Below are positions 1 through 64,000 of a stretch of DNA of 64,000 nucleotides, piece by piece. Location: positions 3,005,501 through 3,069,500 of the forward strand of contig NZ_CP116808.1 in assembly GCF_028464065.1 (NCBI RefSeq), written 5' to 3'. The stretch is from Saprospira sp. CCB-QB6. GTDB taxonomy: Bacteria; Bacteroidota; Bacteroidia; Chitinophagales; Saprospiraceae. A program made the position numbers and the translations under genes. Within the stretch, counting starts at the first letter, position 1. Every line of letters begins with the position of its first letter. The notes beneath the pieces were generated by a model. The model searched no databases. It saw nothing but the letters and a program-made list of their open reading frames with translations, and had not been told where the DNA came from.

Positions 1-72
1 CGGCGAAGGGCCGAGCAGACCTGCGAGCCCCGAAACGTAGCGCCCGCCGAAGGCGGGAGGCCCCAAAAAAAT
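1..72 (-). repeat. CIR element, B-type, truncated by window edge
   Basis: GC-rich intergenic repeat read on the minus strand. It starts with a T-run and GGGGCCTCC, then a hairpin CCCGCC-TTC-GGCGGG, then the constant core around CTCGGCCC. The distal end lies outside the window. Confidence 0.8.
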
Positions 73-86
73 ATAAAAGTATCTGA

Positions 87-755
87 ATGTCTTTAAAAGA
101 GCAAACGGCTTGGCGATACGAGCGTAAGTATGTAGTTTTAGGGTATCGGCCGGCAGAAATAGAGATTTTGCTGCGGCAGTTGCCTTTTGCTTGGCGGAGA
201 CAGCATGCGCCTCGTTGGCTGCACAATATTTATTTTGACAGTATGGATTGGCATTGTTATCGGGCCAATTTGGCGGGTAGCAGTCAGCGCTATAAGTATC
301 GTTTGCGTTTTTATGGGCCTTGGCAGAATGCTTGGCAGCCGGGGCGTTTGGAGTTGAAGCAAAAAGCTGGAGAGCTGGGGCAAAAGCAGATTTGGGCCTT
401 GCCTAATTTGGATGTTAACTCGCCAAAAATGCAATTGGCGGCTATGCTTGAGCATAGTTTGCACAAAGGTTATTCTTGGGCCCCAAAAATCTATAATTGT
501 TATTATAGGCAGTATTATTCGGCTTTGGATGGGCGTTTGCGTTTGACCTTGGATAGTCAGCAAGCGGCCATGGCTATTTGGCCTAGTTCTTATTGGCAGC
601 CTAGAGGAAAAAGGCCAATGCAGGGCTTAATTTTGGAGTTGAAATATGCTGAGGAAGAGGCTGCTTTGGCAGAAGAATTGGCGCTGCAAATACCTTTTCG
701 CTTGAGTAAAAACTCGAAGTATATACAGGCGGTACAGCAATCTTATCGCCTTTAA
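87..755 (+). CDS. VTC-domain (polyphosphate polymerase-like) protein
   Basis: A 222-residue soluble protein resembling the VTC catalytic domain, the tunnel-shaped fold that makes polyphosphate in yeast and occurs in many bacterial proteins. Visible family hallmarks are RYERKY near the N-terminus (about residues 10-15), a NIYFDS strand (about 47-52), a basic YKYRLR strand (about 69-74), LELK (about 88-91) and a late LILELKY acidic strand. Alternating basic and acidic strands are expected for binding triphosphate and metal. The next gene follows after only 9 bases, so the two are probably co-transcribed. Many bacterial VTC genes sit beside DUF4956 membrane proteins; that partner is not seen here. 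Polyphosphate synthesis is inferred from family only. Confidence 0.75.
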   Translation: MSLKEQTAWRYERKYVVLGYRPAEIEILLRQLPFAWRRQHAPRWLHNIYFDSMDWHCYRANLAGSSQRYKYRLRFYGPWQNAWQPGRLELKQKAGELGQKQIWALPNLDVNSPKMQLAAMLEHSLHKGYSWAPKIYNCYYRQYYSALDGRLRLTLDSQQAAMAIWPSSYWQPRGKRPMQGLILELKYAEEEAALAEELALQIPFRLSKNSKYIQAVQQSYRL

Positions 756-764
756 AAATAAGTT

Positions 765-1508
765 ATGGCAAAGAAAACGAAGAAAATTGCGAAGGAAGAT
801 CGTCTGATTGAGTTGGAGGTGCAGAAGGCGGCCCAAGCGTATTTGGAGCATTATTATAAGACACAGGAACGGCCAAAAGTGCTTTATTCTAATTTGGAGG
901 AGCGGACCAAGCACAAGTATGGGATGAAGCGAGCGGATGGACTTTTAGCCTATCCGATGAGTCGGAGCAAGGCCTATGTAGTGTCGATGGAAGCCAAATC
1001 GCACAAAACCTTAAAAGCATTAAAGCCGTATCGAATAGATAAGCTTTGGATAAAAGATAGTTTTTGGCATGGTTTGCTATTTACGATTTTATCTGGAGTT
1101 ATGTTTTTTGTTTGGCGGATGACCGAAGAGTCTTTTTGGATTCGCTTTATGATTCCTTTGGGGGTACTTTTGGGGGCTTCTGCGCTTTACGCCTACATTT
1201 TTAGAAATAGCTACAAATATCAAGAGATGAAGGTGATTCATCAGGTCTTTCAATATCCTGCAAATGAGCAATGGTTATCCTTGTCTAATGATTCTTTTGA
1301 GATGATTGATCCAAAATTGCAGGACAACCTAATTAAAATTTGTAAGGCTAGGGGAGTTGGTGTACTTATGGTAGATCCCAAAAAAAATGTGGCCATGGTT
1401 CATGGCCCTAAAAAGCGAGGAAAACGCTGGTTTGGTGATTATTTGCACTTCTATCATGCAGAAGATGATATTCGAAAACAATTGGGATTGAAAATAAAGC
1501 AAAAATAA
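765..1508 (+). CDS. Membrane protein with PD-(D/E)XK-like motif
   Basis: A 247-residue protein I do not recognise as a named family. The N-terminal third has D58 followed by E76-x-K78 on a hydrophobic strand (VVSMEAKS), a spacing compatible with a PD-(D/E)XK or NERD-type nuclease core. Two hydrophobic segments at about residues 99-119 and 125-147 look like a transmembrane hairpin. A basic C-terminal part follows (KKRGKR). It lies 9 bases after the VTC-domain gene, suggesting an operon. The nuclease reading is an inference from a short motif; it could equally be an uncharacterised inner-membrane protein. Confidence 0.6.
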   Translation: MAKKTKKIAKEDRLIELEVQKAAQAYLEHYYKTQERPKVLYSNLEERTKHKYGMKRADGLLAYPMSRSKAYVVSMEAKSHKTLKALKPYRIDKLWIKDSFWHGLLFTILSGVMFFVWRMTEESFWIRFMIPLGVLLGASALYAYIFRNSYKYQEMKVIHQVFQYPANEQWLSLSNDSFEMIDPKLQDNLIKICKARGVGVLMVDPKKNVAMVHGPKKRGKRWFGDYLHFYHAEDDIRKQLGLKIKQK

Positions 1509-1644
1509 CTACTATTTGTGACATTGGTTGATTCTTTAGTGTGCTGATTTGTTTTAAAAAATAGAATAGAAAAGCGTACCTTATGTGACGGCCAATAGTC
1601 TATAGCTGAAACTAAGCTCAGCAGCTTAATTTATAACTAATTAC

Positions 1645-1664
1645 ATCCGAAATAGAATTCGGAT
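1645..1664. other. Small inverted repeat in the 1509-1741 gap
   Basis: ATCCGAA and TTCGGAT form a 7-bp stem around a 6-base loop, followed by an AT-rich run ending in TTTTT. It could be a weak terminator for the upstream gene or a regulatory site for the downstream one. The rest of the 233-bp gap shows no gene. Confidence 0.3.
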
Positions 1665-1694
1665 TATAGTATATATTTTTCAGATCTAAAAGTG

Positions 1695-1702
1695 TAACTT
1701 TG
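1695..1702 (+). promoter_or_regulatory. Candidate -7 box (TAnnTTTG) for the MORN-like gene
   Basis: TAACTTTG matches the Bacteroidota -7 consensus and lies 40 bases before the ATG at 1742. No clear -33 TTTG is seen at the right spacing, so this is tentative. Confidence 0.35.
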
Positions 1703-1741
1703 CGGGAATATCTGCTCTAACATTCTATAAACAAGCAAATT

Positions 1742-2716
1742 ATGCGTTATTTTATATATTCATTTTGCGCGATTCTCTGTTGCAGCACTTTTTCTGTTCT
1801 TCATGCTCAACGAGAGGTCAAGGAAGAATGGCCTAATGGTCAAACCAAGGCTAAAGGTCAACTTAATGCAGAAAACAGAAAAGTAGGTAATTGGGAATAT
1901 TTCTATGAAAATGGCAATAAAGAAGCTGAGGGTAATTATAATGGCCGTTCTATTTCCAAAACTATAGAGGTCTGTAAAAAATCTAAACGTAGCGCATTGG
2001 AAGAGGACTATAGTGCTAGAGAAGGTCAATGGATCTTTTATTATGGCTCTGGAGATAAAAAAGCTACGGTTAATTATCAGGGGGGATGCCCAGCTGGAAA
2101 AATGCAGCGATGGCATAAGAATGGTGAAAAAGCAGAAGAAGTAGAGTATGTAGATTGCCGTCCGATTGGTGCCAGAATACTTTGGGATAAAGAGGGACGT
2201 AAATACTTTGAAACACAGTTATTGGGTGGAGGCAAAACCATGGATGTAGAATGGTATGCTAATGGTCAAATGAAATCACAAATCCCTTATCGCAATGGCG
2301 ATCAATACGGCCGTGTAAAACGTTGGTACAACAATGGCCAAAAGGAAGAAGATGTCATGATGAAGGAGACTCGGGTCCATGGTAGTTACCGCTCTTGGTA
2401 CCAAAATGGCTCGCCTCAACGCCAGTTCTTCTCGATCAATAATGTAATGAGTGGAGAGTATAAGGAATGGAGTGAGTCGGGGCAGCTAATTCGAGAAATT
2501 GTTGAGATGCAAGATGAAAAAGCGATCTTGGTCAAAAGCTATTGGGATAATGGCCAATTAAAATATCAAGGAAAATCGAATATGCCTCCTTCTTTGAGTA
2601 TTCACCGCTGGTCGCAAACCCGCCAAGGTAGCTGGGTGTATTGGGACCGTGAAGGGAATGTAATGAAAACTGAATACTACGATAATGGCCGCTTGAGAAC
2701 TACCGAAATGCCTTAA
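1742..2716 (+). CDS. Secreted MORN-variant / YwqK-like repeat protein
   Basis: A 324-residue protein with an N-terminal signal peptide (hydrophobic to about residue 22, ending LHAQ). It then carries about ten copies of a roughly 20-30-residue repeat built on a W/Y-x-x-NG-Q/x-K core, for example EWPNGQTKAKG, YENGNKEAEG, WHKNGEKAEE, WYANGQMKS, WYNNGQKEE and YWDNGQLKYQG. This is the MORN_2 / toxin-antitoxin YwqK-type repeat, common in Bacteroidota as exported proteins of unknown role. The signal peptide argues against a cytoplasmic antitoxin. The VWA gene follows after 7 bases, so the pair is likely co-transcribed. No enzymatic residues are visible. Confidence 0.75.
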   Translation: MRYFIYSFCAILCCSTFSVLHAQREVKEEWPNGQTKAKGQLNAENRKVGNWEYFYENGNKEAEGNYNGRSISKTIEVCKKSKRSALEEDYSAREGQWIFYYGSGDKKATVNYQGGCPAGKMQRWHKNGEKAEEVEYVDCRPIGARILWDKEGRKYFETQLLGGGKTMDVEWYANGQMKSQIPYRNGDQYGRVKRWYNNGQKEEDVMMKETRVHGSYRSWYQNGSPQRQFFSINNVMSGEYKEWSESGQLIREIVEMQDEKAILVKSYWDNGQLKYQGKSNMPPSLSIHRWSQTRQGSWVYWDREGNVMKTEYYDNGRLRTTEMP

Positions 2717-2723
2717 CCCTAAG

Positions 2724-3869
2724 ATGCAAGAAGAATTTAGTACTATCCAAAAGTGGCGCTTGTTACTTGGCAAAGCTGCCGAAAATCCAGAAGATCAAAC
2801 GGAATTATCAACAGAGGCTGCGGCAATGGACCAATGTCTAGGGGCTTTGTATAATCAAAATGACGGACAAGCGGGCTTGGGCGACTCTTCGCCTCAAGTG
2901 AACCGTTGGCTAGGCGATATTCGCAAGTATTTTCCCGCCCCCCTGGTCCAAATTATGCAAAAAGATGCCTTTGATCGCCTTGGCTTAGAAGAGATGTTGC
3001 TCGAACCTGAGCTGCTAGAGTCTTTAGAACCCAATGTTGAACTACTCAGTACTTTACTCTCTCTCAATAAGGTTATTCCCGAAAAAACAAGAGAAACAGC
3101 CCGTCTACTGGTCCAAAAAGTGGTCGAAGAACTCAAAAGAAAGTTAGAAAATCCCATGCGCCAAGCCGTTAAAGGCGCATTAAATCGCTCTGTTCGCAAC
3201 CGTCGGCCCCGACATAATGAAATTGATTGGCTACGAACAATCCGCCTCAACCTTAAGCATTATCAACAAAGCTACAAAACGGTAGTGCCCGAACGCCTGA
3301 TTGGATCGGGTAAGAAAGGCCAAGCCCTAAAAGAAATTATTTTGTGTGTGGACCAAAGTGGCTCTATGGGCAGCTCTCTGGTCTATAGCTCCATTTTTGG
3401 CGCTGTTCTCGCCTCTTTACCTGCCCTTCACTCAAAAATGATCGTTTTTGATACCGAGGTGGTCGATCTTAGCGCCTATATGCAAGAACCTGTTGATTTG
3501 CTTTTTGGTACCCAATTGGGCGGGGGCACCGACATCAATAAGGCGCTAGCTTATGCCCAAAAAACAATTCGATCGCCTCAAAATACTACTTTGGTCCTCA
3601 TTAGCGACCTCTATGAAGGAGGCGACAGCCAAGCCCTACTCCAAAGAGTGGCCCAACTCAAAAAAATGGGCGTGCAGCTCATTTCACTGCTCGCCCTAAA
3701 CGATCAAGGAGCCCCTATCTACGATCGAGATATGGCCCAAAAATTTGCCCAATTAGGGAGCCCAGCTTTTGCCTGCACTCCCCAACAATTTCCTAGTTTG
3801 ATTGCCGCAGCCCTAGAGAAAAAAGATATTCACCATTGGTTGAATCAAGAAGGCATTAGCCCAAAATAA
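2724..3869 (+). CDS. VWA-domain protein (YehP-like)
   Basis: A 381-residue cytoplasmic protein with a C-terminal von Willebrand factor A domain. The MIDAS metal site is complete: D210-x-S212-x-S214 in VDQSGSMGS, a threonine in GGGTDIN and an aspartate in LVLISDLY. The N-terminal half is helical and charged with a basic stretch around RNRRPRH. Length and layout match YehP-type VWA proteins, which normally act with a MoxR-family ATPase and a SWIM zinc-finger protein; neither partner is adjacent here. No signal peptide. The assignment to VWA is firm, to the YehP group tentative. Confidence 0.8.
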   Translation: MQEEFSTIQKWRLLLGKAAENPEDQTELSTEAAAMDQCLGALYNQNDGQAGLGDSSPQVNRWLGDIRKYFPAPLVQIMQKDAFDRLGLEEMLLEPELLESLEPNVELLSTLLSLNKVIPEKTRETARLLVQKVVEELKRKLENPMRQAVKGALNRSVRNRRPRHNEIDWLRTIRLNLKHYQQSYKTVVPERLIGSGKKGQALKEIILCVDQSGSMGSSLVYSSIFGAVLASLPALHSKMIVFDTEVVDLSAYMQEPVDLLFGTQLGGGTDINKALAYAQKTIRSPQNTTLVLISDLYEGGDSQALLQRVAQLKKMGVQLISLLALNDQGAPIYDRDMAQKFAQLGSPAFACTPQQFPSLIAAALEKKDIHHWLNQEGISPK

Positions 3870-3871
3870 GG

Positions 3872-3994
3872 CTAATTATCTCGCTCCTCAAAGTTCTCCT
3901 TTTTGCGCTTTTCCATCTTTAAAGACCAAAAATAGGCAATCAAAATCAATATGCAGAGGGTAGTCCCTCCATAAATGATAAATACAATCCACAT
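3872..3994 (-). CDS. 40-residue single-pass membrane microprotein
   Basis: Short minus-strand ORF with an ATG at 3992-3994 and a TAG stop at 3872-3874. Residues about 3-24 are strongly hydrophobic (WIVFIIYGGTTLCILILIAY), followed by a basic and acidic tail (KMEKRKKENFEERDN). Its start lies 3 bases after the stop of the YbjQ gene, an operon-like spacing. It is convergent to the VWA gene and ends 2 bases beyond it. Composition is typical of a real membrane microprotein. Function unknown. Confidence 0.6.
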   Translation of the reverse strand: MWIVFIIYGGTTLCILILIAYFWSLKMEKRKKENFEERDN

Positions 3995-3997
3995 CTT

Positions 3998-4312
3998 TTA
4001 TTTCAATTTTACAGCCGTCCCATAAGCCAAGATTTCAGAGGCTCCCTGGGTAATCGTTGAACTCGTAAAACGTACATTGACAACAGCATCAGCGCCTAAA
4101 TCTTCGGCATCCTGAATCATTCGTTGTAAGGCCTGCTCTCGAGCATCAGCCTGTAGTTTGGTGTACTCTTCAATTTCACCCCCCACAATATTTTTGAGGC
4201 CAGCAAAAAAATCACGGCCAACATTTCTTGCCCGAACGGTGCTGCCTCGAACCAAACCCAAAACTTTTTGGATTTCCTGGCCAGCAAGGCTTTCTGTATT
4301 CGATATAATCAT
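3998..4312 (-). CDS. ybjQ: YbjQ/UPF0145 family protein
   Basis: A 104-residue protein of the YbjQ family (heavy-metal-binding domain in some databases, function unproven). Recognisable signatures are an N-terminal strand ending in a G-x-V-x-G-type turn (VLGLVRGSTVRARN), the central GLKNIVGGEIEEYTKL, and DLGADAVVNVRFTSS-x-x, all typical of this pentamer-forming family. Length is normal. The microprotein at 3872-3994 follows immediately and is probably co-transcribed. Upstream lies an intergenic CIR element, so the promoter should be within about 4313-4390. Confidence 0.85.
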   Translation of the reverse strand: MIISNTESLAGQEIQKVLGLVRGSTVRARNVGRDFFAGLKNIVGGEIEEYTKLQADAREQALQRMIQDAEDLGADAVVNVRFTSSTITQGASEILAYGTAVKLK

Positions 4313-4392
4313 AGGGGGATGTTTATAGTTTCCCCAAATTACATTTTTCTATTTAGACTTTCTCCTTTTAAGCTCATTTTTTAATAGGCTGT

Positions 4393-4515
4393 TTTGGGGC
4401 TGCCCCTCCCTGCGGTCGGGTCGGGCTATGTCAGGGCTCGCAGGTCTGCTCGGCCCTGCGCCGCCTTCGGCGGCTGGGTCTGGCCCTACGGGCCACCCTT
4501 TTCTATCCCTCAGCC
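4393..4515 (+). repeat. CIR element, A-type
   Basis: Forward copy starting TTTTGGGGCTG and ending ATCCCTCAGCC; the terminal GGCTG and CAGCC pair. Internal hairpins are GCCGCC-TTC-GGCGGC and TGGCCC-TAC-GGGCCA around the constant CTCGGCCC and GGTCTG cores. Confidence 0.85.
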
Positions 4516-4616
4516 ATTCTGGGCTTTCGCCTAGAATAAAATGAGGCATTTTTGATAAAATGAATTGAGGCTGCCCCTTATCAGAATACAAAATAGAGGC
4601 CCTATAAAATAAAAAA

Positions 4617-4631
4617 TGCAACATTGTTGCG
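4617..4631. promoter_or_regulatory. Zur-like 7-1-7 palindrome, box 1
   Basis: TGCAACATTGTTGCG is one base short of the perfect 7-1-7 palindrome TGCAACA-T-TGTTGCA. The 7-1-7 inverted repeat is the usual operator geometry for Fur/Zur-family repressors. It covers the candidate -33 TTG of the CobW gene promoter. Confidence 0.6.
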
Positions 4632-4659
4632 TTTTTTATTTTCCTCCTACTTATATTTG
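4627..4659 (+). promoter_or_regulatory. Candidate promoter of the CobW-family gene
   Basis: TTG at 4627-4629 and TATATTTG at 4652-4659 (perfect TAnnTTTG) are separated by 22 bases, within the Bacteroidota range. Expected transcription start is about 4665-4670, 20-25 bases before the ATG at 4691. Both elements overlap the two palindromic boxes. Confidence 0.5.
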
Positions 4660-4672
4660 CAACATTGTTGCA
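4658..4672. promoter_or_regulatory. Zur-like 7-1-7 palindrome, box 2
   Basis: TGCAACATTGTTGCA is a perfect 7-1-7 palindrome, 41 bp centre to centre from box 1 (four helical turns, so the same face). It overlaps the end of the -7 element and the likely transcription start, an ideal place for repression. Confidence 0.65.
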
Positions 4673-4690
4673 CTTTTATAAAGATGAAAA

Positions 4691-5896
4691 ATGGCAGAAC
4701 AGCAATTAGGAGTGACTATTCTCAGTGGTTTTTTGGGCGCAGGCAAAACCACGCTACTCAAGCATATTTTAGAAAATCAAGAGGGGCTAAAAGTGGCCTT
4801 AATCGTTAATGATATGGCCGAGCTAAATATTGATGCTCGGCTGATTAAGCAAGACCAAGCCATTAGACAAACAGAAGAAAAAATGGTTGAGCTAAGTAAT
4901 GGCTGTATTTGCTGCACGCTTCGCGAAGACTTGATTATAGAAGCTACAGCCTTAGCCAAAACAGGCGATTTCGATTACCTTCTGATTGAAAGCACAGGCA
5001 TTAGCGAGCCTGTTCCCTTGGCCCAAACCTTTAGCCTAGAGGGTATAGAGGGCAATGAAGAGCTGCGCTCTCTTTGTCGCCTAGATTGTATGGTCACCGT
5101 AGTGGATGCTAGCCGCTTTCTACAAGACTTTTCTAGCGCAGATAATATCGTTGATCGACAACTAACTGATGATCTTAACGATACTCGTCCGATCGTTAAT
5201 CTACTTACCGAACAGATTGAGTTTGCCAATCTGATTTTACTCAATAAAACAGACTTGGTGACGGAAGAGGAAAAAGAACAACTGATTCATCTTTTGCGCA
5301 AGTTTAATGCTGGGGCCAAAATTATTGCTACGCAAGAGTCTAAGGTGGACCTGCAGGAGCTGATCAATACCCATAGTTTTGACTATGAAGAGGCCGCACA
5401 ATCTGCTGCTTGGATACAAGAGCTTCAAGGAGAGCATCATCCAGAATCTGAAGAATATGGCATTGGCTCTTTTGTTTTTAGAGATCCTCGGCCCTTTCAT
5501 CCCGAGCGCTTTTGGAATTGGCTCAGTCAAGAGTTTCCCCAAGATATTTTGCGTTCTAAAGGCATGTTTTGGATAGCTAGCCGTCCCAAATTGGCTCTTA
5601 ACTGGTCGCAAGCGGGGGGGAGCTTAAGAGCGGATTTGGCTGGTTACTGGTGGGGCAGTTTTACGCAAGAAGAACTGGACCAACATCCCGTTTTTCAGGC
5701 ACATAAGGAGACCCTTTTAGCGCGTTGGAATCCGCCCTTTGATGATCGCCTCAATGAGTTGGTCTTTATCGGTCTAGATTTAGACGTTCCTACTTATCGC
5801 AAAGAATTAGCGGCTTGCCTTTGTACGGAAGAAGAGATCCAAGCTTGGAAAGATGGCGAGTTTTACGCCACAGATCCTTTTCCAAGATTTTCATAG
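4691..5896 (+). CDS. CobW/COG0523 family GTP-binding metallochaperone
   Basis: A 401-residue cytoplasmic G3E GTPase. The Walker A motif is GFLGAGKTT (residues 13-21), the family metal motif CxCC is C72-I-C74-C75, the switch/Walker B region reads LIESTGIS, and NKTD gives guanine specificity. A CobW C-terminal domain follows, with a short histidine/glutamate stretch (EHHPESEE). Such proteins use GTP to insert zinc, cobalt or iron into client enzymes; those under Zur control serve zinc starvation. Two Zur-like palindromes over its promoter make a ZigA-like, zinc-starvation role likely. It is followed by a good terminator and stands alone. The metal is inferred from the operator, not from the protein. 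Confidence 0.88.
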
Positions 5897-5920
5897 ATAG
5901 TTTTTTGGTTTTTTGATTGT

Positions 5921-5955
5921 GCGCTTCTGCCCAAAAGGGGGAGAGGCGCTTTTTT
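5921..5955 (+). terminator. Terminator after the CobW gene
   Basis: GCGCTTCTGCCC pairs with GGGGGAGAGGCGC with two mismatches, followed by six T residues. It lies 25 bases after the CobW stop codon. Confidence 0.75.
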
Positions 5956-5971
5956 ATGGTCCAAAATAGGC

Positions 5972-6142
5972 AGCTTGGCTGCCTTGGCCGAAGGCCAAAT
6001 GGCCCAGCGCTGCGCAGCGGTGGGCGTAGCCCAGACCCAGTTTTTTTGAGCGCAGCGAAAAAAAACGCAGGGCCGAGCGAATAGCGAGCCGCGCAGCCTA
6101 GCGGCGGCCGCCCGCCCCTTGAAGGGCGGCCGCGGGCCCAAA
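5972..6142 (-). repeat. CIR element, C-type, with extra outer hairpin
   Basis: Reverse copy. Read on the minus strand it starts in a T-run with GGGCCCGCGGCCGCC and ends GCAGCGCTGGGCC, the C-type pair. Hairpin 1 is a long GCGGCCGCCC stem. Hairpin 2 is made of T7 and A7 arms, so a GC stem has been replaced by an AT stem. The T-run is the U-tract of the TPR-gene terminator. Confidence 0.8.
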
Positions 6143-6173
6143 AAAAATCCCTTCACTAGAAAAGTAAAGGGAT
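6140..6173 (-). terminator. Terminator of the TPR-protein gene
   Basis: ATCCCTT and AAGGGAT form the stem; on the minus strand it is followed by eight T residues. The stop codon of the TPR gene lies just upstream. Confidence 0.75.
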
Positions 6174-6178
6174 CAATT

Positions 6179-6829
6179 TTATTTTTTGGGAACAAATTTA
6201 AGCGAAATGCGCTCCCGCTCTAAGGCCTTTTTGCGTTTGGAAAACCACCAATAAAAAGAACCCGAAAGGGCCGCGACGAAGAGGCCAAATCCTAGCACCA
6301 TTGCCAATAAACCAGTAGTGGAAAAATTGGCCTGCGCCCCAAAATAAAGACCTGCAAGCAGTAGGCCCGCAAGAGGCATTAGCCCCAGCATGGCCCAACG
6401 CATTTGGTTGCGGCTCTGATTGTATTTTTCAATTGCAGTTTCTACTCCAGAGAAAAAAGGATTATGCGATTGCATCTGCAAACCTTGTTGGCAAAGCTGC
6501 AAACTGCGCTCATAATCACTCTGCTTATGTTCGGCCAAATAACGCAATTTGTAAGCATCTGTTAGCAATAAATGGCAAGCCAAATGATAAGGCTCAATGG
6601 CCTTGGCGGTCTCTAATTGCTCGATGGCTTTATCGTAGTTCTTCGCCTTGTAATAGTTGCTTCCCAACTTAAAGCGCTGTTCAAACTCTTGGTCCAAAGC
6701 TTTTTGCTCTTCAGGCGTTAAATTGAGTTCGCCAAGGGCAATACGAAAATCCTGCTCGCCAAAATGAGTCGGGCGAGATTGTATTTGGAGCAGTTTCTCC
6801 AGGTATTTTTGCAGGATCTTCTCTTCCAT
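6179..6829 (-). CDS. TPR protein with two C-terminal TM helices
   Basis: A 216-residue protein. Residues about 50-130 form tetratricopeptide-like helix pairs (LGSNYYKAKNYDKAIEQLE, then DYERSLQLCQQGLQ), followed by two hydrophobic segments (about 143-163 and 171-193) and a short basic tail. There is no signal peptide, so the TPR part should face the cytoplasm with a C-terminal membrane anchor. It sits 5 bases downstream of rseP on the same strand, so it is almost certainly in the rseP operon. It may act as an adaptor at the membrane; the partner is unknown. Confidence 0.75.
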   Translation of the reverse strand: MEEKILQKYLEKLLQIQSRPTHFGEQDFRIALGELNLTPEEQKALDQEFEQRFKLGSNYYKAKNYDKAIEQLETAKAIEPYHLACHLLLTDAYKLRYLAEHKQSDYERSLQLCQQGLQMQSHNPFFSGVETAIEKYNQSRNQMRWAMLGLMPLAGLLLAGLYFGAQANFSTTGLLAMVLGFGLFVAALSGSFYWWFSKRKKALERERISLKFVPKK

Positions 6830-6834
6830 ATGTA

Positions 6835-8175
6835 TTATCCTTTAAACCAACGAATGAAATCCATGCCGTTAGCAAACAACAATAGGCTAATGAGCAAAAT
6901 AAAGCCCACCACTTGGGCCTTCTCCATGACTTTTTGAGGTACAGGGCGGCGCATAATGATTTCTACCAATAGAAAGACCGCATGTCCACCATCCAAAGCT
7001 GGAATAGGCAAAAGATTCATAAAGCCCAAAATGAGCGAAAGTATAGCCGTCATATACCAGAAGCGCTCCCATTGCCATTCTGTTGGGAATAATTTGGCAA
7101 TGGAAATAAATCCACCTAAGCTTTCACTTGCTTTGACATGACCACTTCCCGTGACCATTTGTCCCATGGCCTTAACATTCGAGTAGAGAAATCCCCAACC
7201 CTTTTGTAGCCCTAGTGGGAAAGCCGTCAAGGGACCATGCTCAATGGTTTCATACGTTAAATAACGATCAGGACCAAATGGCGCCACCCCTACTTTTCCA
7301 TCTTCATTAGGCGTCATTTTGAGCACAATTGGCTTATCCGCTCCAGATCGGATAACGGTAACACTCAACTCCTGATCTTTATGACGCTGCACTTCCCGAA
7401 CAAATTCATCAAAAAAGTGAACCTCCATCCCATTACAGGCAATAATCGAATCTTCTTTTTGCATACCTGCCTTCGCAGCAGGAGAGGCTTTAACCACTTC
7501 TCCAGCAACCATAGGTACCCGAATTTCCATAAAGCCTGCCTTATTAGACGCTAGCTTGCTCGCCGTGCTATCTGGAATGTTCAACTCAATTCTAGCCCCT
7601 TCGCGTTCTACCTCCAAGGTCTTGGCCATATTGATGACAATCTCTTGCAAAACGGTACCCGTGGTAAAATAATCGAGCTCCTTATCACCAACTTTAAAGA
7701 TTTTATCTCCAGTTTTTAAACCCATTTCTTGGCCGAGTTCCTGAACGGCAACGCCATAGCGAACATTTGCCGTAGGCAGTTTGCTCTCGCCATAAACCCA
7801 AAGCAACATCCCAAAAATGAAGAAACCTAGAATGAAATTGACGGTTACTCCGCCCAACATCACAATCAAACGTTGCCAAGCGGGCTTAGAGCGAAACTCC
7901 CACTCCTGTGGTGGCTGATTGAGCTGCTCGGTGTCCATGCTCTCGTCAATCATGCCCGCAATTTTTACATAGCCCCCCAAAGGCAGCCAACCCACGCCCC
8001 ATTCTGTCTCGCCTCGCTGCGTCTTAAAGAGTGAAAACCAAGGATCAAAAAAGAGATAGAATTTTTCTACGCGCATGCCAAACCAACGAGCCGGCAAAAA
8101 GTGGCCAAACTCATGTAAGGTGACCAAAATGGATAAACTAAGGATAAATTGTATTGCGACAATCAGATATTCCAT
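6835..8175 (-). CDS. rseP: RIP metalloprotease RseP (site-2 protease)
   Basis: Polytopic inner-membrane zinc protease. With the start at 8175 (447 residues) the active site HEFGH is at residues 21-25 in the first TM helix. A PDZ region lies in the middle (VQELGQEMGLKTGDKI, and SPAAKAGMQKEDSI, the second copy of a tandem pair). The C-terminal metal ligand motif LPIPALDGGH is present. It cleaves anti-sigma factors and membrane-retained signal peptide remnants. An in-frame ATG at 8205 would add ten residues, but the 8175 start puts the first TM at the very N-terminus as in homologues. The TPR gene follows after 5 bases. Confidence 0.93.
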   Translation of the reverse strand: MEYLIVAIQFILSLSILVTLHEFGHFLPARWFGMRVEKFYLFFDPWFSLFKTQRGETEWGVGWLPLGGYVKIAGMIDESMDTEQLNQPPQEWEFRSKPAWQRLIVMLGGVTVNFILGFFIFGMLLWVYGESKLPTANVRYGVAVQELGQEMGLKTGDKIFKVGDKELDYFTTGTVLQEIVINMAKTLEVEREGARIELNIPDSTASKLASNKAGFMEIRVPMVAGEVVKASPAAKAGMQKEDSIIACNGMEVHFFDEFVREVQRHKDQELSVTVIRSGADKPIVLKMTPNEDGKVGVAPFGPDRYLTYETIEHGPLTAFPLGLQKGWGFLYSNVKAMGQMVTGSGHVKASESLGGFISIAKLFPTEWQWERFWYMTAILSLILGFMNLLPIPALDGGHAVFLLVEIIMRRPVPQKVMEKAQVVGFILLISLLLFANGMDFIRWFKG

Positions 8176-8427
8176 ATATGAAATGATAAAAGGTATTGGG
8201 GCCAAAAGTCCCCTATTATAAGGTATTCTCCGATGAATAAGAATTACCCATCAGGCTTTATTTCAAGTCCATTTAACTTCGCAAACTTACTAAAAGTTTG
8301 TCAGATTAGCCCTCGGCCCTGTTAAAAACTTCCAAAGGTGGAGGCTTTGCCCCTTTTTTAACCCCTCTTATCTATCCTGCATAGGGCCTAACTATTTGTT
8401 TATAAAGGGATATGTAGGTAATTTGGG

Positions 8428-8551
8428 GCCTTCGCCTCGCTGCGCTCGTCGGCGCTACGTTTCGCAGCTCGCTGTTCGCTCGGCCCTGCGGCGGCAAAGC
8501 CGCCTGGGGCTGGCCCTTTGGGCCACTGCTGCACATCGCTAAGCCTGCGGG
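8428..8551 (+). repeat. CIR element, B-like
   Basis: Forward copy beginning TTGGGGCCTTC and ending CATCGCTAAGCC. Hairpins GGCGGC-AAA-GCCGCC and TGGCCC-TTT-GGGCCA are intact. The terminal pairing is imperfect, the only full copy where it is. The 8206-8427 stretch upstream shows no gene. Confidence 0.8.
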
Positions 8552-8595
8552 CGCTCCGCGCCCTGCTAAACGCAAAGAACAGCCGTCTTTGGACC

Positions 8596-8628
8596 AAAAA
8601 AAGAGCCGCCTATAAAAAATAGGCGGCT
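8596..8628 (-). terminator. Terminator of the alpha-2-macroglobulin gene
   Basis: AGCCGCCTAT and ATAGGCGGCT form a perfect 10-bp stem with a 5-base loop, followed on the minus strand by seven T residues. It lies 15 bases beyond the stop codon. Confidence 0.85.
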
Positions 8629-8642
8629 GTAGTGTTTAGCCC

Positions 8643-11600
8643 TTAAGGCAAAATATTGATCGCTAAGGGGGCGGCCCATTGCCGCTCTTCCTGTGTATAA
8701 TAACGGAAAACAGAAGAGGCCGAGCTCTCATAGCTTCCAGGAATATCAGCTTTGAGCGCCAACTGAAAACTGCGCTCTTCCTGGGCCTGTAGTTGGTCCA
8801 AATGTAAAACCACAAAGTCTTCAAATAACTCAAAATGCTCAAAATGTCCCTGCTCTTGCAAGACTTTAAGCTGGCGAAGTTGGGGAGATAAGCCTGCCGG
8901 AATGCCAATCATGGCCATCACTACGGGCTGGTTTTGCTCTCCTTCTGCTTTCAATTTGACTTCTAAGCTGGCCTGCTGTCCCATCTGAATCTCTTTTTGC
9001 AAAAGCTGCGTTTTCAAACGCAACACAGAAGCTGCTGAGTTTTGAGGGAGCTTAGTGTTGTAAGCCAGTTCTAACTCAAAGGGAAGTGCTTGCTTACAGC
9101 CTTCATAACGCAATTCTATGCTTTGTTTGCCTGTGCTGAGGTAGGGCGTCAAATCGGGTAGTACAATTTCTTTCTGGCCAGCAACAAACTCCTGACTAAA
9201 GAGCTTCTTCCCATCTTTATAGACCAAAATACGGCCTGATTCTGCTGCCCGTTTATTCAATTCGGTATAGGCTAATATGGCCTTAAGGGCCAAAACAGTT
9301 CCTTGGGTAGACCCATAACCATAGTAGTTTTTGCAGTTGGGCAAAAAATCTATGGCTTTGGTCACTTTAGCCGTCAAGCCATCATAACGCATGAGGGCAA
9401 TTGCTGTTAGGGCGGTGGCTTCTGCTAAAAGGGCCTGACCTGTAGAGTTGACCACAGAGCATTTTGCTCCTTTATAGGCTCCATCTTTTTGTTGGGCCGC
9501 CCGCAAGAAGGGGAGAAGGTTTTTACCTCTGCTATCTTTGGCCGCCCAAAGGGCATTGGCTACTAAAGCCGTGAGATAAGGATCTTCAGATTTTACAGCC
9601 TGCTTATAACTAGCAGATAGTTCCTTTTCAATTTCTTGGCCTAGGCCTGCCTCTGCTAAAGCCCAAACAATATAAGCATCGGTAATTTCAGAAGTGGCCC
9701 AAGAATGTAGATGATTGGGATTTTTTTTCCAACCTCCTTTGCCATCACGTCTAGATAATAACCATTTTTGCGTGCGCTCTATCAAAGCGGGATCAACATC
9801 AAATACAGCTTGCATATCAATGAATTGCATCAAGCCATAGGCGGTTAGGGCCTCATGTCCAGGGTCTCGTCCCCACCAATCAAAACCTCCAGAGGGCGAT
9901 TCATAGCCGGTCAAACGGCCATAGCCTACTTCTAGGTATTGTTTGGCCTGCGCTTCTAGGGCGGGGCGGCTCTGATTGCTACTTCTTAGATAATTTAGAG
10001 CCAAAAGGTTCGGGTAGTTGCTACTAGAGGTTTGCTCAAAGCAACCAGAGGGCATTCGCATCATGCTCGCAATGCCATCCATAACTTGGTCCAAACTATT
10101 GGGGTAAATTTTAAACTGAGCGCGAATACTTCCCGCTACAGGCTTTTCTAAGTTCAGCTGCATACGGTTCTTTAAGCCTTGTCCCGCATAAACTGAACGA
10201 ATAGGAAACCCCTTATCTAAGATTTCTAACTCTTGCTCCATCGCATCATTAAAAGCCTCCCCTTTTAGTTGTAGGACTAACTTTCCCGATTGGGCCGTTT
10301 GCCCAATTTTGACCGCCACAAATTTAGTGATGGCCGTTGCAGGGGCTAACTCAATCATTTGCCCCAAATCGCTAAGTAGTTCTACCCCCTGAGGAAGCTG
10401 CAAACTGAGCTGCACTTTCTGAAGCTGACTACTACGGTTGGCTATGCTTACCGGAATTTCTAAACGATCCTGCTTAAGGACCTGCGCTGGGAGCTTGGTC
10501 GATAAGCTCAAAGGGGTTTGCACAAAGAAACGACTGCTTTGGCGACCAACACCAGTCGCTTGTCCACAACCCTCTACCACAACTTTAAACTGCGTAATGG
10601 CATCGCTACAATAAAAACTTAGCTTAGCCCGCCCATTCTCTAGTTGAATTAGGGGCTCCCAGTATAAGGTTTTTCTAAAATCCGTCCGCTTTTCAGGCAT
10701 GGCCTGCTCTGCTGTATAAACAGGGGCATAGAAGTTTCTAGCTCGGTCGATTTGCATGACCACCTGACGGAAAGCCGCCTCTTTATGAAGCTGCTCTCGT
10801 CTAGGCATGGGCTTGGGCATGCGCTTGTTCATGACTCGGTCTTTTTCTACTAATTCAGCCACTTCCCCTAATGCCTCTTTTTTTTCTTCTTCCATAGCCC
10901 CTTCAGGCGCTAGTTCATCTTCTTTTTCGTCTACAAATACTTCTTCTAGCTCAGGCTCATTTTCTACCATTGCGGGAGGGGGCGGTGGAGGAGGGGGCGG
11001 CGGTGGAGGAACTCCCACACCTCCAATCATTCCATTTCTCTCCCCTTCTAGCTCTAAGACAGCATCATCAAACTGAGGAGACTCTAATCGTCTTATCTGA
11101 GCCTGCTTTTTCGCACGACTTAGATTTAATTTAGCTATAGCAATTTCTTTTTTGCGCTCTACTAAGGCCTTTTTGCTAAACTGAAGGTTGGCCGTACGCT
11201 TTTCTCCTTTTCCTTGAAGCAAAACCCGCTTTGTGGGCAAAAAGATTGACCCCTGAACAAGTCGAGCTTCGGTAACTTCTTCCGAAATACTAATCTGATA
11301 TTCTCCTTTGTTGTTAATCTTGGCCTCACCTAGATAGCGACCACGACCATAAAACTGTAGTTTACCTTTTTTAAAGTGGCGATCAGGCTTTTCTTCCTGC
11401 TGTACTTTTCCCGATAGTTTAATTTGGCGATAGTAGAGGACATTGCTCTGTTGGCCATAAACCGAAAAGCTAATGACTTGGTCAAAAAAGCCCTGATTAC
11501 TCAATTTTGCTTGTACGGCTCCTTGATAATTGGGCCAGAATATATTGTATTCTCCAGCTTCATTAGTGCTAAAGCTTTTGCCCGCTAATTGAAGTTGAAT

Positions 11601-13349
11601 ATTTGGAATGCCTTGCCCTTGAGCATCAACAATTTTGCCCCAAAAACGGGCTTTTTCTGCGCTATAAGCATTGTTAGGGGCTTGCTCCAACTGTTTCCAG
11701 TCAAAGCTTCGCCAGCCCTGCGTGAGAAGAAGCTGGTCCAAAGCTGTAGGACGATGAATATGGGGCTTTTCTCGTTCCAAATCGTCTACAGAATCAAAGT
11801 AAAAGTTGGGGGAGGCAATCTTGCCCTTCAACTGACTGCTCAATAAAAGGCTAGCCAAAATATGTGGCTCTTCATCATCGGCAAAGCTGAGCAAACTTTC
11901 ATCTACCACAGATAGTCCAAACTGCCCATTTACGGGCTTCCCTAAATGGTCCGTTATCCGAATATTTAATTCTACTAACTCTCGAGGAAGATATTTCTCT
12001 TTGGCGGTTTGAATCTGAATTTGCAAGCGCTTCTCGCTATTAGCAAAGATTAAACGCTCAGCTATAGGTCGCATCTGCTCATCAAATAAGGTCATTTGAA
12101 CAAGGCCCATAGGCAAATCAGCTATAGGAATCTGCAAAGGGGTACTTCCTGCAACAAGCTGTAAGTCTTTACTATAATAAGGCTTATACTGTTGGTGTAG
12201 GACTAGAAAAGCAGCCTGCTCTTTAGTGCTCAATAAATCTAAGTCTAAAAACTGACTGTTCTGATTGCGTAAACGTAAGCCCATACTTTTATTAGACTGT
12301 ACCTCAGGTAAAACAAAACTATCTTGTTTTACCTTGGGACTTAGCACTTTGGCATAATAACGCTCTCCCGACTTGGGCTGAATCAATAAACTGCCCATGC
12401 CCGCATGATAACTACTAAAATCTTGGATGTACTGGCCCTGCGCATTAAATATTTGTCCAGAAATAGCTACGGCCTGCCCTTTTTCATCTACTGCTTTAAA
12501 TGCCAGTGTCTGCCGAAATTTAGGCAATAAATTCCCCCCTTCTGCAAAGAATTGTAGGTCCACTTGCCCCATTTGTAGGGGAACAGGGCGAGCAATGGCT
12601 TCTTGTTGTCCCTCAAAGGGAAAAAAGATATTGAGTAGGGCCTGTTGCGTAGACTCCTCTTTGGGGAGTTGAGTCTGTACCAAAGCTTGGCCCATCCCAT
12701 TTGTTTTCCCTTGGCCTTCTTTTATTTTTCTACCATTTATAATTAAGTGATAGCTAAATACCTGATTAGCCAAAGGTTGTTTGTCGAGCTGCTGTAACTG
12801 AAGCTCGGCATTGACCTGCTGCCCTAAGGCATAGGATTTCTCCTGAAAGCGAAGCCGCATATTTAAACGAGGTAGCACAGGCTTTTGAACCTGAATCTCT
12901 CGCTCGTAAAATTGCTGACTATTCTTTTGCCATTGGGTGTAGGCCTTTATCTTATAATAACCTCCAGAAAGACTAGCAGGCAACTGAAAATCACCAGCAG
13001 TTTGTCCATTTTCTAGGGTATAGCGCTTTTTATCCAATACCTGCCCTTTCCCATTGAGCAGCTCCACATAAACAATCTCCGAAATTGTAGAGGGAGAGAG
13101 ATCAATAGGATTACGCAAATAAACAGAAAACCAAAGATCTTCTCCCGGCTGATAAATAGGCCGATCGCATTGCAAATAGACCAATTCTTGGCCCCGATCA
13201 TTTTGCCTCTGGTCCATTTTAGTCTGCAATTGCTTCAATTTAGGATGATTAGAAAATGGCGAGCCCCCCGAAAGAGCATAGCCAATTCCTAAGCTAAATA
13301 GCAACAAGCTAGACAAAGCAAGTAGCTTAGAATGACGGAATAAATACAT
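8643..13349 (-). CDS. Alpha-2-macroglobulin family protein with thioester site
   Basis: A 1568-residue exported protein with an N-terminal signal or anchor segment (about residues 8-27). It contains MG1/MG2-type beta domains (YLQCDRPIYQPGEDLWF), a carboxypeptidase-regulatory-like insertion and a macroglobulin core. The thioester domain carries GCFEQ with C1103 and Q1106, so a Cys-Gln thioester can form. A run of 12 prolines near residues 780-792 followed by an acidic stretch (ELEEVFVDEKEDE) separates the two halves and may be a flexible bait or spanning segment. Bacterial A2M traps incoming proteases and is often paired with PBP1C; no such gene is adjacent. This version belongs to the long Bacteroidota type. 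It is monocistronic with its own terminator. Confidence 0.88.
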   Translation of the reverse strand: MYLFRHSKLLALSSLLLFSLGIGYALSGGSPFSNHPKLKQLQTKMDQRQNDRGQELVYLQCDRPIYQPGEDLWFSVYLRNPIDLSPSTISEIVYVELLNGKGQVLDKKRYTLENGQTAGDFQLPASLSGGYYKIKAYTQWQKNSQQFYEREIQVQKPVLPRLNMRLRFQEKSYALGQQVNAELQLQQLDKQPLANQVFSYHLIINGRKIKEGQGKTNGMGQALVQTQLPKEESTQQALLNIFFPFEGQQEAIARPVPLQMGQVDLQFFAEGGNLLPKFRQTLAFKAVDEKGQAVAISGQIFNAQGQYIQDFSSYHAGMGSLLIQPKSGERYYAKVLSPKVKQDSFVLPEVQSNKSMGLRLRNQNSQFLDLDLLSTKEQAAFLVLHQQYKPYYSKDLQLVAGSTPLQIPIADLPMGLVQMTLFDEQMRPIAERLIFANSEKRLQIQIQTAKEKYLPRELVELNIRITDHLGKPVNGQFGLSVVDESLLSFADDEEPHILASLLLSSQLKGKIASPNFYFDSVDDLEREKPHIHRPTALDQLLLTQGWRSFDWKQLEQAPNNAYSAEKARFWGKIVDAQGQGIPNIQLQLAGKSFSTNEAGEYNIFWPNYQGAVQAKLSNQGFFDQVISFSVYGQQSNVLYYRQIKLSGKVQQEEKPDRHFKKGKLQFYGRGRYLGEAKINNKGEYQISISEEVTEARLVQGSIFLPTKRVLLQGKGEKRTANLQFSKKALVERKKEIAIAKLNLSRAKKQAQIRRLESPQFDDAVLELEGERNGMIGGVGVPPPPPPPPPPPPAMVENEPELEEVFVDEKEDELAPEGAMEEEKKEALGEVAELVEKDRVMNKRMPKPMPRREQLHKEAAFRQVVMQIDRARNFYAPVYTAEQAMPEKRTDFRKTLYWEPLIQLENGRAKLSFYCSDAITQFKVVVEGCGQATGVGRQSSRFFVQTPLSLSTKLPAQVLKQDRLEIPVSIANRSSQLQKVQLSLQLPQGVELLSDLGQMIELAPATAITKFVAVKIGQTAQSGKLVLQLKGEAFNDAMEQELEILDKGFPIRSVYAGQGLKNRMQLNLEKPVAGSIRAQFKIYPNSLDQVMDGIASMMRMPSGCFEQTSSSNYPNLLALNYLRSSNQSRPALEAQAKQYLEVGYGRLTGYESPSGGFDWWGRDPGHEALTAYGLMQFIDMQAVFDVDPALIERTQKWLLSRRDGKGGWKKNPNHLHSWATSEITDAYIVWALAEAGLGQEIEKELSASYKQAVKSEDPYLTALVANALWAAKDSRGKNLLPFLRAAQQKDGAYKGAKCSVVNSTGQALLAEATALTAIALMRYDGLTAKVTKAIDFLPNCKNYYGYGSTQGTVLALKAILAYTELNKRAAESGRILVYKDGKKLFSQEFVAGQKEIVLPDLTPYLSTGKQSIELRYEGCKQALPFELELAYNTKLPQNSAASVLRLKTQLLQKEIQMGQQASLEVKLKAEGEQNQPVVMAMIGIPAGLSPQLRQLKVLQEQGHFEHFELFEDFVVLHLDQLQAQEERSFQLALKADIPGSYESSASSVFRYYTQEERQWAAPLAINILP

Positions 13350-13597
13350 AGGGATTGCAAAGTTAAGTGAGTGAATTTTTTTAGATAAGTAACCAAAGAG
13401 AAGCCTTTTTTAAAATAAAAAACAAGCCTTTGCTTTATCTACTCAAAAGATGCAGCATCTTTATAAACTGGTGGCTTAGCCCGTTACATTTTTAAAGAAT
13501 TTGAGGAAAAATGATTGGATCCTATAAAAAAATACTATTTTAAAATCCATTGTAATTCCCTATTGAAGCCTACAAATAATATTCTTCCTAAATTTTA

Positions 13598-13999
13598 ATG
13601 GATAAACTAATGGAACTAAAAGGGCTAACTTTACACTACCATCCTCAAGAACATTTTATTGAGGGTAAATTTTCAGGCGTAGCTATTTTTGAAACTGGAT
13701 TACAAGCTATGCAATTAATTATAGAGGCTATTGAAAAACACGATTGCCCCTATGTGTTTTTTGATGTTTCAGAAACGCTTTCTATGTCTACTACCTCAGA
13801 AAACTTTGAGTTTGGTAGTAACCTGATGGATCTTGGGCTCTCAGATGATCGCTATCGTTGGAGCATTTACTATAAAGTGGATCCTCATATCTATGAGTTT
13901 TTATATGATCTGGCTAAAATGCAAGGGATTAGCTATATTCATATAGATAAAGATAAGGAGTCGGCTATGAAATGGTTGATGCAGGAAAAAAAAGCCTAA
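13598..13999 (+). CDS. SpoIIAA/STAS-like domain protein
   Basis: A 133-residue soluble protein resembling the SpoIIAA-like (STAS/SEC14) fold. It has a first strand and turn (LTLHYHPQEHFIEGKFSG), a helix (ETGLQAMQLIIEAIEKH), a central buried strand (YVFFDVSE), and a last strand with a K-x-x-SAMKWL helix typical of the family's C-terminus. A conserved phosphorylatable serine as in anti-sigma antagonists is not obvious. It stands alone between the A2M gene on the other strand and lgt, 51 bases before the lgt start. Role unknown. Confidence 0.6.
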   Translation: MDKLMELKGLTLHYHPQEHFIEGKFSGVAIFETGLQAMQLIIEAIEKHDCPYVFFDVSETLSMSTTSENFEFGSNLMDLGLSDDRYRWSIYYKVDPHIYEFLYDLAKMQGISYIHIDKDKESAMKWLMQEKKA

Positions 14000-14015
14000 G
14001 TCAATTATTTTTTTC

Positions 14016-14023
14016 TACTTTTG
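14016..14023 (+). promoter_or_regulatory. Candidate -7 box for lgt
   Basis: TACTTTTG fits TAnnTTTG and sits 28 bases before the ATG at 14051. It would place the transcript start downstream of the TTG at 14021, supporting 14051 as the true start codon. No clear -33 box is seen. Confidence 0.35.
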
Positions 14024-14050
14024 TGGCAAGTTATTTTTAAACCTGCCCGT

Positions 14051-14899
14051 ATGAATTTCCTACTCAATTATATTCCCTGGTCCCCTGATCCAGTGCTCTT
14101 CCGCCTCGGAAGCTTTGAACTCCGCTATTACTCGCTCCTCTTTGCCCTAGGCTTTATCTTCGGCTATATAATTATCCTTAGACTAGTCAAAAAAGAAGGA
14201 GAAAAACCCGAGTTGCTGGACCAATTTCTTATGTATGTGGTAGTCGGAACCATCCTAGGCGCCCGCCTTGGTCATTGTATTTTCTATGATTGGGAGTACT
14301 TTTCTCAACACCCACTAGAAATAATCTTGCCTGTACAATTTGAACCCGAGTTCCAGTTTACAGGCTTTAGAGGCCTTGCCAGCCATGGCGGCGCCTTTGG
14401 TATTACAGCCGCTTTGCTGCTTTTGGCCCGCAAACAAAAGAAATCAATCTTCTGGTACCTCGATAAATTGGCGGTGGTGGTCCCCCTTGCAGGTATGTTT
14501 ATCCGCTTGGGCAATCTCATGAACTCCGAAATTGTTGGAGAACCCACTGATCTAGCCTGGGCCTTCCAATTTAGACTTATGAGCCCCCATGATGGAGATC
14601 CCATGGAGCCCAGACATCCTACTCAGCTCTATGAGGCTATTAGCTACCTAGCCATTTTTGGCTTTATGTTTTGGTACTACGCAAAACGCTACGGAAAAGT
14701 CCTAGAAGGACAAGTATTCGGGGTTTTCTTTGCCCTCCTTTTCTTTGATCGCTTCTTGTTGGAGTATACCAAAATCAATGAAGGAATTGGAGAAGATGCC
14801 TTGATTAACATGGGACAAATCTTGTCGATCCCTTTTGTCCTTATCGGCCTCTACCTAGCTTGGTCCAAAAATAAACCCCCTACACCAAAAACGACCTAA
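14051..14899 (+). CDS. lgt: Prolipoprotein diacylglyceryl transferase
   Basis: Inner-membrane enzyme that transfers diacylglycerol from phosphatidylglycerol to the lipobox cysteine, the first step of lipoprotein maturation. At 282 residues it has normal length. The Lgt signature region reads GMFIRLGNLMNSEIVGEP, with the invariant RLGNxxNxE, and an earlier ...RGLASHGGAFG segment carries the H-G motif. Seven or so TM helices are visible. The start was placed at ATG 14051 rather than the in-frame TTG at 14021, because the protein then begins with MNFLLNYIPW as in homologues and a -7 box overlaps the TTG. Its clients here include several lipoproteins (30280, 33284, 49400, 58895). Confidence 0.94.
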   Translation: MNFLLNYIPWSPDPVLFRLGSFELRYYSLLFALGFIFGYIIILRLVKKEGEKPELLDQFLMYVVVGTILGARLGHCIFYDWEYFSQHPLEIILPVQFEPEFQFTGFRGLASHGGAFGITAALLLLARKQKKSIFWYLDKLAVVVPLAGMFIRLGNLMNSEIVGEPTDLAWAFQFRLMSPHDGDPMEPRHPTQLYEAISYLAIFGFMFWYYAKRYGKVLEGQVFGVFFALLFFDRFLLEYTKINEGIGEDALINMGQILSIPFVLIGLYLAWSKNKPPTPKTT

Positions 14900-14905
14900 C
14901 GATAT

Positions 14906-14934
14906 AAAGCCTCCTCTTTAGGAGGCTTTTTTTT
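14906..14934 (+). terminator. Terminator of lgt
   Basis: AAGCCTCC and GGAGGCTT form an 8-bp stem followed by eight T residues. The T-run leads directly into the GGGGCC start of the next CIR element. Confidence 0.85.
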
Positions 14935-15054
14935 GGGGCCTCCGCTGCGGCTTCGCCTTGCGGCGCTACGTTGCGCAGCTCGCTATTCGCTCGGCCCTGC
15001 GCGGGCTATGCCCGCTTGGTCTGCGGCTGCGCCGCACTGCTTCACATCGCTAGG
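14930..15054 (+). repeat. CIR element, B-type
   Basis: Forward copy from the lgt terminator T-run and GGGGCCTCC to ATCGCTAGGCC. Hairpins are GCGGGC-TAT-GCCCGC and TGCGGC-TGC-GCCGCA. The ends GGCCT and AGGCC pair. Confidence 0.85.
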
Positions 15055-15128
15055 CCGTTCTGGCCTACGGCCAGTTGGGACCAAATACCATAGTTGGAGC
15101 AACCCCAACTAGTACTGGCCATTACATC

Positions 15129-15510
15129 GGACCATTGGCTGGAAAAAAAATGGTCTGAAAGAACTTCCCAGGGCATTGGCTGGAAAAATAATGTAGTAAA
15201 ACAACTGCATTGGACCATTAGCTGGAAAAAAAATGGTCTGAAAGAACTTCCCAGGGCATTGGCTGGAAAAATAATGTAGTAAAACAACTGCATTGGACCA
15301 TTGGCTGGAAAAAAAAAGGTCTGATAGAACTTCCCAGCGCATTGGCTGGAAAAATAATGTAGCAAAACAACTGTATTGGACCATTAGCTGGAAAAAAAAT
15401 GGTCTGATAGAACTTCCCAGCGCATTGGCTGGAAAAATAATGTAGTAAAACAACTGCATCAGCGCATTGGCTAGAGAAATAATGTAGCAAAACTAATGTA
15501 TTGGCTTTAT
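15129..15510 (+). repeat. 83-bp tandem repeat array (4 units plus degenerate tail)
   Basis: Units start at 15129, 15212, 15295 and 15378, exactly 83 bp apart, with a partial degenerate fifth copy from 15461. Each unit is two related half-units (41 and 42 bp) that both contain ATTGGCTGG or ATTAGCTGG followed by an A-run. In the first half GACCATT and AATGGTC form a hairpin stem; in the second CATT and AATG do. The unit length is not a multiple of 3, so it is not a protein repeat. The region 15511-15608 holds no recognisable feature. Confidence 0.9.
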
Positions 15511-15631
15511 GAGGGAAGTCAGAAGTCTATAAAGGGAGAAAATAGGACCATCAGCCGAGCTAGAAAGCCATAAAAACAACAACAGGGGAGGCTAGGCGGA
15601 GCTAGGACCTACTGGCCGCAGGCCAGAACGG

Positions 15632-15754
15632 CTGAGGGATGGGCAGCAGGGCCGCCAAAGGCGGCAGACCGAGGCGCTTTGCGCCGAAGGGCCGAGCGAT
15701 TAGCGAGCTGCGAGACAGCCCGACCCCGAAGGAACGAGGGGGCAGCCCCAAAAA
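15632..15754 (-). repeat. CIR element, A-type
   Basis: Reverse copy. On the minus strand it starts in a T-run with GGGGCTGCCCC and ends ATCCCTCAGCC. Hairpins are GGCGC-AAA-GCGCC and GCCGCC-TTT-GGCGGC. A separate small hairpin CTGGCC-TGC-GGCCAG follows at about 15611-15625. Confidence 0.85.
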
Positions 15755-15866
15755 GAAATACACTTAAAGAAAAGAGGGCTAGAATAGAAAGAAAAAGAGC
15801 GTAGGGAAAAAAATTATCAAATTCAGTAGACTTGATTATTTTAGAGCAAACATAATTTATATCTCT

Positions 15867-18800
15867 ATGTCGCAGCCCACAGATACTTCTTCTAGCAAGC
15901 AGCTCCTTTTGCAGGCCCTTGAACAACTCAATGTATTGCCCTTAGATGAGCGGCAATTGGATTTATGGTTACTAAATGCCCTGGGGGCAGAATTGCCCGT
16001 GCGTTTATTGGCTAAATTGCTCAAGCAAAAGGAATTTGAGTTTGGTTTGGACCTTCGGCAGCATAAGCAGCTAGAAAGTACCGAAAAAGCAAGGCTTGCC
16101 GCTATGCAGGAGCGTTTTAGTAGCTTGGCTAATCAGCAACAGAAACTGCAGTTGGGTTTTCCTTTATTGCTTTTAGAGGATGAGGATTTGGGGCAGCTAG
16201 TGCAGGCCCCCATTTTTATCTGGGAGTTGCAACTGGAGGAGGCTGGAGATGGGGATCCAAGGCATTGGATGCTCTCTTATGACTCGGCTTCGGCTTTACA
16301 GTATAATGAGTTATTACAGAACTATTTGATTAGTCGCTTTAAGCTAGATTGGGAAGAAATTTTGCCTCCAAAAGAGGAGCTCAAGGCCCAAACTTTACTA
16401 GATGCCTTAAATCAGTTGGCGGAGAAGTTGGGTTTGGATGCACCGGGCTTGCCTAAGCTATACCCTTGTCCACATCCGCAATTGGCGGAGGAGGAGCGGC
16501 CCAAGAATGCCATTTATTGGGCGGGAATATTGGGTCAATTGGAGCAGCTTGAGCAGTTAGATAGTGATTTACCCATAGGTTTGAAGGGCTGTCCCAAGCC
16601 TATTTGGCATAGCCAGCTAGCTGCGCTGCCCGTTAGTGGGCCTGAGCGCAGCTTATTGCAGGCGGTATTCAAGGGCCAGAACGTTCAGCAATTGCAGAGT
16701 ACTGTTGGGCTGCCTCGTTTGCCTATTGCTGCTATTGCGGGCCTATTGGCCGATGGGGGTAATGCCCTTATCATTTGCCCTTTGAATCGGATAGAGGCCT
16801 ATCAGAACCAGTTTTTGGAACAGGGCGTTTTGCCTGCGCCTGCTTGGGTGTGGAAGAACAAAGAAGAGGCTCGTGCGCAACTGTTTGAGCTCTTGGCCAA
16901 GGAACCCAAAAAGCAATCGGATAAGGATCAGGCGAGTTATCAGTTGCAGCTGCAAAAATATCTTTTGCAGTTGCATAAATTGGATCAGGGGCAGGAGGCT
17001 TTGGGCCAAGAGGGCTTATTGGGCGAAGATTGGAGCCAGATGTTGGGCCGTTATTTGGGCTATCAGCAGGAAGAAGGCAAGCAATTTTTGTCGAGAATCT
17101 TGCAAAAGGAAGATTATATCTTTAGTCCCAAAGAGTTTGAGGAACTCTTGCAGGCAATTAGGGAGCAGGAGGCGCTTTTTGCGCCAATTCGGAGCTTAGC
17201 CCACCCTTTGAGTCAGTTGAGAGATGAGCTCTTTTTAGAAAATACAGAGCTAGAAGCGGAGCAGCTTTTGCAAAAGGAATTGCCCTGGAAAACGGAGGAG
17301 TTCCGTCAGTTGCATTTGGATTATAGCAGCTTTTTGGATGCCTACTATGATGAGTTATTGTTGCATCATCAGCAGCATGCGATGGCCTTGCGTAGGCAAT
17401 TGGATCGTCTGCAGGAGATGATGGCCATTTATGAGAAGGTATATGGCGATGAGTTTGGGGAAAATAGAGCGGGTTATAGCAATCGCTTGCGCCTGATGTC
17501 TGTATTTTCTAAGCGTCATCAGCAACTTTTGGCGGCCAAGCAGCAAATTGCCGAGGAATACGAGCAATTGTTATCGCTTTATGATAGCAAGCGATACTTT
17601 GTCTTTGAGCTGAAAGAAATGAGGCAGTTTAACAGCTTGAATGCGCTCTATCAGCACATTCAGGAGTTTGAAAAGCAGGCGCAGCATTGGAGTCAGCGCT
17701 TAGCCAAGCAAATGCGGGAGAAGGTCAATGCCTTAGCGTTGAGTTCTATCTTGCCTTTGGATCGGAAATCGCAATTGCAGCGTTTAGAGGACCGTCTGTT
17801 AGAAGCCTTAGAGGGCTTGAACGCCCTGCCTTTCTTTAAAAAGCGCTTTAGCGTAGCGGCTGATTCTTTGGCAGCTAGAGAGCAATTCTTGCGAGATAGC
17901 TTTGCGCAACTATTGGCCATAGAAGAGGAGTTGCCCAACTTCTTAGCTTTTTATCGCTGGCGGAAGCATTGGTTGTTATTGGGCAAGCGGGGGCGGCAGT
18001 TGCTCAAGGCTTTAATTGCTAGTCGTCCTAAGTCATGGGAAACGGCTTTTAAGAGCTGGTATTACTACAATTATTTATCGGCCACCTATTCATTGGCCTT
18101 GCCTTCGGCAAGGACCGATTTGCAGGACCTATTGGAGCAGGAGCGCAGCTTGCAGCCTCATTTGAGAGAGGCGGCCCGCAAGAATGTTGCTTTGCGGAAT
18201 GAAGAATTACGTCAGGATTGGAAGAAAAACAATAAGTTGCCTTTATCGCAAGGGAGCCGAATTTGGCAGGATGAAAGCCTGGGGGCGTTAATACAGACTT
18301 TGGGTTGGGAGCGCATACATCAGTTGTCTCCAGTAATCATTGCTACGCCTGCCATGCTAGAAGAATTTTTGCCAGAGCGTTTGGCGCATTTTGAATTGGT
18401 CCTTTTAGAATCTGGGGAGCAAATGCCTGCAGAGCGGAGCCGTCGTTTGTTGCAATTGGGGGCTCAGCAATGGAGTGTAGGGGAGTTACCTTTGAGTAGT
18501 TTTAGGGGACAATCGGCTGCTGCTTATTCGATGCAGCCCAAGGCCTTGAGTTTGCCAGCTCCTAGTTTTGGTCAGGCGCTCAAAAGCTATTTGGGGCGTT
18601 ATATTGATGAGGAGCGTTTGCTGGCCAATCAGAAAGTAGAGGGCGTTTGGGCCAACTTATTGGTAGAGTCTAGTCGAGCGGGAGAAAAACCCTTAGTCCT
18701 TTTATTGGATGGTTGGATGAAACAGCAAGCTTCAGGCGATTATTTATCGGCGGTAGAGTCCCAGAATCGTTTAGCTCAAGAGGGCTATTGGGTATTGGAG

Positions 18801-18881
18801 TTGTATTCTTTCAACTTTTGGCAAAATACGGAGGGAGAGTTGAGGACTTTGGCTGCGGCTATATTGAATTGGGATAAGTAG
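15867..18881 (+). CDS. Degenerate SF1 helicase / nuclease-like protein
   Basis: A 1004-residue soluble, leucine- and glutamine-rich protein. Its order of segments follows DUF4011/COG1112-type superfamily 1 helicases with a C-terminal Vsr-like nuclease domain. The N-terminal segment FPLLLLEDEDLGQLVQAPIF (about 94-113) matches their beta region. STVGLPRLP (278-286) stands where Walker A (GPPGTGKSQ) should be, followed by IAGLLADGGNALIICP. FELVLLESGEQMP aligns with FDLVIFDEASQ, so the Walker B Asp-Glu is E848-S849. The C-terminus DGW...GYWVLELYSFNFW matches the nuclease fold, but N930 replaces the expected Asp. A long coiled-coil middle (about 330-800) separates the halves. Inferred: a full-length, in-frame pseudo-enzyme, possibly structural or regulatory. 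It is monocistronic. Confidence 0.6.
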   Translation: MSQPTDTSSSKQLLLQALEQLNVLPLDERQLDLWLLNALGAELPVRLLAKLLKQKEFEFGLDLRQHKQLESTEKARLAAMQERFSSLANQQQKLQLGFPLLLLEDEDLGQLVQAPIFIWELQLEEAGDGDPRHWMLSYDSASALQYNELLQNYLISRFKLDWEEILPPKEELKAQTLLDALNQLAEKLGLDAPGLPKLYPCPHPQLAEEERPKNAIYWAGILGQLEQLEQLDSDLPIGLKGCPKPIWHSQLAALPVSGPERSLLQAVFKGQNVQQLQSTVGLPRLPIAAIAGLLADGGNALIICPLNRIEAYQNQFLEQGVLPAPAWVWKNKEEARAQLFELLAKEPKKQSDKDQASYQLQLQKYLLQLHKLDQGQEALGQEGLLGEDWSQMLGRYLGYQQEEGKQFLSRILQKEDYIFSPKEFEELLQAIREQEALFAPIRSLAHPLSQLRDELFLENTELEAEQLLQKELPWKTEEFRQLHLDYSSFLDAYYDELLLHHQQHAMALRRQLDRLQEMMAIYEKVYGDEFGENRAGYSNRLRLMSVFSKRHQQLLAAKQQIAEEYEQLLSLYDSKRYFVFELKEMRQFNSLNALYQHIQEFEKQAQHWSQRLAKQMREKVNALALSSILPLDRKSQLQRLEDRLLEALEGLNALPFFKKRFSVAADSLAAREQFLRDSFAQLLAIEEELPNFLAFYRWRKHWLLLGKRGRQLLKALIASRPKSWETAFKSWYYYNYLSATYSLALPSARTDLQDLLEQERSLQPHLREAARKNVALRNEELRQDWKKNNKLPLSQGSRIWQDESLGALIQTLGWERIHQLSPVIIATPAMLEEFLPERLAHFELVLLESGEQMPAERSRRLLQLGAQQWSVGELPLSSFRGQSAAAYSMQPKALSLPAPSFGQALKSYLGRYIDEERLLANQKVEGVWANLLVESSRAGEKPLVLLLDGWMKQQASGDYLSAVESQNRLAQEGYWVLELYSFNFWQNTEGELRTLAAAILNWDK

Positions 18882-18891
18882 GCCATCAAAA

Positions 18892-18930
18892 AAAAGTCCT
18901 TGCTACTTTATTTAGGTAGCAAGGACTTTT
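18892..18930. terminator. Bidirectional terminator
   Basis: AAAAGTCCTTGCTAC and GTAGCAAGGACTTTT form a perfect 15-bp stem with A-runs and T-runs on either side. It lies between the convergent pseudo-helicase gene and aroB and should stop transcription from both. Confidence 0.92.
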
Positions 18931-18948
18931 GTCTGAAGAGAGAACTGC

Positions 18949-20037
18949 CTAACCCCCTAAAGCAAAAGCCACGGCTTCCCAAATACGGTCTTCTTCTGTA
19001 TAGGGAATGCTTTGATTAAACTGGCCTTGGCCGATAGCGGAAATGAGGGTAAAACTATGGGTTTTACCTTCATTTTTTTTGTCTTGTCGAAGGAGGGGGA
19101 AGAAGCTATTGGGGGGGATTTGAGCGAGGGGGAAGCTTGGGTAGAGGGGACGGATAGCGGTCTCAATTTGGTCCAATTCCTTTTGGGGGAGTTGGAGGTA
19201 TTGGGCCGAGAGGTAAGCTTCGGCCAGGAGGCCGAGGGCCACGGCTTCTCCGTGCAGGAGGGGTTGAGGGCTGTTCCAGCTCAGGCTTTCTAGGGCGTGG
19301 CCGATAGAATGTCCAAAATTCAGTAGTTTTCGGAGGCCCTTTTCTTGAGGGTCTTGGTCCACAATATGGTCCTTAATCTGGATAGAGTGGGCAATAATTT
19401 GTTGCCAGCGGTCCATATCTTGCAGGGGGGGCATTTCTTGAAGTTGGGGCCAGCTTTGGGCATCGGCAATCAGGCTATGTTTAAGGATTTCGGCCCAGCC
19501 GCTGCGGACTTCTGCTGGGGGGAGGGTTTTGATAAAGGGGGGATAAATCAGGACCATTTTAGGGAATTGAAAGAGGCCAATCCCATTTTTGAGTCCTTGA
19601 AAATCGATGCCTAGTTTACCGCCTACAGAGGCGTCTACCTGGGCCAGCAGGCTAGTTGGCATTTGGATAAAATCGAAACCTCTTTTAAAGGTAGCGGCCA
19701 CAAAGCCGCCCATATCGCCAATGACGCCACCGCCCAGATTGATCAGCAGGCTATTTCGCTGAGCGCCTTTTTGGAGGAGTTGGGTCCAGAGGTTTTGGCA
19801 AGTTTGGAGGTTTTTATGGTCCTCACCGGCGGGGATTTGGAGCAAATGGGGCGAGTAAGGGCTTAGGATGGGGGCCAAAATGGGCCAACAATCTCTTTGG
19901 GTATTTTCATCGAGTAGGACGAAAATTTGCCCATAATTTCCGCCTTCTATTTGCTCCTTGAGTGCTTGAAAATCGGCCTGAGCAAAATGGATAGGGTAGG
20001 GGCTGTGCAGCGCAGTGCTTGGATCATTTTGGAACAT
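18949..20037 (-). CDS. aroB: 3-dehydroquinate synthase
   Basis: Second enzyme of the shikimate pathway; NAD- and zinc-dependent cyclisation of DAHP to 3-dehydroquinate. A 362-residue protein of normal length. Diagnostic segments are GGGVIGDMGGFVAATFKRG (NAD and substrate binding), QMPTSLLAQVDASVGGK, RSGWAEILKHSLI with the zinc-ligand glutamate, LNFGHSIGHALE and LLHGEAVALG with the zinc-ligand histidines. It is convergent to the preceding gene and followed by the bidirectional terminator. A CIR element lies just upstream, separating it from mtnD. Confidence 0.95.
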   Translation of the reverse strand: MFQNDPSTALHSPYPIHFAQADFQALKEQIEGGNYGQIFVLLDENTQRDCWPILAPILSPYSPHLLQIPAGEDHKNLQTCQNLWTQLLQKGAQRNSLLINLGGGVIGDMGGFVAATFKRGFDFIQMPTSLLAQVDASVGGKLGIDFQGLKNGIGLFQFPKMVLIYPPFIKTLPPAEVRSGWAEILKHSLIADAQSWPQLQEMPPLQDMDRWQQIIAHSIQIKDHIVDQDPQEKGLRKLLNFGHSIGHALESLSWNSPQPLLHGEAVALGLLAEAYLSAQYLQLPQKELDQIETAIRPLYPSFPLAQIPPNSFFPLLRQDKKNEGKTHSFTLISAIGQGQFNQSIPYTEEDRIWEAVAFALGG

Positions 20038-20073
20038 GGCTATTGGGCATTTAGGACCTATATATAGAAAAGG

Positions 20074-20202
20074 TTTTGGGGCTGCCCCGCCCTTCGGTCG
20101 GGTCGGGCTGTCTCGCAGCTCGCTGTTCGCTCGGCCCTTCGGCGCCTTCAGCGCCTCGGTCTGCCGCCTTTGGCGGCCCTGCTGTCCATCCCTCAGCCTG
20201 CG
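20074..20202 (+). repeat. CIR element, A-type
   Basis: Forward copy starting TTTTGGGGCTGCCCC and ending ATCCCTCAGCC. Hairpins are GGCGC-CTTCA-GCGCC and GCCGCC-TTT-GGCGGC. A further GGCGGC-TTT-GCCGCC hairpin follows immediately. Confidence 0.85.
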
Positions 20203-20285
20203 GCGGCTTTGCCGCCTGCAAACTGTAAAAATCTACAGCAAAGGGGGCTGAAAAGGGGGGCTAAAAGCAAAGAAGTGGGTGGAGC

Positions 20286-20410
20286 GGCCTAGCGATGTGG
20301 AGCAGTGGCCGTTAGGCCAGACCGAGCCGCTGAAAGCGGCGAAGGGCCGAGCGAATAGCGAGCTGCGAAACGTAGCGCCGACGAGCGTAGCGAGGCGGAG
20401 GCCCAAAAAA
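20286..20410 (-). repeat. CIR element, B-type
   Basis: Reverse copy. On the minus strand it starts in a T7 run with GGGCCTCC and ends CATCGCTAGGCC. Hairpins are GCCGC-TTTCA-GCGGC and TGGCC-TAAC-GGCCA. It is directly joined to the partial copy at 20411-20507. Confidence 0.85.
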
Positions 20411-20507
20411 AGCAGCGAGCTGCGCAACGACAACAAGGCCTTTAGGCCGCAGTTCGACGACCAAAGGGAGTAACCGCCGCAAGGCGAAGCCGCAGCGGAG
20501 GCCCCAA
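20411..20507 (-). repeat. Partial CIR element with GGTTACTCC insert module
   Basis: Minus-strand GGGGCCTCC start and first hairpin, then an inserted module (GGTTACTCC..TTTGGTCGTCGAA..GGCCTAAAGGCC..TTGTTGTCG), ending at GCAGCTCGCTGC where the next full element begins. The same module recurs at 56112-56177 and 60766-60815. Confidence 0.75.
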
Positions 20508-20516
20508 ATAAAAAAC

Positions 20517-21044
20517 TTATTCTGCGGCATATTTTTGGGCTAAATTGCTGCCGGTATAGTGGGGCACCCAGCCTTCCATATCGATAAAAATGCGGATGGC
20601 TTTGACCGAGGGATTATCTTTGCCGGCATCGAACCAATGTTTACTATTGGCGGGGACTGAGATGAGGTCGCCGGCTTGGCAAAGCACGTTAAATATGGGG
20701 GCATTGGGGAGGTGGAACCAGAAGAGGCCTTGGCCTTCGACGAAGAAGCGGACCTCATCTTCGGTATGGGTATGTTCATCGAGGAATTTGGCTCGGATAG
20801 CGGGGTAGTTGGGGGTTTCGCTATTGATATTGATTACATCGGCCACCTTATAGCCATTTTGGTTCATATAGGGTTGGAGGACATGTTCGTAGGCGGCGAG
20901 GATTTCTTCTTGGCTAGCTTGGAGGGAAAGTTTTTCTTTAGCTTGCCATTGGTCGAAGAGGATTCCTTTTTGGGCCAGAAAATCTTGAATTTCCTTAGGG
21001 TTATTGGATTGGAAATTCTGGTCGGGAATATTTAGGATAGCCAT
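20517..21044 (-). CDS. mtnD: Acireductone dioxygenase (methionine salvage)
   Basis: A 175-residue cupin enzyme that oxidises acireductone in the methionine salvage pathway. The metal ligands of the family are all present: H91-x-H93-x3-E97 in DEHTHTEDE and H136 in NSKHWFD. Whether it is the Fe(II) on-pathway or Ni(II) off-pathway form cannot be told from sequence. It lies 3 bases downstream of the DUF4286 gene, which follows the Fur-family gene after 10 bases, so these three form an operon read on the minus strand. No other mtn gene is in the window. Confidence 0.93.
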   Translation of the reverse strand: MAILNIPDQNFQSNNPKEIQDFLAQKGILFDQWQAKEKLSLQASQEEILAAYEHVLQPYMNQNGYKVADVININSETPNYPAIRAKFLDEHTHTEDEVRFFVEGQGLFWFHLPNAPIFNVLCQAGDLISVPANSKHWFDAGKDNPSVKAIRIFIDMEGWVPHYTGSNLAQKYAAE

Positions 21045-21047
21045 AGA

Positions 21048-21359
21048 TTAGGAATTTTGTTGAAGTTCGAGAACGGTACGAAAAGAGAGGCATTTAGTGC
21101 CATATTTTTGGGCCATTTGGGCGTGGAAGTCATTGGAGAACTTAGCTTGGAATCGTTGGAGGAGGCGAAGTTCTTGGCAGTGGAGTTGGATAGCGAAGCT
21201 AGCGCCTTCTTCATCTCTGGGGAAGAGGACCTTAGAAAATTGGAAATTGGTAAAGAGGCCAGTATCCATGATAGCGGGGATATGTTCTTGATGCATCCAG
21301 TCCTTCCATTCTTGGAGGATATCGGGATCTACTTTATGGGTGATATTGAGAATAAACAT
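21048..21359 (-). CDS. DUF4286 family protein
   Basis: A 103-residue protein of the DUF4286 family, widespread in Bacteroidota, with a ferredoxin-like (dimeric alpha-beta barrel) look. It starts MFILNITHKVDPDI, then WKDWMHQEHIPAIMDTGLF, and ends with a strand giving VLELQQ. No catalytic residues are known. It sits between the Fur-family gene and mtnD with gaps of 10 and 3 bases, so it is co-transcribed with both. Function unknown. Confidence 0.85.
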   Translation of the reverse strand: MFILNITHKVDPDILQEWKDWMHQEHIPAIMDTGLFTNFQFSKVLFPRDEEGASFAIQLHCQELRLLQRFQAKFSNDFHAQMAQKYGTKCLSFRTVLELQQNS

Positions 21360-21369
21360 AAGCTATTGA

Positions 21370-21789
21370 TTAGTCTTGGCAATTGGGGCAATGCCCGATG
21401 ATTAAAATTTGTTGTTCTTGGGCGCTAAAGCCTTGGGGGAGTTGGATAGGGGGGATGGGGGTATGGTTGAGGCAGAAAGTGCGTTCGCATATATTACAGC
21501 GGAAATGCAGATGGTCGTCACTATGTTTATGTTTTTGGCAACTATTATCCTGGCAGAGGGCATATTGGATGCTGTCTTGTTCGCTAGCGACGCGATGGAG
21601 CAGGCCATTTTGCTCAAAGGTTTTGAGGTTTCGGTAGAGGGTCACGCGGTCGAATTGGCCGTTGAGGGCTTTTTCTATTTGGGCGTGAGAGAGGGCATAG
21701 TCTTTTTGGATAAAGACATTTAGGATAGCCCTTCGGATGGGCGTATTACGGATTTTATGTTTCTTGAGTAGTTGGATAGGGGTTGACAT
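21370..21789 (-). CDS. Fur-family metal-responsive repressor (Zur candidate)
   Basis: A 139-residue Fur-superfamily regulator. A winged-helix DNA-binding half (residues 1-80, including RVTLYRNLKTFEQNGLLHR) is followed by a dimerisation and metal half. The structural zinc cysteines are C98-x2-C101 and C134-x2-C137. A histidine-rich segment KHKHSDDHLHF (87-97) supplies regulatory-site ligands. The subtype (Zur, Fur or PerR) cannot be fixed from sequence alone. It is a plausible reader of the two 7-1-7 palindromes at 4617-4672, which fits Zur. It heads the operon with DUF4286 and mtnD. Confidence 0.88.
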   Translation of the reverse strand: MSTPIQLLKKHKIRNTPIRRAILNVFIQKDYALSHAQIEKALNGQFDRVTLYRNLKTFEQNGLLHRVASEQDSIQYALCQDNSCQKHKHSDDHLHFRCNICERTFCLNHTPIPPIQLPQGFSAQEQQILIIGHCPNCQD

Positions 21790-21949
21790 AATGTAAAGTA
21801 ATTTAGACTTCTTCTAAATAAAAATAGAGGTTAATAAAAGCTAAAAGTGGGGCTAAAGAATGCGATAGTAAATTATATATTTGCGCAAAGTCGGTCACTA
21901 ATATGGAAAAACTGTGATTTCGGCTACAAAACTAAGGAATTTAAATTTT

Positions 21950-21977
21950 TTTGGACGCCTTAGATTTGGTAGTTTTG
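21950..21977 (+). promoter_or_regulatory. Weak promoter candidate of the nqr operon
   Basis: TTTG at 21950-21953 and TAGTTTTG at 21970-21977 are separated by 16 bases, shorter than usual. The 297-bp divergent space 21790-22086 shows nothing else certain; a second TAnnTTTG (TATATTTG) lies at 21876-21883 without a -33 partner. Confidence 0.28.
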
Positions 21978-22086
21978 CGCAGCTTTAGGCGGAGAAAAGC
22001 CATGAACAAAGTTATGAAAGCTATATTTTAATATAAGGGCTTGATACACAATTTTTATTGGATTGAAATAAAATTTTGACAATTAC

Positions 22087-23730
22087 ATGACCTGGGGAAT
22101 TATCATTGCGATAGTGTTGGTGTTATTCATCTTTACGCTATTGACGCTAGGAGAGGGGCTGTTGAAGGTAACGGCCAGCCAAGCTGGGGAAGACACCAGC
22201 GACTACTCCGTTTTGCCCACGAACCTGCAGAGTTTGTTAGGTTTGGGTAAAAAAAAGGGGGAGTATGTACCGGATGATGCGACAGTAAAGCGTTTCAGCC
22301 GTGGTTTTGATGTAAACTTGGCAGGAGGGCCTTCATTGGGCCAGGATGGCATTCGTGAAGTGCGATCGGCTACATATGCATTAAAGCCAAAAGATTTTGT
22401 GGGGATGTCGCCTATTCCTAAGGTGATGCCAGAGATTGGGGCTACTGTTAAGGCAGGGGAGCCCTTGTTTTACGATAAGGTACATCCTGAGATTATTTAT
22501 GCTGCACCAGTGAGCGGAGAGTTCATTGAGTTGCGTCGTGGGGAGAAGCGTTCGATCAATGAGTTGGTTATTTTGGCTGACAAAGAGGGAATGCAATACC
22601 ACAAGCATGAGGATGTTCCTAATTTGGATACGGCTAGTCGTGCCGACTTAGTTGATTTCTTGACGGCGAGTGGGGCATGGCCTTTCTTGCGTCAGCGTCC
22701 GTTTGATGTAGTTGCTGATCCTAGCATGACACCAAAATCTATTTTCATTTCTACATTTGATACGGCTCCTTGGGCTTCTGATGCTAATTTGTCTGTAGCA
22801 GGCAAAGAGGCTGCTTTCCGTAAAGGATTGGAGGCTTTGGCTATGCTTTCTGGTAGCAAGGTACATTTGGGGGTAAATGCTTTAGCTGCGGAGAAGCCGT
22901 CTGATGCTTTCTTGAAAGCTGATGAGGTAGAAGGTGTAGAGGTACATTATTTTCAGGGGCAACACCCTGCGGGTAATGTAGGGGTACACATTCATCATGT
23001 AGACCCAGTACTTCCGAATGGTCAAGTAGTATGGCATACAGATGTACATGGCGTACTTTTGATTGGTCAGTTATTGTTGGAAGGTATTTTTGATACGTCT
23101 AGAGTCATTGCTGTAGGTGGTGCTGAGTTGCCAGGTGAAGAGGGCTATTATGCTCGTGTACATCAGGGGGTAAACATTGCTGCTTTATTGGAAGGCATGG
23201 CAGATGATATGACTACAGAAAAAGCTTATGTACGTAATGCTGAGGGACAGAAAGAGGAGAAAATGGTAGAGGTGCGCAGCATCCGCATTGTATCTGGTGA
23301 TCTTTTGTCTGGTAAGCAGGTGGAGCGAGATAGCTTTTTGGGTTTTTATGATGATCAGTTATCTGTAGTAAAAGAAGGTAATTATTATGAGTTGTTTGGT
23401 TGGTTAGTTCCTCAGACGGGGCACCCCACACGTTCACGGACATTTCCTGGTGGATTTTTCCCGGGCACTCATTATGTACCTGATACAAACACGAATGGAG
23501 AGAAGCGTGCCTTTGTGATGACAGGGGAGTATGAAAGCGTTTTGCCCATGAATATTTATCCTCAGCATGTAATGCGTGCCATTTTGGCCAAAGACTTTGA
23601 AAAAATGGAAGGTCTTGGTTTGTTAGAGCTTGGTGAGGAGGATATTGCTATTTGTGAGTATGTATGTACTTCTAAGCAACCTTTGCAAGCAATTTTGAGA
23701 GAAGGCCTAGATGAGCTTCGTGCTCAGTAG
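22087..23730 (+). CDS. nqrA: Na+-NQR subunit A with N-terminal TM extension
   Basis: Peripheral quinone-binding subunit of the sodium-pumping NADH:quinone oxidoreductase. The canonical NqrA start (KIKKGLDLPIAG-like) corresponds to VKRFSRGFDVNLAGG at residue 67. The first 66 residues are therefore an addition, and residues about 4-21 are a strong hydrophobic helix (WGIIIAIVLVLFIFTLLT). Canonical NqrA lacks a membrane anchor and is near 450 residues; this one is 547. Typical regions such as HPAGNVGVHIHHVDP and PLQAILREGLD-like segments remain. It is the first gene of nqrABCDEF, 52 bases before nqrB. Confidence 0.92.
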   Translation: MTWGIIIAIVLVLFIFTLLTLGEGLLKVTASQAGEDTSDYSVLPTNLQSLLGLGKKKGEYVPDDATVKRFSRGFDVNLAGGPSLGQDGIREVRSATYALKPKDFVGMSPIPKVMPEIGATVKAGEPLFYDKVHPEIIYAAPVSGEFIELRRGEKRSINELVILADKEGMQYHKHEDVPNLDTASRADLVDFLTASGAWPFLRQRPFDVVADPSMTPKSIFISTFDTAPWASDANLSVAGKEAAFRKGLEALAMLSGSKVHLGVNALAAEKPSDAFLKADEVEGVEVHYFQGQHPAGNVGVHIHHVDPVLPNGQVVWHTDVHGVLLIGQLLLEGIFDTSRVIAVGGAELPGEEGYYARVHQGVNIAALLEGMADDMTTEKAYVRNAEGQKEEKMVEVRSIRIVSGDLLSGKQVERDSFLGFYDDQLSVVKEGNYYELFGWLVPQTGHPTRSRTFPGGFFPGTHYVPDTNTNGEKRAFVMTGEYESVLPMNIYPQHVMRAILAKDFEKMEGLGLLELGEEDIAICEYVCTSKQPLQAILREGLDELRAQ

Positions 23731-23782
23731 GGTTTGATTATAAAACGTTGGATTCAGCCACCTAAATAAGAACTAATTTGTT

Positions 23783-25084
23783 ATGGCATTAATAGACTTC
23801 TGGAAACGGATTGAGCCTAGCAAGGAGAATCAGTTTCTTCATGCTACTTATGATGCCTTTTTTACCTTTATGTTCAAGCCAAACTTGACGACCAAGGGAA
23901 AAGGGGTGCACATTCGTGATGCTATGGATTTGAAGCGCACTATGTTTCATGTAGTGATTGCTTTACAACTCTGCCTATTGGTAGGAACTTTTAATATTGG
24001 CCATCAGCACTTTGTTGCTCTTGGTATTCATACAGGTTTTATTGAAGCTTTTCACCTCAAGCTTGTTTTTGGCTTGGTACAATTGCTTCCTATTGTTATT
24101 GTTGCTAATGTAGTAGGGCTTGGAATTGAGTTTTACTTTGCTGCCCGTAGAGGTCATGCTGTAGAAGAGGGCTTCTTGGTTTCGGGTATGCTTATTCCTT
24201 TAATCATGCCCCCAGATATTCCTTTGTGGATGTTGGCTTTGGCCGTAGCTTTTGCTGTGGTTATTGGTAAAGAAGCTTTTGGCGGAACAGGGATGAACGT
24301 ATTGAACGTAGCGCTTTTGGCTCGTGTATTCATCTTCTTTGCATATCCTACAGAAATCTCAGGGGATGGCCCTTGGGTTGCTGCTTGGGCTTTAGCCGAA
24401 GATGGAGCTACTAAAGTAGCTGATTACTACTGGGCACACACTATGTTCAATCCTATTTTTGAGGCTGCTGGATGGAGTACCTTTGTGCAGGGAACACCCT
24501 TTGTAGCGGGCTATTCTGGAGCTACTCCTTTGGCCCTTGGTGCTGCACAAGGTTGGGCGCAGGTAGATGCTGCCACTGGCGAAGTAACTGGAGGTATTCT
24601 TTCTCAGTATTCTGCTTTGCAGATGTGGATGGGCGGAATTCCTGGTTGTATCGGTGAAACTTCTAAGCCTGCAATTATCTTTGGTGCTATCTTCTTGTTG
24701 ATCACTAGAGTAGCTAGCTGGAGAGTGATGCTTTCTTTCGTTATTGGTACAGCACTCACTGGAATGATCTTCAATGCTTGGGATGCTACCGTATTTATGA
24801 ATGTACCTTGGTATCAGCACTTTGGTATGGGCGGTTTGCTATTTGCCATGGCATTTATGGCAACTGACCCCGTTACTGCTGCTCAAACAAACCGTGGTAA
24901 AATTATCTATGGTTTCTTGATCGGTTTCTTCGGTATGGTCATCCGCGTGATGAACCCCGCTTATGCTGAAGGATGGATGCTTGCGATTCTACTCATGAAC
25001 GTTTTTGCGCCATTGGTAGACCACTACGTACTAGAAGGAAATATTAGTAAACGATTGAAACGCGCGAAGGAATATGCAAAGTAA
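23783..25084 (+). CDS. nqrB: Na+-NQR subunit B
   Basis: A 433-residue polytopic membrane subunit that carries covalent FMN and riboflavin and forms the sodium path. The flavinylation motif SGATPL is present, with the FMN-bearing threonine at T248. About ten hydrophobic helices are visible, from around residue 55. It overlaps nqrC by 11 bases, so translation is coupled. Covalent FMN requires ApbE, which is not in the window. Confidence 0.95.
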   Translation: MALIDFWKRIEPSKENQFLHATYDAFFTFMFKPNLTTKGKGVHIRDAMDLKRTMFHVVIALQLCLLVGTFNIGHQHFVALGIHTGFIEAFHLKLVFGLVQLLPIVIVANVVGLGIEFYFAARRGHAVEEGFLVSGMLIPLIMPPDIPLWMLALAVAFAVVIGKEAFGGTGMNVLNVALLARVFIFFAYPTEISGDGPWVAAWALAEDGATKVADYYWAHTMFNPIFEAAGWSTFVQGTPFVAGYSGATPLALGAAQGWAQVDAATGEVTGGILSQYSALQMWMGGIPGCIGETSKPAIIFGAIFLLITRVASWRVMLSFVIGTALTGMIFNAWDATVFMNVPWYQHFGMGGLLFAMAFMATDPVTAAQTNRGKIIYGFLIGFFGMVIRVMNPAYAEGWMLAILLMNVFAPLVDHYVLEGNISKRLKRAKEYAK

Positions 25085-25883
25085 TACTCAAATCTATTTG
25101 TATGTGCTCAAGCTAACTGGAGTTATTGCCATTGTGCTTTCGCTCTTGTTCAATAGTTTGAACCCTATGTTCTTGAAGAACAAAGAAACAGCTAAGAAAA
25201 AAGCAATTCTTAGTTGTATCCCAGGCCAAGATATGTCGGCTGATGTGCAGGCTGTTTTTGACCAAAAAGTGAAAATCTCTATTTTAGATGCTAAAGGAGA
25301 AATTCTCTTTGCTCAAGAGAAATCTGCTGCAGAATCTGAAGCAGAAATTAAAGCTGCTTTAGACAAACTCAATGAGCGTGGCCAAGGTGTAAAATATAGC
25401 AAACTTGCTGATATTGACTTGGCCTCAGAAGAGAAGTTCGCTCCTGAAAATCGCGTTTACCCCATTTATAAGTATGAGGGAGATGCAGGAAAAAGTTATC
25501 ATGTACTTGCTGTTCGTGGAAACGGACTCTGGGATAAAATCTGGGGCTATGTAGCACTAGAATATGCCGACAAATGGCAAGTGGCAGGGGTAAACTTTGA
25601 CCACAAAGGAGAAACTCCTGGTCTTGGTGCCGAAATTAAAGATAATGCTGATTTCAAAGCCCAATTTGAAAATAAGCAGATCTTTGACGAAGCAGGTAAA
25701 TATGTGTCTGTACAAGTGCTAAAGAAAAATATCAAACATCCTGAATATCAAGTAAAGGCCATCTCTGGTGCAACGGTTACTTGTGACGGTGTGTCTGAAA
25801 TGATGCAGCGCGGTATCGGCAATTACTTGCCCTATATCAAAGGCCTTAATGGTGCCGATAGTAAAGCAATCGGACAGCGCTAA
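25074..25883 (+). CDS. nqrC: Na+-NQR subunit C
   Basis: A 269-residue subunit with one N-terminal TM helix (about 8-27) and a periplasmic FMN domain. The flavinylation motif is SGATVT with T234 as attachment site. It overlaps the 3' end of nqrB. Length agrees with the family. Confidence 0.95.
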   Translation: MQSNTQIYLYVLKLTGVIAIVLSLLFNSLNPMFLKNKETAKKKAILSCIPGQDMSADVQAVFDQKVKISILDAKGEILFAQEKSAAESEAEIKAALDKLNERGQGVKYSKLADIDLASEEKFAPENRVYPIYKYEGDAGKSYHVLAVRGNGLWDKIWGYVALEYADKWQVAGVNFDHKGETPGLGAEIKDNADFKAQFENKQIFDEAGKYVSVQVLKKNIKHPEYQVKAISGATVTCDGVSEMMQRGIGNYLPYIKGLNGADSKAIGQR

Positions 25884-25933
25884 AACGCTCCCCTAAATTG
25901 CATTTGATCTAATTCGTTTAAATTTTTAGCATT

Positions 25934-26599
25934 ATGGCTCAGGATACACAAAATGTAGCCGAGGCGGAAAAGAAAGAGCCCGCCTTTGCCTTCGGTAAGC
26001 AGGAACGTCAGCTACTGACTGACCCTCTTAACGATAATAACCCTATTACCGTACAGGTATTAGGTATCTGCTCGGCCCTAGCGGTAACCTCTCAGGTTTA
26101 TCCCTCGCTAATCATGGCTGTAGCCCTTATCTTTGTAACTTCTTTCTCTAACCTAATTATCTCGATGCTCCGCAATAGCATCCCTGGTTCAATCCGTATG
26201 ATTGTCCAACTTCTCGTTATTGCAGGTCTCGTACAGGTAGTAGAGATTGTACTTGGTGCTTTTGCTTATAGCGCCTACGAAAGCTTGGCCGTATTTATCG
26301 GTCTAATTATCACCAACTGTATCGTAATGGGACGCCTCGAGGCCTTCGCTATGGCCAACAAACCTTGGCGCTCTTTCCTCGATGGTCTCGGTAACGGTAT
26401 CGGTTATGGTGTAGTGCTTGTCGCTATGGCTATCGTACGCGAACTTTTTGGAAAAGGAAGTTTTATGGGCTGGAAAATTATGCCCGAAGCTTATATCGCC
26501 AACAACTTGATGGTGCTACCCGCAGCTTCTCTTTTCATTATCGGCATCTTTATTTGGATTCAGCGTAGCTTGAACCCCAAACTTGTCGATGTATCTTAG
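25934..26599 (+). CDS. nqrD: Na+-NQR subunit D
   Basis: A 221-residue integral membrane subunit with six hydrophobic helices, homologous to NqrE and RnfE. Recognisable segments are DPLNDNNPITVQVLGICSAL and the conserved NCIVMGRLEAFAM, carrying the cysteine that helps ligate the intramembrane iron centre. The soluble start (about 35 residues) is a little longer than usual. It is 50 bases after nqrC and 42 before nqrE. Confidence 0.95.
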   Translation: MAQDTQNVAEAEKKEPAFAFGKQERQLLTDPLNDNNPITVQVLGICSALAVTSQVYPSLIMAVALIFVTSFSNLIISMLRNSIPGSIRMIVQLLVIAGLVQVVEIVLGAFAYSAYESLAVFIGLIITNCIVMGRLEAFAMANKPWRSFLDGLGNGIGYGVVLVAMAIVRELFGKGSFMGWKIMPEAYIANNLMVLPAASLFIIGIFIWIQRSLNPKLVDVS

Positions 26600-26641
26600 A
26601 TCTGAACCTCTTTTTCCAAACGCTAATAATATTCAACTATC

Positions 26642-27247
26642 ATGGATGCGTTGAACGTATTTATCAAAGCGGCCTTTATCGATAACATGATCCTAGCCTA
26701 CTTCCTAGGAATGTGCTCTTATCTAGCCGTATCGAAAACTGTAAAAACAGCCTTCGGTCTTGGCCTCGCCGTTATCTTTGTACTCGGTATTACCGTGCCT
26801 ATCAACTGGCTACTCAATACATATATTCTCCAAGATGGAGCTATCGTAGAAGGTGTAAGCCTCGTATTCCTACGCTTGATCCTCTTTATCGCTGTTATCG
26901 CCTCTATGGTACAGCTCGTAGAAATGATCATCGAAAAGGTCTCCCCATCACTCTACAACTCGCTGGGGATCTTCCTGCCACTCATTACCGTAAACTGTTC
27001 TATCCTCGGTGGATCACTCTTTATGGTGTCTAGAGAATATGAGTTTGGTACTTCTGTATCTTTTGGCCTCGGTGCTGGTGTTGGGTTCTTTCTCGCTATC
27101 GTAGCTATTGCCGCTATCCGCGAAAAACTCAAAACAGCTGCTATCCCACCCGCTCTCCGCGGTCTAGGAATGGCCTTTATCCTTACTGGCCTAATGGGCC
27201 TTGCCTTTATGAGCCTCATGGGTATTGATCCCGCGGCTTTTAACTAA
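26642..27247 (+). CDS. nqrE: Na+-NQR subunit E
   Basis: A 201-residue six-helix membrane subunit paired with NqrD. The segment [19 protein letters not shown] and the later [12 protein letters not shown] each hold the conserved cysteine of the intramembrane iron-sulfur site. Length is typical. It lies 40 bases before nqrF. Confidence 0.95.
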
Positions 27248-27287
27248 TCAAAGCGATTTTCGTCTGAATTAAAAAATAGCTGACCTC

Positions 27288-28616
27288 ATGGAAATTATTA
27301 TTCCTATCATACTGGCAGTCGTTGTCTTTTCGGTACTCATCCTTTTTATGTCTGCCGGATTGATCTCTGCCCGTAAAAAACTTCTCCCTCAAGGAGATGT
27401 CAAGATTAAGGTAAATGGCGAGAAAACGTTTGAGGCTAAACCCGGCGGAACTCTCCTCGGTGTCCTCTCTAGCCAAAGTGTTTTCCTCCCCTCTGCCTGT
27501 GGTGGTGGTGGTACTTGTGCCATGTGCCGCTGTCAAGTAGATGCTGGCGGTGGAGATATTCTCCCTACCGAACTTAACCACATCTCTCGTAAAGATGCCC
27601 AAGATAACTGGCGCTTGGCTTGCCAAGTAAAAGTACGCGGCGATATGGAAATCCGTGTCCCCGAAGAAATCTTCGGTATCCAAAAATGGGAGTGTACTGT
27701 TGTTTCTAACTATAACGTAGCCTCTTTTATTAAAGAGTTTGTGGTACGCCTCCCCGAAGGCGAAGAGATGAACTTCGATCCAGGTGGATATATCCAAATC
27801 GATGTACCCAAAATTACTGTGGATTACAAAGATATGGATATCGAAGCGCATCCCGAACACCATGGCGATGACCCCAATAAGTTCCAAGAAGAATGGGATA
27901 CTTACAAACTTTGGGACCTCAAAATGGTGAACGATGAACCGCAGTTCCGAGCCTACTCTATGGCTAACCACCCCGCAGAAGGGAATATCGTAATGCTTAA
28001 TATCCGTATCGCTACGCCGCCTTTCAAGTTTAAGCAAGTAGACGGCAAACGCGTATGGGACGGTTACCAAGATATTAACCCCGGTGTCTGCTCTTCTTAT
28101 ATCTTTAACCAGAAACCTGGTGATAAGGTAGTCGTTTCAGGCCCCTACGGTGAATTCCATATCAAACCTACCAAAAAGGAAATGGTCTACATCGGTGGTG
28201 GTGCCGGTATGGCGCCCCTGCGCTCTCACCTCTTCCACCTCTTCCACACCCTCAAGACGACAGACCGTAAGGTGTCTTTCTGGTATGGTGGACGTACCCG
28301 CCGCGAATTGTTCTACATCGAGCAGTTCCGCGAAATCGAAAAGCAGTTTCCTAACTTCCGCTTCTATGTGGCCCTCGATAACCCCTTGCCCGAAGATAAC
28401 TGGCAAGTCAAAGAAAATATCGATGCCGAAGGGGATGGCTTTAGAGGATTTATTATGCCCGTTTGCTACGAGCAATACCTCAAAAATCACCCAGAACCAG
28501 AAGAAATTGAGTACTATTTCTGCGGCCCTCCCATGATGAACAAATCTGTGGTAGATACCCTAGATAGCCTAGGTGTGCCCGAAGAAAATATCTCTTTTGA
28601 CGACTTTGGTGGCTAA
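27288..28616 (+). CDS. nqrF: Na+-NQR subunit F (NADH dehydrogenase, 2Fe-2S, FAD)
   Basis: A 442-residue electron-input subunit. One N-terminal TM helix (about 3-22) is followed by a plant-type 2Fe-2S ferredoxin domain with C71, C77, C80 and C112 in the standard spacing. A ferredoxin-reductase module follows, with FAD motif FRAYSMAN and NAD motif GGGAGMAPLRSHLFH. It oxidises NADH and passes electrons to NqrD/E and NqrC. It is the last gene of the operon, followed by a terminator at 28633. No nqrM-like assembly gene follows directly. Confidence 0.96.
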   Translation: MEIIIPIILAVVVFSVLILFMSAGLISARKKLLPQGDVKIKVNGEKTFEAKPGGTLLGVLSSQSVFLPSACGGGGTCAMCRCQVDAGGGDILPTELNHISRKDAQDNWRLACQVKVRGDMEIRVPEEIFGIQKWECTVVSNYNVASFIKEFVVRLPEGEEMNFDPGGYIQIDVPKITVDYKDMDIEAHPEHHGDDPNKFQEEWDTYKLWDLKMVNDEPQFRAYSMANHPAEGNIVMLNIRIATPPFKFKQVDGKRVWDGYQDINPGVCSSYIFNQKPGDKVVVSGPYGEFHIKPTKKEMVYIGGGAGMAPLRSHLFHLFHTLKTTDRKVSFWYGGRTRRELFYIEQFREIEKQFPNFRFYVALDNPLPEDNWQVKENIDAEGDGFRGFIMPVCYEQYLKNHPEPEEIEYYFCGPPMMNKSVVDTLDSLGVPEENISFDDFGG

Positions 28617-28632
28617 TTTTAGCCCTTTCCAT

Positions 28633-28670
28633 AAAAGCCTCTGTTCTTTACAGGGGCTTTTTTATTTTTT
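28633..28670 (+). terminator. Terminator of the nqr operon
   Basis: AAGCCTCTG pairs with CAGGGGCTT with one wobble, followed by a long T-rich run. The same T-run opens into the next CIR element. Confidence 0.8.
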
Positions 28671-28791
28671 TGGGGCCTCCCGCAGCAAGCTGCGGGCGCT
28701 ACGTTTCGGGGCTCGCTAATCGCTCGGCCCTGCGCGGGCTAAGCCCGCTGGGTCTGGCCCTTTGGGCCACCCCTCCACATCGCTAGGCCAA
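28664..28791 (+). repeat. CIR element, B-type (clearest copy)
   Basis: Forward copy from the T-run and GGGGCCTCC to ATCGCTAGGCC. Hairpins are CCCGCAGC-AA-GCTGCGGG, GCGGGC-TAA-GCCCGC and TGGCCC-TTT-GGGCCA. The ends GGCCT and AGGCC pair, giving a cloverleaf-like plan. The rest of the gap up to 28903 shows no gene. Confidence 0.88.
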
Positions 28792-28903
28792 TTAACCGCC
28801 CAGCCTGCCCAAATTTTGGATAAAATTAAGTTTTGAAGCCTTGTGGCTTCCCCTTTTTTTTATAGCTTAGACCCTATTCAACAAACTCATTTAAAAATAT
28901 TAT

Positions 28904-30178
28904 ATGGCTTCTATTATAGCAGCAGAGCTAAAAAGCTGGTTGCCCGTCAAGCAAAACAGCGATTTCCCTATCCAAAACCTCCCTTTTGGTATCTTCAAAA
29001 CAGAACAGTCTGAAGCCCGTATGGCTACAATTATCGGAGATACCGTAATTGACCTACAACAATTAGCCAAATTGGGCCTTTTTGACGATATGGAGCTCGA
29101 TAAAGCTGTCTTTAGCCAGCGCTATATCAATGATTTTATGGCTCTCGGAAAAGCCAAAACCTCGGCCTTCCGCCTCCGCCTTGCAGAAATCTTTGCTCAA
29201 GATAATCAAGCAATGGCCCAACATGCCGAACTCCGCGCCCGAGCCCTCTTTTCTCTCGATAAAGTAGAACTGCTTCTGCCCGTCAAAGTAGGCGATTATA
29301 CCGATTTCTACTCTTCTATTGAACACGCTACTAACGTAGGAACGATGTTCCGCGATCCCAATAATGCCCTACTCCCCAACTGGAAACATCTGCCTGTAGG
29401 CTACCATGGCCGCGCTTCTTCTATTGTGGTTTCAGGCACAGCTATTCACCGCCCCAAAGGCCAACAAAAACCCGATGAAGGAAATCCCGTTTTTGGCCCC
29501 TGTAAATTGCTCGATTTTGAGCTGGAAATGGCTTTTGTCATCGGTAAAGAAAATCCCTTGGGTAAGAGTGTAAACACAGCCCAAGCCGAAGATTATATCT
29601 TTGGCCTCCTCCTCTTTAATGACTGGTCCGCCCGCGATATCCAAAAATGGGAGTATGTGCCCCTAGGCCCCTTCTTGGCCAAAAGTTTTGCTTCTACTGT
29701 TTCTCCTTGGGTGGTTACCCTAGACGCCTTTGAAGATATGCGCGTAGAAGGACCAGAACAAGATCCAGAAGTACTCCCTTACCTCCAATATGAAGGCAAG
29801 AAAAACTACAATATTGAACTAGAAGTTAGCCTCAAAACAGCAAGCGGAGCAGAGAAAACAATCTGCCAATCTAACTTTAAATACATGTACTGGAATATGG
29901 CCCAGCAATTGGCCCATCATACCGTAAATGGCTGTAATGTACAAGTTGGCGACCTCTGCGCCTCTGGAACAATCTCAGGCAAGGAGCCCTCCAGTTACGG
30001 CTCTATGCTAGAGTTAAGCTGGAGAGGTACCCGCCCTATCGATATGCCCGACGGTAGCCAACGCAAGTTCCTCCAAGATGGCGATGAACTAAGCCTTTCT
30101 GGCTATGGCTACAATGCCGCAGGTATTCGCATAGGTTTTGGCCCCTGTACAGGCAAAATTTTACCCGCTTTAGATTAA
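28904..30178 (+). CDS. fahA: Fumarylacetoacetase
   Basis: A 424-residue last enzyme of tyrosine and homogentisate breakdown, cleaving fumarylacetoacetate to fumarate and acetoacetate. It has an N-terminal SH3-like domain (PFGIFKT...) and the FAH catalytic fold. The catalytic histidine lies in DFYSSIEHATNVGTMFR. Metal ligands are in the FELEMAFVIG and NDWSARDIQKWEY segments. Length matches the eukaryote-like FAH family. It stands alone with a strong palindromic terminator; hmgA and other tyrosine genes are not in the window. Confidence 0.95.
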   Translation: MASIIAAELKSWLPVKQNSDFPIQNLPFGIFKTEQSEARMATIIGDTVIDLQQLAKLGLFDDMELDKAVFSQRYINDFMALGKAKTSAFRLRLAEIFAQDNQAMAQHAELRARALFSLDKVELLLPVKVGDYTDFYSSIEHATNVGTMFRDPNNALLPNWKHLPVGYHGRASSIVVSGTAIHRPKGQQKPDEGNPVFGPCKLLDFELEMAFVIGKENPLGKSVNTAQAEDYIFGLLLFNDWSARDIQKWEYVPLGPFLAKSFASTVSPWVVTLDAFEDMRVEGPEQDPEVLPYLQYEGKKNYNIELEVSLKTASGAEKTICQSNFKYMYWNMAQQLAHHTVNGCNVQVGDLCASGTISGKEPSSYGSMLELSWRGTRPIDMPDGSQRKFLQDGDELSLSGYGYNAAGIRIGFGPCTGKILPALD

Positions 30179-30196
30179 GCAATTGAACCAAAATGT

Positions 30197-30231
30197 AAGA
30201 GCGCACTCTCTAGAGAGTGCGCTCTTTTTTT
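30197..30231. terminator. Palindromic bidirectional terminator
   Basis: A 30-base perfect palindrome (AAGAGCGCACTCTCT and its complement) followed by T residues on the plus strand. It lies between fahA and the convergent lipoprotein gene. Confidence 0.88.
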
Positions 30232-30279
30232 GCCCTCTAGAGCTGCGCATTTTGCTACAACACGCTAGAGACCAAAATA

Positions 30280-30924
30280 TTAAAATAAACGGACCACAGT
30301 AAACATCATCCCAAGGGTATTATTGGCGTTTCCAACATCATAATTTGCCGCATCGAAGTTGCCATGCATATAACGGGCTTCTACGCCTAACTGCATTTTT
30401 TCAGTTTGCCAGCGATGGCCAAAAGAAATGATTGGACGATAGCCATTGGGAAGAAACTTTCTACCTTTTTCTACCTCAAACCAGTTCCTAATATTGAGAA
30501 ATAGAAAATTTTTGGCGCTCTTCTCTCTATTGAGATATTCCCAATACAAATTGAGGTCCGCTTCGGGTTGTATGGCTGTAAGCACTGAATAATGGGAGCT
30601 AAAGTGACCACTAATCCGAGGAGAAATGCTACAACCTGGCCGCCAAGCTTTGGGGTGCCAAAGACCATATAAAAAACCAAGATCAGCCATAAAAACGCCA
30701 GTAAAAATACTGCTGAAGTTAATGCCAGAATAAAAAGTTGTGCTTTTACTCAACCCATGGGCCAGCTGTATATTGATAATAGGAGCAGTGGGACTAGTAC
30801 TCAATAAGGATACATCCGCCCCAAAAGCAGTTTGCTTTTTTTCTAAAGGACGAATGACTCGACTAGAGGTACAAGAGGTCAAGAGAAAAAGACCAAAAAG
30901 GGAAAGCAGAATAGGGAACTTCAT
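30280..30924 (-). CDS. Lipoprotein, predicted beta-rich outer membrane protein
   Basis: A 214-residue unrecognised protein with a lipoprotein signal peptide: hydrophobic core then LLTSC with the lipobox cysteine at residue 18. The mature part alternates aromatic and polar residues in short strands (for example FYSGINFSSIFTG, GFLYGLW, RPIISFGHRW, MQLGVEARYMHG, LGMMFTVVRLF). This suggests a small outer-membrane beta-barrel or beta-sandwich ending in phenylalanine. It is a single gene with no functional neighbour. Outer-membrane location is inferred. Confidence 0.65.
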   Translation of the reverse strand: MKFPILLSLFGLFLLTSCTSSRVIRPLEKKQTAFGADVSLLSTSPTAPIINIQLAHGLSKSTTFYSGINFSSIFTGVFMADLGFLYGLWHPKAWRPGCSISPRISGHFSSHYSVLTAIQPEADLNLYWEYLNREKSAKNFLFLNIRNWFEVEKGRKFLPNGYRPIISFGHRWQTEKMQLGVEARYMHGNFDAANYDVGNANNTLGMMFTVVRLF

Positions 30925-30960
30925 AGGGGGAAAGTTAAATTGTTTTAGGCTCTGAAGGTA

Positions 30961-30996
30961 AAAAAAAAAGCTAATAGATCGAATCTATTAGCTTTT
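30961..30996 (-). terminator. Terminator of the RlmI-like gene
   Basis: AAAAGCTAATAGAT and ATCTATTAGCTTTT form a perfect 14-bp stem with a CGA loop. On the minus strand it ends in nine or more T residues. Confidence 0.88.
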
Positions 30997-31017
30997 CAAG
31001 TTCAGCACATTGCCGCT

Positions 31018-32217
31018 TTATTCTACATGCAAAAGCAAGCCCTTAAGGTAACTCCCTTCCGGATGAAACATGCTTACTGGATGATCCGCAGGCTGGCTCA
31101 AACGACGCAATACCCGCACCTGTCGACCCGCCTCAATGGCCGCAGAGGTAATCGTGTTGTAAAACAACTGCTCATCTACCACCTGAGAACAAGAGAAGGT
31201 GAACAATAAACCACCCGGAGCCACCTTCTTGAACCCTTCAATGTTGAGACGCTTATACCCCTGTACCGCCTTATGGCGCTTTTTGAGGCTTTTAGCATAG
31301 GCCGGAGGGTCAAGGACCATCACCTCATATTTTTCTTCCGATTGTTGCAAAAACTTGAGCACATCTTGAGTATAAGCCCGATGAGCTTCTCCCTCTAGAC
31401 CGTTAATTTCCACATTTTTATTGAGCAAATCAATCGCTTTAGCCGAAACATCCACAGAATCTACCCGCTTCGCACCCGCTTTTAACGCATAGATAGAGAA
31501 GCCTCCCGAATAACAAAAGGCATTCAATACCGTTTTGCCCTTGGCATAATGCCCCAAAAGCGCCCGGTTTTCTCTCTGGTCCAAGAAAAAGCCCGTTTTT
31601 TGACCCGTAATCCAGTTTACCTCGAACTTATGGCCATTTTCCAATACTTCAGCTAAGCCCGTTTCCGCCTCGCCATAAAGTAAGCCATCTTCCAATTCTT
31701 GCGCATAGAGCGCAGGCAAACTCGCCTTACTTTTATCATAAACAGCCTGAAGTTTATCCCCCAAACAACGCTTGAGCGCCTCCACAATTTCATTGCGGCA
31801 ACGGTGCATCCCAATAGAATGCGCCTGAAAAACAGCCGTACCCGCATAAAAATCAATAATCAAACCCGGCAAACCATCGCCCTCTCCATGCACCAAGCGA
31901 AAACAATTGGTGTTGGGGTCTTGGTCCAAACCCTCAATTTGTCGAACTTTCCAAGCCCGAGCAAATTTTTGCGCCCAAAAATCAGCATCAGGAGCCAAAG
32001 GCTCATAGCTAAATACCCGCACCGCAATACTGCCATGATGATAGTGCCCAATAGCCAAAAACTCTCCATTGCTGCGGTGTAGGCTTACAATATCACCATC
32101 TTCTACCTCTCCCTCAATGCGCTTGATGGCCCCAGAAAATAACCAAGGGTGCTTGCGCAAAATAGCGCTCTCTTTCCCCGGCTTGATAAATACTTTTGGA
32201 TAATATAATTTGTTCAT
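31018..32217 (-). CDS. rlmI: 23S rRNA m5C methyltransferase, RlmI-like
   Basis: A class I SAM-dependent RNA methyltransferase with an N-terminal PUA domain (FIKPGKESAILRKHPWLFSGA). A SAM-binding motif follows (TVLNAFCYSGGFSIYALKAGA), then a catalytic motif VMVLDPPAYAK and a C-terminal TFSCSQVV with the cysteine. This is the RlmI/YccW family that modifies C1962 of 23S rRNA. The start at 32217 (399 residues) begins right before the PUA domain; an ATG at 32244 would add nine residues. It is a single gene with its own terminator. Target position is inferred from family. Confidence 0.88.
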   Translation of the reverse strand: MNKLYYPKVFIKPGKESAILRKHPWLFSGAIKRIEGEVEDGDIVSLHRSNGEFLAIGHYHHGSIAVRVFSYEPLAPDADFWAQKFARAWKVRQIEGLDQDPNTNCFRLVHGEGDGLPGLIIDFYAGTAVFQAHSIGMHRCRNEIVEALKRCLGDKLQAVYDKSKASLPALYAQELEDGLLYGEAETGLAEVLENGHKFEVNWITGQKTGFFLDQRENRALLGHYAKGKTVLNAFCYSGGFSIYALKAGAKRVDSVDVSAKAIDLLNKNVEINGLEGEAHRAYTQDVLKFLQQSEEKYEVMVLDPPAYAKSLKKRHKAVQGYKRLNIEGFKKVAPGGLLFTFSCSQVVDEQLFYNTITSAAIEAGRQVRVLRRLSQPADHPVSMFHPEGSYLKGLLLHVE

Positions 32218-32252
32218 CAGTTGTTTGTTGCTGATCTGTTTCAAAGATTATT

Positions 32253-32374
32253 TTTTTGGGGCTGCCCCTCGCTTCGCTCAGGTCGGGCTGTGTCAGGGCT
32301 CGCTATTCGCTCGGCCCTGCGGCGGCTTTGCCGCCTTGGTCTGGCCTGCGGCCCCCCTTTTCCATCCCTCAGCC
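32253..32374 (+). repeat. CIR element, A-type
   Basis: Forward copy starting in T7 with GGGGCTGCCCC and ending ATCCCTCAGCC. Hairpins are GGCGGC-TTT-GCCGCC and GGCC-TGC-GGCC. It sits in the 5' region of the RlmI-like gene, in antisense. An extra hairpin of GGCGGC-AAA-GCCGCC follows at about 32382-32396. Confidence 0.85.
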
Positions 32375-32445
32375 AAAAGAAAGGCGGCAAAGCCGCCCAG
32401 CACCTTGGCCTAAAGGCAAAGGCCCAAAAATAGGCTTTTTAACGG

Positions 32446-33099
32446 CTATTGGCTAATCTCTCGATCTATATTTTCTCTGGCCACTTGCTCATATTTCTCT
32501 CTAAAGGCCGCTGAGTAGTAAATTTGAGGTCGATCCAAAAAACTTTTCATGGCTTTTCGCCTCCCTTGCTTATAAAATAAGAAGTTGTACCAATTGACGT
32601 ATTCCTTTTGTATGGCCTGAGCGTATTCTTCATAAATGAGCCAATTTTGGCCCAAAATGGCCAAGTCAAAATCTAGAAATAAACGACAATCTGGCTCATC
32701 GAGCAAAGGCGCATGCTTTTCTGTACTCAAAATATACTGTTCGAGCTGTTTGCATTTTTCGGCCCCCAAGGACTTGCGCAGCTGCTGCCGAGCAAATTGG
32801 GCCGATAAGCGCTCATTGTCTTTAGACTTGGGATTATATTCTACATCATGAAAAAAGATCGCCATTTGGACCAAGGCTTTCTCTTGCAGCTGCTCTTCCC
32901 ATTCATCGGCTAGCTGCAGCAGATTGTATAAATGAGAAAGATTGTGATAATGCCGATTCCAATCCGCATGGGCTGCATAAATGAGGTCCCAAATTTCTTG
33001 GGCCAAGTTGGGGCGGATCTGATAAGCCGTACAGGCTTCTTCCCATTTCTCAAGTAAATAGGCCGTTTGGCTTTCTTCTAAATATGGACTAATAATCAT
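32446..33099 (-). CDS. HD-superfamily metal-dependent phosphohydrolase (COG4339-like)
   Basis: A 217-residue helical protein with an HD-type metal site. HYHNLSHLYNLL supplies the first histidines and AIFFHDVEYNP the HD pair, then SAQFA helices. This fits the predicted metal-dependent HD phosphohydrolases of COG4339, whose substrate is unknown. The ORF is open as far as 33186, but the extra 29 codons are a translation of a repeat element, so the ATG at 33099 is chosen. It stands alone between two CIR elements. Confidence 0.8.
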   Translation of the reverse strand: MIISPYLEESQTAYLLEKWEEACTAYQIRPNLAQEIWDLIYAAHADWNRHYHNLSHLYNLLQLADEWEEQLQEKALVQMAIFFHDVEYNPKSKDNERLSAQFARQQLRKSLGAEKCKQLEQYILSTEKHAPLLDEPDCRLFLDFDLAILGQNWLIYEEYAQAIQKEYVNWYNFLFYKQGRRKAMKSFLDRPQIYYSAAFREKYEQVARENIDREISQ

Positions 33100-33158
33100 A
33101 ATGGATGGTTTAGCGGCAGTTGAGGGCGGCCAAGCCGCCCCTGGCCAAAGGCCAGAAC

Positions 33159-33278
33159 GGCTGAGGGATGGGCAGCAGTGGCCCAAAGGGCCAGACCCAG
33201 CGGGCTTAGCCCGCGCAGGGCCGAGCGATTAGCGAGCTGCGAGACAGCCCGACCCGACCGAAGGGAGGGGCAGCCCCA
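33159..33278 (-). repeat. CIR element, A-type
   Basis: Reverse copy, minus strand GGGGCTGCCCC to ATCCCTCAGCC. Hairpins are GCGGGC-TAA-GCCCGC and TGGCCC-TTT-GGGCCA. Two extra hairpins follow at about 33123-33154 (GGGCGGC with GCCGCCC, CTGGCC with GGCCAG). Confidence 0.85.
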
Positions 33279-33283
33279 GATTA

Positions 33284-34525
33284 TTATTCATAGACTTTGG
33301 CCTGTGCAGCTCTAATTCGGTCATTATAAATATAATTTTCTTGGGCCAAAACCTCTACATAGGGACGCATTTTTAGGATGAGGCTGGCCTCGCCCATTTG
33401 CTCCAGTAAATTGGTATAGGCCAACTGAAAATCATCTTGTAGGCGCTTAGGTTGGCCAGCAAAAGCGGGGCGGTTGGGGCTGCCTTTTAGCAAGGCATTT
33501 AAATAAAGGCCTTTTTGTTCCTCAATCCAGTCTTTGAGCTCATAATCAGGCAAACGCAACAAAAATTTATCCCAGCTAATGAGACGGGCAGCCAACTCGG
33601 TAATGGGCCGAATGATTTCGCCATCTTTGAGCACGGGTTCCTCAATGTCTTGGGCGTAGAGATCCAAGAAAATGCGTCCATTTGCTGGGGCCATGCGATA
33701 GACCCGTCGCTGAAATTTGTCAATATTAGGCACTAAAAGCAGTTCGCCTTTGGGGCCAAGGGCAAAGGCCAGATAAAGCTGGTCCAATTCTCTGAGGCTA
33801 GCATTTTGTTGCATATCAACAGAGCCGTAGCGTTTTAGCTCGCTCAAATACGCTTGGAATTTGCTGGCGGGCAAGCGATCTAGCCAATGGCTATGCAGCT
33901 TTTGCTGAAAGCTAATGAGTTTGGCCAGCGCCCAATCCGAAACACTGGCTTTTCGGTTGGGAAACATGCCCTCATAGTATTGGGTGGCTTCTTCTAGGGC
34001 ACCCTTATTTTGGATGGAGATTTTATCAATCAATTGACCAAAACGCTTCATTTGGGCTTGGTCCATGGGACTAAATTCTTCCTTTTGTACAAGTGGAATC
34101 GGTGTCTCACTTTCCTTAATGCTTTGAAAGCGCAAACTCTCTCGCTCGCTTAAAAACTTGATGCAGCCGCCATAAACCCAGCCTTCGTTGCCATTATTAC
34201 TACGCACCTTATACCAGTGCTCATAGCGTTTTTCGCCCCCCATTTCCACCAAAGTAGTAAAGGTAGTGCTGTCATTTAGATACTCTACCACGCTTTCTAG
34301 GGCCAAGCGCTCTAGTACGGCCCCTTCCAAATCAGGGGTAGAGCGTAGTCGCAAATGCGGAATGCTAACGGCAACAAATTGAGGCGGCTTATTGGCTTTA
34401 CTATTTTTGGCTTTTAAGCGATGGTCAGGCCCTTTGGGCTGTGCTTTTTCAGGAACAGACTCTGTACAAGCCTGAAATAAGAAAAGGATAAGGCTACTAA
34501 GCAGAATATGATGAAAGGGTCGCAT
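33284..34525 (-). CDS. SH3-domain lipoprotein
   Basis: A 413-residue exported lipoprotein: signal peptide ending LFQAC with the lipobox cysteine at about residue 20, then a charged linker. A bacterial SH3 domain follows at about 50-125 (VAVSIPHLRLRSTPDLEGAVLERL, NEGWVYGGCIKFLSE), which often binds cell-wall peptides. The C-terminal 270 residues are helical and not recognised. The start at 34525 was chosen because it gives a clean lipoprotein signal and removes the overlap with the next gene; an ATG at 34582 would bury the signal. It lies 40 bases downstream of the RmlD-like gene on the same strand. Confidence 0.75.
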   Translation of the reverse strand: MRPFHHILLSSLILFLFQACTESVPEKAQPKGPDHRLKAKNSKANKPPQFVAVSIPHLRLRSTPDLEGAVLERLALESVVEYLNDSTTFTTLVEMGGEKRYEHWYKVRSNNGNEGWVYGGCIKFLSERESLRFQSIKESETPIPLVQKEEFSPMDQAQMKRFGQLIDKISIQNKGALEEATQYYEGMFPNRKASVSDWALAKLISFQQKLHSHWLDRLPASKFQAYLSELKRYGSVDMQQNASLRELDQLYLAFALGPKGELLLVPNIDKFQRRVYRMAPANGRIFLDLYAQDIEEPVLKDGEIIRPITELAARLISWDKFLLRLPDYELKDWIEEQKGLYLNALLKGSPNRPAFAGQPKRLQDDFQLAYTNLLEQMGEASLILKMRPYVEVLAQENYIYNDRIRAAQAKVYE

Positions 34526-34565
34526 AGGGAATAGACTTCGTTTAGGGGCGTGAACAGTAGATAAT

Positions 34566-35468
34566 TTAACGCTTGGCGGCAATCTCTTCTAGCTGAGCCG
34601 CCAAACTCAAGGGCTGATAATTGAGGTATTGGGCTGCATAAAGACTTTGCATACTCAAATCCTCTGGCCGTGGCGGCTGAATATCGGCCAAACTAGCCGC
34701 CAAAATATTATGCGTATCAAGGCCAAAGCAATGGGCCATTTTTTGGGCCAACTCCAAGCGAGATAAGCGCTCTGGACCAGGCAAATGCCAAATTCTAGGC
34801 AGCTCTTCCTCTGCATTATAATAAATTAAGGCCAAAAGCTGCTGCAAATAACGCGCAGCTTCATATGCAGATAAAGGACTGCGATACTCATCCGCAAAGG
34901 CCGCTAATTGTTTCCCCTCATTTTGAGCCATTTGTGCCAACCACTGCCCAAAAAAATGTTTGCTGTAATCCGGCCCAATCCCTAATAACAAGGGTAACCG
35001 ACATATATAAGCATTGGGGTAATCTGCCAATAAAGCCTCTTCTACCGCCAATTTCTGACTGCCATACTGCAAGAGCGGATAAGCAAAACTCTCCTCATCA
35101 TAAGGAGCCGAATGCCCATTGAAAACCATATCCGAAGAGACAAACAAAAAGGGAATCCCCTTGGCCTTGGCATAATCCGCCAAAGTTAAACTCGCATAAA
35201 CATTCACATGATAGGAGAGGGCCGGATGCTCCTCGCAAAAACTAGTGTTGGCAATAGCCGCCGCATGAATAATGGCATCAGGGGCCAAACGATCCAATAA
35301 CTCCCGCACTTCCTGATCACGCAATAAATTGATGCGCTCCCAAGACCAAGGGGCCCCCTCAAATTGCTGCCGATAATATAAACCTACAGCCGCTGTACCC
35401 AATTGCCAAGTCTGCGCAAAATGCCAACCCAAAAAGCCAGAAGCTCCCGTTAAAATAATTTTTTTCAC
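34566..35468 (-). CDS. RmlD-like NAD(P)-dependent sugar nucleotide SDR
   Basis: An extended short-chain dehydrogenase of the dTDP-4-dehydrorhamnose reductase type. It begins with the nucleotide motif KKIILTGASGFLGWHF (GASGFLG) and has VSSDMVFNG near the active site and YGSQKLAVEE as the Y-x3-K catalytic pair. The start is set at GTG 35468, directly before the Rossmann strand; an ATG at 35510 would add 14 unconserved residues. It may reduce a 4-keto sugar nucleotide, but no rfbABC genes are adjacent and the exact substrate is not known. Confidence 0.8.
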   Translation of the reverse strand: MKKIILTGASGFLGWHFAQTWQLGTAAVGLYYRQQFEGAPWSWERINLLRDQEVRELLDRLAPDAIIHAAAIANTSFCEEHPALSYHVNVYASLTLADYAKAKGIPFLFVSSDMVFNGHSAPYDEESFAYPLLQYGSQKLAVEEALLADYPNAYICRLPLLLGIGPDYSKHFFGQWLAQMAQNEGKQLAAFADEYRSPLSAYEAARYLQQLLALIYYNAEEELPRIWHLPGPERLSRLELAQKMAHCFGLDTHNILAASLADIQPPRPEDLSMQSLYAAQYLNYQPLSLAAQLEEIAAKR

Positions 35469-35639
35469 AATCCAATTCGTTCGGTGAATCGCTAATCTAA
35501 GGAATCTCAAACTACCTTCATATTTAGGAGCCCAAATCTTTTGAAGCCGCTTAATTGAAATAAGTCTAAATAAGTTTTGCGGTCTTAGAAATACACCCTA
35601 TTATTGCACTATTAGTAATTGATCTAAATAAGAATAGCG

Positions 35640-36662
35640 ATGAATCTGGCAAAAGAAGACTATCAATGGCTGTTGCTAGGTGGACTACTTTCGGTCCTCT
35701 TGCTCCTGTTTTCAGCTACTTTTGGTGCCTACCCGCTTTCTTATGCCGATTTATGGGCTCTGCTTTCTGGCCAGACCCAAGCTGGAGCCAGCTATTTCCT
35801 CTTTTGGCAAATTCGCCTGCCTCGCTTGCTGATGGCTTATGCCGTAGGGGCCGCACTGGGCCTTTCTGGGGCCGGGGTACAAGGCCTTTTCCAAAACCCT
35901 TTGGCCGAACCGAGCCTAATTGGGGTGCAAGGCGGAAGTATGCTGGCCGCTGCCATTTATTTGGTCCTCATCGGCCCACTTTTAGGTAGCTATTCGCTTT
36001 GGGGCTTGCCCATTTTTGCCTTTTTGGGAGCCATTTTGGCCTGCCTAGCGGTCTACCGTATGAGTACGTTAAATGGCCGAACTTATACGGCGAGTATGCT
36101 GCTCGCAGGAGTAGCTATTACCGCCCTTTGTGGCGCCTTTACGGGCCTTCTCACTTATTTTTCCGATGAGGCCCAACTCCGAGATTTTACGTTTTGGAGC
36201 CTAGGCAGCCTAGCCGGCAGTAGCTGGTCCAATCTCCTGATTTTACTGATTTGCCTAGCCCCAGCTATACTCATTTTGTTGCCTATGGGCCCCGCCCTCA
36301 ACGCCCTTTTATTGGGCGAAACGGAGGCGCAATATATGGGCTGGAATAGCCAAACGATTAAATGGAAGGTCTTATTTGCCGCTAGCTTAGCCGTGGGCGC
36401 TTCGGTGGCGCTTTCGGGTAGCATCGGCTTTATTGGCCTTTTGGCCCCTCACCTTATCCGCCTTTGGCGCGGAAGCAATCAACGCTTTTTGTTGCCTGCT
36501 TCGGCTATTGTGGGCGGTGGCCTGCTTTTACTAGCCGATACCTTTGCCCGCTGTCTCTTGGCCCCCCAAGAATTACCATTAGGGGTATTGACGACCCTTT
36601 TGGGCGCCCCGCTTTTCTTTTATCTGGTCCTTCAAGCCAGAGGAAGACATCAGCTGGTATAG
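35640..36662 (+). CDS. hmuU: FecCD-family heme/siderophore ABC permease
   Basis: A 340-residue inner-membrane permease with about ten TM helices of the BtuC/FecCD/HmuU family. Signature segments are QIRLPRLLMAYAVGAALGLSGAGVQGLFQNPLAEPSLIG near the start, and later SGSIGFIGLLAPHLIRL, the coupling helix that contacts the ATPase. It opens the heme locus: an ATPase (36837), an HmuS protein (37646) and a TonB receptor (38907) follow. A CIR element separates it from the ATPase. Heme specificity is inferred from hmuS. Confidence 0.85.
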   Translation: MNLAKEDYQWLLLGGLLSVLLLLFSATFGAYPLSYADLWALLSGQTQAGASYFLFWQIRLPRLLMAYAVGAALGLSGAGVQGLFQNPLAEPSLIGVQGGSMLAAAIYLVLIGPLLGSYSLWGLPIFAFLGAILACLAVYRMSTLNGRTYTASMLLAGVAITALCGAFTGLLTYFSDEAQLRDFTFWSLGSLAGSSWSNLLILLICLAPAILILLPMGPALNALLLGETEAQYMGWNSQTIKWKVLFAASLAVGASVALSGSIGFIGLLAPHLIRLWRGSNQRFLLPASAIVGGGLLLLADTFARCLLAPQELPLGVLTTLLGAPLFFYLVLQARGRHQLV

Positions 36663-36671
36663 GCTTATTTG

Positions 36672-36789
36672 TTTTTGGGGCCTCCCACCTGCGGCGGGCG
36701 CTACGTTTCGGGGCTCGCTGCTCGCTCGGCCCTGCGCCAGCTTTGCTGGCTTGGTCTGGCCTTCGGCCACCCCTGCACATCGCTAGGCC
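36672..36789 (+). repeat. CIR element, B-type, inside the heme locus
   Basis: Forward copy, T5-GGGGCCTCC to ATCGCTAGGCC. Hairpins are GCCAGC-TTT-GCTGGC and TGGCC-TTC-GGCCA. A hairpin GGCCCC-TTC-GGGGCC follows. It lies between the permease and the ATPase genes. Confidence 0.85.
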
Positions 36790-36836
36790 TGCGGCCCCTT
36801 CGGGGCCTGTAGGAGGCAGAAATAAATTGAATAATT

Positions 36837-37640
36837 ATGCTTTTAGATGTAGATGCAGCCTTGTATTGGGGCCAAAAGCCCTTGCTCGAAGATTTGCGCT
36901 TTTCGCTCTCTGCTGGAGAGTTCTTGGTGGTTCTGGGACCCAACGGCGTCGGAAAGTCTTCTCTTTTGCAATGGTTGGCGGGACAAAAACCGCCTGCCCT
37001 CAACGTTAAGGGCAAGGCCCAACTCAAAGGGCAAGATTTGGCCCAATACAGTCTGCCCGAAATGGCCCAGTTTAGAGCGGTCATGTCGCAAAGTCTGCAT
37101 CTGCCTTTCCCCTTAAAGGTCCAAGAGTTTATGAGCCTAGGCCACGCCCAACAAAAGGAGGCCCTCACTGATGAACGAGCGCTGGATTTACTGGCCCAAT
37201 TGGGCCTGCAAGGCTATGAAGACCGCCTCTGGCAACAGCTTTCGGGCGGAGAGCGACAGCGCCTGCAATTGGCCCGATTGCTCTGGCAATTGGAGGAGGC
37301 GATTGAGCAAAAAGAAGCGCTGCTTTTATTAGATGAGCCACTGGCCGCCCTCGATATTGCTCACCAACAACAATTGATGCAGCTAGTGGCTCAACTCTGC
37401 CGAGAAAAGCAATTAGGGGCTTTGGCCATTTTGCACGATATCAATATTGCCGCCCAATATGCCGACCGCCTACTGCTTTTGGCCCCAGGCCAACAATGGG
37501 CTCTAGGGCGGCCCGAAGAGGTCCTCACGCAAGAGGCCCTTAAAGCTATGTATCAAGTAGAAACATTTATAGAAGAACATCCAATACATCATTGTCCACA
37601 GGTCATCTTTAGCGGCTGGTTAAAGGGCCAAACTATATAA
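36837..37640 (+). CDS. hmuV: Heme ABC transporter ATPase
   Basis: A 267-residue ABC ATPase. Walker A is GPNGVGKSS, the signature motif is LSGGERQRLQLARL, Walker B is LLLLDEPLAALD and the switch histidine is in AILHDINIA. The FepC/HmuV subgroup fits. It precedes hmuS by 5 bases, so they are co-translated, and it partners the permease at 35640. Confidence 0.9.
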   Translation: MLLDVDAALYWGQKPLLEDLRFSLSAGEFLVVLGPNGVGKSSLLQWLAGQKPPALNVKGKAQLKGQDLAQYSLPEMAQFRAVMSQSLHLPFPLKVQEFMSLGHAQQKEALTDERALDLLAQLGLQGYEDRLWQQLSGGERQRLQLARLLWQLEEAIEQKEALLLLDEPLAALDIAHQQQLMQLVAQLCREKQLGALAILHDINIAAQYADRLLLLAPGQQWALGRPEEVLTQEALKAMYQVETFIEEHPIHHCPQVIFSGWLKGQTI

Positions 37641-37645
37641 TTATT

Positions 37646-38722
37646 ATGGAGAATCAACTGAATACGAGTCAGGAATTGGCCCAAGCTTATGCGGCCCTCA
37701 AAGCAGAAACCCCTCATTTGCGCATCCGCCAAGCCGCCGAGAAATTGGGCGTGGCCGAGCTGTCTTTACTAGAATTGGAGTTGGGCGACCGCTGTATTCG
37801 CCTAGAGAATAAACCCCAAGAGATTTTGGCTAGCCTAGCGCCTTTGGGCCGCCTTATGGCCCTTACTCGCAACCCTTATGTGGTGCATGAGCGCAAAGGC
37901 ATTTATGAAAATGTCTCTTTTATGGGCCCAACTCAACAAGTGGGGCTGGTGGTGAATCCCGATATCGATTTGCGCCTCTTTTTGTCTAGCTGGACCTATA
38001 TCTATGCCGTGGGCATTCCCAAAGGGAAAGAGGTTTTGCATGGCTTGCAGTTTTTCGATCATAGAGGCGAGGCCGTTCACAAGGTTTATTGCACAAAAGA
38101 TAGCAATATGGAGGCTTATCAGCAGCTGTTGGAGAAATTCCGAGCCGAAGATCAAGCCCCTATGGCCCCCTTGGCTTATCCCGCTTGGGAAGCCCCCGAA
38201 GCTTCTAAAGCTGATGTAGATGTAGCTGCCTTTCAGCAAGATTGGTTGAATTTGCAGGATACGCACGATTTCTTTGGGATGCTTAAACGCCATGGCTTGG
38301 CCCGCCAAGATGCCTTGCGCTTGGCCCCAGAAGGCCATGCCCGCCAAATGGAAAAAGCAGCCGTTACCGAAATGCTTGAAAAAGCTTCGGAGACGGGCCA
38401 ACCCATTATGGTTTTTGTCGGCAATAAAGGCTGTATCCAAATTCATACAGGTCCAGTAAAACGCATTTTGGAGCGAGGAACTTGGATCAATGTGATGGAT
38501 CCCGATTTTAACCTGCACCTAGATTTGGCTGGCGTAGCCGAGGCTTGGTGGGTCCGCAAACCTTCTGCAGATGGTATCGTCTCTAGTCTAGAGCTTTTTG
38601 ATGAGCAAGGAGAACTAATCGCTTATTTCTTTGGCGCACGCAAACCGGGTATTCCCGAACGAGAAGATTGGCGCGCTTTGCTCAATACTTTGCCCTGCTT
38701 GACCAGTCCCGAATCGGTTTAA
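37646..38722 (+). CDS. hmuS: Hemin-degrading / heme-utilisation factor HmuS
   Basis: A 358-residue cytoplasmic protein of the HemS/ChuS/HmuS family, made of two repeated halves. The first half has LMALTRNPYVVHERKGIYENV and the second has a matching IMVFVGNKGCIQIHTGPV. These proteins bind heme released by the ABC importer and either store it or break the ring to free iron. Length is normal. It follows the ATPase by 5 bases. A CIR element and then the TonB receptor lie downstream. Confidence 0.9.
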   Translation: MENQLNTSQELAQAYAALKAETPHLRIRQAAEKLGVAELSLLELELGDRCIRLENKPQEILASLAPLGRLMALTRNPYVVHERKGIYENVSFMGPTQQVGLVVNPDIDLRLFLSSWTYIYAVGIPKGKEVLHGLQFFDHRGEAVHKVYCTKDSNMEAYQQLLEKFRAEDQAPMAPLAYPAWEAPEASKADVDVAAFQQDWLNLQDTHDFFGMLKRHGLARQDALRLAPEGHARQMEKAAVTEMLEKASETGQPIMVFVGNKGCIQIHTGPVKRILERGTWINVMDPDFNLHLDLAGVAEAWWVRKPSADGIVSSLELFDEQGELIAYFFGARKPGIPEREDWRALLNTLPCLTSPESV

Positions 38723-38765
38723 GTAACTTCATTTTCTGCGTTCTACAGGCCCCGAAGGGGCCGCA

Positions 38766-38888
38766 GGCTGAGCTGCCCAGCGGGTGGCCGAAGGCCAGAC
38801 CGAGTTTTGAGCGTAGCAAAAAACGAAGGGCCGAGCGAACAGCGAGCCCAGAGGGGAGCGACCCGCCCGCTAGGGCGGGGCAGCCCCA
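38766..38888 (-). repeat. CIR element, A-type
   Basis: Reverse copy, minus strand GGGGCTGCCCC to GCAGCTCAGCC. Hairpin 1 is CCGCCC-TAGC-GGGCGG. Hairpin 2 is an AT stem with GTTTT and AAAAC arms. Hairpin 3 is TGGCC-TTC-GGCCA. It lies between hmuS and the TonB receptor. Confidence 0.85.
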
Positions 38889-38906
38889 AAAAAGAAAAAA
38901 GTAAAT

Positions 38907-40973
38907 ATGAACTACCTAAGGATTAGCAGTATTTTCTCACTTTTGCTATGGAGATGTAGTTTGCAGCTGCTTAGCGCCCAAACTCCACCTACTGCCGATA
39001 GCTTGTTGTTAGAGGAGCAACAGGAAGAAGCCGTTATTGTGAGTGGAGAGTTTTTGCCCATTGGGCAGGCGAAGGCGATTGAGCCGCTGCAACTGATCTC
39101 TATGGAGGAAATCAGAAGGCGAGCAGCCTTAGTACTCGATGAGCTTTTGCAACAACAACTCAATATTCGGATCCAGCAGGATGGGGTTTTGGGTTCTCAA
39201 ATAGAGATGCAGGGTTTATCGGGCCGTTATATCAATGTATTAGTAGATGGGGTCCCTTTGGTGGGCCGACAAGATGGGCAGCTCGATTTGGGGCGTATGG
39301 GCCTAGAAAACCTCAAGCAGGTCGAGATCGTCGAGGGGCCAATGTCGGTCCTTTATGGCAGTAATGCCTTGGGCGGCACGATTCAGTTGGTGACCCAAGA
39401 TTTTATCAAAGAAGGCTGGCAGGCTGGAGGGCACCTATTGGGCGAAAGCAAGGGCCGCTATCAGGGGTCTGCCTATTTGGGAGGACGCTATAAGTCTATT
39501 TCGGGCCGCATCAATTACCGTTATTTGGATTGGGCGGGCTATGGTTTTGATAGCCTGCGCTCTCAGGCCTTCAACCCCAAAACGCAGCATGATGTACAGG
39601 CCTTTTTGCGTTGGGATGCCAAAAAGCTGGGGCAGTTTCGCTATCGCATTGGGGGCTTATTAGAGGAGATCAATCAGTTGGGAGATGTTCGTTTGGGCAA
39701 TTTTCCCAGCCTCTCTTATGCCAACGATTATACGTTTACTACCCGCAGTTTGGACCAACAATTATCTTGGAAGAAGGTGATTGATGAACGCTACCATTTG
39801 CAGGCTTTTTTGGCCAATAATCTGTATGAACGCCAAAAGGATGCTTATCGCCAACCCCTGGGGGAAAATCCCGAAGCCTTGCGGCACGATAGCCTAGATT
39901 CTGATACTTCGGCCTTTTCCGCTTGGCATTTTCGAGCAGTGATGGCCACCGAATTTCGAGAAGTTTGGGACTTTCAAGCGGGCTTAGATTTTCGCCAAGA
40001 GGCTGCTTTGGGCCAACGCCTCAAAGAGGATAGCGAGCAGGGCGATTATGCGGCTTTTGGGGTGGTTCGATATCAGCCCACGGCCAAGCTACGCCTGCAA
40101 TTGGGCCTTAGAGGGAGCTATCATACCGATTATCAGGCGCCATTGACCTATAGTTTGCAGGGGCGTTGGCAATGGCATCCTTACTGGACGCTTCGGGGCT
40201 CTTATGCTTCGGGTTTTCGGGCGCCCTCGCTCAAAGAGCGCTATATGGATTTTGTAGATGCCAACCATTTTATTCAGGGAAATGCCGATCTCAAGGCGGA
40301 GCGCTCTCAGCATCTGCGTCTCAATCTAGATTACCGCAAAGGGCCTTGGCAAACGGGCCTCAATTTGTTCTACAATTATATTGAGGACCAAATTACGCTA
40401 CAAGATTTTGTGGTCGACAGCACGGGCAGTTATCAACCTGCCCCCAATGCGAGCAATCAGTATAGCTATTTTAATCTGGATCGCTACGAAAGTTTAGGCG
40501 CCGATTATCGCTTGTCTTACCAAAAGGGCGGTTGGCGCGTCCAATTGGGCGCCATTTATACGGGCCGATACAATAGCCTTAGCCAAGAGTCGGAGGCGGT
40601 GCCCCGCTACAATTATACCCTAGAATTTAGCCAGCAGTTGTCTTATCATTGGGCCAAAACGGGCTGGAGCTGCTCCATTTTTCGCCGAGATTATGATAAA
40701 TTATTGCGCTATGCCGAGACCTACAATCCCATCACTCAAGAAAATGAGGTTTATGAATATAGCTTAGGCGCCTATTCTTTAATGGACCTGACTGTGCAAA
40801 AGCGCTTTAAAAAGAGTTGGACCCTAGGGGCGGGCATTCGCAATTTGCTCAATGTGCAAACCGTAACGGGAGGCGATAGCGGCTCTGCGCATTCGGGAGA
40901 TAGCGGTAGCATGGCGATTAGCCCTGGCCGTCAGTTCTTCCTGCAGTTGCGCTATAATTATCGCTCAACTTAA
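38907..40973 (+). CDS. TonB-dependent heme/siderophore receptor
   Basis: A 688-residue outer-membrane receptor. An N-terminal signal peptide (to about residue 26) is followed by a TonB-box-like EEAVIVSG and a plug domain (EEIRRRAALVLDELLQQQ; IEMQGLSGRYINVLVDGVPLV; QVEIVEGPMSVLYGSNALGGTIQLV). A 22-strand-type barrel follows, ending in a C-terminal aromatic strand (FFLQLRYNY). The Bacteroidota CarboxypepD_reg extension is absent. It follows the heme importer and HmuS, so heme or hemoprotein uptake is likely. A strong terminator follows. Confidence 0.88.
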   Translation: MNYLRISSIFSLLLWRCSLQLLSAQTPPTADSLLLEEQQEEAVIVSGEFLPIGQAKAIEPLQLISMEEIRRRAALVLDELLQQQLNIRIQQDGVLGSQIEMQGLSGRYINVLVDGVPLVGRQDGQLDLGRMGLENLKQVEIVEGPMSVLYGSNALGGTIQLVTQDFIKEGWQAGGHLLGESKGRYQGSAYLGGRYKSISGRINYRYLDWAGYGFDSLRSQAFNPKTQHDVQAFLRWDAKKLGQFRYRIGGLLEEINQLGDVRLGNFPSLSYANDYTFTTRSLDQQLSWKKVIDERYHLQAFLANNLYERQKDAYRQPLGENPEALRHDSLDSDTSAFSAWHFRAVMATEFREVWDFQAGLDFRQEAALGQRLKEDSEQGDYAAFGVVRYQPTAKLRLQLGLRGSYHTDYQAPLTYSLQGRWQWHPYWTLRGSYASGFRAPSLKERYMDFVDANHFIQGNADLKAERSQHLRLNLDYRKGPWQTGLNLFYNYIEDQITLQDFVVDSTGSYQPAPNASNQYSYFNLDRYESLGADYRLSYQKGGWRVQLGAIYTGRYNSLSQESEAVPRYNYTLEFSQQLSYHWAKTGWSCSIFRRDYDKLLRYAETYNPITQENEVYEYSLGAYSLMDLTVQKRFKKSWTLGAGIRNLLNVQTVTGGDSGSAHSGDSGSMAISPGRQFFLQLRYNYRST

Positions 40974-41006
40974 TAAAGAAGATGTATTCGATTTTTGTGT
41001 TTTGTT

Positions 41007-41033
41007 AGCCTGCAGCAATGCAGGCTTTTTTTT
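41007..41033 (+). terminator. Terminator of the heme locus
   Basis: AGCCTGCA and TGCAGGCT form an 8-bp stem with a GCAA (GNRA) tetraloop and eight T residues. A truncated CIR start (TTTTGGGGCTGCTC) begins in the T-run. Confidence 0.9.
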
Positions 41034-41100
41034 GGGGCTGCTCTTCTCTTCTCGGGGGGGCGGCCTTTGCTTGTTTATGGGCGATAGTTTATGGATGTTT

Positions 41101-41221
41101 TGGGGCCTCCGCTGCGGCTTCGCCTTGCGGCGCTACGCTTCAGGGCTCGCAGGTCTGCTCGGCCCTGCGGCCTGACGGCCTTGGTCTGCGGCTTCGCCGC
41201 CCCCTTTCGCATCGCTAGGCC
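41101..41221 (+). repeat. CIR element, B-type, left arm of an inverted pair
   Basis: Forward copy of 121 bp from TGGGGCCTCC to GCTAGGCC. It is identical at 120 of 121 positions to the reverse complement of 42290-42410. The pair encloses the hairpin array. Confidence 0.9.
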
Positions 41222-41369
41222 GCTCATCTTTTCGCCTTGCTTTAAATGCCTGTTTTCAGCCGTTTTGCAGTTGGCTATTTGCCCAAATCAATTTTTCTGG
41301 ACCAATTGCCGCCCTGCAAATAGCTTGAAGAAGTTTCTTTGCACTGATTTGTTTGCTCAGGATAGGGCT

Positions 41370-41902
41370 GGCGTTGCGCCGGAGGCATCTGCATTGATAC
41401 ATTTAGCTCTGGCGTTGCGCCAGAGGCATCTGCATTGATACATTTAGCTCTGGCGTTGCGCCAGAGGCATCTGCATTGATACATTTAGCTCTGGCGTTGC
41501 GCCACAGCCGTCTGCATCATTACATTTAGCTGTGGCGTTGCGCCACAGCCGTCTGCATCATTACATTTAGCTCTGGCGTTGCGCCACAGCCGTCTGCATC
41601 GTTACATTTAGCTCTGGCGTTGCGCCACAGCCGTCTGCATCATTACATTTAGCTGTGGCGTTGCGCCACAGCCGTCTGCATCATTACATTTAACTGTGGC
41701 GTTGCGCCACAGCCGTCTGCATCATTACATTTAGCTGTGGCGTTGCGCCACAGCCATCTGCATCATTACATTTAGCTGTGGCGTTGCGCCACAGCCATCT
41801 GCATCGTTACATTTAGCTGTGGCGTTGCGCCACAGCCATCTGCATCGATACATTTAACTAGGGGGAATCCCCCAAGGCATCTGCATCAATACATTTAGCT
41901 AG
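41370..41902 (+). repeat. 41-bp hairpin tandem array (12 copies plus a variant 13th)
   Basis: GGCGTTGCGCC recurs exactly every 41 bp from 41370 to 41821 (12 copies). Each copy is a hairpin plus a linker close to ATCTGCATCATTACATTTAGCT. The arm sequences come as CTCTGG with CCAGAG (copies 2-3) or CTGTGG with CCACAG (copies 5 and 8-12). Copies 4, 6 and 7 have the first left arm and the second right arm. Copy 13 at 41862 has a different stem, GGGGG-AAT-CCCCC, in the same place. No open frame is maintained (41 is not a multiple of 3). Confidence 0.93.
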
Positions 41903-42013
41903 GGGAAGCTGTTTAAGGCCCTATCTTTTTTTTCTGGGCTGCCCCTACGACAGTTTAGCTAGGGAGGCTTAAAACCAAAATATAGAAAACTCTTGTATTT
42001 AATCGCTTGTCAT

Positions 42014-42043
42014 ATTACCCTAGGGGCTTGCCCCTAGGGTAAT
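42014..42043. repeat. Hairpin with 13-bp perfect stem
   Basis: ATTACCCTAGGGG and CCCCTAGGGTAAT flank CTTG. No U-tract follows, so it is not a typical terminator. The 41903-42289 interval contains this and two similar hairpins but no gene. Confidence 0.8.
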
Positions 42044-42159
42044 CCAATGGAGTCAGCCCTAAAGGGCCTCAAAGGTAGATATACAGGGCCTTTCTAAGTA
42101 GTTATTGCAGAGAAGCTCCTTATCCAAAGGCCCTCTTTAGAGGGCTGTCTGAAAAGTTA

Positions 42160-42181
42160 GCCTAGGGGCTTGTCCCTAGGC
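42160..42181. repeat. Hairpin related to 42014-42043
   Basis: GCCTAGGG and CCCTAGGC with a GCTTGT loop; the core AGGGGCTTG is shared with the hairpin at 42014. Confidence 0.7.
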
Positions 42182-42265
42182 GTAGGAAAGGGCGCACACA
42201 AAATTTTAAATAATCCCGGAATTTTCTGTATTGGTCCTTTGGTGCAAAATTTCTATCATATAGTC

Positions 42266-42285
42266 CTGTGGGTTTCAACCCACAG
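42266..42285. repeat. Hairpin with 9-bp stem
   Basis: CTGTGGGTT and AACCCACAG around TC. The outer CTGTGG/CCACAG arms equal those of array copies 5 and 8-12, with a different centre. Confidence 0.7.
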
Positions 42286-42289
42286 TATT

Positions 42290-42410
42290 GGCCTAGCGAT
42301 GCGAAAGGGGGCGGCGAAGCCGCAGACCAAGGCCGTCAGGCCGCAGGGCCGAGCAGACCTGCGAGCCCTGAAGCGTAGCGCCGCAAGGCAAAGCCGCAGC
42401 GGAGGCCCCA
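42290..42410 (-). repeat. CIR element, B-type, right arm of the inverted pair
   Basis: Reverse copy matching 41101-41221 at 120 of 121 positions. Its T-run is the U-tract of the nhaC terminator. Confidence 0.9.
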
Positions 42411-42444
42411 AAAAAAGGCCCTCAACACAAAAGTGAAGAGGGCC
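42410..42444 (-). terminator. Terminator of the NhaC-like gene
   Basis: GGCCCTC and GAGGGCC form the stem; on the minus strand it ends in seven T residues that run into the CIR element at 42410. Confidence 0.8.
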
Positions 42445-42453
42445 AGAGGAATA

Positions 42454-44694
42454 TTATTGTTCTGTTTCTATGGGGGGCTGTTCAGAGGGGGTATCCTCTG
42501 CTTGGGGATTCTTTTTGACTGATCGGCCAAAGAAGATGACGACTAAGAGCAAGACCGCCAAGCCTGCGGGGAAGCAGACCGTAAAGGGCAGGGCAAAGGC
42601 TGTGCTAGCGTAGCCGCAGGCCAAACTCACGCCACCGACGGTCAGGGCGTAGGGGAGTTGTGTGCGCACATGATCGATATGGCGGCAATTTGAAGCTAGA
42701 GAGCTAAGAATAGTGGTATCGGAAATAGGGGAACAGTGATCGCCGAGGACCGAGGCCGAGAGGACGATAGCAATATTATTATAAAGCAGGGCCCAGGTGG
42801 TATCCATGGGGAGCCCATTGGCGCGGCAGAGTTCCCAAGTCATGGGAATGGCGATAGGGTAGAGGATCGCCATAGTACTCCAGCTAGATCCAGTAGAAAA
42901 GGCAATTAGAGCAGAAAGGACAAAAATGACCACGGGAAGGAAATAGGGGCTGAGGTTTCCTTCTAGGCTAGAGGTCAGGAATTCGGCGGTGCCGAGTTCT
43001 TCCGTAGTGAGGGCGAGGGACCAGGCAAAGACCAGAATGAGGAGAGCGGGCACCATCGTTTTAAAGCCGGCGACCATTAGTTCTAGGCCTTCTCCTAATT
43101 TGAGAATCCCTTGGATCATCGAGAGGAAAATAGCGACAATAATGGCAGAAAGTGAGGCCCAGAGGAGGGCAGAATAAGAGTCGGAGCTACCGATAAGGAT
43201 GCCTAATTTGCGTAAGTCAGAAATGGCTAGGGCTTCAGTTTTTGCGGCGGCGAGGCCTTGGCTGAGGTCGGCTTCTAGGTAGCCGAGTTCTTGCCAGATC
43301 AGTTCCCAGCTATTGCTTTCTAGAGTAAGGCCTTTATCGATCAGGCTTTGGTAGCAGCTATTCATGCCTGTATCGATCAGGCCGAGCAGGGTGCCGAGGA
43401 CCACCACGAGGATGGGGAGGAGTCCGTTAATCCAGCGGAGGGGGGCGCCAGGTTTGGGGTCTAATTCTTCTAGTTCGCTGCTATCGCCTTCATTGCCAGA
43501 GACGGCAAAGACTTGTCCTTGGTGGCGGGCGCGGCGTTCGGCTTTAAGCATAGGGCCGAAGTCGCGGCCGAAAATCACGATAATAGGGATGAAAAGGAGG
43601 GTAAAGAAAGAGTAGTAAGAATATTGGAGCGAAGAGAGGAAGACCGAATAGGCAGAGGGGACTTGGCCGATTCCTTCTAGGCTAGGGAGTGCATCTTCGA
43701 TATAGCCGAGTTCGGCGCCGATCCAGGTGGTAATAAAGGCGATAGCGGCGATAGGGGCGGCTGTACTATCTACGATATAGGCGAGTTTTTCTCTAGAGAT
43801 CTTGTATTTATCGCTAAGGGGGCGGATGGTATTACCGACAATTAGGCTATTGGCATAATCGTCGAAGAAGATAGCGATGCCGAGGAACCAGGCGACGAGT
43901 TGGGTACTTTTGGGTCCGCGGGCGAGGGGGGCTAATTGTTTGACGATTCCGGCCATACCGCCATTTCGGGAGATCAGGGCCACTACACCGCCGATCATCA
44001 TAGAGAAAAGGATGACCGAGAGGTGGCCGCTATCGGAAAGGGCTTTAATAATATAGGTATCGAGGACGCTGAAGAAGCTCTTAACGATCAGGTAGGGTTC
44101 TAGGGGCATACCGCTGACGATCCAGGCGCCAGAAAAGATGCCGAGGAAAAGGGCTAGGACCACTTGTTTAAAGAGCAGGGCGATTAGGATGGCTACGAGG
44201 GGGGGGAGAATAGACCACCAGAGGGGGATAGGTTTCACGCGGATGCTTCCGTCGGTACGTTTTCGGAGGTGGACGAGTTCATGCGTCTTTTGTCGGCCTG
44301 ATTGGCTAGAGAGTTGATAAAGCTTTCCGTTGAGGTCAGGTTGAATAAGTGTTCGGCTTTTTCCATTTTTAAACAAAAGTAATTGCTCTTGTCCATTGAT
44401 AGAAATTTTGCCTAAAAAGGGCTTTTGGTTGACAACGGAAAAGAGCAGAAAGCTCTCTTCGTTTTCTTGGATACATTCGTAGCGGAAGCTAGCTAGGTCT
44501 AGGGTATCGTATTGGGGGAGGGTATCCCGTTTTACGTCAATTTGGGCAAGGCTATCGGCTAGTTGTTGGATATGGGCTTGGGCGATGGAGTCTTGTCGGC
44601 TACTATCTAGGGCGCTAGGAGAGCTATTGGGAGCTTGGGCCAGCAGGCCAGAGCTAAAGAATAAGGAAAGAAGGGTCCAAAAAAAAGTTTTCAT
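42454..44694 (-). CDS. nhaC: NhaC-family Na+/H+ antiporter with exported N-terminal domain
   Basis: A 746-residue protein. Residues 1-19 are a signal peptide (ending GLLAQ). Residues about 20-155 are a polar, probably periplasmic domain with short beta strands (SFLLFSVVNQKPFLGKISINGQEQLLLF). From about 160 follow eleven or more TM helices of the NhaC/ion transporter type, with the conserved IAIFFDDYANSLIVGNTIRPLSDKY core, STAAPIAAIAFITTWIG, and SVLGDHCSPISDTTILSS. Ordinary NhaC proteins lack the exported domain and are about 450-550 residues. It would return Na+ exported by NQR in exchange for protons, or exchange another solute. It is a single gene with its own terminator. Confidence 0.85.
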   Translation of the reverse strand: MKTFFWTLLSLFFSSGLLAQAPNSSPSALDSSRQDSIAQAHIQQLADSLAQIDVKRDTLPQYDTLDLASFRYECIQENEESFLLFSVVNQKPFLGKISINGQEQLLLFKNGKSRTLIQPDLNGKLYQLSSQSGRQKTHELVHLRKRTDGSIRVKPIPLWWSILPPLVAILIALLFKQVVLALFLGIFSGAWIVSGMPLEPYLIVKSFFSVLDTYIIKALSDSGHLSVILFSMMIGGVVALISRNGGMAGIVKQLAPLARGPKSTQLVAWFLGIAIFFDDYANSLIVGNTIRPLSDKYKISREKLAYIVDSTAAPIAAIAFITTWIGAELGYIEDALPSLEGIGQVPSAYSVFLSSLQYSYYSFFTLLFIPIIVIFGRDFGPMLKAERRARHQGQVFAVSGNEGDSSELEELDPKPGAPLRWINGLLPILVVVLGTLLGLIDTGMNSCYQSLIDKGLTLESNSWELIWQELGYLEADLSQGLAAAKTEALAISDLRKLGILIGSSDSYSALLWASLSAIIVAIFLSMIQGILKLGEGLELMVAGFKTMVPALLILVFAWSLALTTEELGTAEFLTSSLEGNLSPYFLPVVIFVLSALIAFSTGSSWSTMAILYPIAIPMTWELCRANGLPMDTTWALLYNNIAIVLSASVLGDHCSPISDTTILSSLASNCRHIDHVRTQLPYALTVGGVSLACGYASTAFALPFTVCFPAGLAVLLLVVIFFGRSVKKNPQAEDTPSEQPPIETEQ

Positions 44695-44710
44695 TAACTA
44701 GCAAGTTATA

Positions 44711-44731
44711 GAGCTCCTTAGAGAGGAGCTC
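44711..44731 (-). other. Hairpin in the nhaC leader
   Basis: GAGCTCCT and AGGAGCTC form a perfect 8-bp stem 16 bases before the nhaC start codon. With no T-run it is more likely a leader hairpin or operator than a terminator. Confidence 0.4.
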
Positions 44732-45127
44732 ATTGGGCATAAAAAAAGGCTAGGGGTGGCCTGCCTGCATGTTGCCCAAATGATTGATTGCAAAATCGCT
44801 TTATTGGGCGCTTAAAATAATGGATTTTAAAAAAAATTAAAGGGAAATGATCAACAAACTTCTGGAAAAGGGATGAACTCTTTGTTGAGTTTGCGCTTTT
44901 TGGGGGCGCCAAAAGTTAATCGAGATAGGAAAAATAAGTAGAGTAGCTGAACCCAATAGGGCATTTTGCCGTAATGAATGAAAAAAGTGAAAACGGACTT
45001 TGCTAATAAAAAATTAAAGATAGGTTATTTGTGACAGTAGTTTGTTTTGAGTTAATTTGTTTGCTTGGAATTTTATTTGCTTATGTGATCTTTTTCACTT
45101 TTAGTAATAGGAGATAGAATTAGCTTT
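44732..45127. other. 396-bp divergent intergenic region, nothing certain
   Basis: AT-rich region between nhaC (minus) and the LRR gene (plus). A small minus ORF of 60 codons at 44730-44912 has no recognisable features and is judged spurious. TATTTGTGACA near 45029 also occurs near 1508, both upstream of a plus-strand gene; significance unknown. Confidence 0.4.
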
Positions 45128-46282
45128 ATGCTAAGCATATTTAAAGAACCCCTATTAAAATATTTGCTTATGTCAGGAACTGCAATAAACAAGTATTACT
45201 ACAGCCGTTATATGTTGGTTCAGGAAGAGAAGAACCAAGAGGAACATCCTTTTAAGGAGCAGATTTGGCAATTGTTTCAGTCTGCTGATCGGGCAAATAT
45301 AGAGATGGCCTTAAGTTGGATCAAGAGTCTTCAGATTCCTATGTTTCGGGAATTAGAAGAGCTAAAGGTGTTGTACATGGCGAGCTGTGAGCAAGTTGTG
45401 AAGCAGATGGGGAGTAAGGAGATACAGCAGTTATTTGCTTTGGAGCATTTATTTATACAGCAGCGGTCCTTGTATCGGATTCCGGAGGTATTGGGGCGTT
45501 TACAGAACTTAAAAAAGCTGAGTATTTTTCATAGTCAGAGCAGGAGATTGCCGGCTAGTATTGGGCAGTTACATCAATTGGAGGAACTGCAGCTACAGAT
45601 GAGTTTAATGGAAGAGCTGCCTGAAGAGATTGGGCAGTTGCAGCAGCTTCGCCGACTGCATTTGGGGCAGTTGTCTGTTTCTTTTTTGCCGGAGGAGATT
45701 GGCCAACTACAGCAGTTAGAAGAACTGCAGATTGTAGCATGTCCCATAAAGGTTTTACCGGCTAGTTTGGGGAAATTGTCTTTTTTGCGAAAGTTGGTGA
45801 TCGAGCAGGGGGAGTTAGTCCGTCTGCCAAAGAGTATTGGGTCTTGTTGTCAGTTAGAGGAGTTGAGTTTGCGAAATAATCGTTTGGAGTGTTTGCCTTC
45901 TAAGGTCGCTTCTTGGCAGAAGTTGTGGCGTTTAGATTTGAGTCAGAATCGTTTAAAGCGCTTGCCTTTTGCCTTGGCGCGTCTTCCTTTGTTAGAACTG
46001 CTAAATTTGGATAATAATGAATTGGAAAAGCTTCCGACAATAAAGAATTGGGGACAGTTGAGTGAGTTATCTGTTCGGGGGAATAAGTTGGCCAAATTGC
46101 CTGCTACAATAGGCTTACTTCAGCAGTTGAAAACAGTGCGTTTAGAAAACAATCAGTTATTGGATCTACCCTTGAGTATAATGGATTTGGAGGGATTGCA
46201 GAGTTTAAATTACCAAGAAAACCCCTTGCGGCAAAAGGATCTCGACCCTCAGTTATTTCTTTGGTTAACGAATAACGCTTAA
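45128..46282 (+). CDS. Leucine-rich repeat protein
   Basis: A 384-residue cytoplasmic protein with no signal peptide. From about residue 105 it has about eleven 23-residue leucine-rich repeats of the LPxxIGxLxxLxxLxLxxNxL kind, for example RRLPASIGQLHQLEELQL, LPEEIGQLQQLRRLHL and LPATIGLLQQLKTVRLENN. The first 100 residues are a different helical domain (FKEQIWQLFQSADRANIEMALSWIKS). In-frame ATGs at 45170 and 45212 are possible alternative starts. LRR proteins of this type bind proteins; the partner is unknown. The MGMT-like gene starts within 15 bases of its stop. Confidence 0.82.
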   Translation: MLSIFKEPLLKYLLMSGTAINKYYYSRYMLVQEEKNQEEHPFKEQIWQLFQSADRANIEMALSWIKSLQIPMFRELEELKVLYMASCEQVVKQMGSKEIQQLFALEHLFIQQRSLYRIPEVLGRLQNLKKLSIFHSQSRRLPASIGQLHQLEELQLQMSLMEELPEEIGQLQQLRRLHLGQLSVSFLPEEIGQLQQLEELQIVACPIKVLPASLGKLSFLRKLVIEQGELVRLPKSIGSCCQLEELSLRNNRLECLPSKVASWQKLWRLDLSQNRLKRLPFALARLPLLELLNLDNNELEKLPTIKNWGQLSELSVRGNKLAKLPATIGLLQQLKTVRLENNQLLDLPLSIMDLEGLQSLNYQENPLRQKDLDPQLFLWLTNNA

Positions 46283-46296
46283 CTTTGAGGAAAAAG

Positions 46297-46611
46297 ATGG
46301 CCACTGAATTTTACGAAGCGATTTATGAGTTAGTTCGCCAAATACCTAGAGGAAAGGTTTGTACTTATGGTCGAATTGCGGAGGCTTTAGAAAAAACTGG
46401 AGCGGCTCGGCAAGTGGGCTATGCACTTAATAAATGCCCTAGAGATGTTCCTGCTCATCGGGTAGTGAATCGAATGGGGCGTTTGACAGGCAAGTTGCAC
46501 TTTGGGGGACAAACTATGCAGGCGCTTTTAGAGGCGGAGGGGCTAGAAATTGTAGAGGACCAAATCCAAAATTTGGAGAATCATATCTGGGAACCCCTAG
46601 AGGAGCTTTAA
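46297..46611 (+). CDS. Alkyltransferase-like (ATL) DNA-binding protein
   Basis: A 104-residue protein (108 if started at 46285) homologous to the C-terminal domain of O6-methylguanine-DNA methyltransferase. FYEAIYELVRQIPRGKVCTYGRIAEALEK and ARQVGYALNKCP form the helix-turn-helix region. The active site PCHR is here PAHR: the nucleophilic cysteine is alanine at residue 57 of the longer form. It cannot transfer alkyl groups to itself. ATL proteins bind O6-alkylguanine, flip it out and recruit nucleotide excision repair, which is the likely role. It is 14 bases downstream of the LRR gene, probably co-transcribed. Confidence 0.88.
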   Translation: MATEFYEAIYELVRQIPRGKVCTYGRIAEALEKTGAARQVGYALNKCPRDVPAHRVVNRMGRLTGKLHFGGQTMQALLEAEGLEIVEDQIQNLENHIWEPLEEL

Positions 46612-46631
46612 GAGGCGGCTTTGCCGCCTCT

Positions 46632-46765
46632 GGCCTAGCGATGCGGCGGGGTGGCCGAAGGCCAGACCAAGTTTTTTGAGCGCAGCGAAAAAAAACGAAG
46701 GGCCGAGCAGACCTGCGAGCCCCAAAGCGTAGCGCCGACGAGCGTAGCGAGGCGGAGGCCCCAAA
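46632..46765 (-). repeat. CIR element, B-type
   Basis: Reverse copy, minus strand GGGGCCTCC to GCATCGCTAGGCC. Hairpin 2 is an AT stem (GTTTTTTTT and AAAAAAC arms), hairpin 3 TGGCC-TTC-GGCCA. A GGCGGC-AAA-GCCGCC hairpin lies outside the end at 46613-46627. Confidence 0.85.
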
Positions 46766-46822
46766 TATCTGACTAGATATAAATGAGTTCAGGAAAAAGA
46801 AGCTTATCTTTTCAAAAAAAAG

Positions 46823-48418
46823 ATGATGCTAAGAACTTTACTATTATTTCCATTACTTTTGCTGAGCTGCAGTTTGTTGGCTCAAGAACCCTTTGAGTGG
46901 TTGTCTTGTGGGAGTCCCTCTCATAAATCGGCTTGGTTAAAAGATTATCAGGCGAACCCTAGTCAATATGCACCTTTATTGCAGGCCAAATCGAATAGTA
47001 TTCAATATGTTGGGCTCACGATTCATCAGGTATTTAGAGATGATAGCACGGGCAGTATTCCGATTGATCATATTTTCCAGTCGGTTTGTCAGCTCAATAC
47101 AGACTTTTCGGCTACGGGCATACAGTTTTATGTAGAGCCACCGATTAGTAAAATTTACGATAGTGATTTTTATGCGCATGATTCGGTTGCGCAGGGAGGG
47201 CAAAAGATGCTGCAATACAATAGAGACAGCAGTTTGAACGTCTATTTTGTGGCTTCGGCAGCAGCGGGAAACTGTGGCTATAATCTGCCTTATGCGGGGG
47301 TAGCTATGAGCAATAGTTGTTTAACTGGTCATACTTTTGCCCATGAATTGGGGCATGCTTTGGGCTTGCCGCATACTTTTATCGGTTGGGAAGGGGGACA
47401 AAGTTGGAATGCTAGTCCACAGACTAGTTTTTCTCAGCCTGCCCCCACTACGGTTACTATTAACTACACAGATTTCAAGGATCAACCTTATCCCGATACC
47501 TTGATTATCGATACTCTTTTAGTAGAAAAAGTGCCTAGAACTGGGCCAAATGCCAATTGTGGAATTGCTGCCGATGGTTTTTGTGATACGCCAGCAGATT
47601 ATTTGGCTTATCGTTGGGCTTGCAATGCTGCAAATGGGGCGAGCACAGTTACACAGCTAGATCCTGATAGCGTTGCATTTTTGAGTGATGGCTGGTATAT
47701 CATGTCTTATGCCTTGAGCAGTTGCCAAGTCGGCTTTTCTCAGGAGCAAATTCAGGCTATGAATGCCTTTTTATTGACAGAGCGAGGGCATTGGATTGGG
47801 CAGCCTTTGAATACGGATAGTATTACAGCTATGAGCACTCTAATTAGCCCAGCTCAAAATGCTATTATTCCTGCAGAATATCCTGTTTTTCGCTGGACTG
47901 CTGTCGAGGGGGCTACAGCTTATCTCTTTCAATTATATCGTGAGCCTATGGGCGGTGGCCAACTTTTAGAAGAATTGTTGGTGACGGATACCTTTTTTCA
48001 AACGAACCGAATTTTAACCCCTCGTATTGATATCTTTCCCTATAGTTGGCGGGTAAAGCCTTTGCATTATAATTACTTTTGTGCGGGTTATGGTCCTAGC
48101 CAACAGTTTAATACTAATGCACCAACAGCTGTAATTTCAACAGAAGTATCTGATTTGAATAGTTGGCAAATGGCCCCCAATCCTTTGCCCAAGGGGCAGC
48201 CCTTACAAATTTCATGGACCCTAGCAGACGAAAAAATAGGGCAGTGGCGAATTTTTAATGCTCAAGGACAGTTGATTTGGGAGCAAGTCGCACAGCTGCA
48301 AGCTGGATCAGGCCGTTATCAATTGCAATTGCCTACGGATTGGGCGAGCGGCAGTTATTTTCTGCAGTTTCGCAGCAAAACAGGCGAAATGCAAGGCAAA
48401 TTATTTATCATTAAGTAA
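46823..48418 (+). CDS. Secreted M43 (pappalysin-like) metalloprotease with T9SS domain
   Basis: A 531-residue exported protease. Signal peptide to about residue 20 (ending SLLAQ). The zinc-binding motif HELGHALGLPH (H174, H178, H184) is the extended HExxHxxGxxH of metzincins, and the Met-turn is YIMSYALSSC. The calcium-binding and cysteine pattern (GPNANCGIAADGFCDTPADY) is typical of the M43 cytophagalysin group. Residues about 335-435 look like an Ig/Fn3-like domain. The last 80 residues (MAPNPLPKGQPLQISW..., ending GKLFIIK) are a type A T9SS sorting domain. It is likely a surface or released protease used in feeding on proteins or prey. Confidence 0.92.
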   Translation: MMLRTLLLFPLLLLSCSLLAQEPFEWLSCGSPSHKSAWLKDYQANPSQYAPLLQAKSNSIQYVGLTIHQVFRDDSTGSIPIDHIFQSVCQLNTDFSATGIQFYVEPPISKIYDSDFYAHDSVAQGGQKMLQYNRDSSLNVYFVASAAAGNCGYNLPYAGVAMSNSCLTGHTFAHELGHALGLPHTFIGWEGGQSWNASPQTSFSQPAPTTVTINYTDFKDQPYPDTLIIDTLLVEKVPRTGPNANCGIAADGFCDTPADYLAYRWACNAANGASTVTQLDPDSVAFLSDGWYIMSYALSSCQVGFSQEQIQAMNAFLLTERGHWIGQPLNTDSITAMSTLISPAQNAIIPAEYPVFRWTAVEGATAYLFQLYREPMGGGQLLEELLVTDTFFQTNRILTPRIDIFPYSWRVKPLHYNYFCAGYGPSQQFNTNAPTAVISTEVSDLNSWQMAPNPLPKGQPLQISWTLADEKIGQWRIFNAQGQLIWEQVAQLQAGSGRYQLQLPTDWASGSYFLQFRSKTGEMQGKLFIIK

Positions 48419-48440
48419 GAACTCATTTAAAATAAGAGAT

Positions 48441-48707
48441 ATGTTTTTGATTGGAAGTATTATTTTCTGGACCATGGCTGCTGTGGTCGGCTATTTTTCG
48501 CTCATTCCCCTTAAGGCTGCAGCAGAATACCGCTTTAGAGGCAAATTGGGCCTAACCGTAGAGGGCATTGGCTTTGCCGTTTGTTTGTTGGCGGCCATTA
48601 CTATGGGTACGGGTGGTTTTGCGGGTTATGCGCTCTTAGGAGCGGGGATTGCGGCAGGTGCAGCAATCCGTTCTCGTTCTGATAATGACCAGCGTTATTT
48701 AGAGTAA
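48441..48707 (+). CDS. Small two-TM membrane protein
   Basis: An 88-residue protein with an N-terminal TM helix (about 3-23) and a second glycine/alanine-rich hydrophobic segment (about 40-75, containing GFAGYALLGAGIAAGAA). A charged tail follows (RSRSDNDQRYLE). I do not recognise the family. It follows the M43 protease gene by 22 bases on the same strand and is followed by a terminator, so the two could be one transcript. Confidence 0.6.
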   Translation: MFLIGSIIFWTMAAVVGYFSLIPLKAAAEYRFRGKLGLTVEGIGFAVCLLAAITMGTGGFAGYALLGAGIAAGAAIRSRSDNDQRYLE

Positions 48708-48742
48708 GCAGAGATAAAAAATAGGCTATTAAAGGGCTTAGG

Positions 48743-48780
48743 CCGCTAACTTCTTGATTGGGGAGTTAGCGGTTTTGTTT
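48743..48780 (+). terminator. Terminator after the small membrane protein
   Basis: CCGCTAACT and AGTTAGCGG form a perfect 9-bp stem, followed by TTTTGTTTT. The T-rich tract runs straight into a CIR element. Confidence 0.82.
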
Positions 48781-48900
48781 TGGGGCTGCCCCTCCCTTCG
48801 GTCGGGTCGGGCTGTGCCGTGGCTCGCTATTCGCTCGGCCCTTCGCGGGCAAAGCCCGCTCGGTCTGCGGCTGCGCCGCCCCACTTTCCATCCCTCAGCC
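48777..48900 (+). repeat. CIR element, A-type
   Basis: Forward copy, T-run and GGGGCTGCCCC to ATCCCTCAGCC. Hairpins are GCGGGC-AAA-GCCCGC and GCGGC-TGC-GCCGC. A GGCGGC-AAA-GCCGCC hairpin follows at about 48920-48935. Confidence 0.86.
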
Positions 48901-48944
48901 GCGTCGCTGCGCTCCTTTGCGGCGGCAAAGCCGCCTGTAGGACT

Positions 48945-49223
48945 TTAATTTTTGTAGTGGCTTAAAATTTTAGCTTTCATCTGGAAATAGCGAAAAATTC
49001 CCAGAAAGAAAATAACTAAGCCCAAAGCAAAAAGGGCATAGGCCGTATAATGAGCACTAAGTTGATCGGGATAAAAATTGATGATGGCAAAACCCGTAAC
49101 GACCATATAGAGCGCAGTGCGCATAAAGGAGAGGGCGGTGCGTTCATTGGCGAGATGCGTGCGGTCAAGGGCCAGTAAATCGCGAAGAATGGGTTGTGGT
49201 TGATTTTCGGAGGTATTGGACAT
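48945..49223 (-). CDS. DUF202 membrane protein
   Basis: A 92-residue inner-membrane protein with the DUF202 core: RDLLALDRTHLANERTALSFMRTALYM followed by two TM helices (about 33-51 and 57-76). These small proteins resemble yeast Vtc1 and yidH; they often occur as membrane partners of VTC-type or transport proteins, but the VTC-domain gene of this window is 48 kb away. The start is the ATG at 49223; the ORF is open further to 49322 without homologous sequence. It is divergent from the imelysin gene. Confidence 0.82.
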   Translation of the reverse strand: MSNTSENQPQPILRDLLALDRTHLANERTALSFMRTALYMVVTGFAIINFYPDQLSAHYTAYALFALGLVIFFLGIFRYFQMKAKILSHYKN

Positions 49224-49327
49224 AATTTGCTTTTGACCAAAATGAATGAAAAATAGCCCCTTTTTCTGTGATAAAGTTGGCAGTAGCCTTAAATTTAAGA
49301 AGACCTTAAAAATAGGGGCCAAAATAT

Positions 49328-49357
49328 TTTGGCCTTAAGTGAATGCTGCTATCTTTG
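49328..49357 (+). promoter_or_regulatory. Promoter of the imelysin gene
   Basis: TTTG at 49328-49331 and TATCTTTG at 49350-49357 are separated by 18 bases, a close match to the Bacteroidota -33/-7 promoter. The expected transcript start (about 49364) lies downstream of the ATG at 49343, so translation must begin at 49400. Confidence 0.6.
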
Positions 49358-49399
49358 CGTCTAAACTTAATTAGATTAAATCTTAATAAACTAATTGTA

Positions 49400-50602
49400 A
49401 TGAAAAAGTGGACATTAGCGCTTGCATTGGGCGCATTGAGCCTAACGGCATGTAAGAAGGATGAGGATCCTAATGAAGGTTTGAAAGATGAAGTAGTGAG
49501 TAACTACTGCGAAATTGTTTATGCATCTTATAGCGACAGTCATTTGAAGGCGCAGGAACTACAAACGGCGGTCAATAACTTGGTTGCAGGGCCTTCTGCT
49601 ACAACATTAGATGCGGCTAAGGCGGCATGGAAAGCGGCTCGTGAGCCTTATGGCCAAACGGAGGCTTTTCGTTTTTATGATGGACCTATTGATGATGCGG
49701 ATGGACCTGAGGGGGATTTGAATGCCTGGCCTTTGGATGAAAACTACATTGATTATGTAGAGGATGCTTCGGGGAATATTGTCTATGGCGGAATTGTCTA
49801 TGATACAGCTAATTATCCTACGTTGAGCAAAGAGTTGTTGGCTAGTTTGAATGAGCAAGGAGGGGAAAAAAACATTAGCATTGGATATCATGCAATTGAA
49901 TTTTTGCTTTGGGGCCAAGATGATGTAGACGTGAATGTGAACCCTGGTCAGGGTGGGGATCGCAGTCATACTGATTTTACAGGAGATATTTTTGCGCAGC
50001 GTCGTGCGCAGTATTTGCAGGCAACTACTGAGTTGTTGGTAGAGCAATTGGCTGAGTTGAAAGCAGCTTGGGCTGTTGGAGCAAGTTACCGGACTAGCTT
50101 TGAGGCTATGCAAGAGGATGTAGCCTTGGCTAAAATTTTGAGTGGAGCGGCTATCTTGTCTAAGTCAGAATTAGCTGGAGAGCGTATGTTTGTGGCTTTA
50201 GAGGCTAATCCCGCAGATAATCCACAAGAAGATGAGCATTCTTGTTTTTCAGATAATACGCATAGAGATATTATTACTAATGCTTTGGGAATCAATAATG
50301 TGTTGACGGGAACTTATGAGGATGTAAATGGACAAATTATTGGTGATCAGGAGCATTCTATTTTGGCCTTGTTGACTAACTTGGATGAGGAAAAGGCGAG
50401 TAATTTGGAAACGGCTATGGCAGATGTAATGACTAAGGTTAATGCTATTCCCACGCCATTTGACAAATATGTGACGCAGGAAAATGTAGGAGATAATGGA
50501 CCTATTTTTCAGGCGATTAGTGCTTTGCAAAACCAAGGTGATTTGGTAGCAGATGCTGCTGCTGCTTTGGGCTTTACGATTAGTACAGAGTTGCCAGAAT
50601 AG
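49400..50602 (+). CDS. Imelysin-family iron-regulated lipoprotein
   Basis: A 400-residue envelope protein of the imelysin (M75, ICMP/EfeO-like) group. It begins with a lipoprotein signal peptide ending SLTAC. The hallmark GxHxxE motif is present as GYHAIEFLLWGQD, and a second region has YRTSFEAMQEDVALAKILSG, giving the helical-bundle repeat. Imelysins are usually iron-regulated and contribute to iron uptake, although they lack protease activity. The start at 49400 follows from the promoter and the clean lipoprotein signal; a start at 49343 would precede the transcript. A terminator follows. Confidence 0.88.
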   Translation: MKKWTLALALGALSLTACKKDEDPNEGLKDEVVSNYCEIVYASYSDSHLKAQELQTAVNNLVAGPSATTLDAAKAAWKAAREPYGQTEAFRFYDGPIDDADGPEGDLNAWPLDENYIDYVEDASGNIVYGGIVYDTANYPTLSKELLASLNEQGGEKNISIGYHAIEFLLWGQDDVDVNVNPGQGGDRSHTDFTGDIFAQRRAQYLQATTELLVEQLAELKAAWAVGASYRTSFEAMQEDVALAKILSGAAILSKSELAGERMFVALEANPADNPQEDEHSCFSDNTHRDIITNALGINNVLTGTYEDVNGQIIGDQEHSILALLTNLDEEKASNLETAMADVMTKVNAIPTPFDKYVTQENVGDNGPIFQAISALQNQGDLVADAAAALGFTISTELPE

Positions 50603-50625
50603 GTTGACACATAAAACAATATTTT

Positions 50626-50665
50626 ATAGGGTGTTTGTCTGAAGAGACAAATGCCCTATTTTTTT
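50626..50665 (+). terminator. Terminator of the imelysin gene
   Basis: ATAGGG..TTTGTC pairs with GACAAA..CCCTAT (12 of 14 positions) and is followed by seven T residues. Confidence 0.85.
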
Positions 50666-50793
50666 AGACAAACCGTAGACAATAAGGGAGAAAAAAAAGA
50701 TTTAGGAAGGCAGTCTTTTTTTAGCAATTGAAAAGCTCTATTTTTAGAAATCATTAGTTTAGAGATGAAAATAGAGTTAGGAGCGAAGCGACT

Positions 50794-50917
50794 GGCTGAG
50801 GGATGGATAGTGGTGCGGCGCAGCCACAGACCGAGCGGGCTTTGCCTGCGAGGGCCGAGCAGACCTGCGAGCCACGGCACAGCCCGACCCGACCGTAGGG
50901 AGGGGCAGCCCCAAAAA
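50794..50917 (-). repeat. CIR element, A-type
   Basis: Reverse copy, minus strand GGGGCTGCCCC to ATCCCTCAGCC. Hairpin 2 (GCAGGC-AAA-GCCCGC) and hairpin 3 (TGTGGC-TGC-GCCGCA) each carry one imperfect pair. The remainder of 50666-51017 shows no gene. Confidence 0.84.
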
Positions 50918-51017
50918 ATAAGCAGGTGTTTGAAAAAAAAATGGGGAAGAGCAGCCGAAGAAAAGTTTAAGAACGTTTTAACAGATAGACTATTAGTTTG
51001 ATAGAAAACGGAACACT

Positions 51018-54000
51018 ATGAAGAACATATTTACCCTTTTGTTTTTGAGTATGAGCTTGTGTCTTTGGGGGCAGAAGACGATCAGTTTAGCTAATTTGAG
51101 TGTGCCCTCGGCCTTGCAGGAAGCCTGTCCTGGGCATACGATAGAGATTGATTATGGGGGGTATAATGAGCATCCAGATTTTTTCTTTTTTTCATTGAAG
51201 GGAGGTCGGCATCGATTGGTAAAAACGCAGCCTGGGTCTGGTGGAGACACGATATATTGGTCGCATGTGCAGAACTGGGAATCTTTAGGACATTTATCGC
51301 CTCCTACTGGAGGTTATACTACGGATAGTTCGTCTGCTCAGACGGTTCGTCAAGGGGCTACGGGGAATTATTCTGGAACGATTACTTTTCAGGCGCCTCA
51401 GGATATTAGTTCGGGGACGATTGTGCTTTATGCTGTGGGGGCTAGTTTTAATGATCCTCCAATTGCGTTGGATACTATAGTTTTATTGGCTACGAATCCA
51501 GATATCAATGTATCGCCTATACCGACAACTATGTGTACAACAGATAGTGTAGCCATTTTTGTGACTCCTGCGCCTAGTTCTTCAGGGGGAACGGGTTCTA
51601 TAGCGGTTTCGACATTGAGTTCTACGAACTTCACGGCAAGTAATTATTTTATTACGAACAACAATCCGACTAATCCATTAGATTATACCTTTGTCCCTAA
51701 TGGGGTAAGTGGGGCAGCTTCTATTTTGGATGCGCAGTTATTGTCTGAAGGTTATACTATTCGTTATAATTATGTGCCTACTATGCAGACAACGGGGGCG
51801 AGTTGTCCGGCTAAGAATAAGTCTCAGGTAACGACGATTTATAATAACAATATTGATGGAGCTTCTTTTGCGGCGGTTACGAATCGGGAGGATAGTGCTA
51901 TTTTGCAATTGCAGGGAGTTTCTCCAACGAGTTTTGAGAATTTGATCATCAATAATAGTTTAGAGGATACTATTTATGGTCCTTATGTTATTGATGGGGA
52001 GGTGTTTTTGGCTTCGCAGTCGGGTATTGGGACATTTCCAGTAACTTATGAGGTGGAGAATGGGCCCTGTTTGGCACAGGCTTCTGCCAATGTTTTGGTA
52101 CGGGATGTTCCTGGTCGGGTAATGCCTTATTCTTACTGTAGTTTGGATACGGCATTTACGTTTGAGAGAGACACGGCAAACTTTCCTTGGGATCCTACTT
52201 ATAGGGGGCGAAGAAGGGAAATCTATAGTCGAAAGTATTTGATGGATGTAGATGTACAGCCAGCGGCATGTTTAACGGTTTTGAATAGTACTGTTGGTCA
52301 GGAGCGATATCAGATTGATCCTGCAGCAGCTCCTGTGGGAACGGATACAATTTGGGTTCAGATTGTTTATAAGGAGGAGCGAATAGAGTATAGTGGTTCT
52401 GGAAATGACCGTGATTTGAATAACTATGATCCGAAAGATACTTTAGCGATATTGGCTTATTATGAAGCAATTGAGTTATTTGCTCCTCAGCAGCCTGTTA
52501 TTGATACGACTTTGCAGGCAAATTACTGTAATGATGTGGCGATTGTGGCGCTTAATTCTACGCCAGCAGGTGGGGTACATGATTTGATTACGTTGACAGG
52601 GCCTCATACGGGGACCATTCGTCAAGCTGGAAATAACTTTAGTCCAGCTAGTTTGCATCAGGGGGAGATTAGTGATATTCGATATAGGTTGATTTATGAG
52701 TCGGGTATTGGTAACTGTATTGCTTATGATACCGCGGAGTTCACTGTTGTTGCCCCTATTAGTTTGGCATTTATTGGGCGACACTCGGCAAATCAAGGAA
52801 ATGGGAATAATACTTACTGTTACAATGACCCATCTAATCAGTTATTGACGGCTCCTGCACCTACGCGCTATAATCATCCAGATTCTTTACAGCTAGAAGA
52901 GGGGAGTTTTTCTGGGCCAGGTATTCAGGGTTTTGGACCTGTATTTAATCCTCGAGCGGCTAATCCTGGAAGTTTTAACATTCGTTATACCTATGTAAAT
53001 CAGTATGGCTGTAAGAGCTTTGTCGATTCTTTATTTACAGTAGATCCAGGCCCCAATCCTATTTTGTCTAGTGATCAACTGGGAGATACTTATTGTGCAA
53101 ATGATACTTTGGGTATTTTGACTGGTTCTCCAGCAGGAGGAATATTCTTTGGCCCAACGATTCAGAATCCTCAGGATAGCGCATTTCAGCCTAATATTAT
53201 TTATGCTCCCCCTACACCTAATACTGCGGGAACTGTAGATTTTGAGTACCGTTATACAGATCCCAATACAGGTTGTAGCGATACAACATCTTTAACTGTA
53301 ACGATTAACCCGCTGCCACAACCTAGCCTAACTGTTAGTGACTATTACTTCTGTGAGTCAGATCAGCCGGTTAGCTTAAATGGACAGCCAGCAGGAGGGG
53401 TATTTTATTATTACAATACTACCGATACGCTCTACGATGCTACCTATTACCCTAACCCCAATTATCCTACTTTACTTACTTCCACTCGAATAGATACTGT
53501 GGTTTATGAATTGGAGGCTTTAGGTTGTGTTAATCGAACAGAAGCTGTACTGACCACTTATCCTAATCCAGTTTTTGGCTTTTCAACTGTAAGTGGAAGA
53601 GGCGATACGAGCACGCATGTTTGTTTGGGACAGGATACGCTCTTTTTCTTTCCCTATCTGTCTGCAGGCCAAGTATTGAGTTATGATGGACCAGGGGTAT
53701 TAAATAATACAGATTTCCTTCTACCACAAGTAGCTGGAGTTGGGGCACATAATGTTCGAGCTATTTACGAAGACTCTACATACTTCCCTGCTGTTTGTCG
53801 AGATACTGCCTTCGCAGAGTTTTATGTGCATAGTCAACCTAATGTAGATTTTACTTCTATTGATGGCTGTGGAACACAAGATGCCGTGCTCTTCCCAGAT
53901 AATGCAAACCTCGGCCTAACAGGAACTGTGCCTGGTACAACAACCCTTTATGACTCCATTTCTCAGGTTGTTTGGGACTTTGGAGATGGAACCATCCGCT

Positions 54001-55718
54001 CAGGAACCTTTGATCTCAATACAAATACTATTGATACCGTACATTATGTTTATCCTCAAGAGGGCGTGTATACAGCCTCTCTTTTTGTAGAGAATAATAA
54101 CTACTGCTCTGATTCTGCAGAATTACGCATCTTGGTTCTTCCTGCAATTCGCCCCACAGATTCTGTTCCCTACTTCCAAGATTTTGAAGCAGATGCCGGA
54201 GGATGGATAGAAGAAGCTGAAGCAGGAAATGTCAGTAGTAACCTTTGGGAATGGGGAACCTCTAATGCAAATGTAATTGCTTCAGGACATGGAAATACAT
54301 GGATTACTGGACTCAACCGAACCTATACTTCTGGTGGCGAAGACGGATGGGTTTATAGCCCATGTATCGATATGACTGGCCTAGAACGCCCAATGATGAG
54401 CCTAGATCTTTATTATGAAACCGACCCCGGAAATGATGGTGCCGTAATCGAATATTTTGACGAAGATTTACGCAAATGGGTGCCTCTAGGCGAACAAGGA
54501 AGAGGGATCGAATGGTATAATTACAATGTGGTTGCAGGCCGCCCAGGTGTGCAAAACCTAGCCCCCCGTGGCTGGTCTGGCGACTCAGACGGCTGGCAAG
54601 ATGCTCGATATAAACTTGATGACCTAATGAATTACACCAACCTACGCATTCGCATCGCCTTTGGCGCAATAGGCGTAGTTCAAGGGCTAGATGGTGTCGC
54701 CTTTGATAATGTTTGGATTGGTAATCGTAGCAGAAACGTACTGCTCGAACATTTTTCTAATTCAGGCCTTAGCAATTTTGATTATGTCAATCAACATGTT
54801 TATGACCTCATGTACCGCACGCCCGTAATTTACGATGCCGTAATGGTCCAATACCAAACGAGCTTCCCCAATGCAAACGATCGCTTTAACCTCCTTAATG
54901 TCGATGACCCCTCTGCAAGAGTAATCAAGTATGGAATATCTCAAGCAGGTAAGGCACTTATAGATGGCGAAAGATTTAGTGTGACCGCCAATTCACAAGA
55001 CCTTCAAATGGTTGACTTTGAAGAGGATATGCTTCAGTCTCCAAAGTTTGATATTAACATTGATACTTTTGTGAGCTATGCTGGAAATACCCTAGAAGTT
55101 GCCGTAACCTTTACCGCACTAGAAAATATGCCTCTAAGCGATTATGACTTGCATATTGCCGTTTTAGAAGATTCGCTTACCTACTTTAGCGGAGAATATA
55201 CCCATAGCGTGATGCGCAAAATGTTGCCCGCTGCCGATGGTAGCCGATATAGCCGGGCATTTGCTGCTGGAGACCAAGAACATCTTCGATATACCTGGAC
55301 ATATCCCTCAGATTTTGACTTTAATGAGGCTTCTGTGGTCGTTTTCATCCAAGAAGAAACCGCAGGCTCAAAAGAGGTTTTTCAGGCCATTAGCTCTAGA
55401 GATATTACCATTTATCTAGACTCTTTAGGGACCTCTACTTTTGCTATTGCCCAAGCTGAAGCTCAGCCTTTCCAAAACCTAAAACTCTATCCCAATCCCT
55501 CTTCAGAATTCTTTAATTTGCAATTGACTGAACTCCCCCAAAAAGCACATAGCTGGCGTGTTGTCGATTTGCAAGGCCGTATTTTTGAAGAAGGAAGCTG
55601 GGAAGCTGGTCAAGAAAAACTACAACTTTGGGCTAGAGATTGGCCCGCTGGAGTCTACATTTTTGCTATCCAAGGTGAAGGATTTCAGGTGCAACGCAAA
55701 ATGGTGCTGGTCCGATAA
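51018..55718 (+). CDS. Giant T9SS-exported surface protein with PKD domain
   Basis: A 1566-residue exported protein with a signal peptide to about residue 18 (ending LWGQ). The first about 950 residues are a series of beta-sandwich repeats that alternate cysteine-bearing motifs such as GxxYCxND and AGGxFxGPG. A PKD domain follows near 990-1045 (VVWDFGDGTIRSG...VYPQEGVYTASLFVENN). A jelly-roll or MAM-like unit follows (PYFQDFEADAGGWIEEAE..., SPCIDMTGLERP). The C-terminal about 80 residues (LKLYPNPSSEFFNLQL...GVYIFAIQGEGFQVQRKMVLVR) are a type A T9SS sorting domain. Likely an adhesin or gliding/prey-contact protein. Codon use changes along the gene (see findings). Confidence 0.85.
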   Translation: MKNIFTLLFLSMSLCLWGQKTISLANLSVPSALQEACPGHTIEIDYGGYNEHPDFFFFSLKGGRHRLVKTQPGSGGDTIYWSHVQNWESLGHLSPPTGGYTTDSSSAQTVRQGATGNYSGTITFQAPQDISSGTIVLYAVGASFNDPPIALDTIVLLATNPDINVSPIPTTMCTTDSVAIFVTPAPSSSGGTGSIAVSTLSSTNFTASNYFITNNNPTNPLDYTFVPNGVSGAASILDAQLLSEGYTIRYNYVPTMQTTGASCPAKNKSQVTTIYNNNIDGASFAAVTNREDSAILQLQGVSPTSFENLIINNSLEDTIYGPYVIDGEVFLASQSGIGTFPVTYEVENGPCLAQASANVLVRDVPGRVMPYSYCSLDTAFTFERDTANFPWDPTYRGRRREIYSRKYLMDVDVQPAACLTVLNSTVGQERYQIDPAAAPVGTDTIWVQIVYKEERIEYSGSGNDRDLNNYDPKDTLAILAYYEAIELFAPQQPVIDTTLQANYCNDVAIVALNSTPAGGVHDLITLTGPHTGTIRQAGNNFSPASLHQGEISDIRYRLIYESGIGNCIAYDTAEFTVVAPISLAFIGRHSANQGNGNNTYCYNDPSNQLLTAPAPTRYNHPDSLQLEEGSFSGPGIQGFGPVFNPRAANPGSFNIRYTYVNQYGCKSFVDSLFTVDPGPNPILSSDQLGDTYCANDTLGILTGSPAGGIFFGPTIQNPQDSAFQPNIIYAPPTPNTAGTVDFEYRYTDPNTGCSDTTSLTVTINPLPQPSLTVSDYYFCESDQPVSLNGQPAGGVFYYYNTTDTLYDATYYPNPNYPTLLTSTRIDTVVYELEALGCVNRTEAVLTTYPNPVFGFSTVSGRGDTSTHVCLGQDTLFFFPYLSAGQVLSYDGPGVLNNTDFLLPQVAGVGAHNVRAIYEDSTYFPAVCRDTAFAEFYVHSQPNVDFTSIDGCGTQDAVLFPDNANLGLTGTVPGTTTLYDSISQVVWDFGDGTIRSGTFDLNTNTIDTVHYVYPQEGVYTASLFVENNNYCSDSAELRILVLPAIRPTDSVPYFQDFEADAGGWIEEAEAGNVSSNLWEWGTSNANVIASGHGNTWITGLNRTYTSGGEDGWVYSPCIDMTGLERPMMSLDLYYETDPGNDGAVIEYFDEDLRKWVPLGEQGRGIEWYNYNVVAGRPGVQNLAPRGWSGDSDGWQDARYKLDDLMNYTNLRIRIAFGAIGVVQGLDGVAFDNVWIGNRSRNVLLEHFSNSGLSNFDYVNQHVYDLMYRTPVIYDAVMVQYQTSFPNANDRFNLLNVDDPSARVIKYGISQAGKALIDGERFSVTANSQDLQMVDFEEDMLQSPKFDINIDTFVSYAGNTLEVAVTFTALENMPLSDYDLHIAVLEDSLTYFSGEYTHSVMRKMLPAADGSRYSRAFAAGDQEHLRYTWTYPSDFDFNEASVVVFIQEETAGSKEVFQAISSRDITIYLDSLGTSTFAIAQAEAQPFQNLKLYPNPSSEFFNLQLTELPQKAHSWRVVDLQGRIFEEGSWEAGQEKLQLWARDWPAGVYIFAIQGEGFQVQRKMVLVR

Positions 55719-55732
55719 TTTAGGGGCCCGCG

Positions 55733-55855
55733 GCCGCCCTTTTTAGCGGGGCGGCCGCCGCTAGGCTCCGCAGCTCGCTATTCGCTCGGCCCTGCGGGCT
55801 TCACTTCGTTTCGCCCTGGGTCTGGCCTACGGCCACTGCTGCGCAGCGCTGGGCC
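55733..55855 (+). repeat. CIR element, C-type
   Basis: Forward copy GGGGCCCGCGGCCGCC to CGCAGCGCTGGGCC; the ends GGCCC and GGGCC pair. Hairpin 1 has GCGGCCGCC arms, hairpin 3 is TGGCC-TAC-GGCCA. No long T-run precedes it. Two hairpins follow at about 55856-55890. Confidence 0.85.
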
Positions 55856-55894
55856 ATTGGCCCTTCGGGCCTTGGCGGCTATGCCGCCAACCTA

Positions 55895-55920
55895 GACTCC
55901 CCTAAAGAGGAGTTCTTTTT
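55895..55920 (+). terminator. Terminator after the giant surface protein
   Basis: ACTCC and GGAGT form the stem (with further partial pairing), followed by TTCTTTTT. It lies 177 bases after the stop, beyond the CIR element. Confidence 0.55.
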
Positions 55921-55978
55921 CAGGAATCTCCTTAGCTAAACTCCCAGAGCGCCTATTAAAGAGAAGGGAGATATTGAT

Positions 55979-56015
55979 AAAACAGGCCCCAATGCATCGC
56001 ATTGGGGCCTGTTTT
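55979..56015. terminator. 17-bp perfect hairpin with T4
   Basis: AAAACAGGCCCCAATGC and GCATTGGGGCCTGTTTT are perfectly complementary around an ATC loop. It works as a terminator on either strand. It marks the border before the AAA+ gene. Confidence 0.75.
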
Positions 56016-56027
56016 AGTATAGAGGAG

Positions 56028-56186
56028 TGCAGGCCCGCAGGCTAGACCGAAGCGCATAGCGCTGAAGGACCGAGCAGACCTGCTAGCCCCGACAACCAGC
56101 CTCGAAAGAGGCGCCAGTTCGATGAAGTAAACGACAACAAGGCCTTTAGGCCGTCTTCGACGACTGAAAGGAGTAGCGCCCCAAAA
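56028..56186 (-). repeat. Degenerate CIR element with insert module
   Basis: Reverse copy with the T-run and GGGGCGCTACTCC start, an internal module with GGCCTAAAGGCC and TTGTTGTCG, and the CTCGGTCCTTC core. Hairpin 2 is AGCGC-TAT-GCGCT. The outer ends no longer pair clearly. Confidence 0.65.
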
Positions 56187-56249
56187 AGAAATTAAACTTG
56201 CAGAAAGCATCCTAAAAGATTATATTAGATAGTTCATAAAAAGTGATCT

Positions 56250-58898
56250 ATGTCAAAATTAATCGACCCGAATTTTAAGCCTTATAAGTGTTTGGATCTC
56301 AAGACCTATTGTACTGTAGAATGGTTGGCGGGCAATAAGAAAAAATATCGACAGGTGTTTGACCGCTATGAGACAGCTCATATTTATGCGGAATTGACCT
56401 TTTATAATAAATTATTTGATGAGGAAGACTGGATGGTGAAGGTTAACCTCAAGTGTTATTCGCTCAAAAAGGGGCGAAAAGAGCTTTGTGACCTTAGTTT
56501 TGAGCGCAAAGTGAGCCGTTATGACAATTGTGTATATATTCGAGAGGGCTGGGGCAACAAGAAAAAAGGCAACTTTTGGAAGGCAGGCAGTTATTATTGG
56601 GAAGCTTATATTGATGGGGAAAAAGTGGCTACTCGTTACTTTTATATAGAGGATACGGGCAAGAAAACGCTAGATATTCAGCATTATTTGCAGTTAAAAT
56701 CGGCAAAGATGTTTGAGGCACCCTATAATGCTGATTTGCCAGTAGACCAAAGGGTTTATCTCAAAACTTTTCCAGCCAATGAAACTCGTTATGTACATAT
56801 TGATTTGGGCCTAGAGAATGTTTTTCGGGCCAAATCTTGGCATTGTGAACTCGTAGTTCGGGTGTATAATGCAGCTCGACAGCTTAAAGGAGAGGCTACC
56901 CATTTGCAAACAATTGAGGCGGAAGAAGAACTTTTGGATATTGAACTACAATGGGGCTCTAATGTCAAAGGCTCTTGGAGCAAAGGACAATACACCGCTG
57001 AAATCATTTTCATGGATCAGCTGCTAGCCATTCTGCCTTTTACCGTAGATGAAGAAGCAGAGGAAGGAATTGTAGGTTGTATTTTGCCCAATCAATTTCA
57101 ACCTATGGTTTTGCAGGGGCTAGATGGCCATGGAGAGGACTTTGAAGAAGTCATGCAGGGCCTAGAGCGATTGATCGGTTTAGCTGCCATTAAACAGAAA
57201 CTTCGAGATCATGCCAATTATCTCCAATTTTTGCAATTGCGTAGAGATAAGGGCTTTGCAGAGTTAGAGGAAACGAGTTTACATGCCGTTTTTCAGGGAA
57301 ATCCAGGTACAGGAAAAACTACGGTGGCCAAAATGATGGGTCGTCTTTACCGCAGTATGGGCCTACTTTCCAAGGGACATGTGCATGAGGTGGATCGGGT
57401 AGACCTTGTTGGAGAATATATTGGCCAAACGGCCCCCAAGGTGCGTGAAGCTATTGAAAAGGCCCGCGGAGGTGTGCTTTTTATTGATGAAGCCTACGCT
57501 TTGGCCAGAACTAATGACGATAGCAAGGATTTTGGCCGTGAAGTGATTGAGATTTTGGTCAAGGAAATGTCTAATGGCCCTGGCGATATGGCCGTAATTG
57601 TGGCAGGCTATCCCAAGGAGATGAAATACTTTTTGAGCTCAAACCCCGGCTTGCGCTCTCGATTCAAACTCTTTTTTGACTTTAGCGATTATTTGCCCGA
57701 TGAATTATCAGCTATCTCGCTTTATGCTTGCCAACAAAAGGGAATTATACTTTCTACAGAGGCTCGCAAAGCTTTGGACCAAATGATTGTGGACGCTTTC
57801 CGATCTAGAGATCGCAGCTTTGGCAATGCCCGCTTTGTCTATGACCTAATTGAGGAGGCCAAAATTAACTTAGGCCTGCGCATTATGAGCAGCGAAGCTC
57901 CTCATAAATTGAGTAAAGAAGCCTTAGAAACAGTTGCTTTGGAAGATGTAGAGCGTATTGAACTAGAAAGCCCCAAGCGCTTACCCAATTTGCCTATTGA
58001 TGAACGCTTATTGAGTGAAGCGATGAAAGAACTCAATGAGTTGATTGGAATGCAAAATATCAAGACCGAAATTGCGGAATTGGTGCAACTAGTCCGTTTC
58101 TACCGCATTAGCCACCGACATGTACTCAATAAGTTCTTTTTGCATACGGTTTTTGTTGGTAACCCCGGAACAGGAAAAACTACGGTAGCCCGAATCTTAA
58201 CCAAAATCTATAAGGCTTTGGGTATCTTGGAACGTGGCCATATGGTAGAAACCGACCGACAGGGCTTGGTGGCCGGTTATGTGGGCCAAACAGCAATTAA
58301 AACCTCTGAGCGCATTGATGAAGCAATGGGAGGAGTTCTCTTTATTGATGAGGCTTATGCCTTAACTTCTGGTGGAAATGGAGGTTTAGCTAATGCTAGT
58401 GATTTTGGCAATGAAGCGATCCAAACGCTACTCAAGCGAATGGAGGATTCTAGAGGACAGTTTTTTGTCTTTGCCGCAGGCTATCCTGAAAATATGGAGA
58501 CCTTTCTTAAGGTAAATCCTGGCCTACGCTCTCGTTTTGATAAGGTCCTTAAATTTGAGGATTATAATAGCGAAGAACTCTATGCAATCGCCCTAATGAT
58601 GTTGGAAGAAGAAGGCTTGGAACTAGAAGAATCCGCAGCCGATTATCTTCGCCAACACCTAGGCCAGATGTATGAAGTACGAGATAAGTATTTTGGCAAT
58701 GCGCGCTCGGTCCGCCAACTTATCAATGAGATTAGCCGCCGCCAAAGCCTGCGCCTCGCCGCCCTCACAGAAGAGGAACGCCAAGCACTTTCGCTCAAGC
58801 AGGTGAGCTATGCCGATGTGGCTGGACTAGCCGCAGAAAATGAAGATCAACTCTTTAATAAAAAGTCAATTGGGTTTCGCCCTAAAGGCAATGCCTAA
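56250..58898 (+). CDS. Double AAA+ ATPase (CbbX/SpoVK-like) with novel N-terminal domain
   Basis: An 882-residue soluble protein. Residues 1-300 form a beta-rich domain (two repeats with YKCLDLKTYCTVEW..., and VDQRVYLKTFPANETRYVHID) that I do not recognise. Two CbbX-type AAA+ modules follow. The first has Walker A GNPGTGKT at 350-357 and Walker B LFIDEAYAL with D413-E414. The second has Walker A at 637-644 and D700-E701. Both have the arginine-finger-like LRSRF and the family GYPxxM motif, so both ATPases look active. CbbX proteins remodel rubisco; EccA and SpoVK relatives serve secretion and sporulation. No rubisco or ESX genes are near, so the substrate is unknown. It is convergent with the GH25 gene by 4 bases. 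Confidence 0.85.
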   Translation: MSKLIDPNFKPYKCLDLKTYCTVEWLAGNKKKYRQVFDRYETAHIYAELTFYNKLFDEEDWMVKVNLKCYSLKKGRKELCDLSFERKVSRYDNCVYIREGWGNKKKGNFWKAGSYYWEAYIDGEKVATRYFYIEDTGKKTLDIQHYLQLKSAKMFEAPYNADLPVDQRVYLKTFPANETRYVHIDLGLENVFRAKSWHCELVVRVYNAARQLKGEATHLQTIEAEEELLDIELQWGSNVKGSWSKGQYTAEIIFMDQLLAILPFTVDEEAEEGIVGCILPNQFQPMVLQGLDGHGEDFEEVMQGLERLIGLAAIKQKLRDHANYLQFLQLRRDKGFAELEETSLHAVFQGNPGTGKTTVAKMMGRLYRSMGLLSKGHVHEVDRVDLVGEYIGQTAPKVREAIEKARGGVLFIDEAYALARTNDDSKDFGREVIEILVKEMSNGPGDMAVIVAGYPKEMKYFLSSNPGLRSRFKLFFDFSDYLPDELSAISLYACQQKGIILSTEARKALDQMIVDAFRSRDRSFGNARFVYDLIEEAKINLGLRIMSSEAPHKLSKEALETVALEDVERIELESPKRLPNLPIDERLLSEAMKELNELIGMQNIKTEIAELVQLVRFYRISHRHVLNKFFLHTVFVGNPGTGKTTVARILTKIYKALGILERGHMVETDRQGLVAGYVGQTAIKTSERIDEAMGGVLFIDEAYALTSGGNGGLANASDFGNEAIQTLLKRMEDSRGQFFVFAAGYPENMETFLKVNPGLRSRFDKVLKFEDYNSEELYAIALMMLEEEGLELEESAADYLRQHLGQMYEVRDKYFGNARSVRQLINEISRRQSLRLAALTEEERQALSLKQVSYADVAGLAAENEDQLFNKKSIGFRPKGNA

Positions 58899-59548
58899 GG
58901 CAACAATAAAGCATCTAGCTCGGCTTCTGTAGCCGAAAAAACATTGAGGTCGACCCGAGCAGAAATGCCCGGATGTCGGCCTTTGTTACTATACTGCCAA
59001 AAGAGCCAGCCTTTGGTCGTTGGCGCTTTATGATTATAACGGGCAATCCAAAGGGGATAATCACTAAACTCAGGATGTAAATAACGTTCGTAAAACTTCA
59101 TGGAACTATAGATAATGGGCTTGCAATGGCAAGCCTTTTCTACTTCGCCCAACCAAAGCGCAACCCCAAAGCGCAAATTTATTTCATCTACACCATCCAA
59201 TTCCTCTACATCTAAAACGGGGGGCAGATCTCCTTTAGCTAAGGGGACCGTTTTCAGAAAAAAACGAGCCTGCTCAAGGGCAGAACGCTGCGGCCGAAAA
59301 AAATGATAAGCCCCAACTCGAATCCCTTTTTCCTTGAGAGCCGCCCAATTATCCGCAAAAAGAGAATCCTGATAATTATCAGCTTCCGTCGCTTTGATAA
59401 AGACAAAATCAACTGCTTTCTCTTCAAATTGCGCCCAATCTATCCGCTTCTGATAATGCGAAATATCCAAACCTTTGAGCGCATACTCATCGGCCTGATG
59501 TTTACAGGAACAAAGGAGAAGAAACAAAAAGAAGGGCAAAAAGCGCAT
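58895..59548 (-). CDS. GH25 lysozyme-like lipoprotein
   Basis: A 217-residue exported glycoside hydrolase family 25 domain. The signal peptide ends LLCSC, so it is a lipoprotein. The catalytic residues of the N,O-diacetylmuramidase fold are visible: GLDISHYQ at the start of the domain, FIKATEADNY, GAYHFFRP, and PVLDVEEL with the Asp-x-Glu pair. The end (WLFWQYSNKGRHPGISARVDLNVF) is standard. Predicted to cut peptidoglycan, either of the cell itself or of prey. Its start codon overlaps the stop of the upstream nucleotidyltransferase (TAATG), so translation is coupled. It overlaps the AAA+ gene by 4 bases tail to tail. Confidence 0.9.
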   Translation of the reverse strand: MRFLPFFLFLLLCSCKHQADEYALKGLDISHYQKRIDWAQFEEKAVDFVFIKATEADNYQDSLFADNWAALKEKGIRVGAYHFFRPQRSALEQARFFLKTVPLAKGDLPPVLDVEELDGVDEINLRFGVALWLGEVEKACHCKPIIYSSMKFYERYLHPEFSDYPLWIARYNHKAPTTKGWLFWQYSNKGRHPGISARVDLNVFSATEAELDALLLP

Positions 59549-60543
59549 TAGGAAAAGTCAATTTCAGTGTTATCACCAATATTTAAGCTTTGGCTAAGGC
59601 CCTTGACCGAAGCATCACTACCAATTATAGAACGTTGCAAGACGGCCTCCTCAATACTAGCATAATTCCCAATAATGGAGTCATAAATAATGGCTTGCTT
59701 GAGCTGCGCCCCATCTCCCACAGATACATTGGGCCCCAAAATAGAATTCTCAATTTTGCAGCCTTTACCAATGCGCACAGGCGGAATAATAATAGTATTG
59801 CTAAAGCTGTAATTGGTCCCCTCTTCTCGCTCCCGACGCTGCAATAACATGGCATTGGTCGCCAACAAAATCTCTTTTTTACCGCAGTCAAACCAGTTGC
59901 TAATTGGACAAACAGAAATTTTACAGCCTAAACGAACCATCTGCATTAAAGCATCAGTCAACTGAAATTCACCCATCGTTTTGACCTCATGCTCAATAAT
60001 ATAACTTAATGCCGCAATCAATTCTGGTACCTCGCATATCTTATAAATCCCCACAATCGCCATATTTGATTTGGGAATCCTTGGCTTCTCTACCACCTTG
60101 CGGATATAACGGTCCTCATCCAAAACGACTACGCCAAATTCTCTGGGATCATCCACTTTCTTAACGCCCAAACAGGTCGTTTTACTCGATAAAATGCCGC
60201 CCAAATCCCCATCCAAAATAGTGTCACCCAACATAATCAAGAATTCACGCTCTTGCATAAATTCTTTCTGCGCCACCCAAATCGCATGCCCCAGCCCCAA
60301 ACGCTCCTCCTGATAAACAAATACCTTCTTGATATCCGGATATTTATCCTCAATATACTTGCGAATCTTATCGCCCAAATAACCAATCACAAAAACAAAT
60401 TCCTCAATGCCATACCCCTGCAATTGCTCAATAATAGAGGCAATAATCGGCTTGCCTGCTACAGGAATTAAAGGCTTGGGCTGAGTATAAGTGTGTGGAC
60501 GCAAACGAGTGCCCGCACCCGCTACTGGTATTAGCGCTTTCAT
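59548..60543 (-). CDS. Sugar-1-phosphate nucleotidylyltransferase with left-handed helix tail
   Basis: A 331-residue enzyme that makes nucleotide-sugar precursors. The nucleotide-binding signature is MKALIPVAGAGTRLRPHTYTQPKPLIPVAGKPI (GxGTRLRP...PK), and FLIMLGDTILDG carries the metal aspartate. Residues about 250-331 are a left-handed beta-helix of hexapeptide repeats (IGKGCKIENSILGPNVSVGDGAQLKQAI). This resembles the glucose-1-phosphate thymidylyltransferase/UDP-sugar pyrophosphorylase-like group; which nucleotide is used cannot be told. The ATG at 60543 starts exactly at the conserved motif; the ORF is open to 60651. It is translationally coupled to the GH25 gene. Confidence 0.88.
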   Translation of the reverse strand: MKALIPVAGAGTRLRPHTYTQPKPLIPVAGKPIIASIIEQLQGYGIEEFVFVIGYLGDKIRKYIEDKYPDIKKVFVYQEERLGLGHAIWVAQKEFMQEREFLIMLGDTILDGDLGGILSSKTTCLGVKKVDDPREFGVVVLDEDRYIRKVVEKPRIPKSNMAIVGIYKICEVPELIAALSYIIEHEVKTMGEFQLTDALMQMVRLGCKISVCPISNWFDCGKKEILLATNAMLLQRREREEGTNYSFSNTIIIPPVRIGKGCKIENSILGPNVSVGDGAQLKQAIIYDSIIGNYASIEEAVLQRSIIGSDASVKGLSQSLNIGDNTEIDFS

Positions 60544-60737
60544 AAAGTAGGCTTCTGATGAGTGATTTTCTGGATTTCTTTGCTCCAAAATACAGCTTTT
60601 CCCGCAATTCAAGCAGCTTCTATTCCTTTTAGTCAAAAGAGGTGAACGCAAAAAAGTGAATAAAATATAAACAATTTAATGACAATGGCGTTTGTAAAGT
60701 AAAGAAGGACAAAGCAGTACTCTTTTTGAGTTTTCTG

Positions 60738-60933
60738 TTTTGGGGCCTCCCGCCTGCGGCGGGCGGTTACTCCCGTTGGTCGTCGAAGACGGCCTAAAGG
60801 CCTTGTTGTCGCTTTGGGGCTCGCTGTTACTTGCTTTGCTGCGTCGGCTCCCGTTGGTCGGGTCGCTCGGCCCTGCGGCCGCCTTTGGCGGCTTTGGTCT
60901 GGCCTGACGGCCACCCCTACACATCGCTAGGCC
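60738..60933 (+). repeat. CIR element, B-type, enlarged with insert modules
   Basis: Forward copy TTTTGGGGCCTCC to ATCGCTAGGCC, 196 bp instead of about 120. Between hairpin 1 and the core lies the GGTTACTCC..GGCCTAAAGGCC..TTGTTGTCG module, and the core loop itself is expanded. Hairpins CCCGCC-TGC-GGCGGG, GCCGCC-TTT-GGCGGC and TGGCC-TGAC-GGCCA are intact. Confidence 0.82.
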
Positions 60934-60973
60934 AACCCTTCTAGTTTACTTTATTCACCTTTTAAAACTATAT

Positions 60974-61477
60974 ATGCAGACCTACCAAAAGTTAGGATTC
61001 GAGAAAAAAGAAAGTCAATCTATTGTTCATGCTCTCAATCAATTGCTGGCCAATTATCAGCTCTATTATCATAAATTAAGGGGCTTTCATTGGAATGTAG
61101 AGGGGCGTGACTTCTTTGAGTTGCACGAAAAATTTGAAGAAGACTATCAGGCTGCCCACGAAAATATTGACCGCATTGCAGAGCGCATTCGGATTTTTGG
61201 CCAAAAACCCATTTACCGATTAGCAGAATACTTAGAGTTATCCAAAATTAAAGAGGCCAAAAGTGGTTTGGCCCCAGAGGATATGGTTCGCCAAATTGTG
61301 GATGATATGGAAACCCTTTTAGGCGAAATGCTGGGGGTGGTCCAAGCCGCAGAAGAAACAGGCGACACGGCCAGCATCCACCTCATCATGAATATGATGC
61401 AAGCCCTAGAAAAACGTCATTGGATGTTTTCGGCTTGGTTGAAAAAAGTGCCGGTGTCCACGCCCCAGCATAACTAG
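60974..61477 (+). CDS. dps: Dps-family ferritin-like protein
   Basis: A 167-residue DNA-protecting, iron-storing dodecameric protein. The ferroxidase ligands at the subunit interface are present: the histidine in HKLRGFHWNVEG, and the H-x3-D-x3-E arrangement in FEEDYQAAHENIDRIAERI. Four helices are visible and the C-terminus (SAWLKKVPVSTPQHN) is short. It oxidises ferrous iron with hydrogen peroxide, limiting hydroxyl radical damage. It is a single gene with a strong terminator; peroxide control (PerR/OxyR) is likely but no operator is identified. Confidence 0.92.
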   Translation: MQTYQKLGFEKKESQSIVHALNQLLANYQLYYHKLRGFHWNVEGRDFFELHEKFEEDYQAAHENIDRIAERIRIFGQKPIYRLAEYLELSKIKEAKSGLAPEDMVRQIVDDMETLLGEMLGVVQAAEETGDTASIHLIMNMMQALEKRHWMFSAWLKKVPVSTPQHN

Positions 61478-61501
61478 ACTTGGTCCAGCAGGACTAGGCG
61501 C

Positions 61502-61543
61502 AAGCGGTCCCAAAACCATTGGTTTTGGGACCGCTTTTTTTTT
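61502..61543 (+). terminator. Terminator of dps
   Basis: AAGCGGTCCCAAAACC and GGTTTTGGGACCGCTT form a perfect 16-bp stem with an ATT loop, followed by nine T residues. Confidence 0.92.
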
Positions 61544-61559
61544 GCTCATCTGCGCATTT

Positions 61560-61683
61560 GGCCCAGCGCTGCGGAGGGGTGGCCTTCAGGCCAGACCGAG
61601 CGGGCGAAGCCCGCGAAGGGCCGAGCGAACAGCGAGCCCCGCAGCATAGCGGCGGCCAGCAAAGCTGGCCGCGGGCCCCAAAT
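61560..61683 (-). repeat. CIR element, C-type
   Basis: Reverse copy, minus strand TTTGGGGCCCGCGGCC to GCAGCGCTGGGCC. Hairpin 1 is GCGGCCAGC-TTT-GCTGGCCGC, hairpin 2 GCGGGC-TTC-GCCCGC, hairpin 3 TGGCC-TGAA-GGCCA. Confidence 0.86.
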
Positions 61684-61698
61684 TTAAAATATAATCGC

Positions 61699-63564
61699 CT
61701 AGATTTTAAGGAGTTTGAAATGATGTTCTTGCTCTGCTTGGCGAATGCAAAGCAGGTAGGCGCCAGCAGGCAATTGGGCCAGTTGCAGCTGCCATTGCTT
61801 GGCCGAAAAGCTTTCTTGTACTAATAATTGGCCCTGCAAATTGTAGAGCCGGGCTTGGCCAGTTTGGGCCATTTCCCAATAGATATTTAGCTCGTTTTGG
61901 GTGGGATTGGGAGCAATTTGCAGCGGTAATTGCTCGGCTGTTTGCAAACTAATAATTGGCGATTGGGTTTGATCGCTTTTCAGTTGATAATAATAGGTTT
62001 TCTTAGCGCCTAGGTGCTGGTCCAGATAGTGATCCTCTGCCTCAAATTGGCCCAAAAACTCCCAATCCATGGCATTTTGGCTGCGGAACAGCTGCAGTTC
62101 TGTTTGGGGGGGAAGATTTTGCCATTGCCAGCTAATATCGGCCATTTGGTTATTGAGTAGTTCGGCCTCAAAATCGAGTTTTTCCTGGCTCAAAAGAGTC
62201 ATTTGGCTGCAGGCATTGCCTAGGGTATCGCCCCAGATTTGGTCGATCCATTCGGGATGGTCAATAAAGGGATTTCGGTTGCCCTGTATGCCATAAACCG
62301 CATTATTACGGGCCAATTCTTTATTGCTAACGGGATCATTTGCGTGCCAATTGAGCAAAAGTTGAAGTAGCCAGGGCGCAAAGGCGGTGCAAGGATCGCT
62401 AGACATAGCGCAGCTGCCCGCACTACTTAAAGGTTGCCAACTGGCCCAGTCAGATTGATAGCGGCAGGCCATATAAAAATACATGCGGGCATAATCGCCT
62501 TTATACTCATCGATGGGTTCAAAATAGTTGCCCCCACAAGGCAAACTGGGGCTTTCGCCGACCATAAAGCCATTGCTGCCCGTTCGGCTAGCGAGCGTAA
62601 CCAAACCTGGCGGATGATTGCTTTTAGATCCGTTGAGGCTGCCATCCGAAGGCAAAATATGGTGCATATCGGTATAGGCACTATCTGTATTAGCCGTGCC
62701 GCCGCCCCACCAAGACTTGGGAAAAGAGTGTTCTCTTTGGTAGCAATTGCCTTCTCCGCCTGGGCAAGAACCTTGGTCTCTATCGCTGCAGGGATCGAGT
62801 TCGTACTCGCCTGTTGCATTGGGGAAATCGGTAAATACATCCCAGATAATTGTGGCATTGCCTGCATCATTTTGGCGAAGATCGGTATGTAAAATGGCAT
62901 CCCAAACGTCATAGTCGCTAGAGGTGTACTCTATTTTATTTTGTTGGCGAATTAGTTGGTGTAAGTCGCTTTTAAGGGCACAACAATTTTGACTGCCATC
63001 AATAGCCGCATAATAATCGGCCAAGATGCGGATATTATCGAGCTTATAGGATTTGCTTTGGCTAGCATAACCGATGTATCGAAAGGCAAAATAGACCGTA
63101 GACCCGCTAATGTTATCTAAACTAATTGCGGGATGTCGTTGAAAAAGCGTAGAAAAGCAGCTCAAGGAATTGATATCGAGCAGGCGAAGATCAAGTGCTT
63201 GCCAAGAAGCCGCGGCAAGGTCGGCCGCACTGCCACCGCCATTATAATTGCTAGAATAAAACAGTTCTAAATTGGGCCCTTGATAATAATCATTGTAATC
63301 GAAGAGCAAAAATTCCTCTTGGTAGAGGTCCAAATTGATGGGGGGCGAAATCAGCCAATCTTCATCGTCGGCGGCCCCATAGCCATTGCAAGTAGCTTCC
63401 CCATTTTGAGCGGTCCAGATGTCGGTATCATCACTTAGACTAATTGCGGACCAGCTCCCTAAACCAGTGGCAAAATCTTCCTGATGAACAATTGTTTGTG
63501 CGCTAATTGGCCCTAAGGTCGCCAAAAAGCAAAAAAGTAATAGTGGTTTTAAGTCAAGCATCAC
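61699..63564 (-). CDS. Secreted endonuclease I with T9SS sorting domain
   Basis: A 621-residue extracellular nuclease. The signal peptide runs to about residue 22 (PISAQ). Residues about 25-190 are a jelly-roll or MAM-like module (DFATGLGSWSAISLSDDTDIW...). The NucM/EndA endonuclease I domain follows, with the catalytic and metal motif REHSFPKSWW, the HHILPSDGSLNGSKSNHPPG segment and YKGDYARMYFYMACRY. The last 80 residues (QIAPNPTQNELNIYW...AYLLCIRQAEQEHHFKLLKI) are a type A T9SS domain. It probably degrades extracellular DNA for nutrition or prey digestion, along with the M43 protease and GH25 lysozyme. Confidence 0.92.
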   Translation of the reverse strand: MMLDLKPLLLFCFLATLGPISAQTIVHQEDFATGLGSWSAISLSDDTDIWTAQNGEATCNGYGAADDEDWLISPPINLDLYQEEFLLFDYNDYYQGPNLELFYSSNYNGGGSAADLAAASWQALDLRLLDINSLSCFSTLFQRHPAISLDNISGSTVYFAFRYIGYASQSKSYKLDNIRILADYYAAIDGSQNCCALKSDLHQLIRQQNKIEYTSSDYDVWDAILHTDLRQNDAGNATIIWDVFTDFPNATGEYELDPCSDRDQGSCPGGEGNCYQREHSFPKSWWGGGTANTDSAYTDMHHILPSDGSLNGSKSNHPPGLVTLASRTGSNGFMVGESPSLPCGGNYFEPIDEYKGDYARMYFYMACRYQSDWASWQPLSSAGSCAMSSDPCTAFAPWLLQLLLNWHANDPVSNKELARNNAVYGIQGNRNPFIDHPEWIDQIWGDTLGNACSQMTLLSQEKLDFEAELLNNQMADISWQWQNLPPQTELQLFRSQNAMDWEFLGQFEAEDHYLDQHLGAKKTYYYQLKSDQTQSPIISLQTAEQLPLQIAPNPTQNELNIYWEMAQTGQARLYNLQGQLLVQESFSAKQWQLQLAQLPAGAYLLCIRQAEQEHHFKLLKI

Positions 63565-63693
63565 GATTAAAATTAGGTGAGTGTGTTGGAATTGCTTGCC
63601 TCGGTGTTGTTTTGCTTGGCTTTCAATTTAACATTTATATTATATAGACTATGGAGTTAGTTTAGCCCAGCAGCTCTAATCTTTTGAAGATGC

Positions 63694-63817
63694 TTTGGGG
63701 CTGCCCCTCGCCTTCGGCTCAGGTCGCTCCACTTCGCCGCTCGCAGGTCTGCTCGGCCCTGCAGCCCTGCGGGCTTTGGTCTGGCGCCTGTGGCGGCCCT
63801 GCTCCGGCAGCTCAGCC
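63694..63817 (+). repeat. CIR element, A-type
   Basis: Forward copy TTTGGGGCTGCCCC to GCAGCTCAGCC. Hairpin 2 is AGCCC-TGC-GGGCT. A GGCGGC-TTC-GCCGCC hairpin follows at about 63822-63836. Confidence 0.84.
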
Positions 63818-63925
63818 TGCGGCGGCTTCGCCGCCTGTAGATCGCAGAAAATCACCCCCCAGAGAAATAAAAAACTTGCAAAAGCCAAGGAAAACCCCTA
63901 AACTGAAACACAAAAATTTAACAAG

Positions 63926-64000
63926 ATGGCAAAACAACCAAATAGACCCGCAAATTTGCCCGAAGAAGCAAAATGGGTACAGAATAAAAGCCGCTGGGAG
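63926..64000 (+). CDS. Hypothetical protein, 5' partial
   Basis: An ATG at 63926 opens a frame to the window edge (25 codons: MAKQPNRPANLPEEAKWVQ then NKSRWE). The soluble, charged start, with no signal peptide, is not recognised. The upstream 63842-63925 is AT-rich as expected for a promoter. Confidence 0.5.
   Translation, partial: MAKQPNRPANLPEEAKWVQNKSRWE

Follow-up and report, generated by a model that had tools for sequence, protein, structure and literature searches.

A dispersed intergenic repeat of Saprospira with a covarying branched fold and stems replaced as blocks at mostly conserved positions

BOX, ERIC and the Rickettsia palindromic elements are modular intergenic repeats. Integron attC sites, whose sequence is variable, are recognised as a folded single strand; they occur in cassette arrays and form one long hairpin. 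Gene conversion has been discussed for REPs (Higgins 1988, a reference in PMC2267715). Subclass 2.6 enzymes of Bacteroidetes are reported to have 'atypical secondary structures' on their flanks, of which the same genome contains further copies (PMC6006769). Descriptions of dispersed repeats in bacteria usually rely on sequence, whereas what defines the element analysed here is a complex fold shared between families.

The first-pass annotation of a 64,000-nucleotide stretch of Saprospira DNA (the window) had listed 23 places with a cloverleaf-like element in both orientations, with a T-run plus GGGGC, a middle sequence and GGTCTG as its constant parts. When the window was searched with two covariance models, both built in part from window copies, the models agreed that each of the 23 places is a copy of the element, which is about 120 nt long. 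The second model (R2), the source of the E values below, scored 21 of the 23 copies at E <= 2e-7 and placed 12 on the + strand and 11 on the - strand. The named constant parts were seen in the window copies, and the T-run at the element start was found to occur irrespective of which way the adjacent gene runs. The copies had also been said never to lie within a gene. They are mostly intergenic, but one copy shares 28 nt with an ORF at its TTG start (32446-33186, a mechanical ORF call). Further window copies overlap ORFs of <200 aa that were judged spurious, and 31 of 558 cores in eight sampled regions fell inside ORFs kept by a crude gene caller. The copies are as follows.

1..64, - strand: 5' half of a copy that the window start truncates; E 1.5e-5 (match cut at 3')
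4396..4515, + strand: copy, P1 type GCTG/CAGC; E 2.6e-19
6001..6140, - strand: copy, P1 type GCCC/GGGC, hairpin 2 a T-run/A-run stem by sequence; E 4.8e-19
8425..8545, + strand: copy; E 3.1e-20
14935..15056, + strand: copy; E 1.1e-21
15630..15749, - strand: copy; E 6.4e-18
20078..20198, + strand: copy; E 3.3e-18
20286..20405, - strand: copy; E 9.4e-21
28672..28789, + strand: copy, reference for the anatomy; E 3e-26
32258..32374, + strand: copy; E 3e-18
33159..33277, - strand: copy; E 3.2e-23
36677..36789, + strand: copy; E 2.9e-20
38766..38887, - strand: copy, T-run/A-run hairpin 2 by sequence; E 8e-16
41102..41221, + strand: copy; E 1.2e-14
42290..42409, - strand: copy; E 8.3e-15
46632..46762, - strand: copy, T-run/A-run hairpin 2 by sequence; E 2.4e-15
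48782..48900, + strand: copy; E 9e-21
50794..50912, - strand: copy; E 1.4e-17
55723..55855, + strand: copy, P1 type GCCC/GGGC; E 3.8e-16
56020..56094, - strand: degenerate or composite copy, matched without P1 arms (model positions 33-106); E 0.02
60742..60933, + strand: composite copy by sequence, with extra modules at the hairpin 1/P1b junction and in the core loop
60797-60933, + strand: R2-matched part of the same composite copy; E 2e-7
61560..61679, - strand: copy, P1 type GCCC/GGGC; E 1.1e-20
63697..63817, + strand: copy, divergent subtype; E 1.9e-8

The fold is branched and consists of a closing helix P1, hairpin 1, two long-range helices (P1b and P3), helix P4 with hairpin 2 as its cap, and hairpin 3. 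The three hairpins and the outer stem of the cloverleaf-like plan were present, but the inner helices P1b, P3 and P4 were missing from it. In the reference copy the parts lie as follows, all on the + strand.

28665..28671: T-run in front of the element; across 150 copies, positions -4 to -1 hold T in 78-95%
28674..28678: P1 5' arm GGCCT (3' arm 28785-28789, AGGCC), covarying between copies
28680..28695: hairpin 1, hypervariable by sequence comparison
28708..28711: P3 5' arm GGGG (3' arm 28770-28773, CCCC), variable among 419 parsed copies
28712..28730: conserved core CTCGC-NNNNN-GCTCGGCCC, including a swapping loop module
28726-28729 paired with 28751-28754: P4, GGCC/GGTC
28734..28748: hairpin 2, hypervariable, capping P4
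28756..28768: hairpin 3, hypervariable

The boundary profile of 150 copies reads TTTT, then the element from GGGGC to GCC, then A, G or T. The arms of P1 are about 105 nt apart and those of P3 about 60 nt. The covarying P1 arms include GCCT/AGGC, GCTG/CAGC, GCCC/GGGC and GCTT/AAGC. When 419 copies were parsed by sequence anchors, P3 was most often GCAG/CTGC (167), GGGG/CCCC (87) or AGGG/CCCT (58), and more rarely GCCG/CGGC (22), GTGG/CCAC (16) or GCGG/CCGC (10). The unpaired junction core is still recognisable across families, and hairpin 1 forms long copy-specific stems in other genera. Besides the element, the source genome holds further variable palindromes.

The 13-base core GCTCGGCCCTKCG occurs in 1037 exact copies in the source Saprospira genome, and its chance control, the same sequence read backwards, in none. 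Three strains of S. grandis, a species to which the source genome is about 92% identical (one 6.5-kb region), carry 949-985 core copies per genome. Among the genomes sampled, 31 of 199 from the family and 39 of 395 from the class contain relatives of the element, and many families within the class are represented. The first-pass annotation had known no named family with this plan. Rfam 15 gave no match at gathering score within the 64-kb window, and only 8 matches, all far under gathering, when 32150-33400 was searched with E up to 5. None of the candidates Rfam, Y1 transposase and retron accounts for the element.

The two arms of each hairpin had been reported to change together, and pairing is indeed kept by covariation, including between arms about 60-105 nt apart. 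Among the 23 window copies, 89.9% of 789 cells held standard pairs compared to 68.2% after shuffling and 34.6-58.6% in a slid-partner control, and 27 of 37 pairs showed double-sided change. Four of five covariation measures were reached by 0 of 500 shuffles, while the fifth, further pair types, showed no excess in these copies (48 vs 47.4 shuffled). The window alignment was fitted to the covariance model, which biases these values towards structure; the P1 and P3 tables, for which sequence anchors and no model guided the parsing, agree with the model-based covariation. In 58 copies from other Saprospiraceae genera, 89.1% of 1802 cells were paired (63.7% shuffled) with double-sided change in 35 of 37 pairs. 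A further set of 22 copies, 21 of which originate outside the family, gave 87.9% of 629 cells (66.1% shuffled) and 30 of 37 pairs. Among 6786 column pairs, 18 of the 20 strongest were structure pairs.

Copies of one Saprospira genome (G000) with two placeable flanks were compared to S. grandis WHT and Lewin and to DSM 2844. Exactly one copy in the same orientation was found at 46 of 54 (WHT), 49 of 57 (Lewin) and 43 of 52 (DSM 2844) loci, and no inverted one-copy locus was seen in 745 directional comparisons. Where flanks can be placed, position and orientation are mostly conserved between species. In 66 directional comparisons no core lay between the flanks; the 5 with a gap of <=130 were aligned and none resembled a clean insertion site, such as the empty sites and target duplications by which an insertion element or MITE is known.

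At orthologous positions the stems are replaced in blocks. For 72 parsed loci of S. grandis Lewin and WHT, whose flanks are 96.6% identical, hairpin 2 was unchanged in 46, differed by 1 edit in 2, by 2-3 edits in 2 and by at least 4 edits in 22, so that 22 of the 26 changes were large. P3 was unchanged in 52 loci, changed in two arms in 15 and in one arm in 5. All 15 two-arm changes were fully paired in both alleles, and 14 of them were accompanied by a differing hairpin 2 and/or 3, the hairpins being alike in one. Stepwise compensation inside a single locus is rare. Since whole stems are exchanged at a given locus without loss of the shape, the fold seems to be more important than its sequence. 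The first-pass annotation had taken covariation to mean that a folded RNA or single-stranded DNA is selected or that stems are rewritten; the long-range covariation and the block changes at orthologous loci support both, and nothing that would refute the annotation was seen.

Rewriting could also be purely mutational, with one arm templating the other during replication (quasi-palindrome correction) and the fold unselected. Long copy-specific stems, such as hairpin 1 in other genera, and the other variable palindromes of the same genome would suit such a process. However, the P1 and P3 arms covary over their long distances, the unpaired junction core stays recognisable across families, and the block changes draw on stems of other copies, and we consider this explanation improbable.

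Stem replacement would instead proceed by short-tract, non-allelic recombination between copies (template switching or gene conversion). The exchange may be seeded by the conserved core segments bounding each hairpin, and since the folded strand would be read by something, products with unpaired arms would be lost or have their pairing restored. Block changes use stems known from other copies. Exact donors, however, were few: with roughly one tenth of every genome sampled, 2-10% of parsed copies had an inner block in common with another sampled copy of the same genome.

Most probably it is the lower strand (ending ...GGCCCCAAAA) that is read, in its single-stranded state. Distinct hairpins with 3-nt loops had top-strand T..C (bottom GNA) in 83 cases, with a C-G closing pair in 72 of them, G..A in 2 and other loops in 86. 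T..C exceeded G..A by 19 to 0 in other genera and by 15 to 0 in the window. Judged from sequence, the loops tend to favour folding of the lower strand, perhaps as single-stranded DNA. Against this stands the background away from the elements, where the T..C/G..A kind likewise made up 20 of 53 three-nt loops of GC hairpins. Minimum-energy folding recovered 1101 (lower) vs 426 (top) of 2836 long-range pairs with RNA parameters and 987 vs 351 with DNA parameters, the best single-sequence fold still missing most long-range pairs in Saprospira.

Other pairs point to the top strand. P4 has a G.T pair there in 145 of 150 copies, where the lower strand would have A.C, and at one inner pair G.T fills 69 of 147 cells and A.C none. 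These pairs, the covariation of helices and the recognisable junction core would fit transcription of the top strand into a structured RNA. This RNA would form a new family of ncRNAs or RNA elements under selection for the fold, in which stems drift by compensation and recombination shuffles them as a side effect. However, at another inner pair A.C fills 57 of 149 cells and G.T none, and outside P1b and P4 the summed deviations are about equal (G.T 64 vs A.C 54), without a general excess of G.T. In tandem-gene gaps of the source genome, copies lie sense (42) and antisense (55) to the flanking genes alike with no clear sense bias, and no Bacteroidota promoter pattern was visible by eye in the upstream base profile. 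With the loop bias favouring the lower strand, the RNA reading is rather unlikely.

Movement by a Y1 enzyme (RAYT/TnpA-REP), as for REP/REPIN DNA, was also considered. Compensatory stems and extragenic spread are reported for REPINs too (PMC3116915), and Y1 genes were present in 10 of 10 genomes searched (including three complete Saprospira and DSM 2844), in carriers and non-carriers alike. However, 10 of 20 element-bearing genomes, most of them drafts that are 82-100% complete, had no Y1 match at E <= 1e-3; these include three genomes of one genus, where every scored candidate (8 of 8) matches the element. Lewin has a single Y1, whose best identity to any of the three in G000 is 54%. Four Saprospira Y1 genes (of 7 hits) have their nearest copies at about 0.8, 0.9, 1.5 and 2 kb, distances for which the general density suffices. 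The GTAG or CGTC foot that marks REP/REPIN is absent from the boundary profile of 150 copies. By motif reading, the four Saprospira Y1 proteins carry DHIH/DHLH and YI..Q as in class 1, not NHxH/YIHxNP, and two of them have the Q--HH form of subclass 1.2. We give Y1-driven mobility little credence.

Production or spread of the element by a type XIII retron reverse transcriptase was suggested by RT_XIII and SWIM_XIII genes that flank one copy in G000. With a strong RT_XIII match defined by us as E <= 1e-150, elements occur in 7 of 24 genomes with and 24 of 175 without such a match, or in 4 of 21 and 24 of 175 when Saprospira is excluded. As element-rich genomes without this retron were also found, the link is very improbable.

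On balance, we regard the element as probably an ancient, class-wide dispersed intergenic repeat with a branched single-strand fold and a short core, whose stems are re-dealt by recombination and whose lower strand is read. More tentatively, it could be an undescribed Bacteroidota element with a selected fold, about a thousand fixed-address copies and re-dealt stem cassettes, in which a protein reads the folded lower DNA strand or RNA. Its cellular use may be put as no more than 'a recognised fold'. With its hundreds of natural replicates per genome, the element would allow one to measure how repeats recombine over short tracts and how strongly the fold of a nucleic acid is selected, and it points to a putative fold reader throughout a bacterial class.

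The element is most likely REPIN-like in behaviour and not in anatomy; the family would behave as a structured DNA repeat of the REPIN type, which a putative enzyme once spread and of which the copies seen today seldom move. It shares high copy number, extragenic location, hairpin formation and compensatory stem changes with REP/REPIN and RAYT systems (for REPINs, PMC3116915). However, REP/REPINs are palindromes of 20-40 nt, or doublets of these, with a GTAG foot and a cognate RAYT, whereas the element has about 120 nt, nested long-range helices and no foot, and half of the 20 carriers lack a Y1 match. The structures of TnpA-Y1 subclass 2.6 are likewise repeated in Bacteroidetes and have no GT[AG]G foot (PMC6006769). 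Identity with these 'atypical' structures, compared by description only, is possible, but the four Saprospira Y1 have class 1-like motifs, and half of the 20 carriers have no Y1 match. BOX, ERIC and Rickettsia palindromic elements are also dispersed, intergenic and foldable (PMC2267715), whereas the present element keeps its fold and not its stem sequence across families and swaps stems at fixed loci. An integron attC site is unlikely because the copies are dispersed singly at conserved positions; they also have two orientations and a branched fold. Mitochondrial double-hairpin and repetitive hairpin-forming DNA elements are dispersed hairpins too, some with complementary substitutions (PMC2800124), whereas the element described here is bacterial, branched and class-wide, with a conserved junction core.

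The element is a real and abundant repeat family that is defined by its fold and has no Rfam 15 match in the window. All 23 places where the first-pass annotation had seen a cloverleaf-like repeat proved to be copies, and the same 23 were recovered in the window by two covariance models, R1 (trained on 28 Saprospira copies) and R2 (trained on 67 copies from several genera, window copies among them). When the 4.24 Mb genome of the strain (G000; the window is G000:C1:3005501-3069500) was searched for the exact junction core GCTCGGCCCTKCG, 1037 occurrences were counted vs 0 for a backward control. The S. grandis strains DSM 2844, Lewin and WHT, to which G000 is about 92% identical over window positions 22087-28616, contain 985, 958 and 949 cores, respectively. 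The other 56 sampled relatives have only 0-2 per genome, and two same-genus assemblies among them have none. Rfam 15 gave 0 matches at gathering across the whole window; with E up to 5, one 1.25-kb stretch gave 8 matches, every one far below gathering. Literature searches returned no description of the element family either. In the body of the paper on the WHT genome, a word search found no occurrence of "repeat", "CRISPR", "noncoding", "ncRNA", "mobile" or "intergenic".

The 53-kb plasmid (G000:C2, loci L106-L108) carries 22 copies at E <= 2.1e-6. Element density on this plasmid is about equal to that of the window, or above it. A plasmid and phage search with one window copy as the query matched two Saprospira plasmids and no phage.

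From the 5' side, the element consists of a T-run, a P1 arm, hairpin 1, a P1b arm, a P3 arm and CTCGC, followed by a module of 5-6 nt, either AGGTCT or of the TNNTC type, and GCTCGGCC with a P4 arm; the 3' side consists of hairpin 2, GGTC (P4), hairpin 3 and the P3', P1b' and P1' arms. Eight sampled regions yielded 558 raw copies, of which 419 were parsed for P1, P3 and the hairpins, the P3 arms via anchors and independently of pairing. The P3 arms (n=419) were GCAG/CTGC in 167 copies, GGGG/CCCC in 87, AGGG/CCCT in 58 and GCCG/CGGC in 22, with GCAG/CCTG (20, which we read as a one-base parsing shift), GTGG/CCAC (16) and GCGG/CCGC (10) as rarer types. The P1 arms were GCCT/AGGC (165), GCTG/CAGC (156), GCCC/GGGC (50) and GCTT/AAGC (23). 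Extra hairpin modules, GTTACTCCC...TTGTTGTC and TTACTTGC...GGTCGGGTC, were also observed at element junctions in the G000, WHT, Lewin and DSM regions and in one copy of the window:

Window 60742-60933: composite copy with extra junction modules

At Lewin 341564, compared with WHT, the second of these modules is a precise insertion into the core loop, and hairpin 1 differs as well. Module M2 gave 82 pattern matches, assigned by a rough context rule to the hairpin 1/P1b junction (40), the 3' junction (23), the position after GGGGC (12) or elsewhere (7), and module M3 gave 14 matches in the core loop.

Covariation of the stems, claimed at first pass, was supported by the pairing counts. In alignments that were model-fitted and so lean towards the structure, 89.9% of 789 cells were paired in the window copies (68.2% shuffled), 89.1% of 1802 in other genera of the family (63.7% shuffled) and 87.9% of 629 in 22 distant copies (66.1% shuffled), with double changes in 27, 35 and 30 of 37 pairs, respectively. 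With slid partners, none of the three sets exceeded 58.6%. A measure of "further pair types" was not above shuffles in the window copies. When mutual information was ranked over all column pairs, structure pairs made up 18 of the top 20 in other genera and 15 of the top 20 in Saprospira, and the ranking revealed one additional Watson-Crick pair in P1b (T-A 26, C-G 19, A-T 4, others 7). A non-Watson-Crick covariation was observed between the motifs CGCTAYG and CAKCGCT (A2, A3 and A5 copies). Among copies showing both motifs, C stands with T 49 times in Saprospira and 14 times elsewhere, T with G 14 and 31 times, C with G twice and T with T never.

S. grandis is placed in Saprospiraceae, class Saprospiria, by NCBI taxonomy; the class is called Bacteroidia in GTDB, the taxonomy of the search tool, whose own groupings around G000 are meant here by family and class. 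R1 matched 31 of 199 family genomes and 24 of 112 genera (best 18 candidates per genome scored), three of the 31 being Saprospira, the source genus of the model. With the best 8 candidates per genome scored, R2 matched 10 of 395 class genomes, including seven outside the family that had contributed no sequences to it. A third model, R3, was trained on 22 copies from the R2 class search (one of them from the family) and matched 39 of 395 class genomes and 24 of 197 genera, again with the best 8 candidates scored; eight of the 39 had supplied training sequences. G000 was recovered by R3 at E 1.4e-10, and 19 of the 39 genomes, spanning 11 family labels, had E <= 1e-6 among the same best 8 candidates, although E-values in the R1-R3 genome searches are rough. 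In most distant copies the junction core is still recognisable (e.g. CTCGCTGTTCGCTCGG), the 5' flank is often T-rich and the 3' end is mostly of the CATCCCTCACGC kind. Similar repeats may occur in Flavobacterium genomes. In G125, a relative of another genus, several 118-nt copies (loci L146-L149) are nearly identical, in contrast to the hypervariable Saprospira copies, and are perhaps a younger expansion.

Scoring of orthology was confined to copies with two placeable flanks, and the remaining G000 copies were excluded. Exactly one counterpart of a G000 copy was found in 46 of 54 cases in WHT, 49 of 57 in Lewin and 43 of 52 in DSM 2844, none inverted; where both flanks are placeable, position and orientation are largely conserved between species. 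Between Lewin and WHT, with flanks 96.6% identical, all segments were unchanged in just 14 of 72 parsed copies. Hairpin 2 was unchanged in 46, with one edit in 2, two or three in 2 and four or more in 22; for hairpin 3 the numbers were 39, 12, 9 and 12. P3 was unchanged in 52 copies, changed in both arms in 15 and in one arm in 5. An earlier parse of 428 two-half copies gave near-identical hairpin-2 and P3 results, with 22 large hairpin-2 changes both ways. Every two-arm P3 change left full pairing in both alleles, and hairpins 2 and 3 were both the same in 1 of these 15. Among five one-arm cases, three resemble genuine mismatch intermediates and the other two resemble parsing shifts. Pairing is therefore mostly kept by whole-block exchange, with mismatched intermediates being rare. 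With about one-tenth of each genome sampled, an exact donor was found for 2-10% of the parsed copies. Mobile insertion with target duplication gained no support from the five of 66 core-less directional comparisons that were aligned, none of which presented a clean empty site.

As to which strand folds, distinct 3-nt-loop hairpins on the top strand (the strand of the T-run and GGGGC) comprised 83 T..C loops, 2 G..A and 86 others, with a C-G closing pair in 72 of the 83. The corresponding counts were 19, 0 and 20 in other genera and 15, 0 and 15 in the window. T..C loops of the top strand are GNA loops on the lower strand, a loop type of unusual stability in DNA. Among 53 such loops outside elements, 20 were T..C or G..A, their orientation being undefined. 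Fold prediction recovers more long-range pairs for the lower strand than for the top strand, with RNA as well as DNA parameters, although the maximum is 39% in Saprospira and 60% in distant copies. P4 argues against the lower strand, with a top-strand G.T pair in 145 of 150 copies, and so does one inner pair, which is G.T in 69 of 147 cells. A second inner pair points in the opposite direction, being A.C in 57 of 149, and the rest of the element shows no clear preference (64 G.T vs 54 A.C). We lean towards the lower strand as the folded one.

Among 144 G000 copies with callable neighbours, 55 were tandem antisense, 42 tandem sense, 32 convergent and 15 divergent. An element read in mRNA sense was rejected on the tandem-gene gaps (42 sense vs 55 antisense). 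The T-run is alike whichever of these four arrangements surrounds it (means of 5.9-6.4 T per 8 bases) and is therefore part of the element or its target, not gene terminators alone. Informal inspection of the base profile found no promoter at the T-run. Over the contig's first 400 kb, copies were balanced between strands (65 vs 65), which is a test of replication bias only if this stretch lies within one replichore. The 3' flanks of G000 copies also hold a second palindrome family, built around GGTTGAAACC with outer stems that vary, and directly after the element there are GC hairpins that vary too; both are intergenic. Tandem arrays with 41-bp and 83-bp units lie at window 41281-41977 and 15042-15539, each shortly after an element copy.

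The first-pass annotation had also suggested a check for an encoded partner protein, and two candidates were examined. One was suggested by the following locus, in which an element copy lies between the SWIM and RT genes in RT orientation:

L099:1524-8583 (G000:C1:969524-976583): type XIII retron-like locus with a WGR protein, SWIM_XIII (E 1.8e-232) and RT_XIII (E 1.5e-188)

Retron type XIII does not track the element, which was present in 7 of 24 genomes with the retron vs 24 of 175 without it. Y1/RAYT was rejected as a required partner because 10 of 20 tested carriers had no Y1 match at E <= 1e-3. Any cellular role and any reader of the fold are putative. "Atypical" REP structures are reported from Bacteroidetes in PMC6006769, and these are possibly an earlier sighting of part of the element family. 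The element probably works like a REPIN-type structured repeat, but as tested in this analysis it does not show two of the features that define the REP family.
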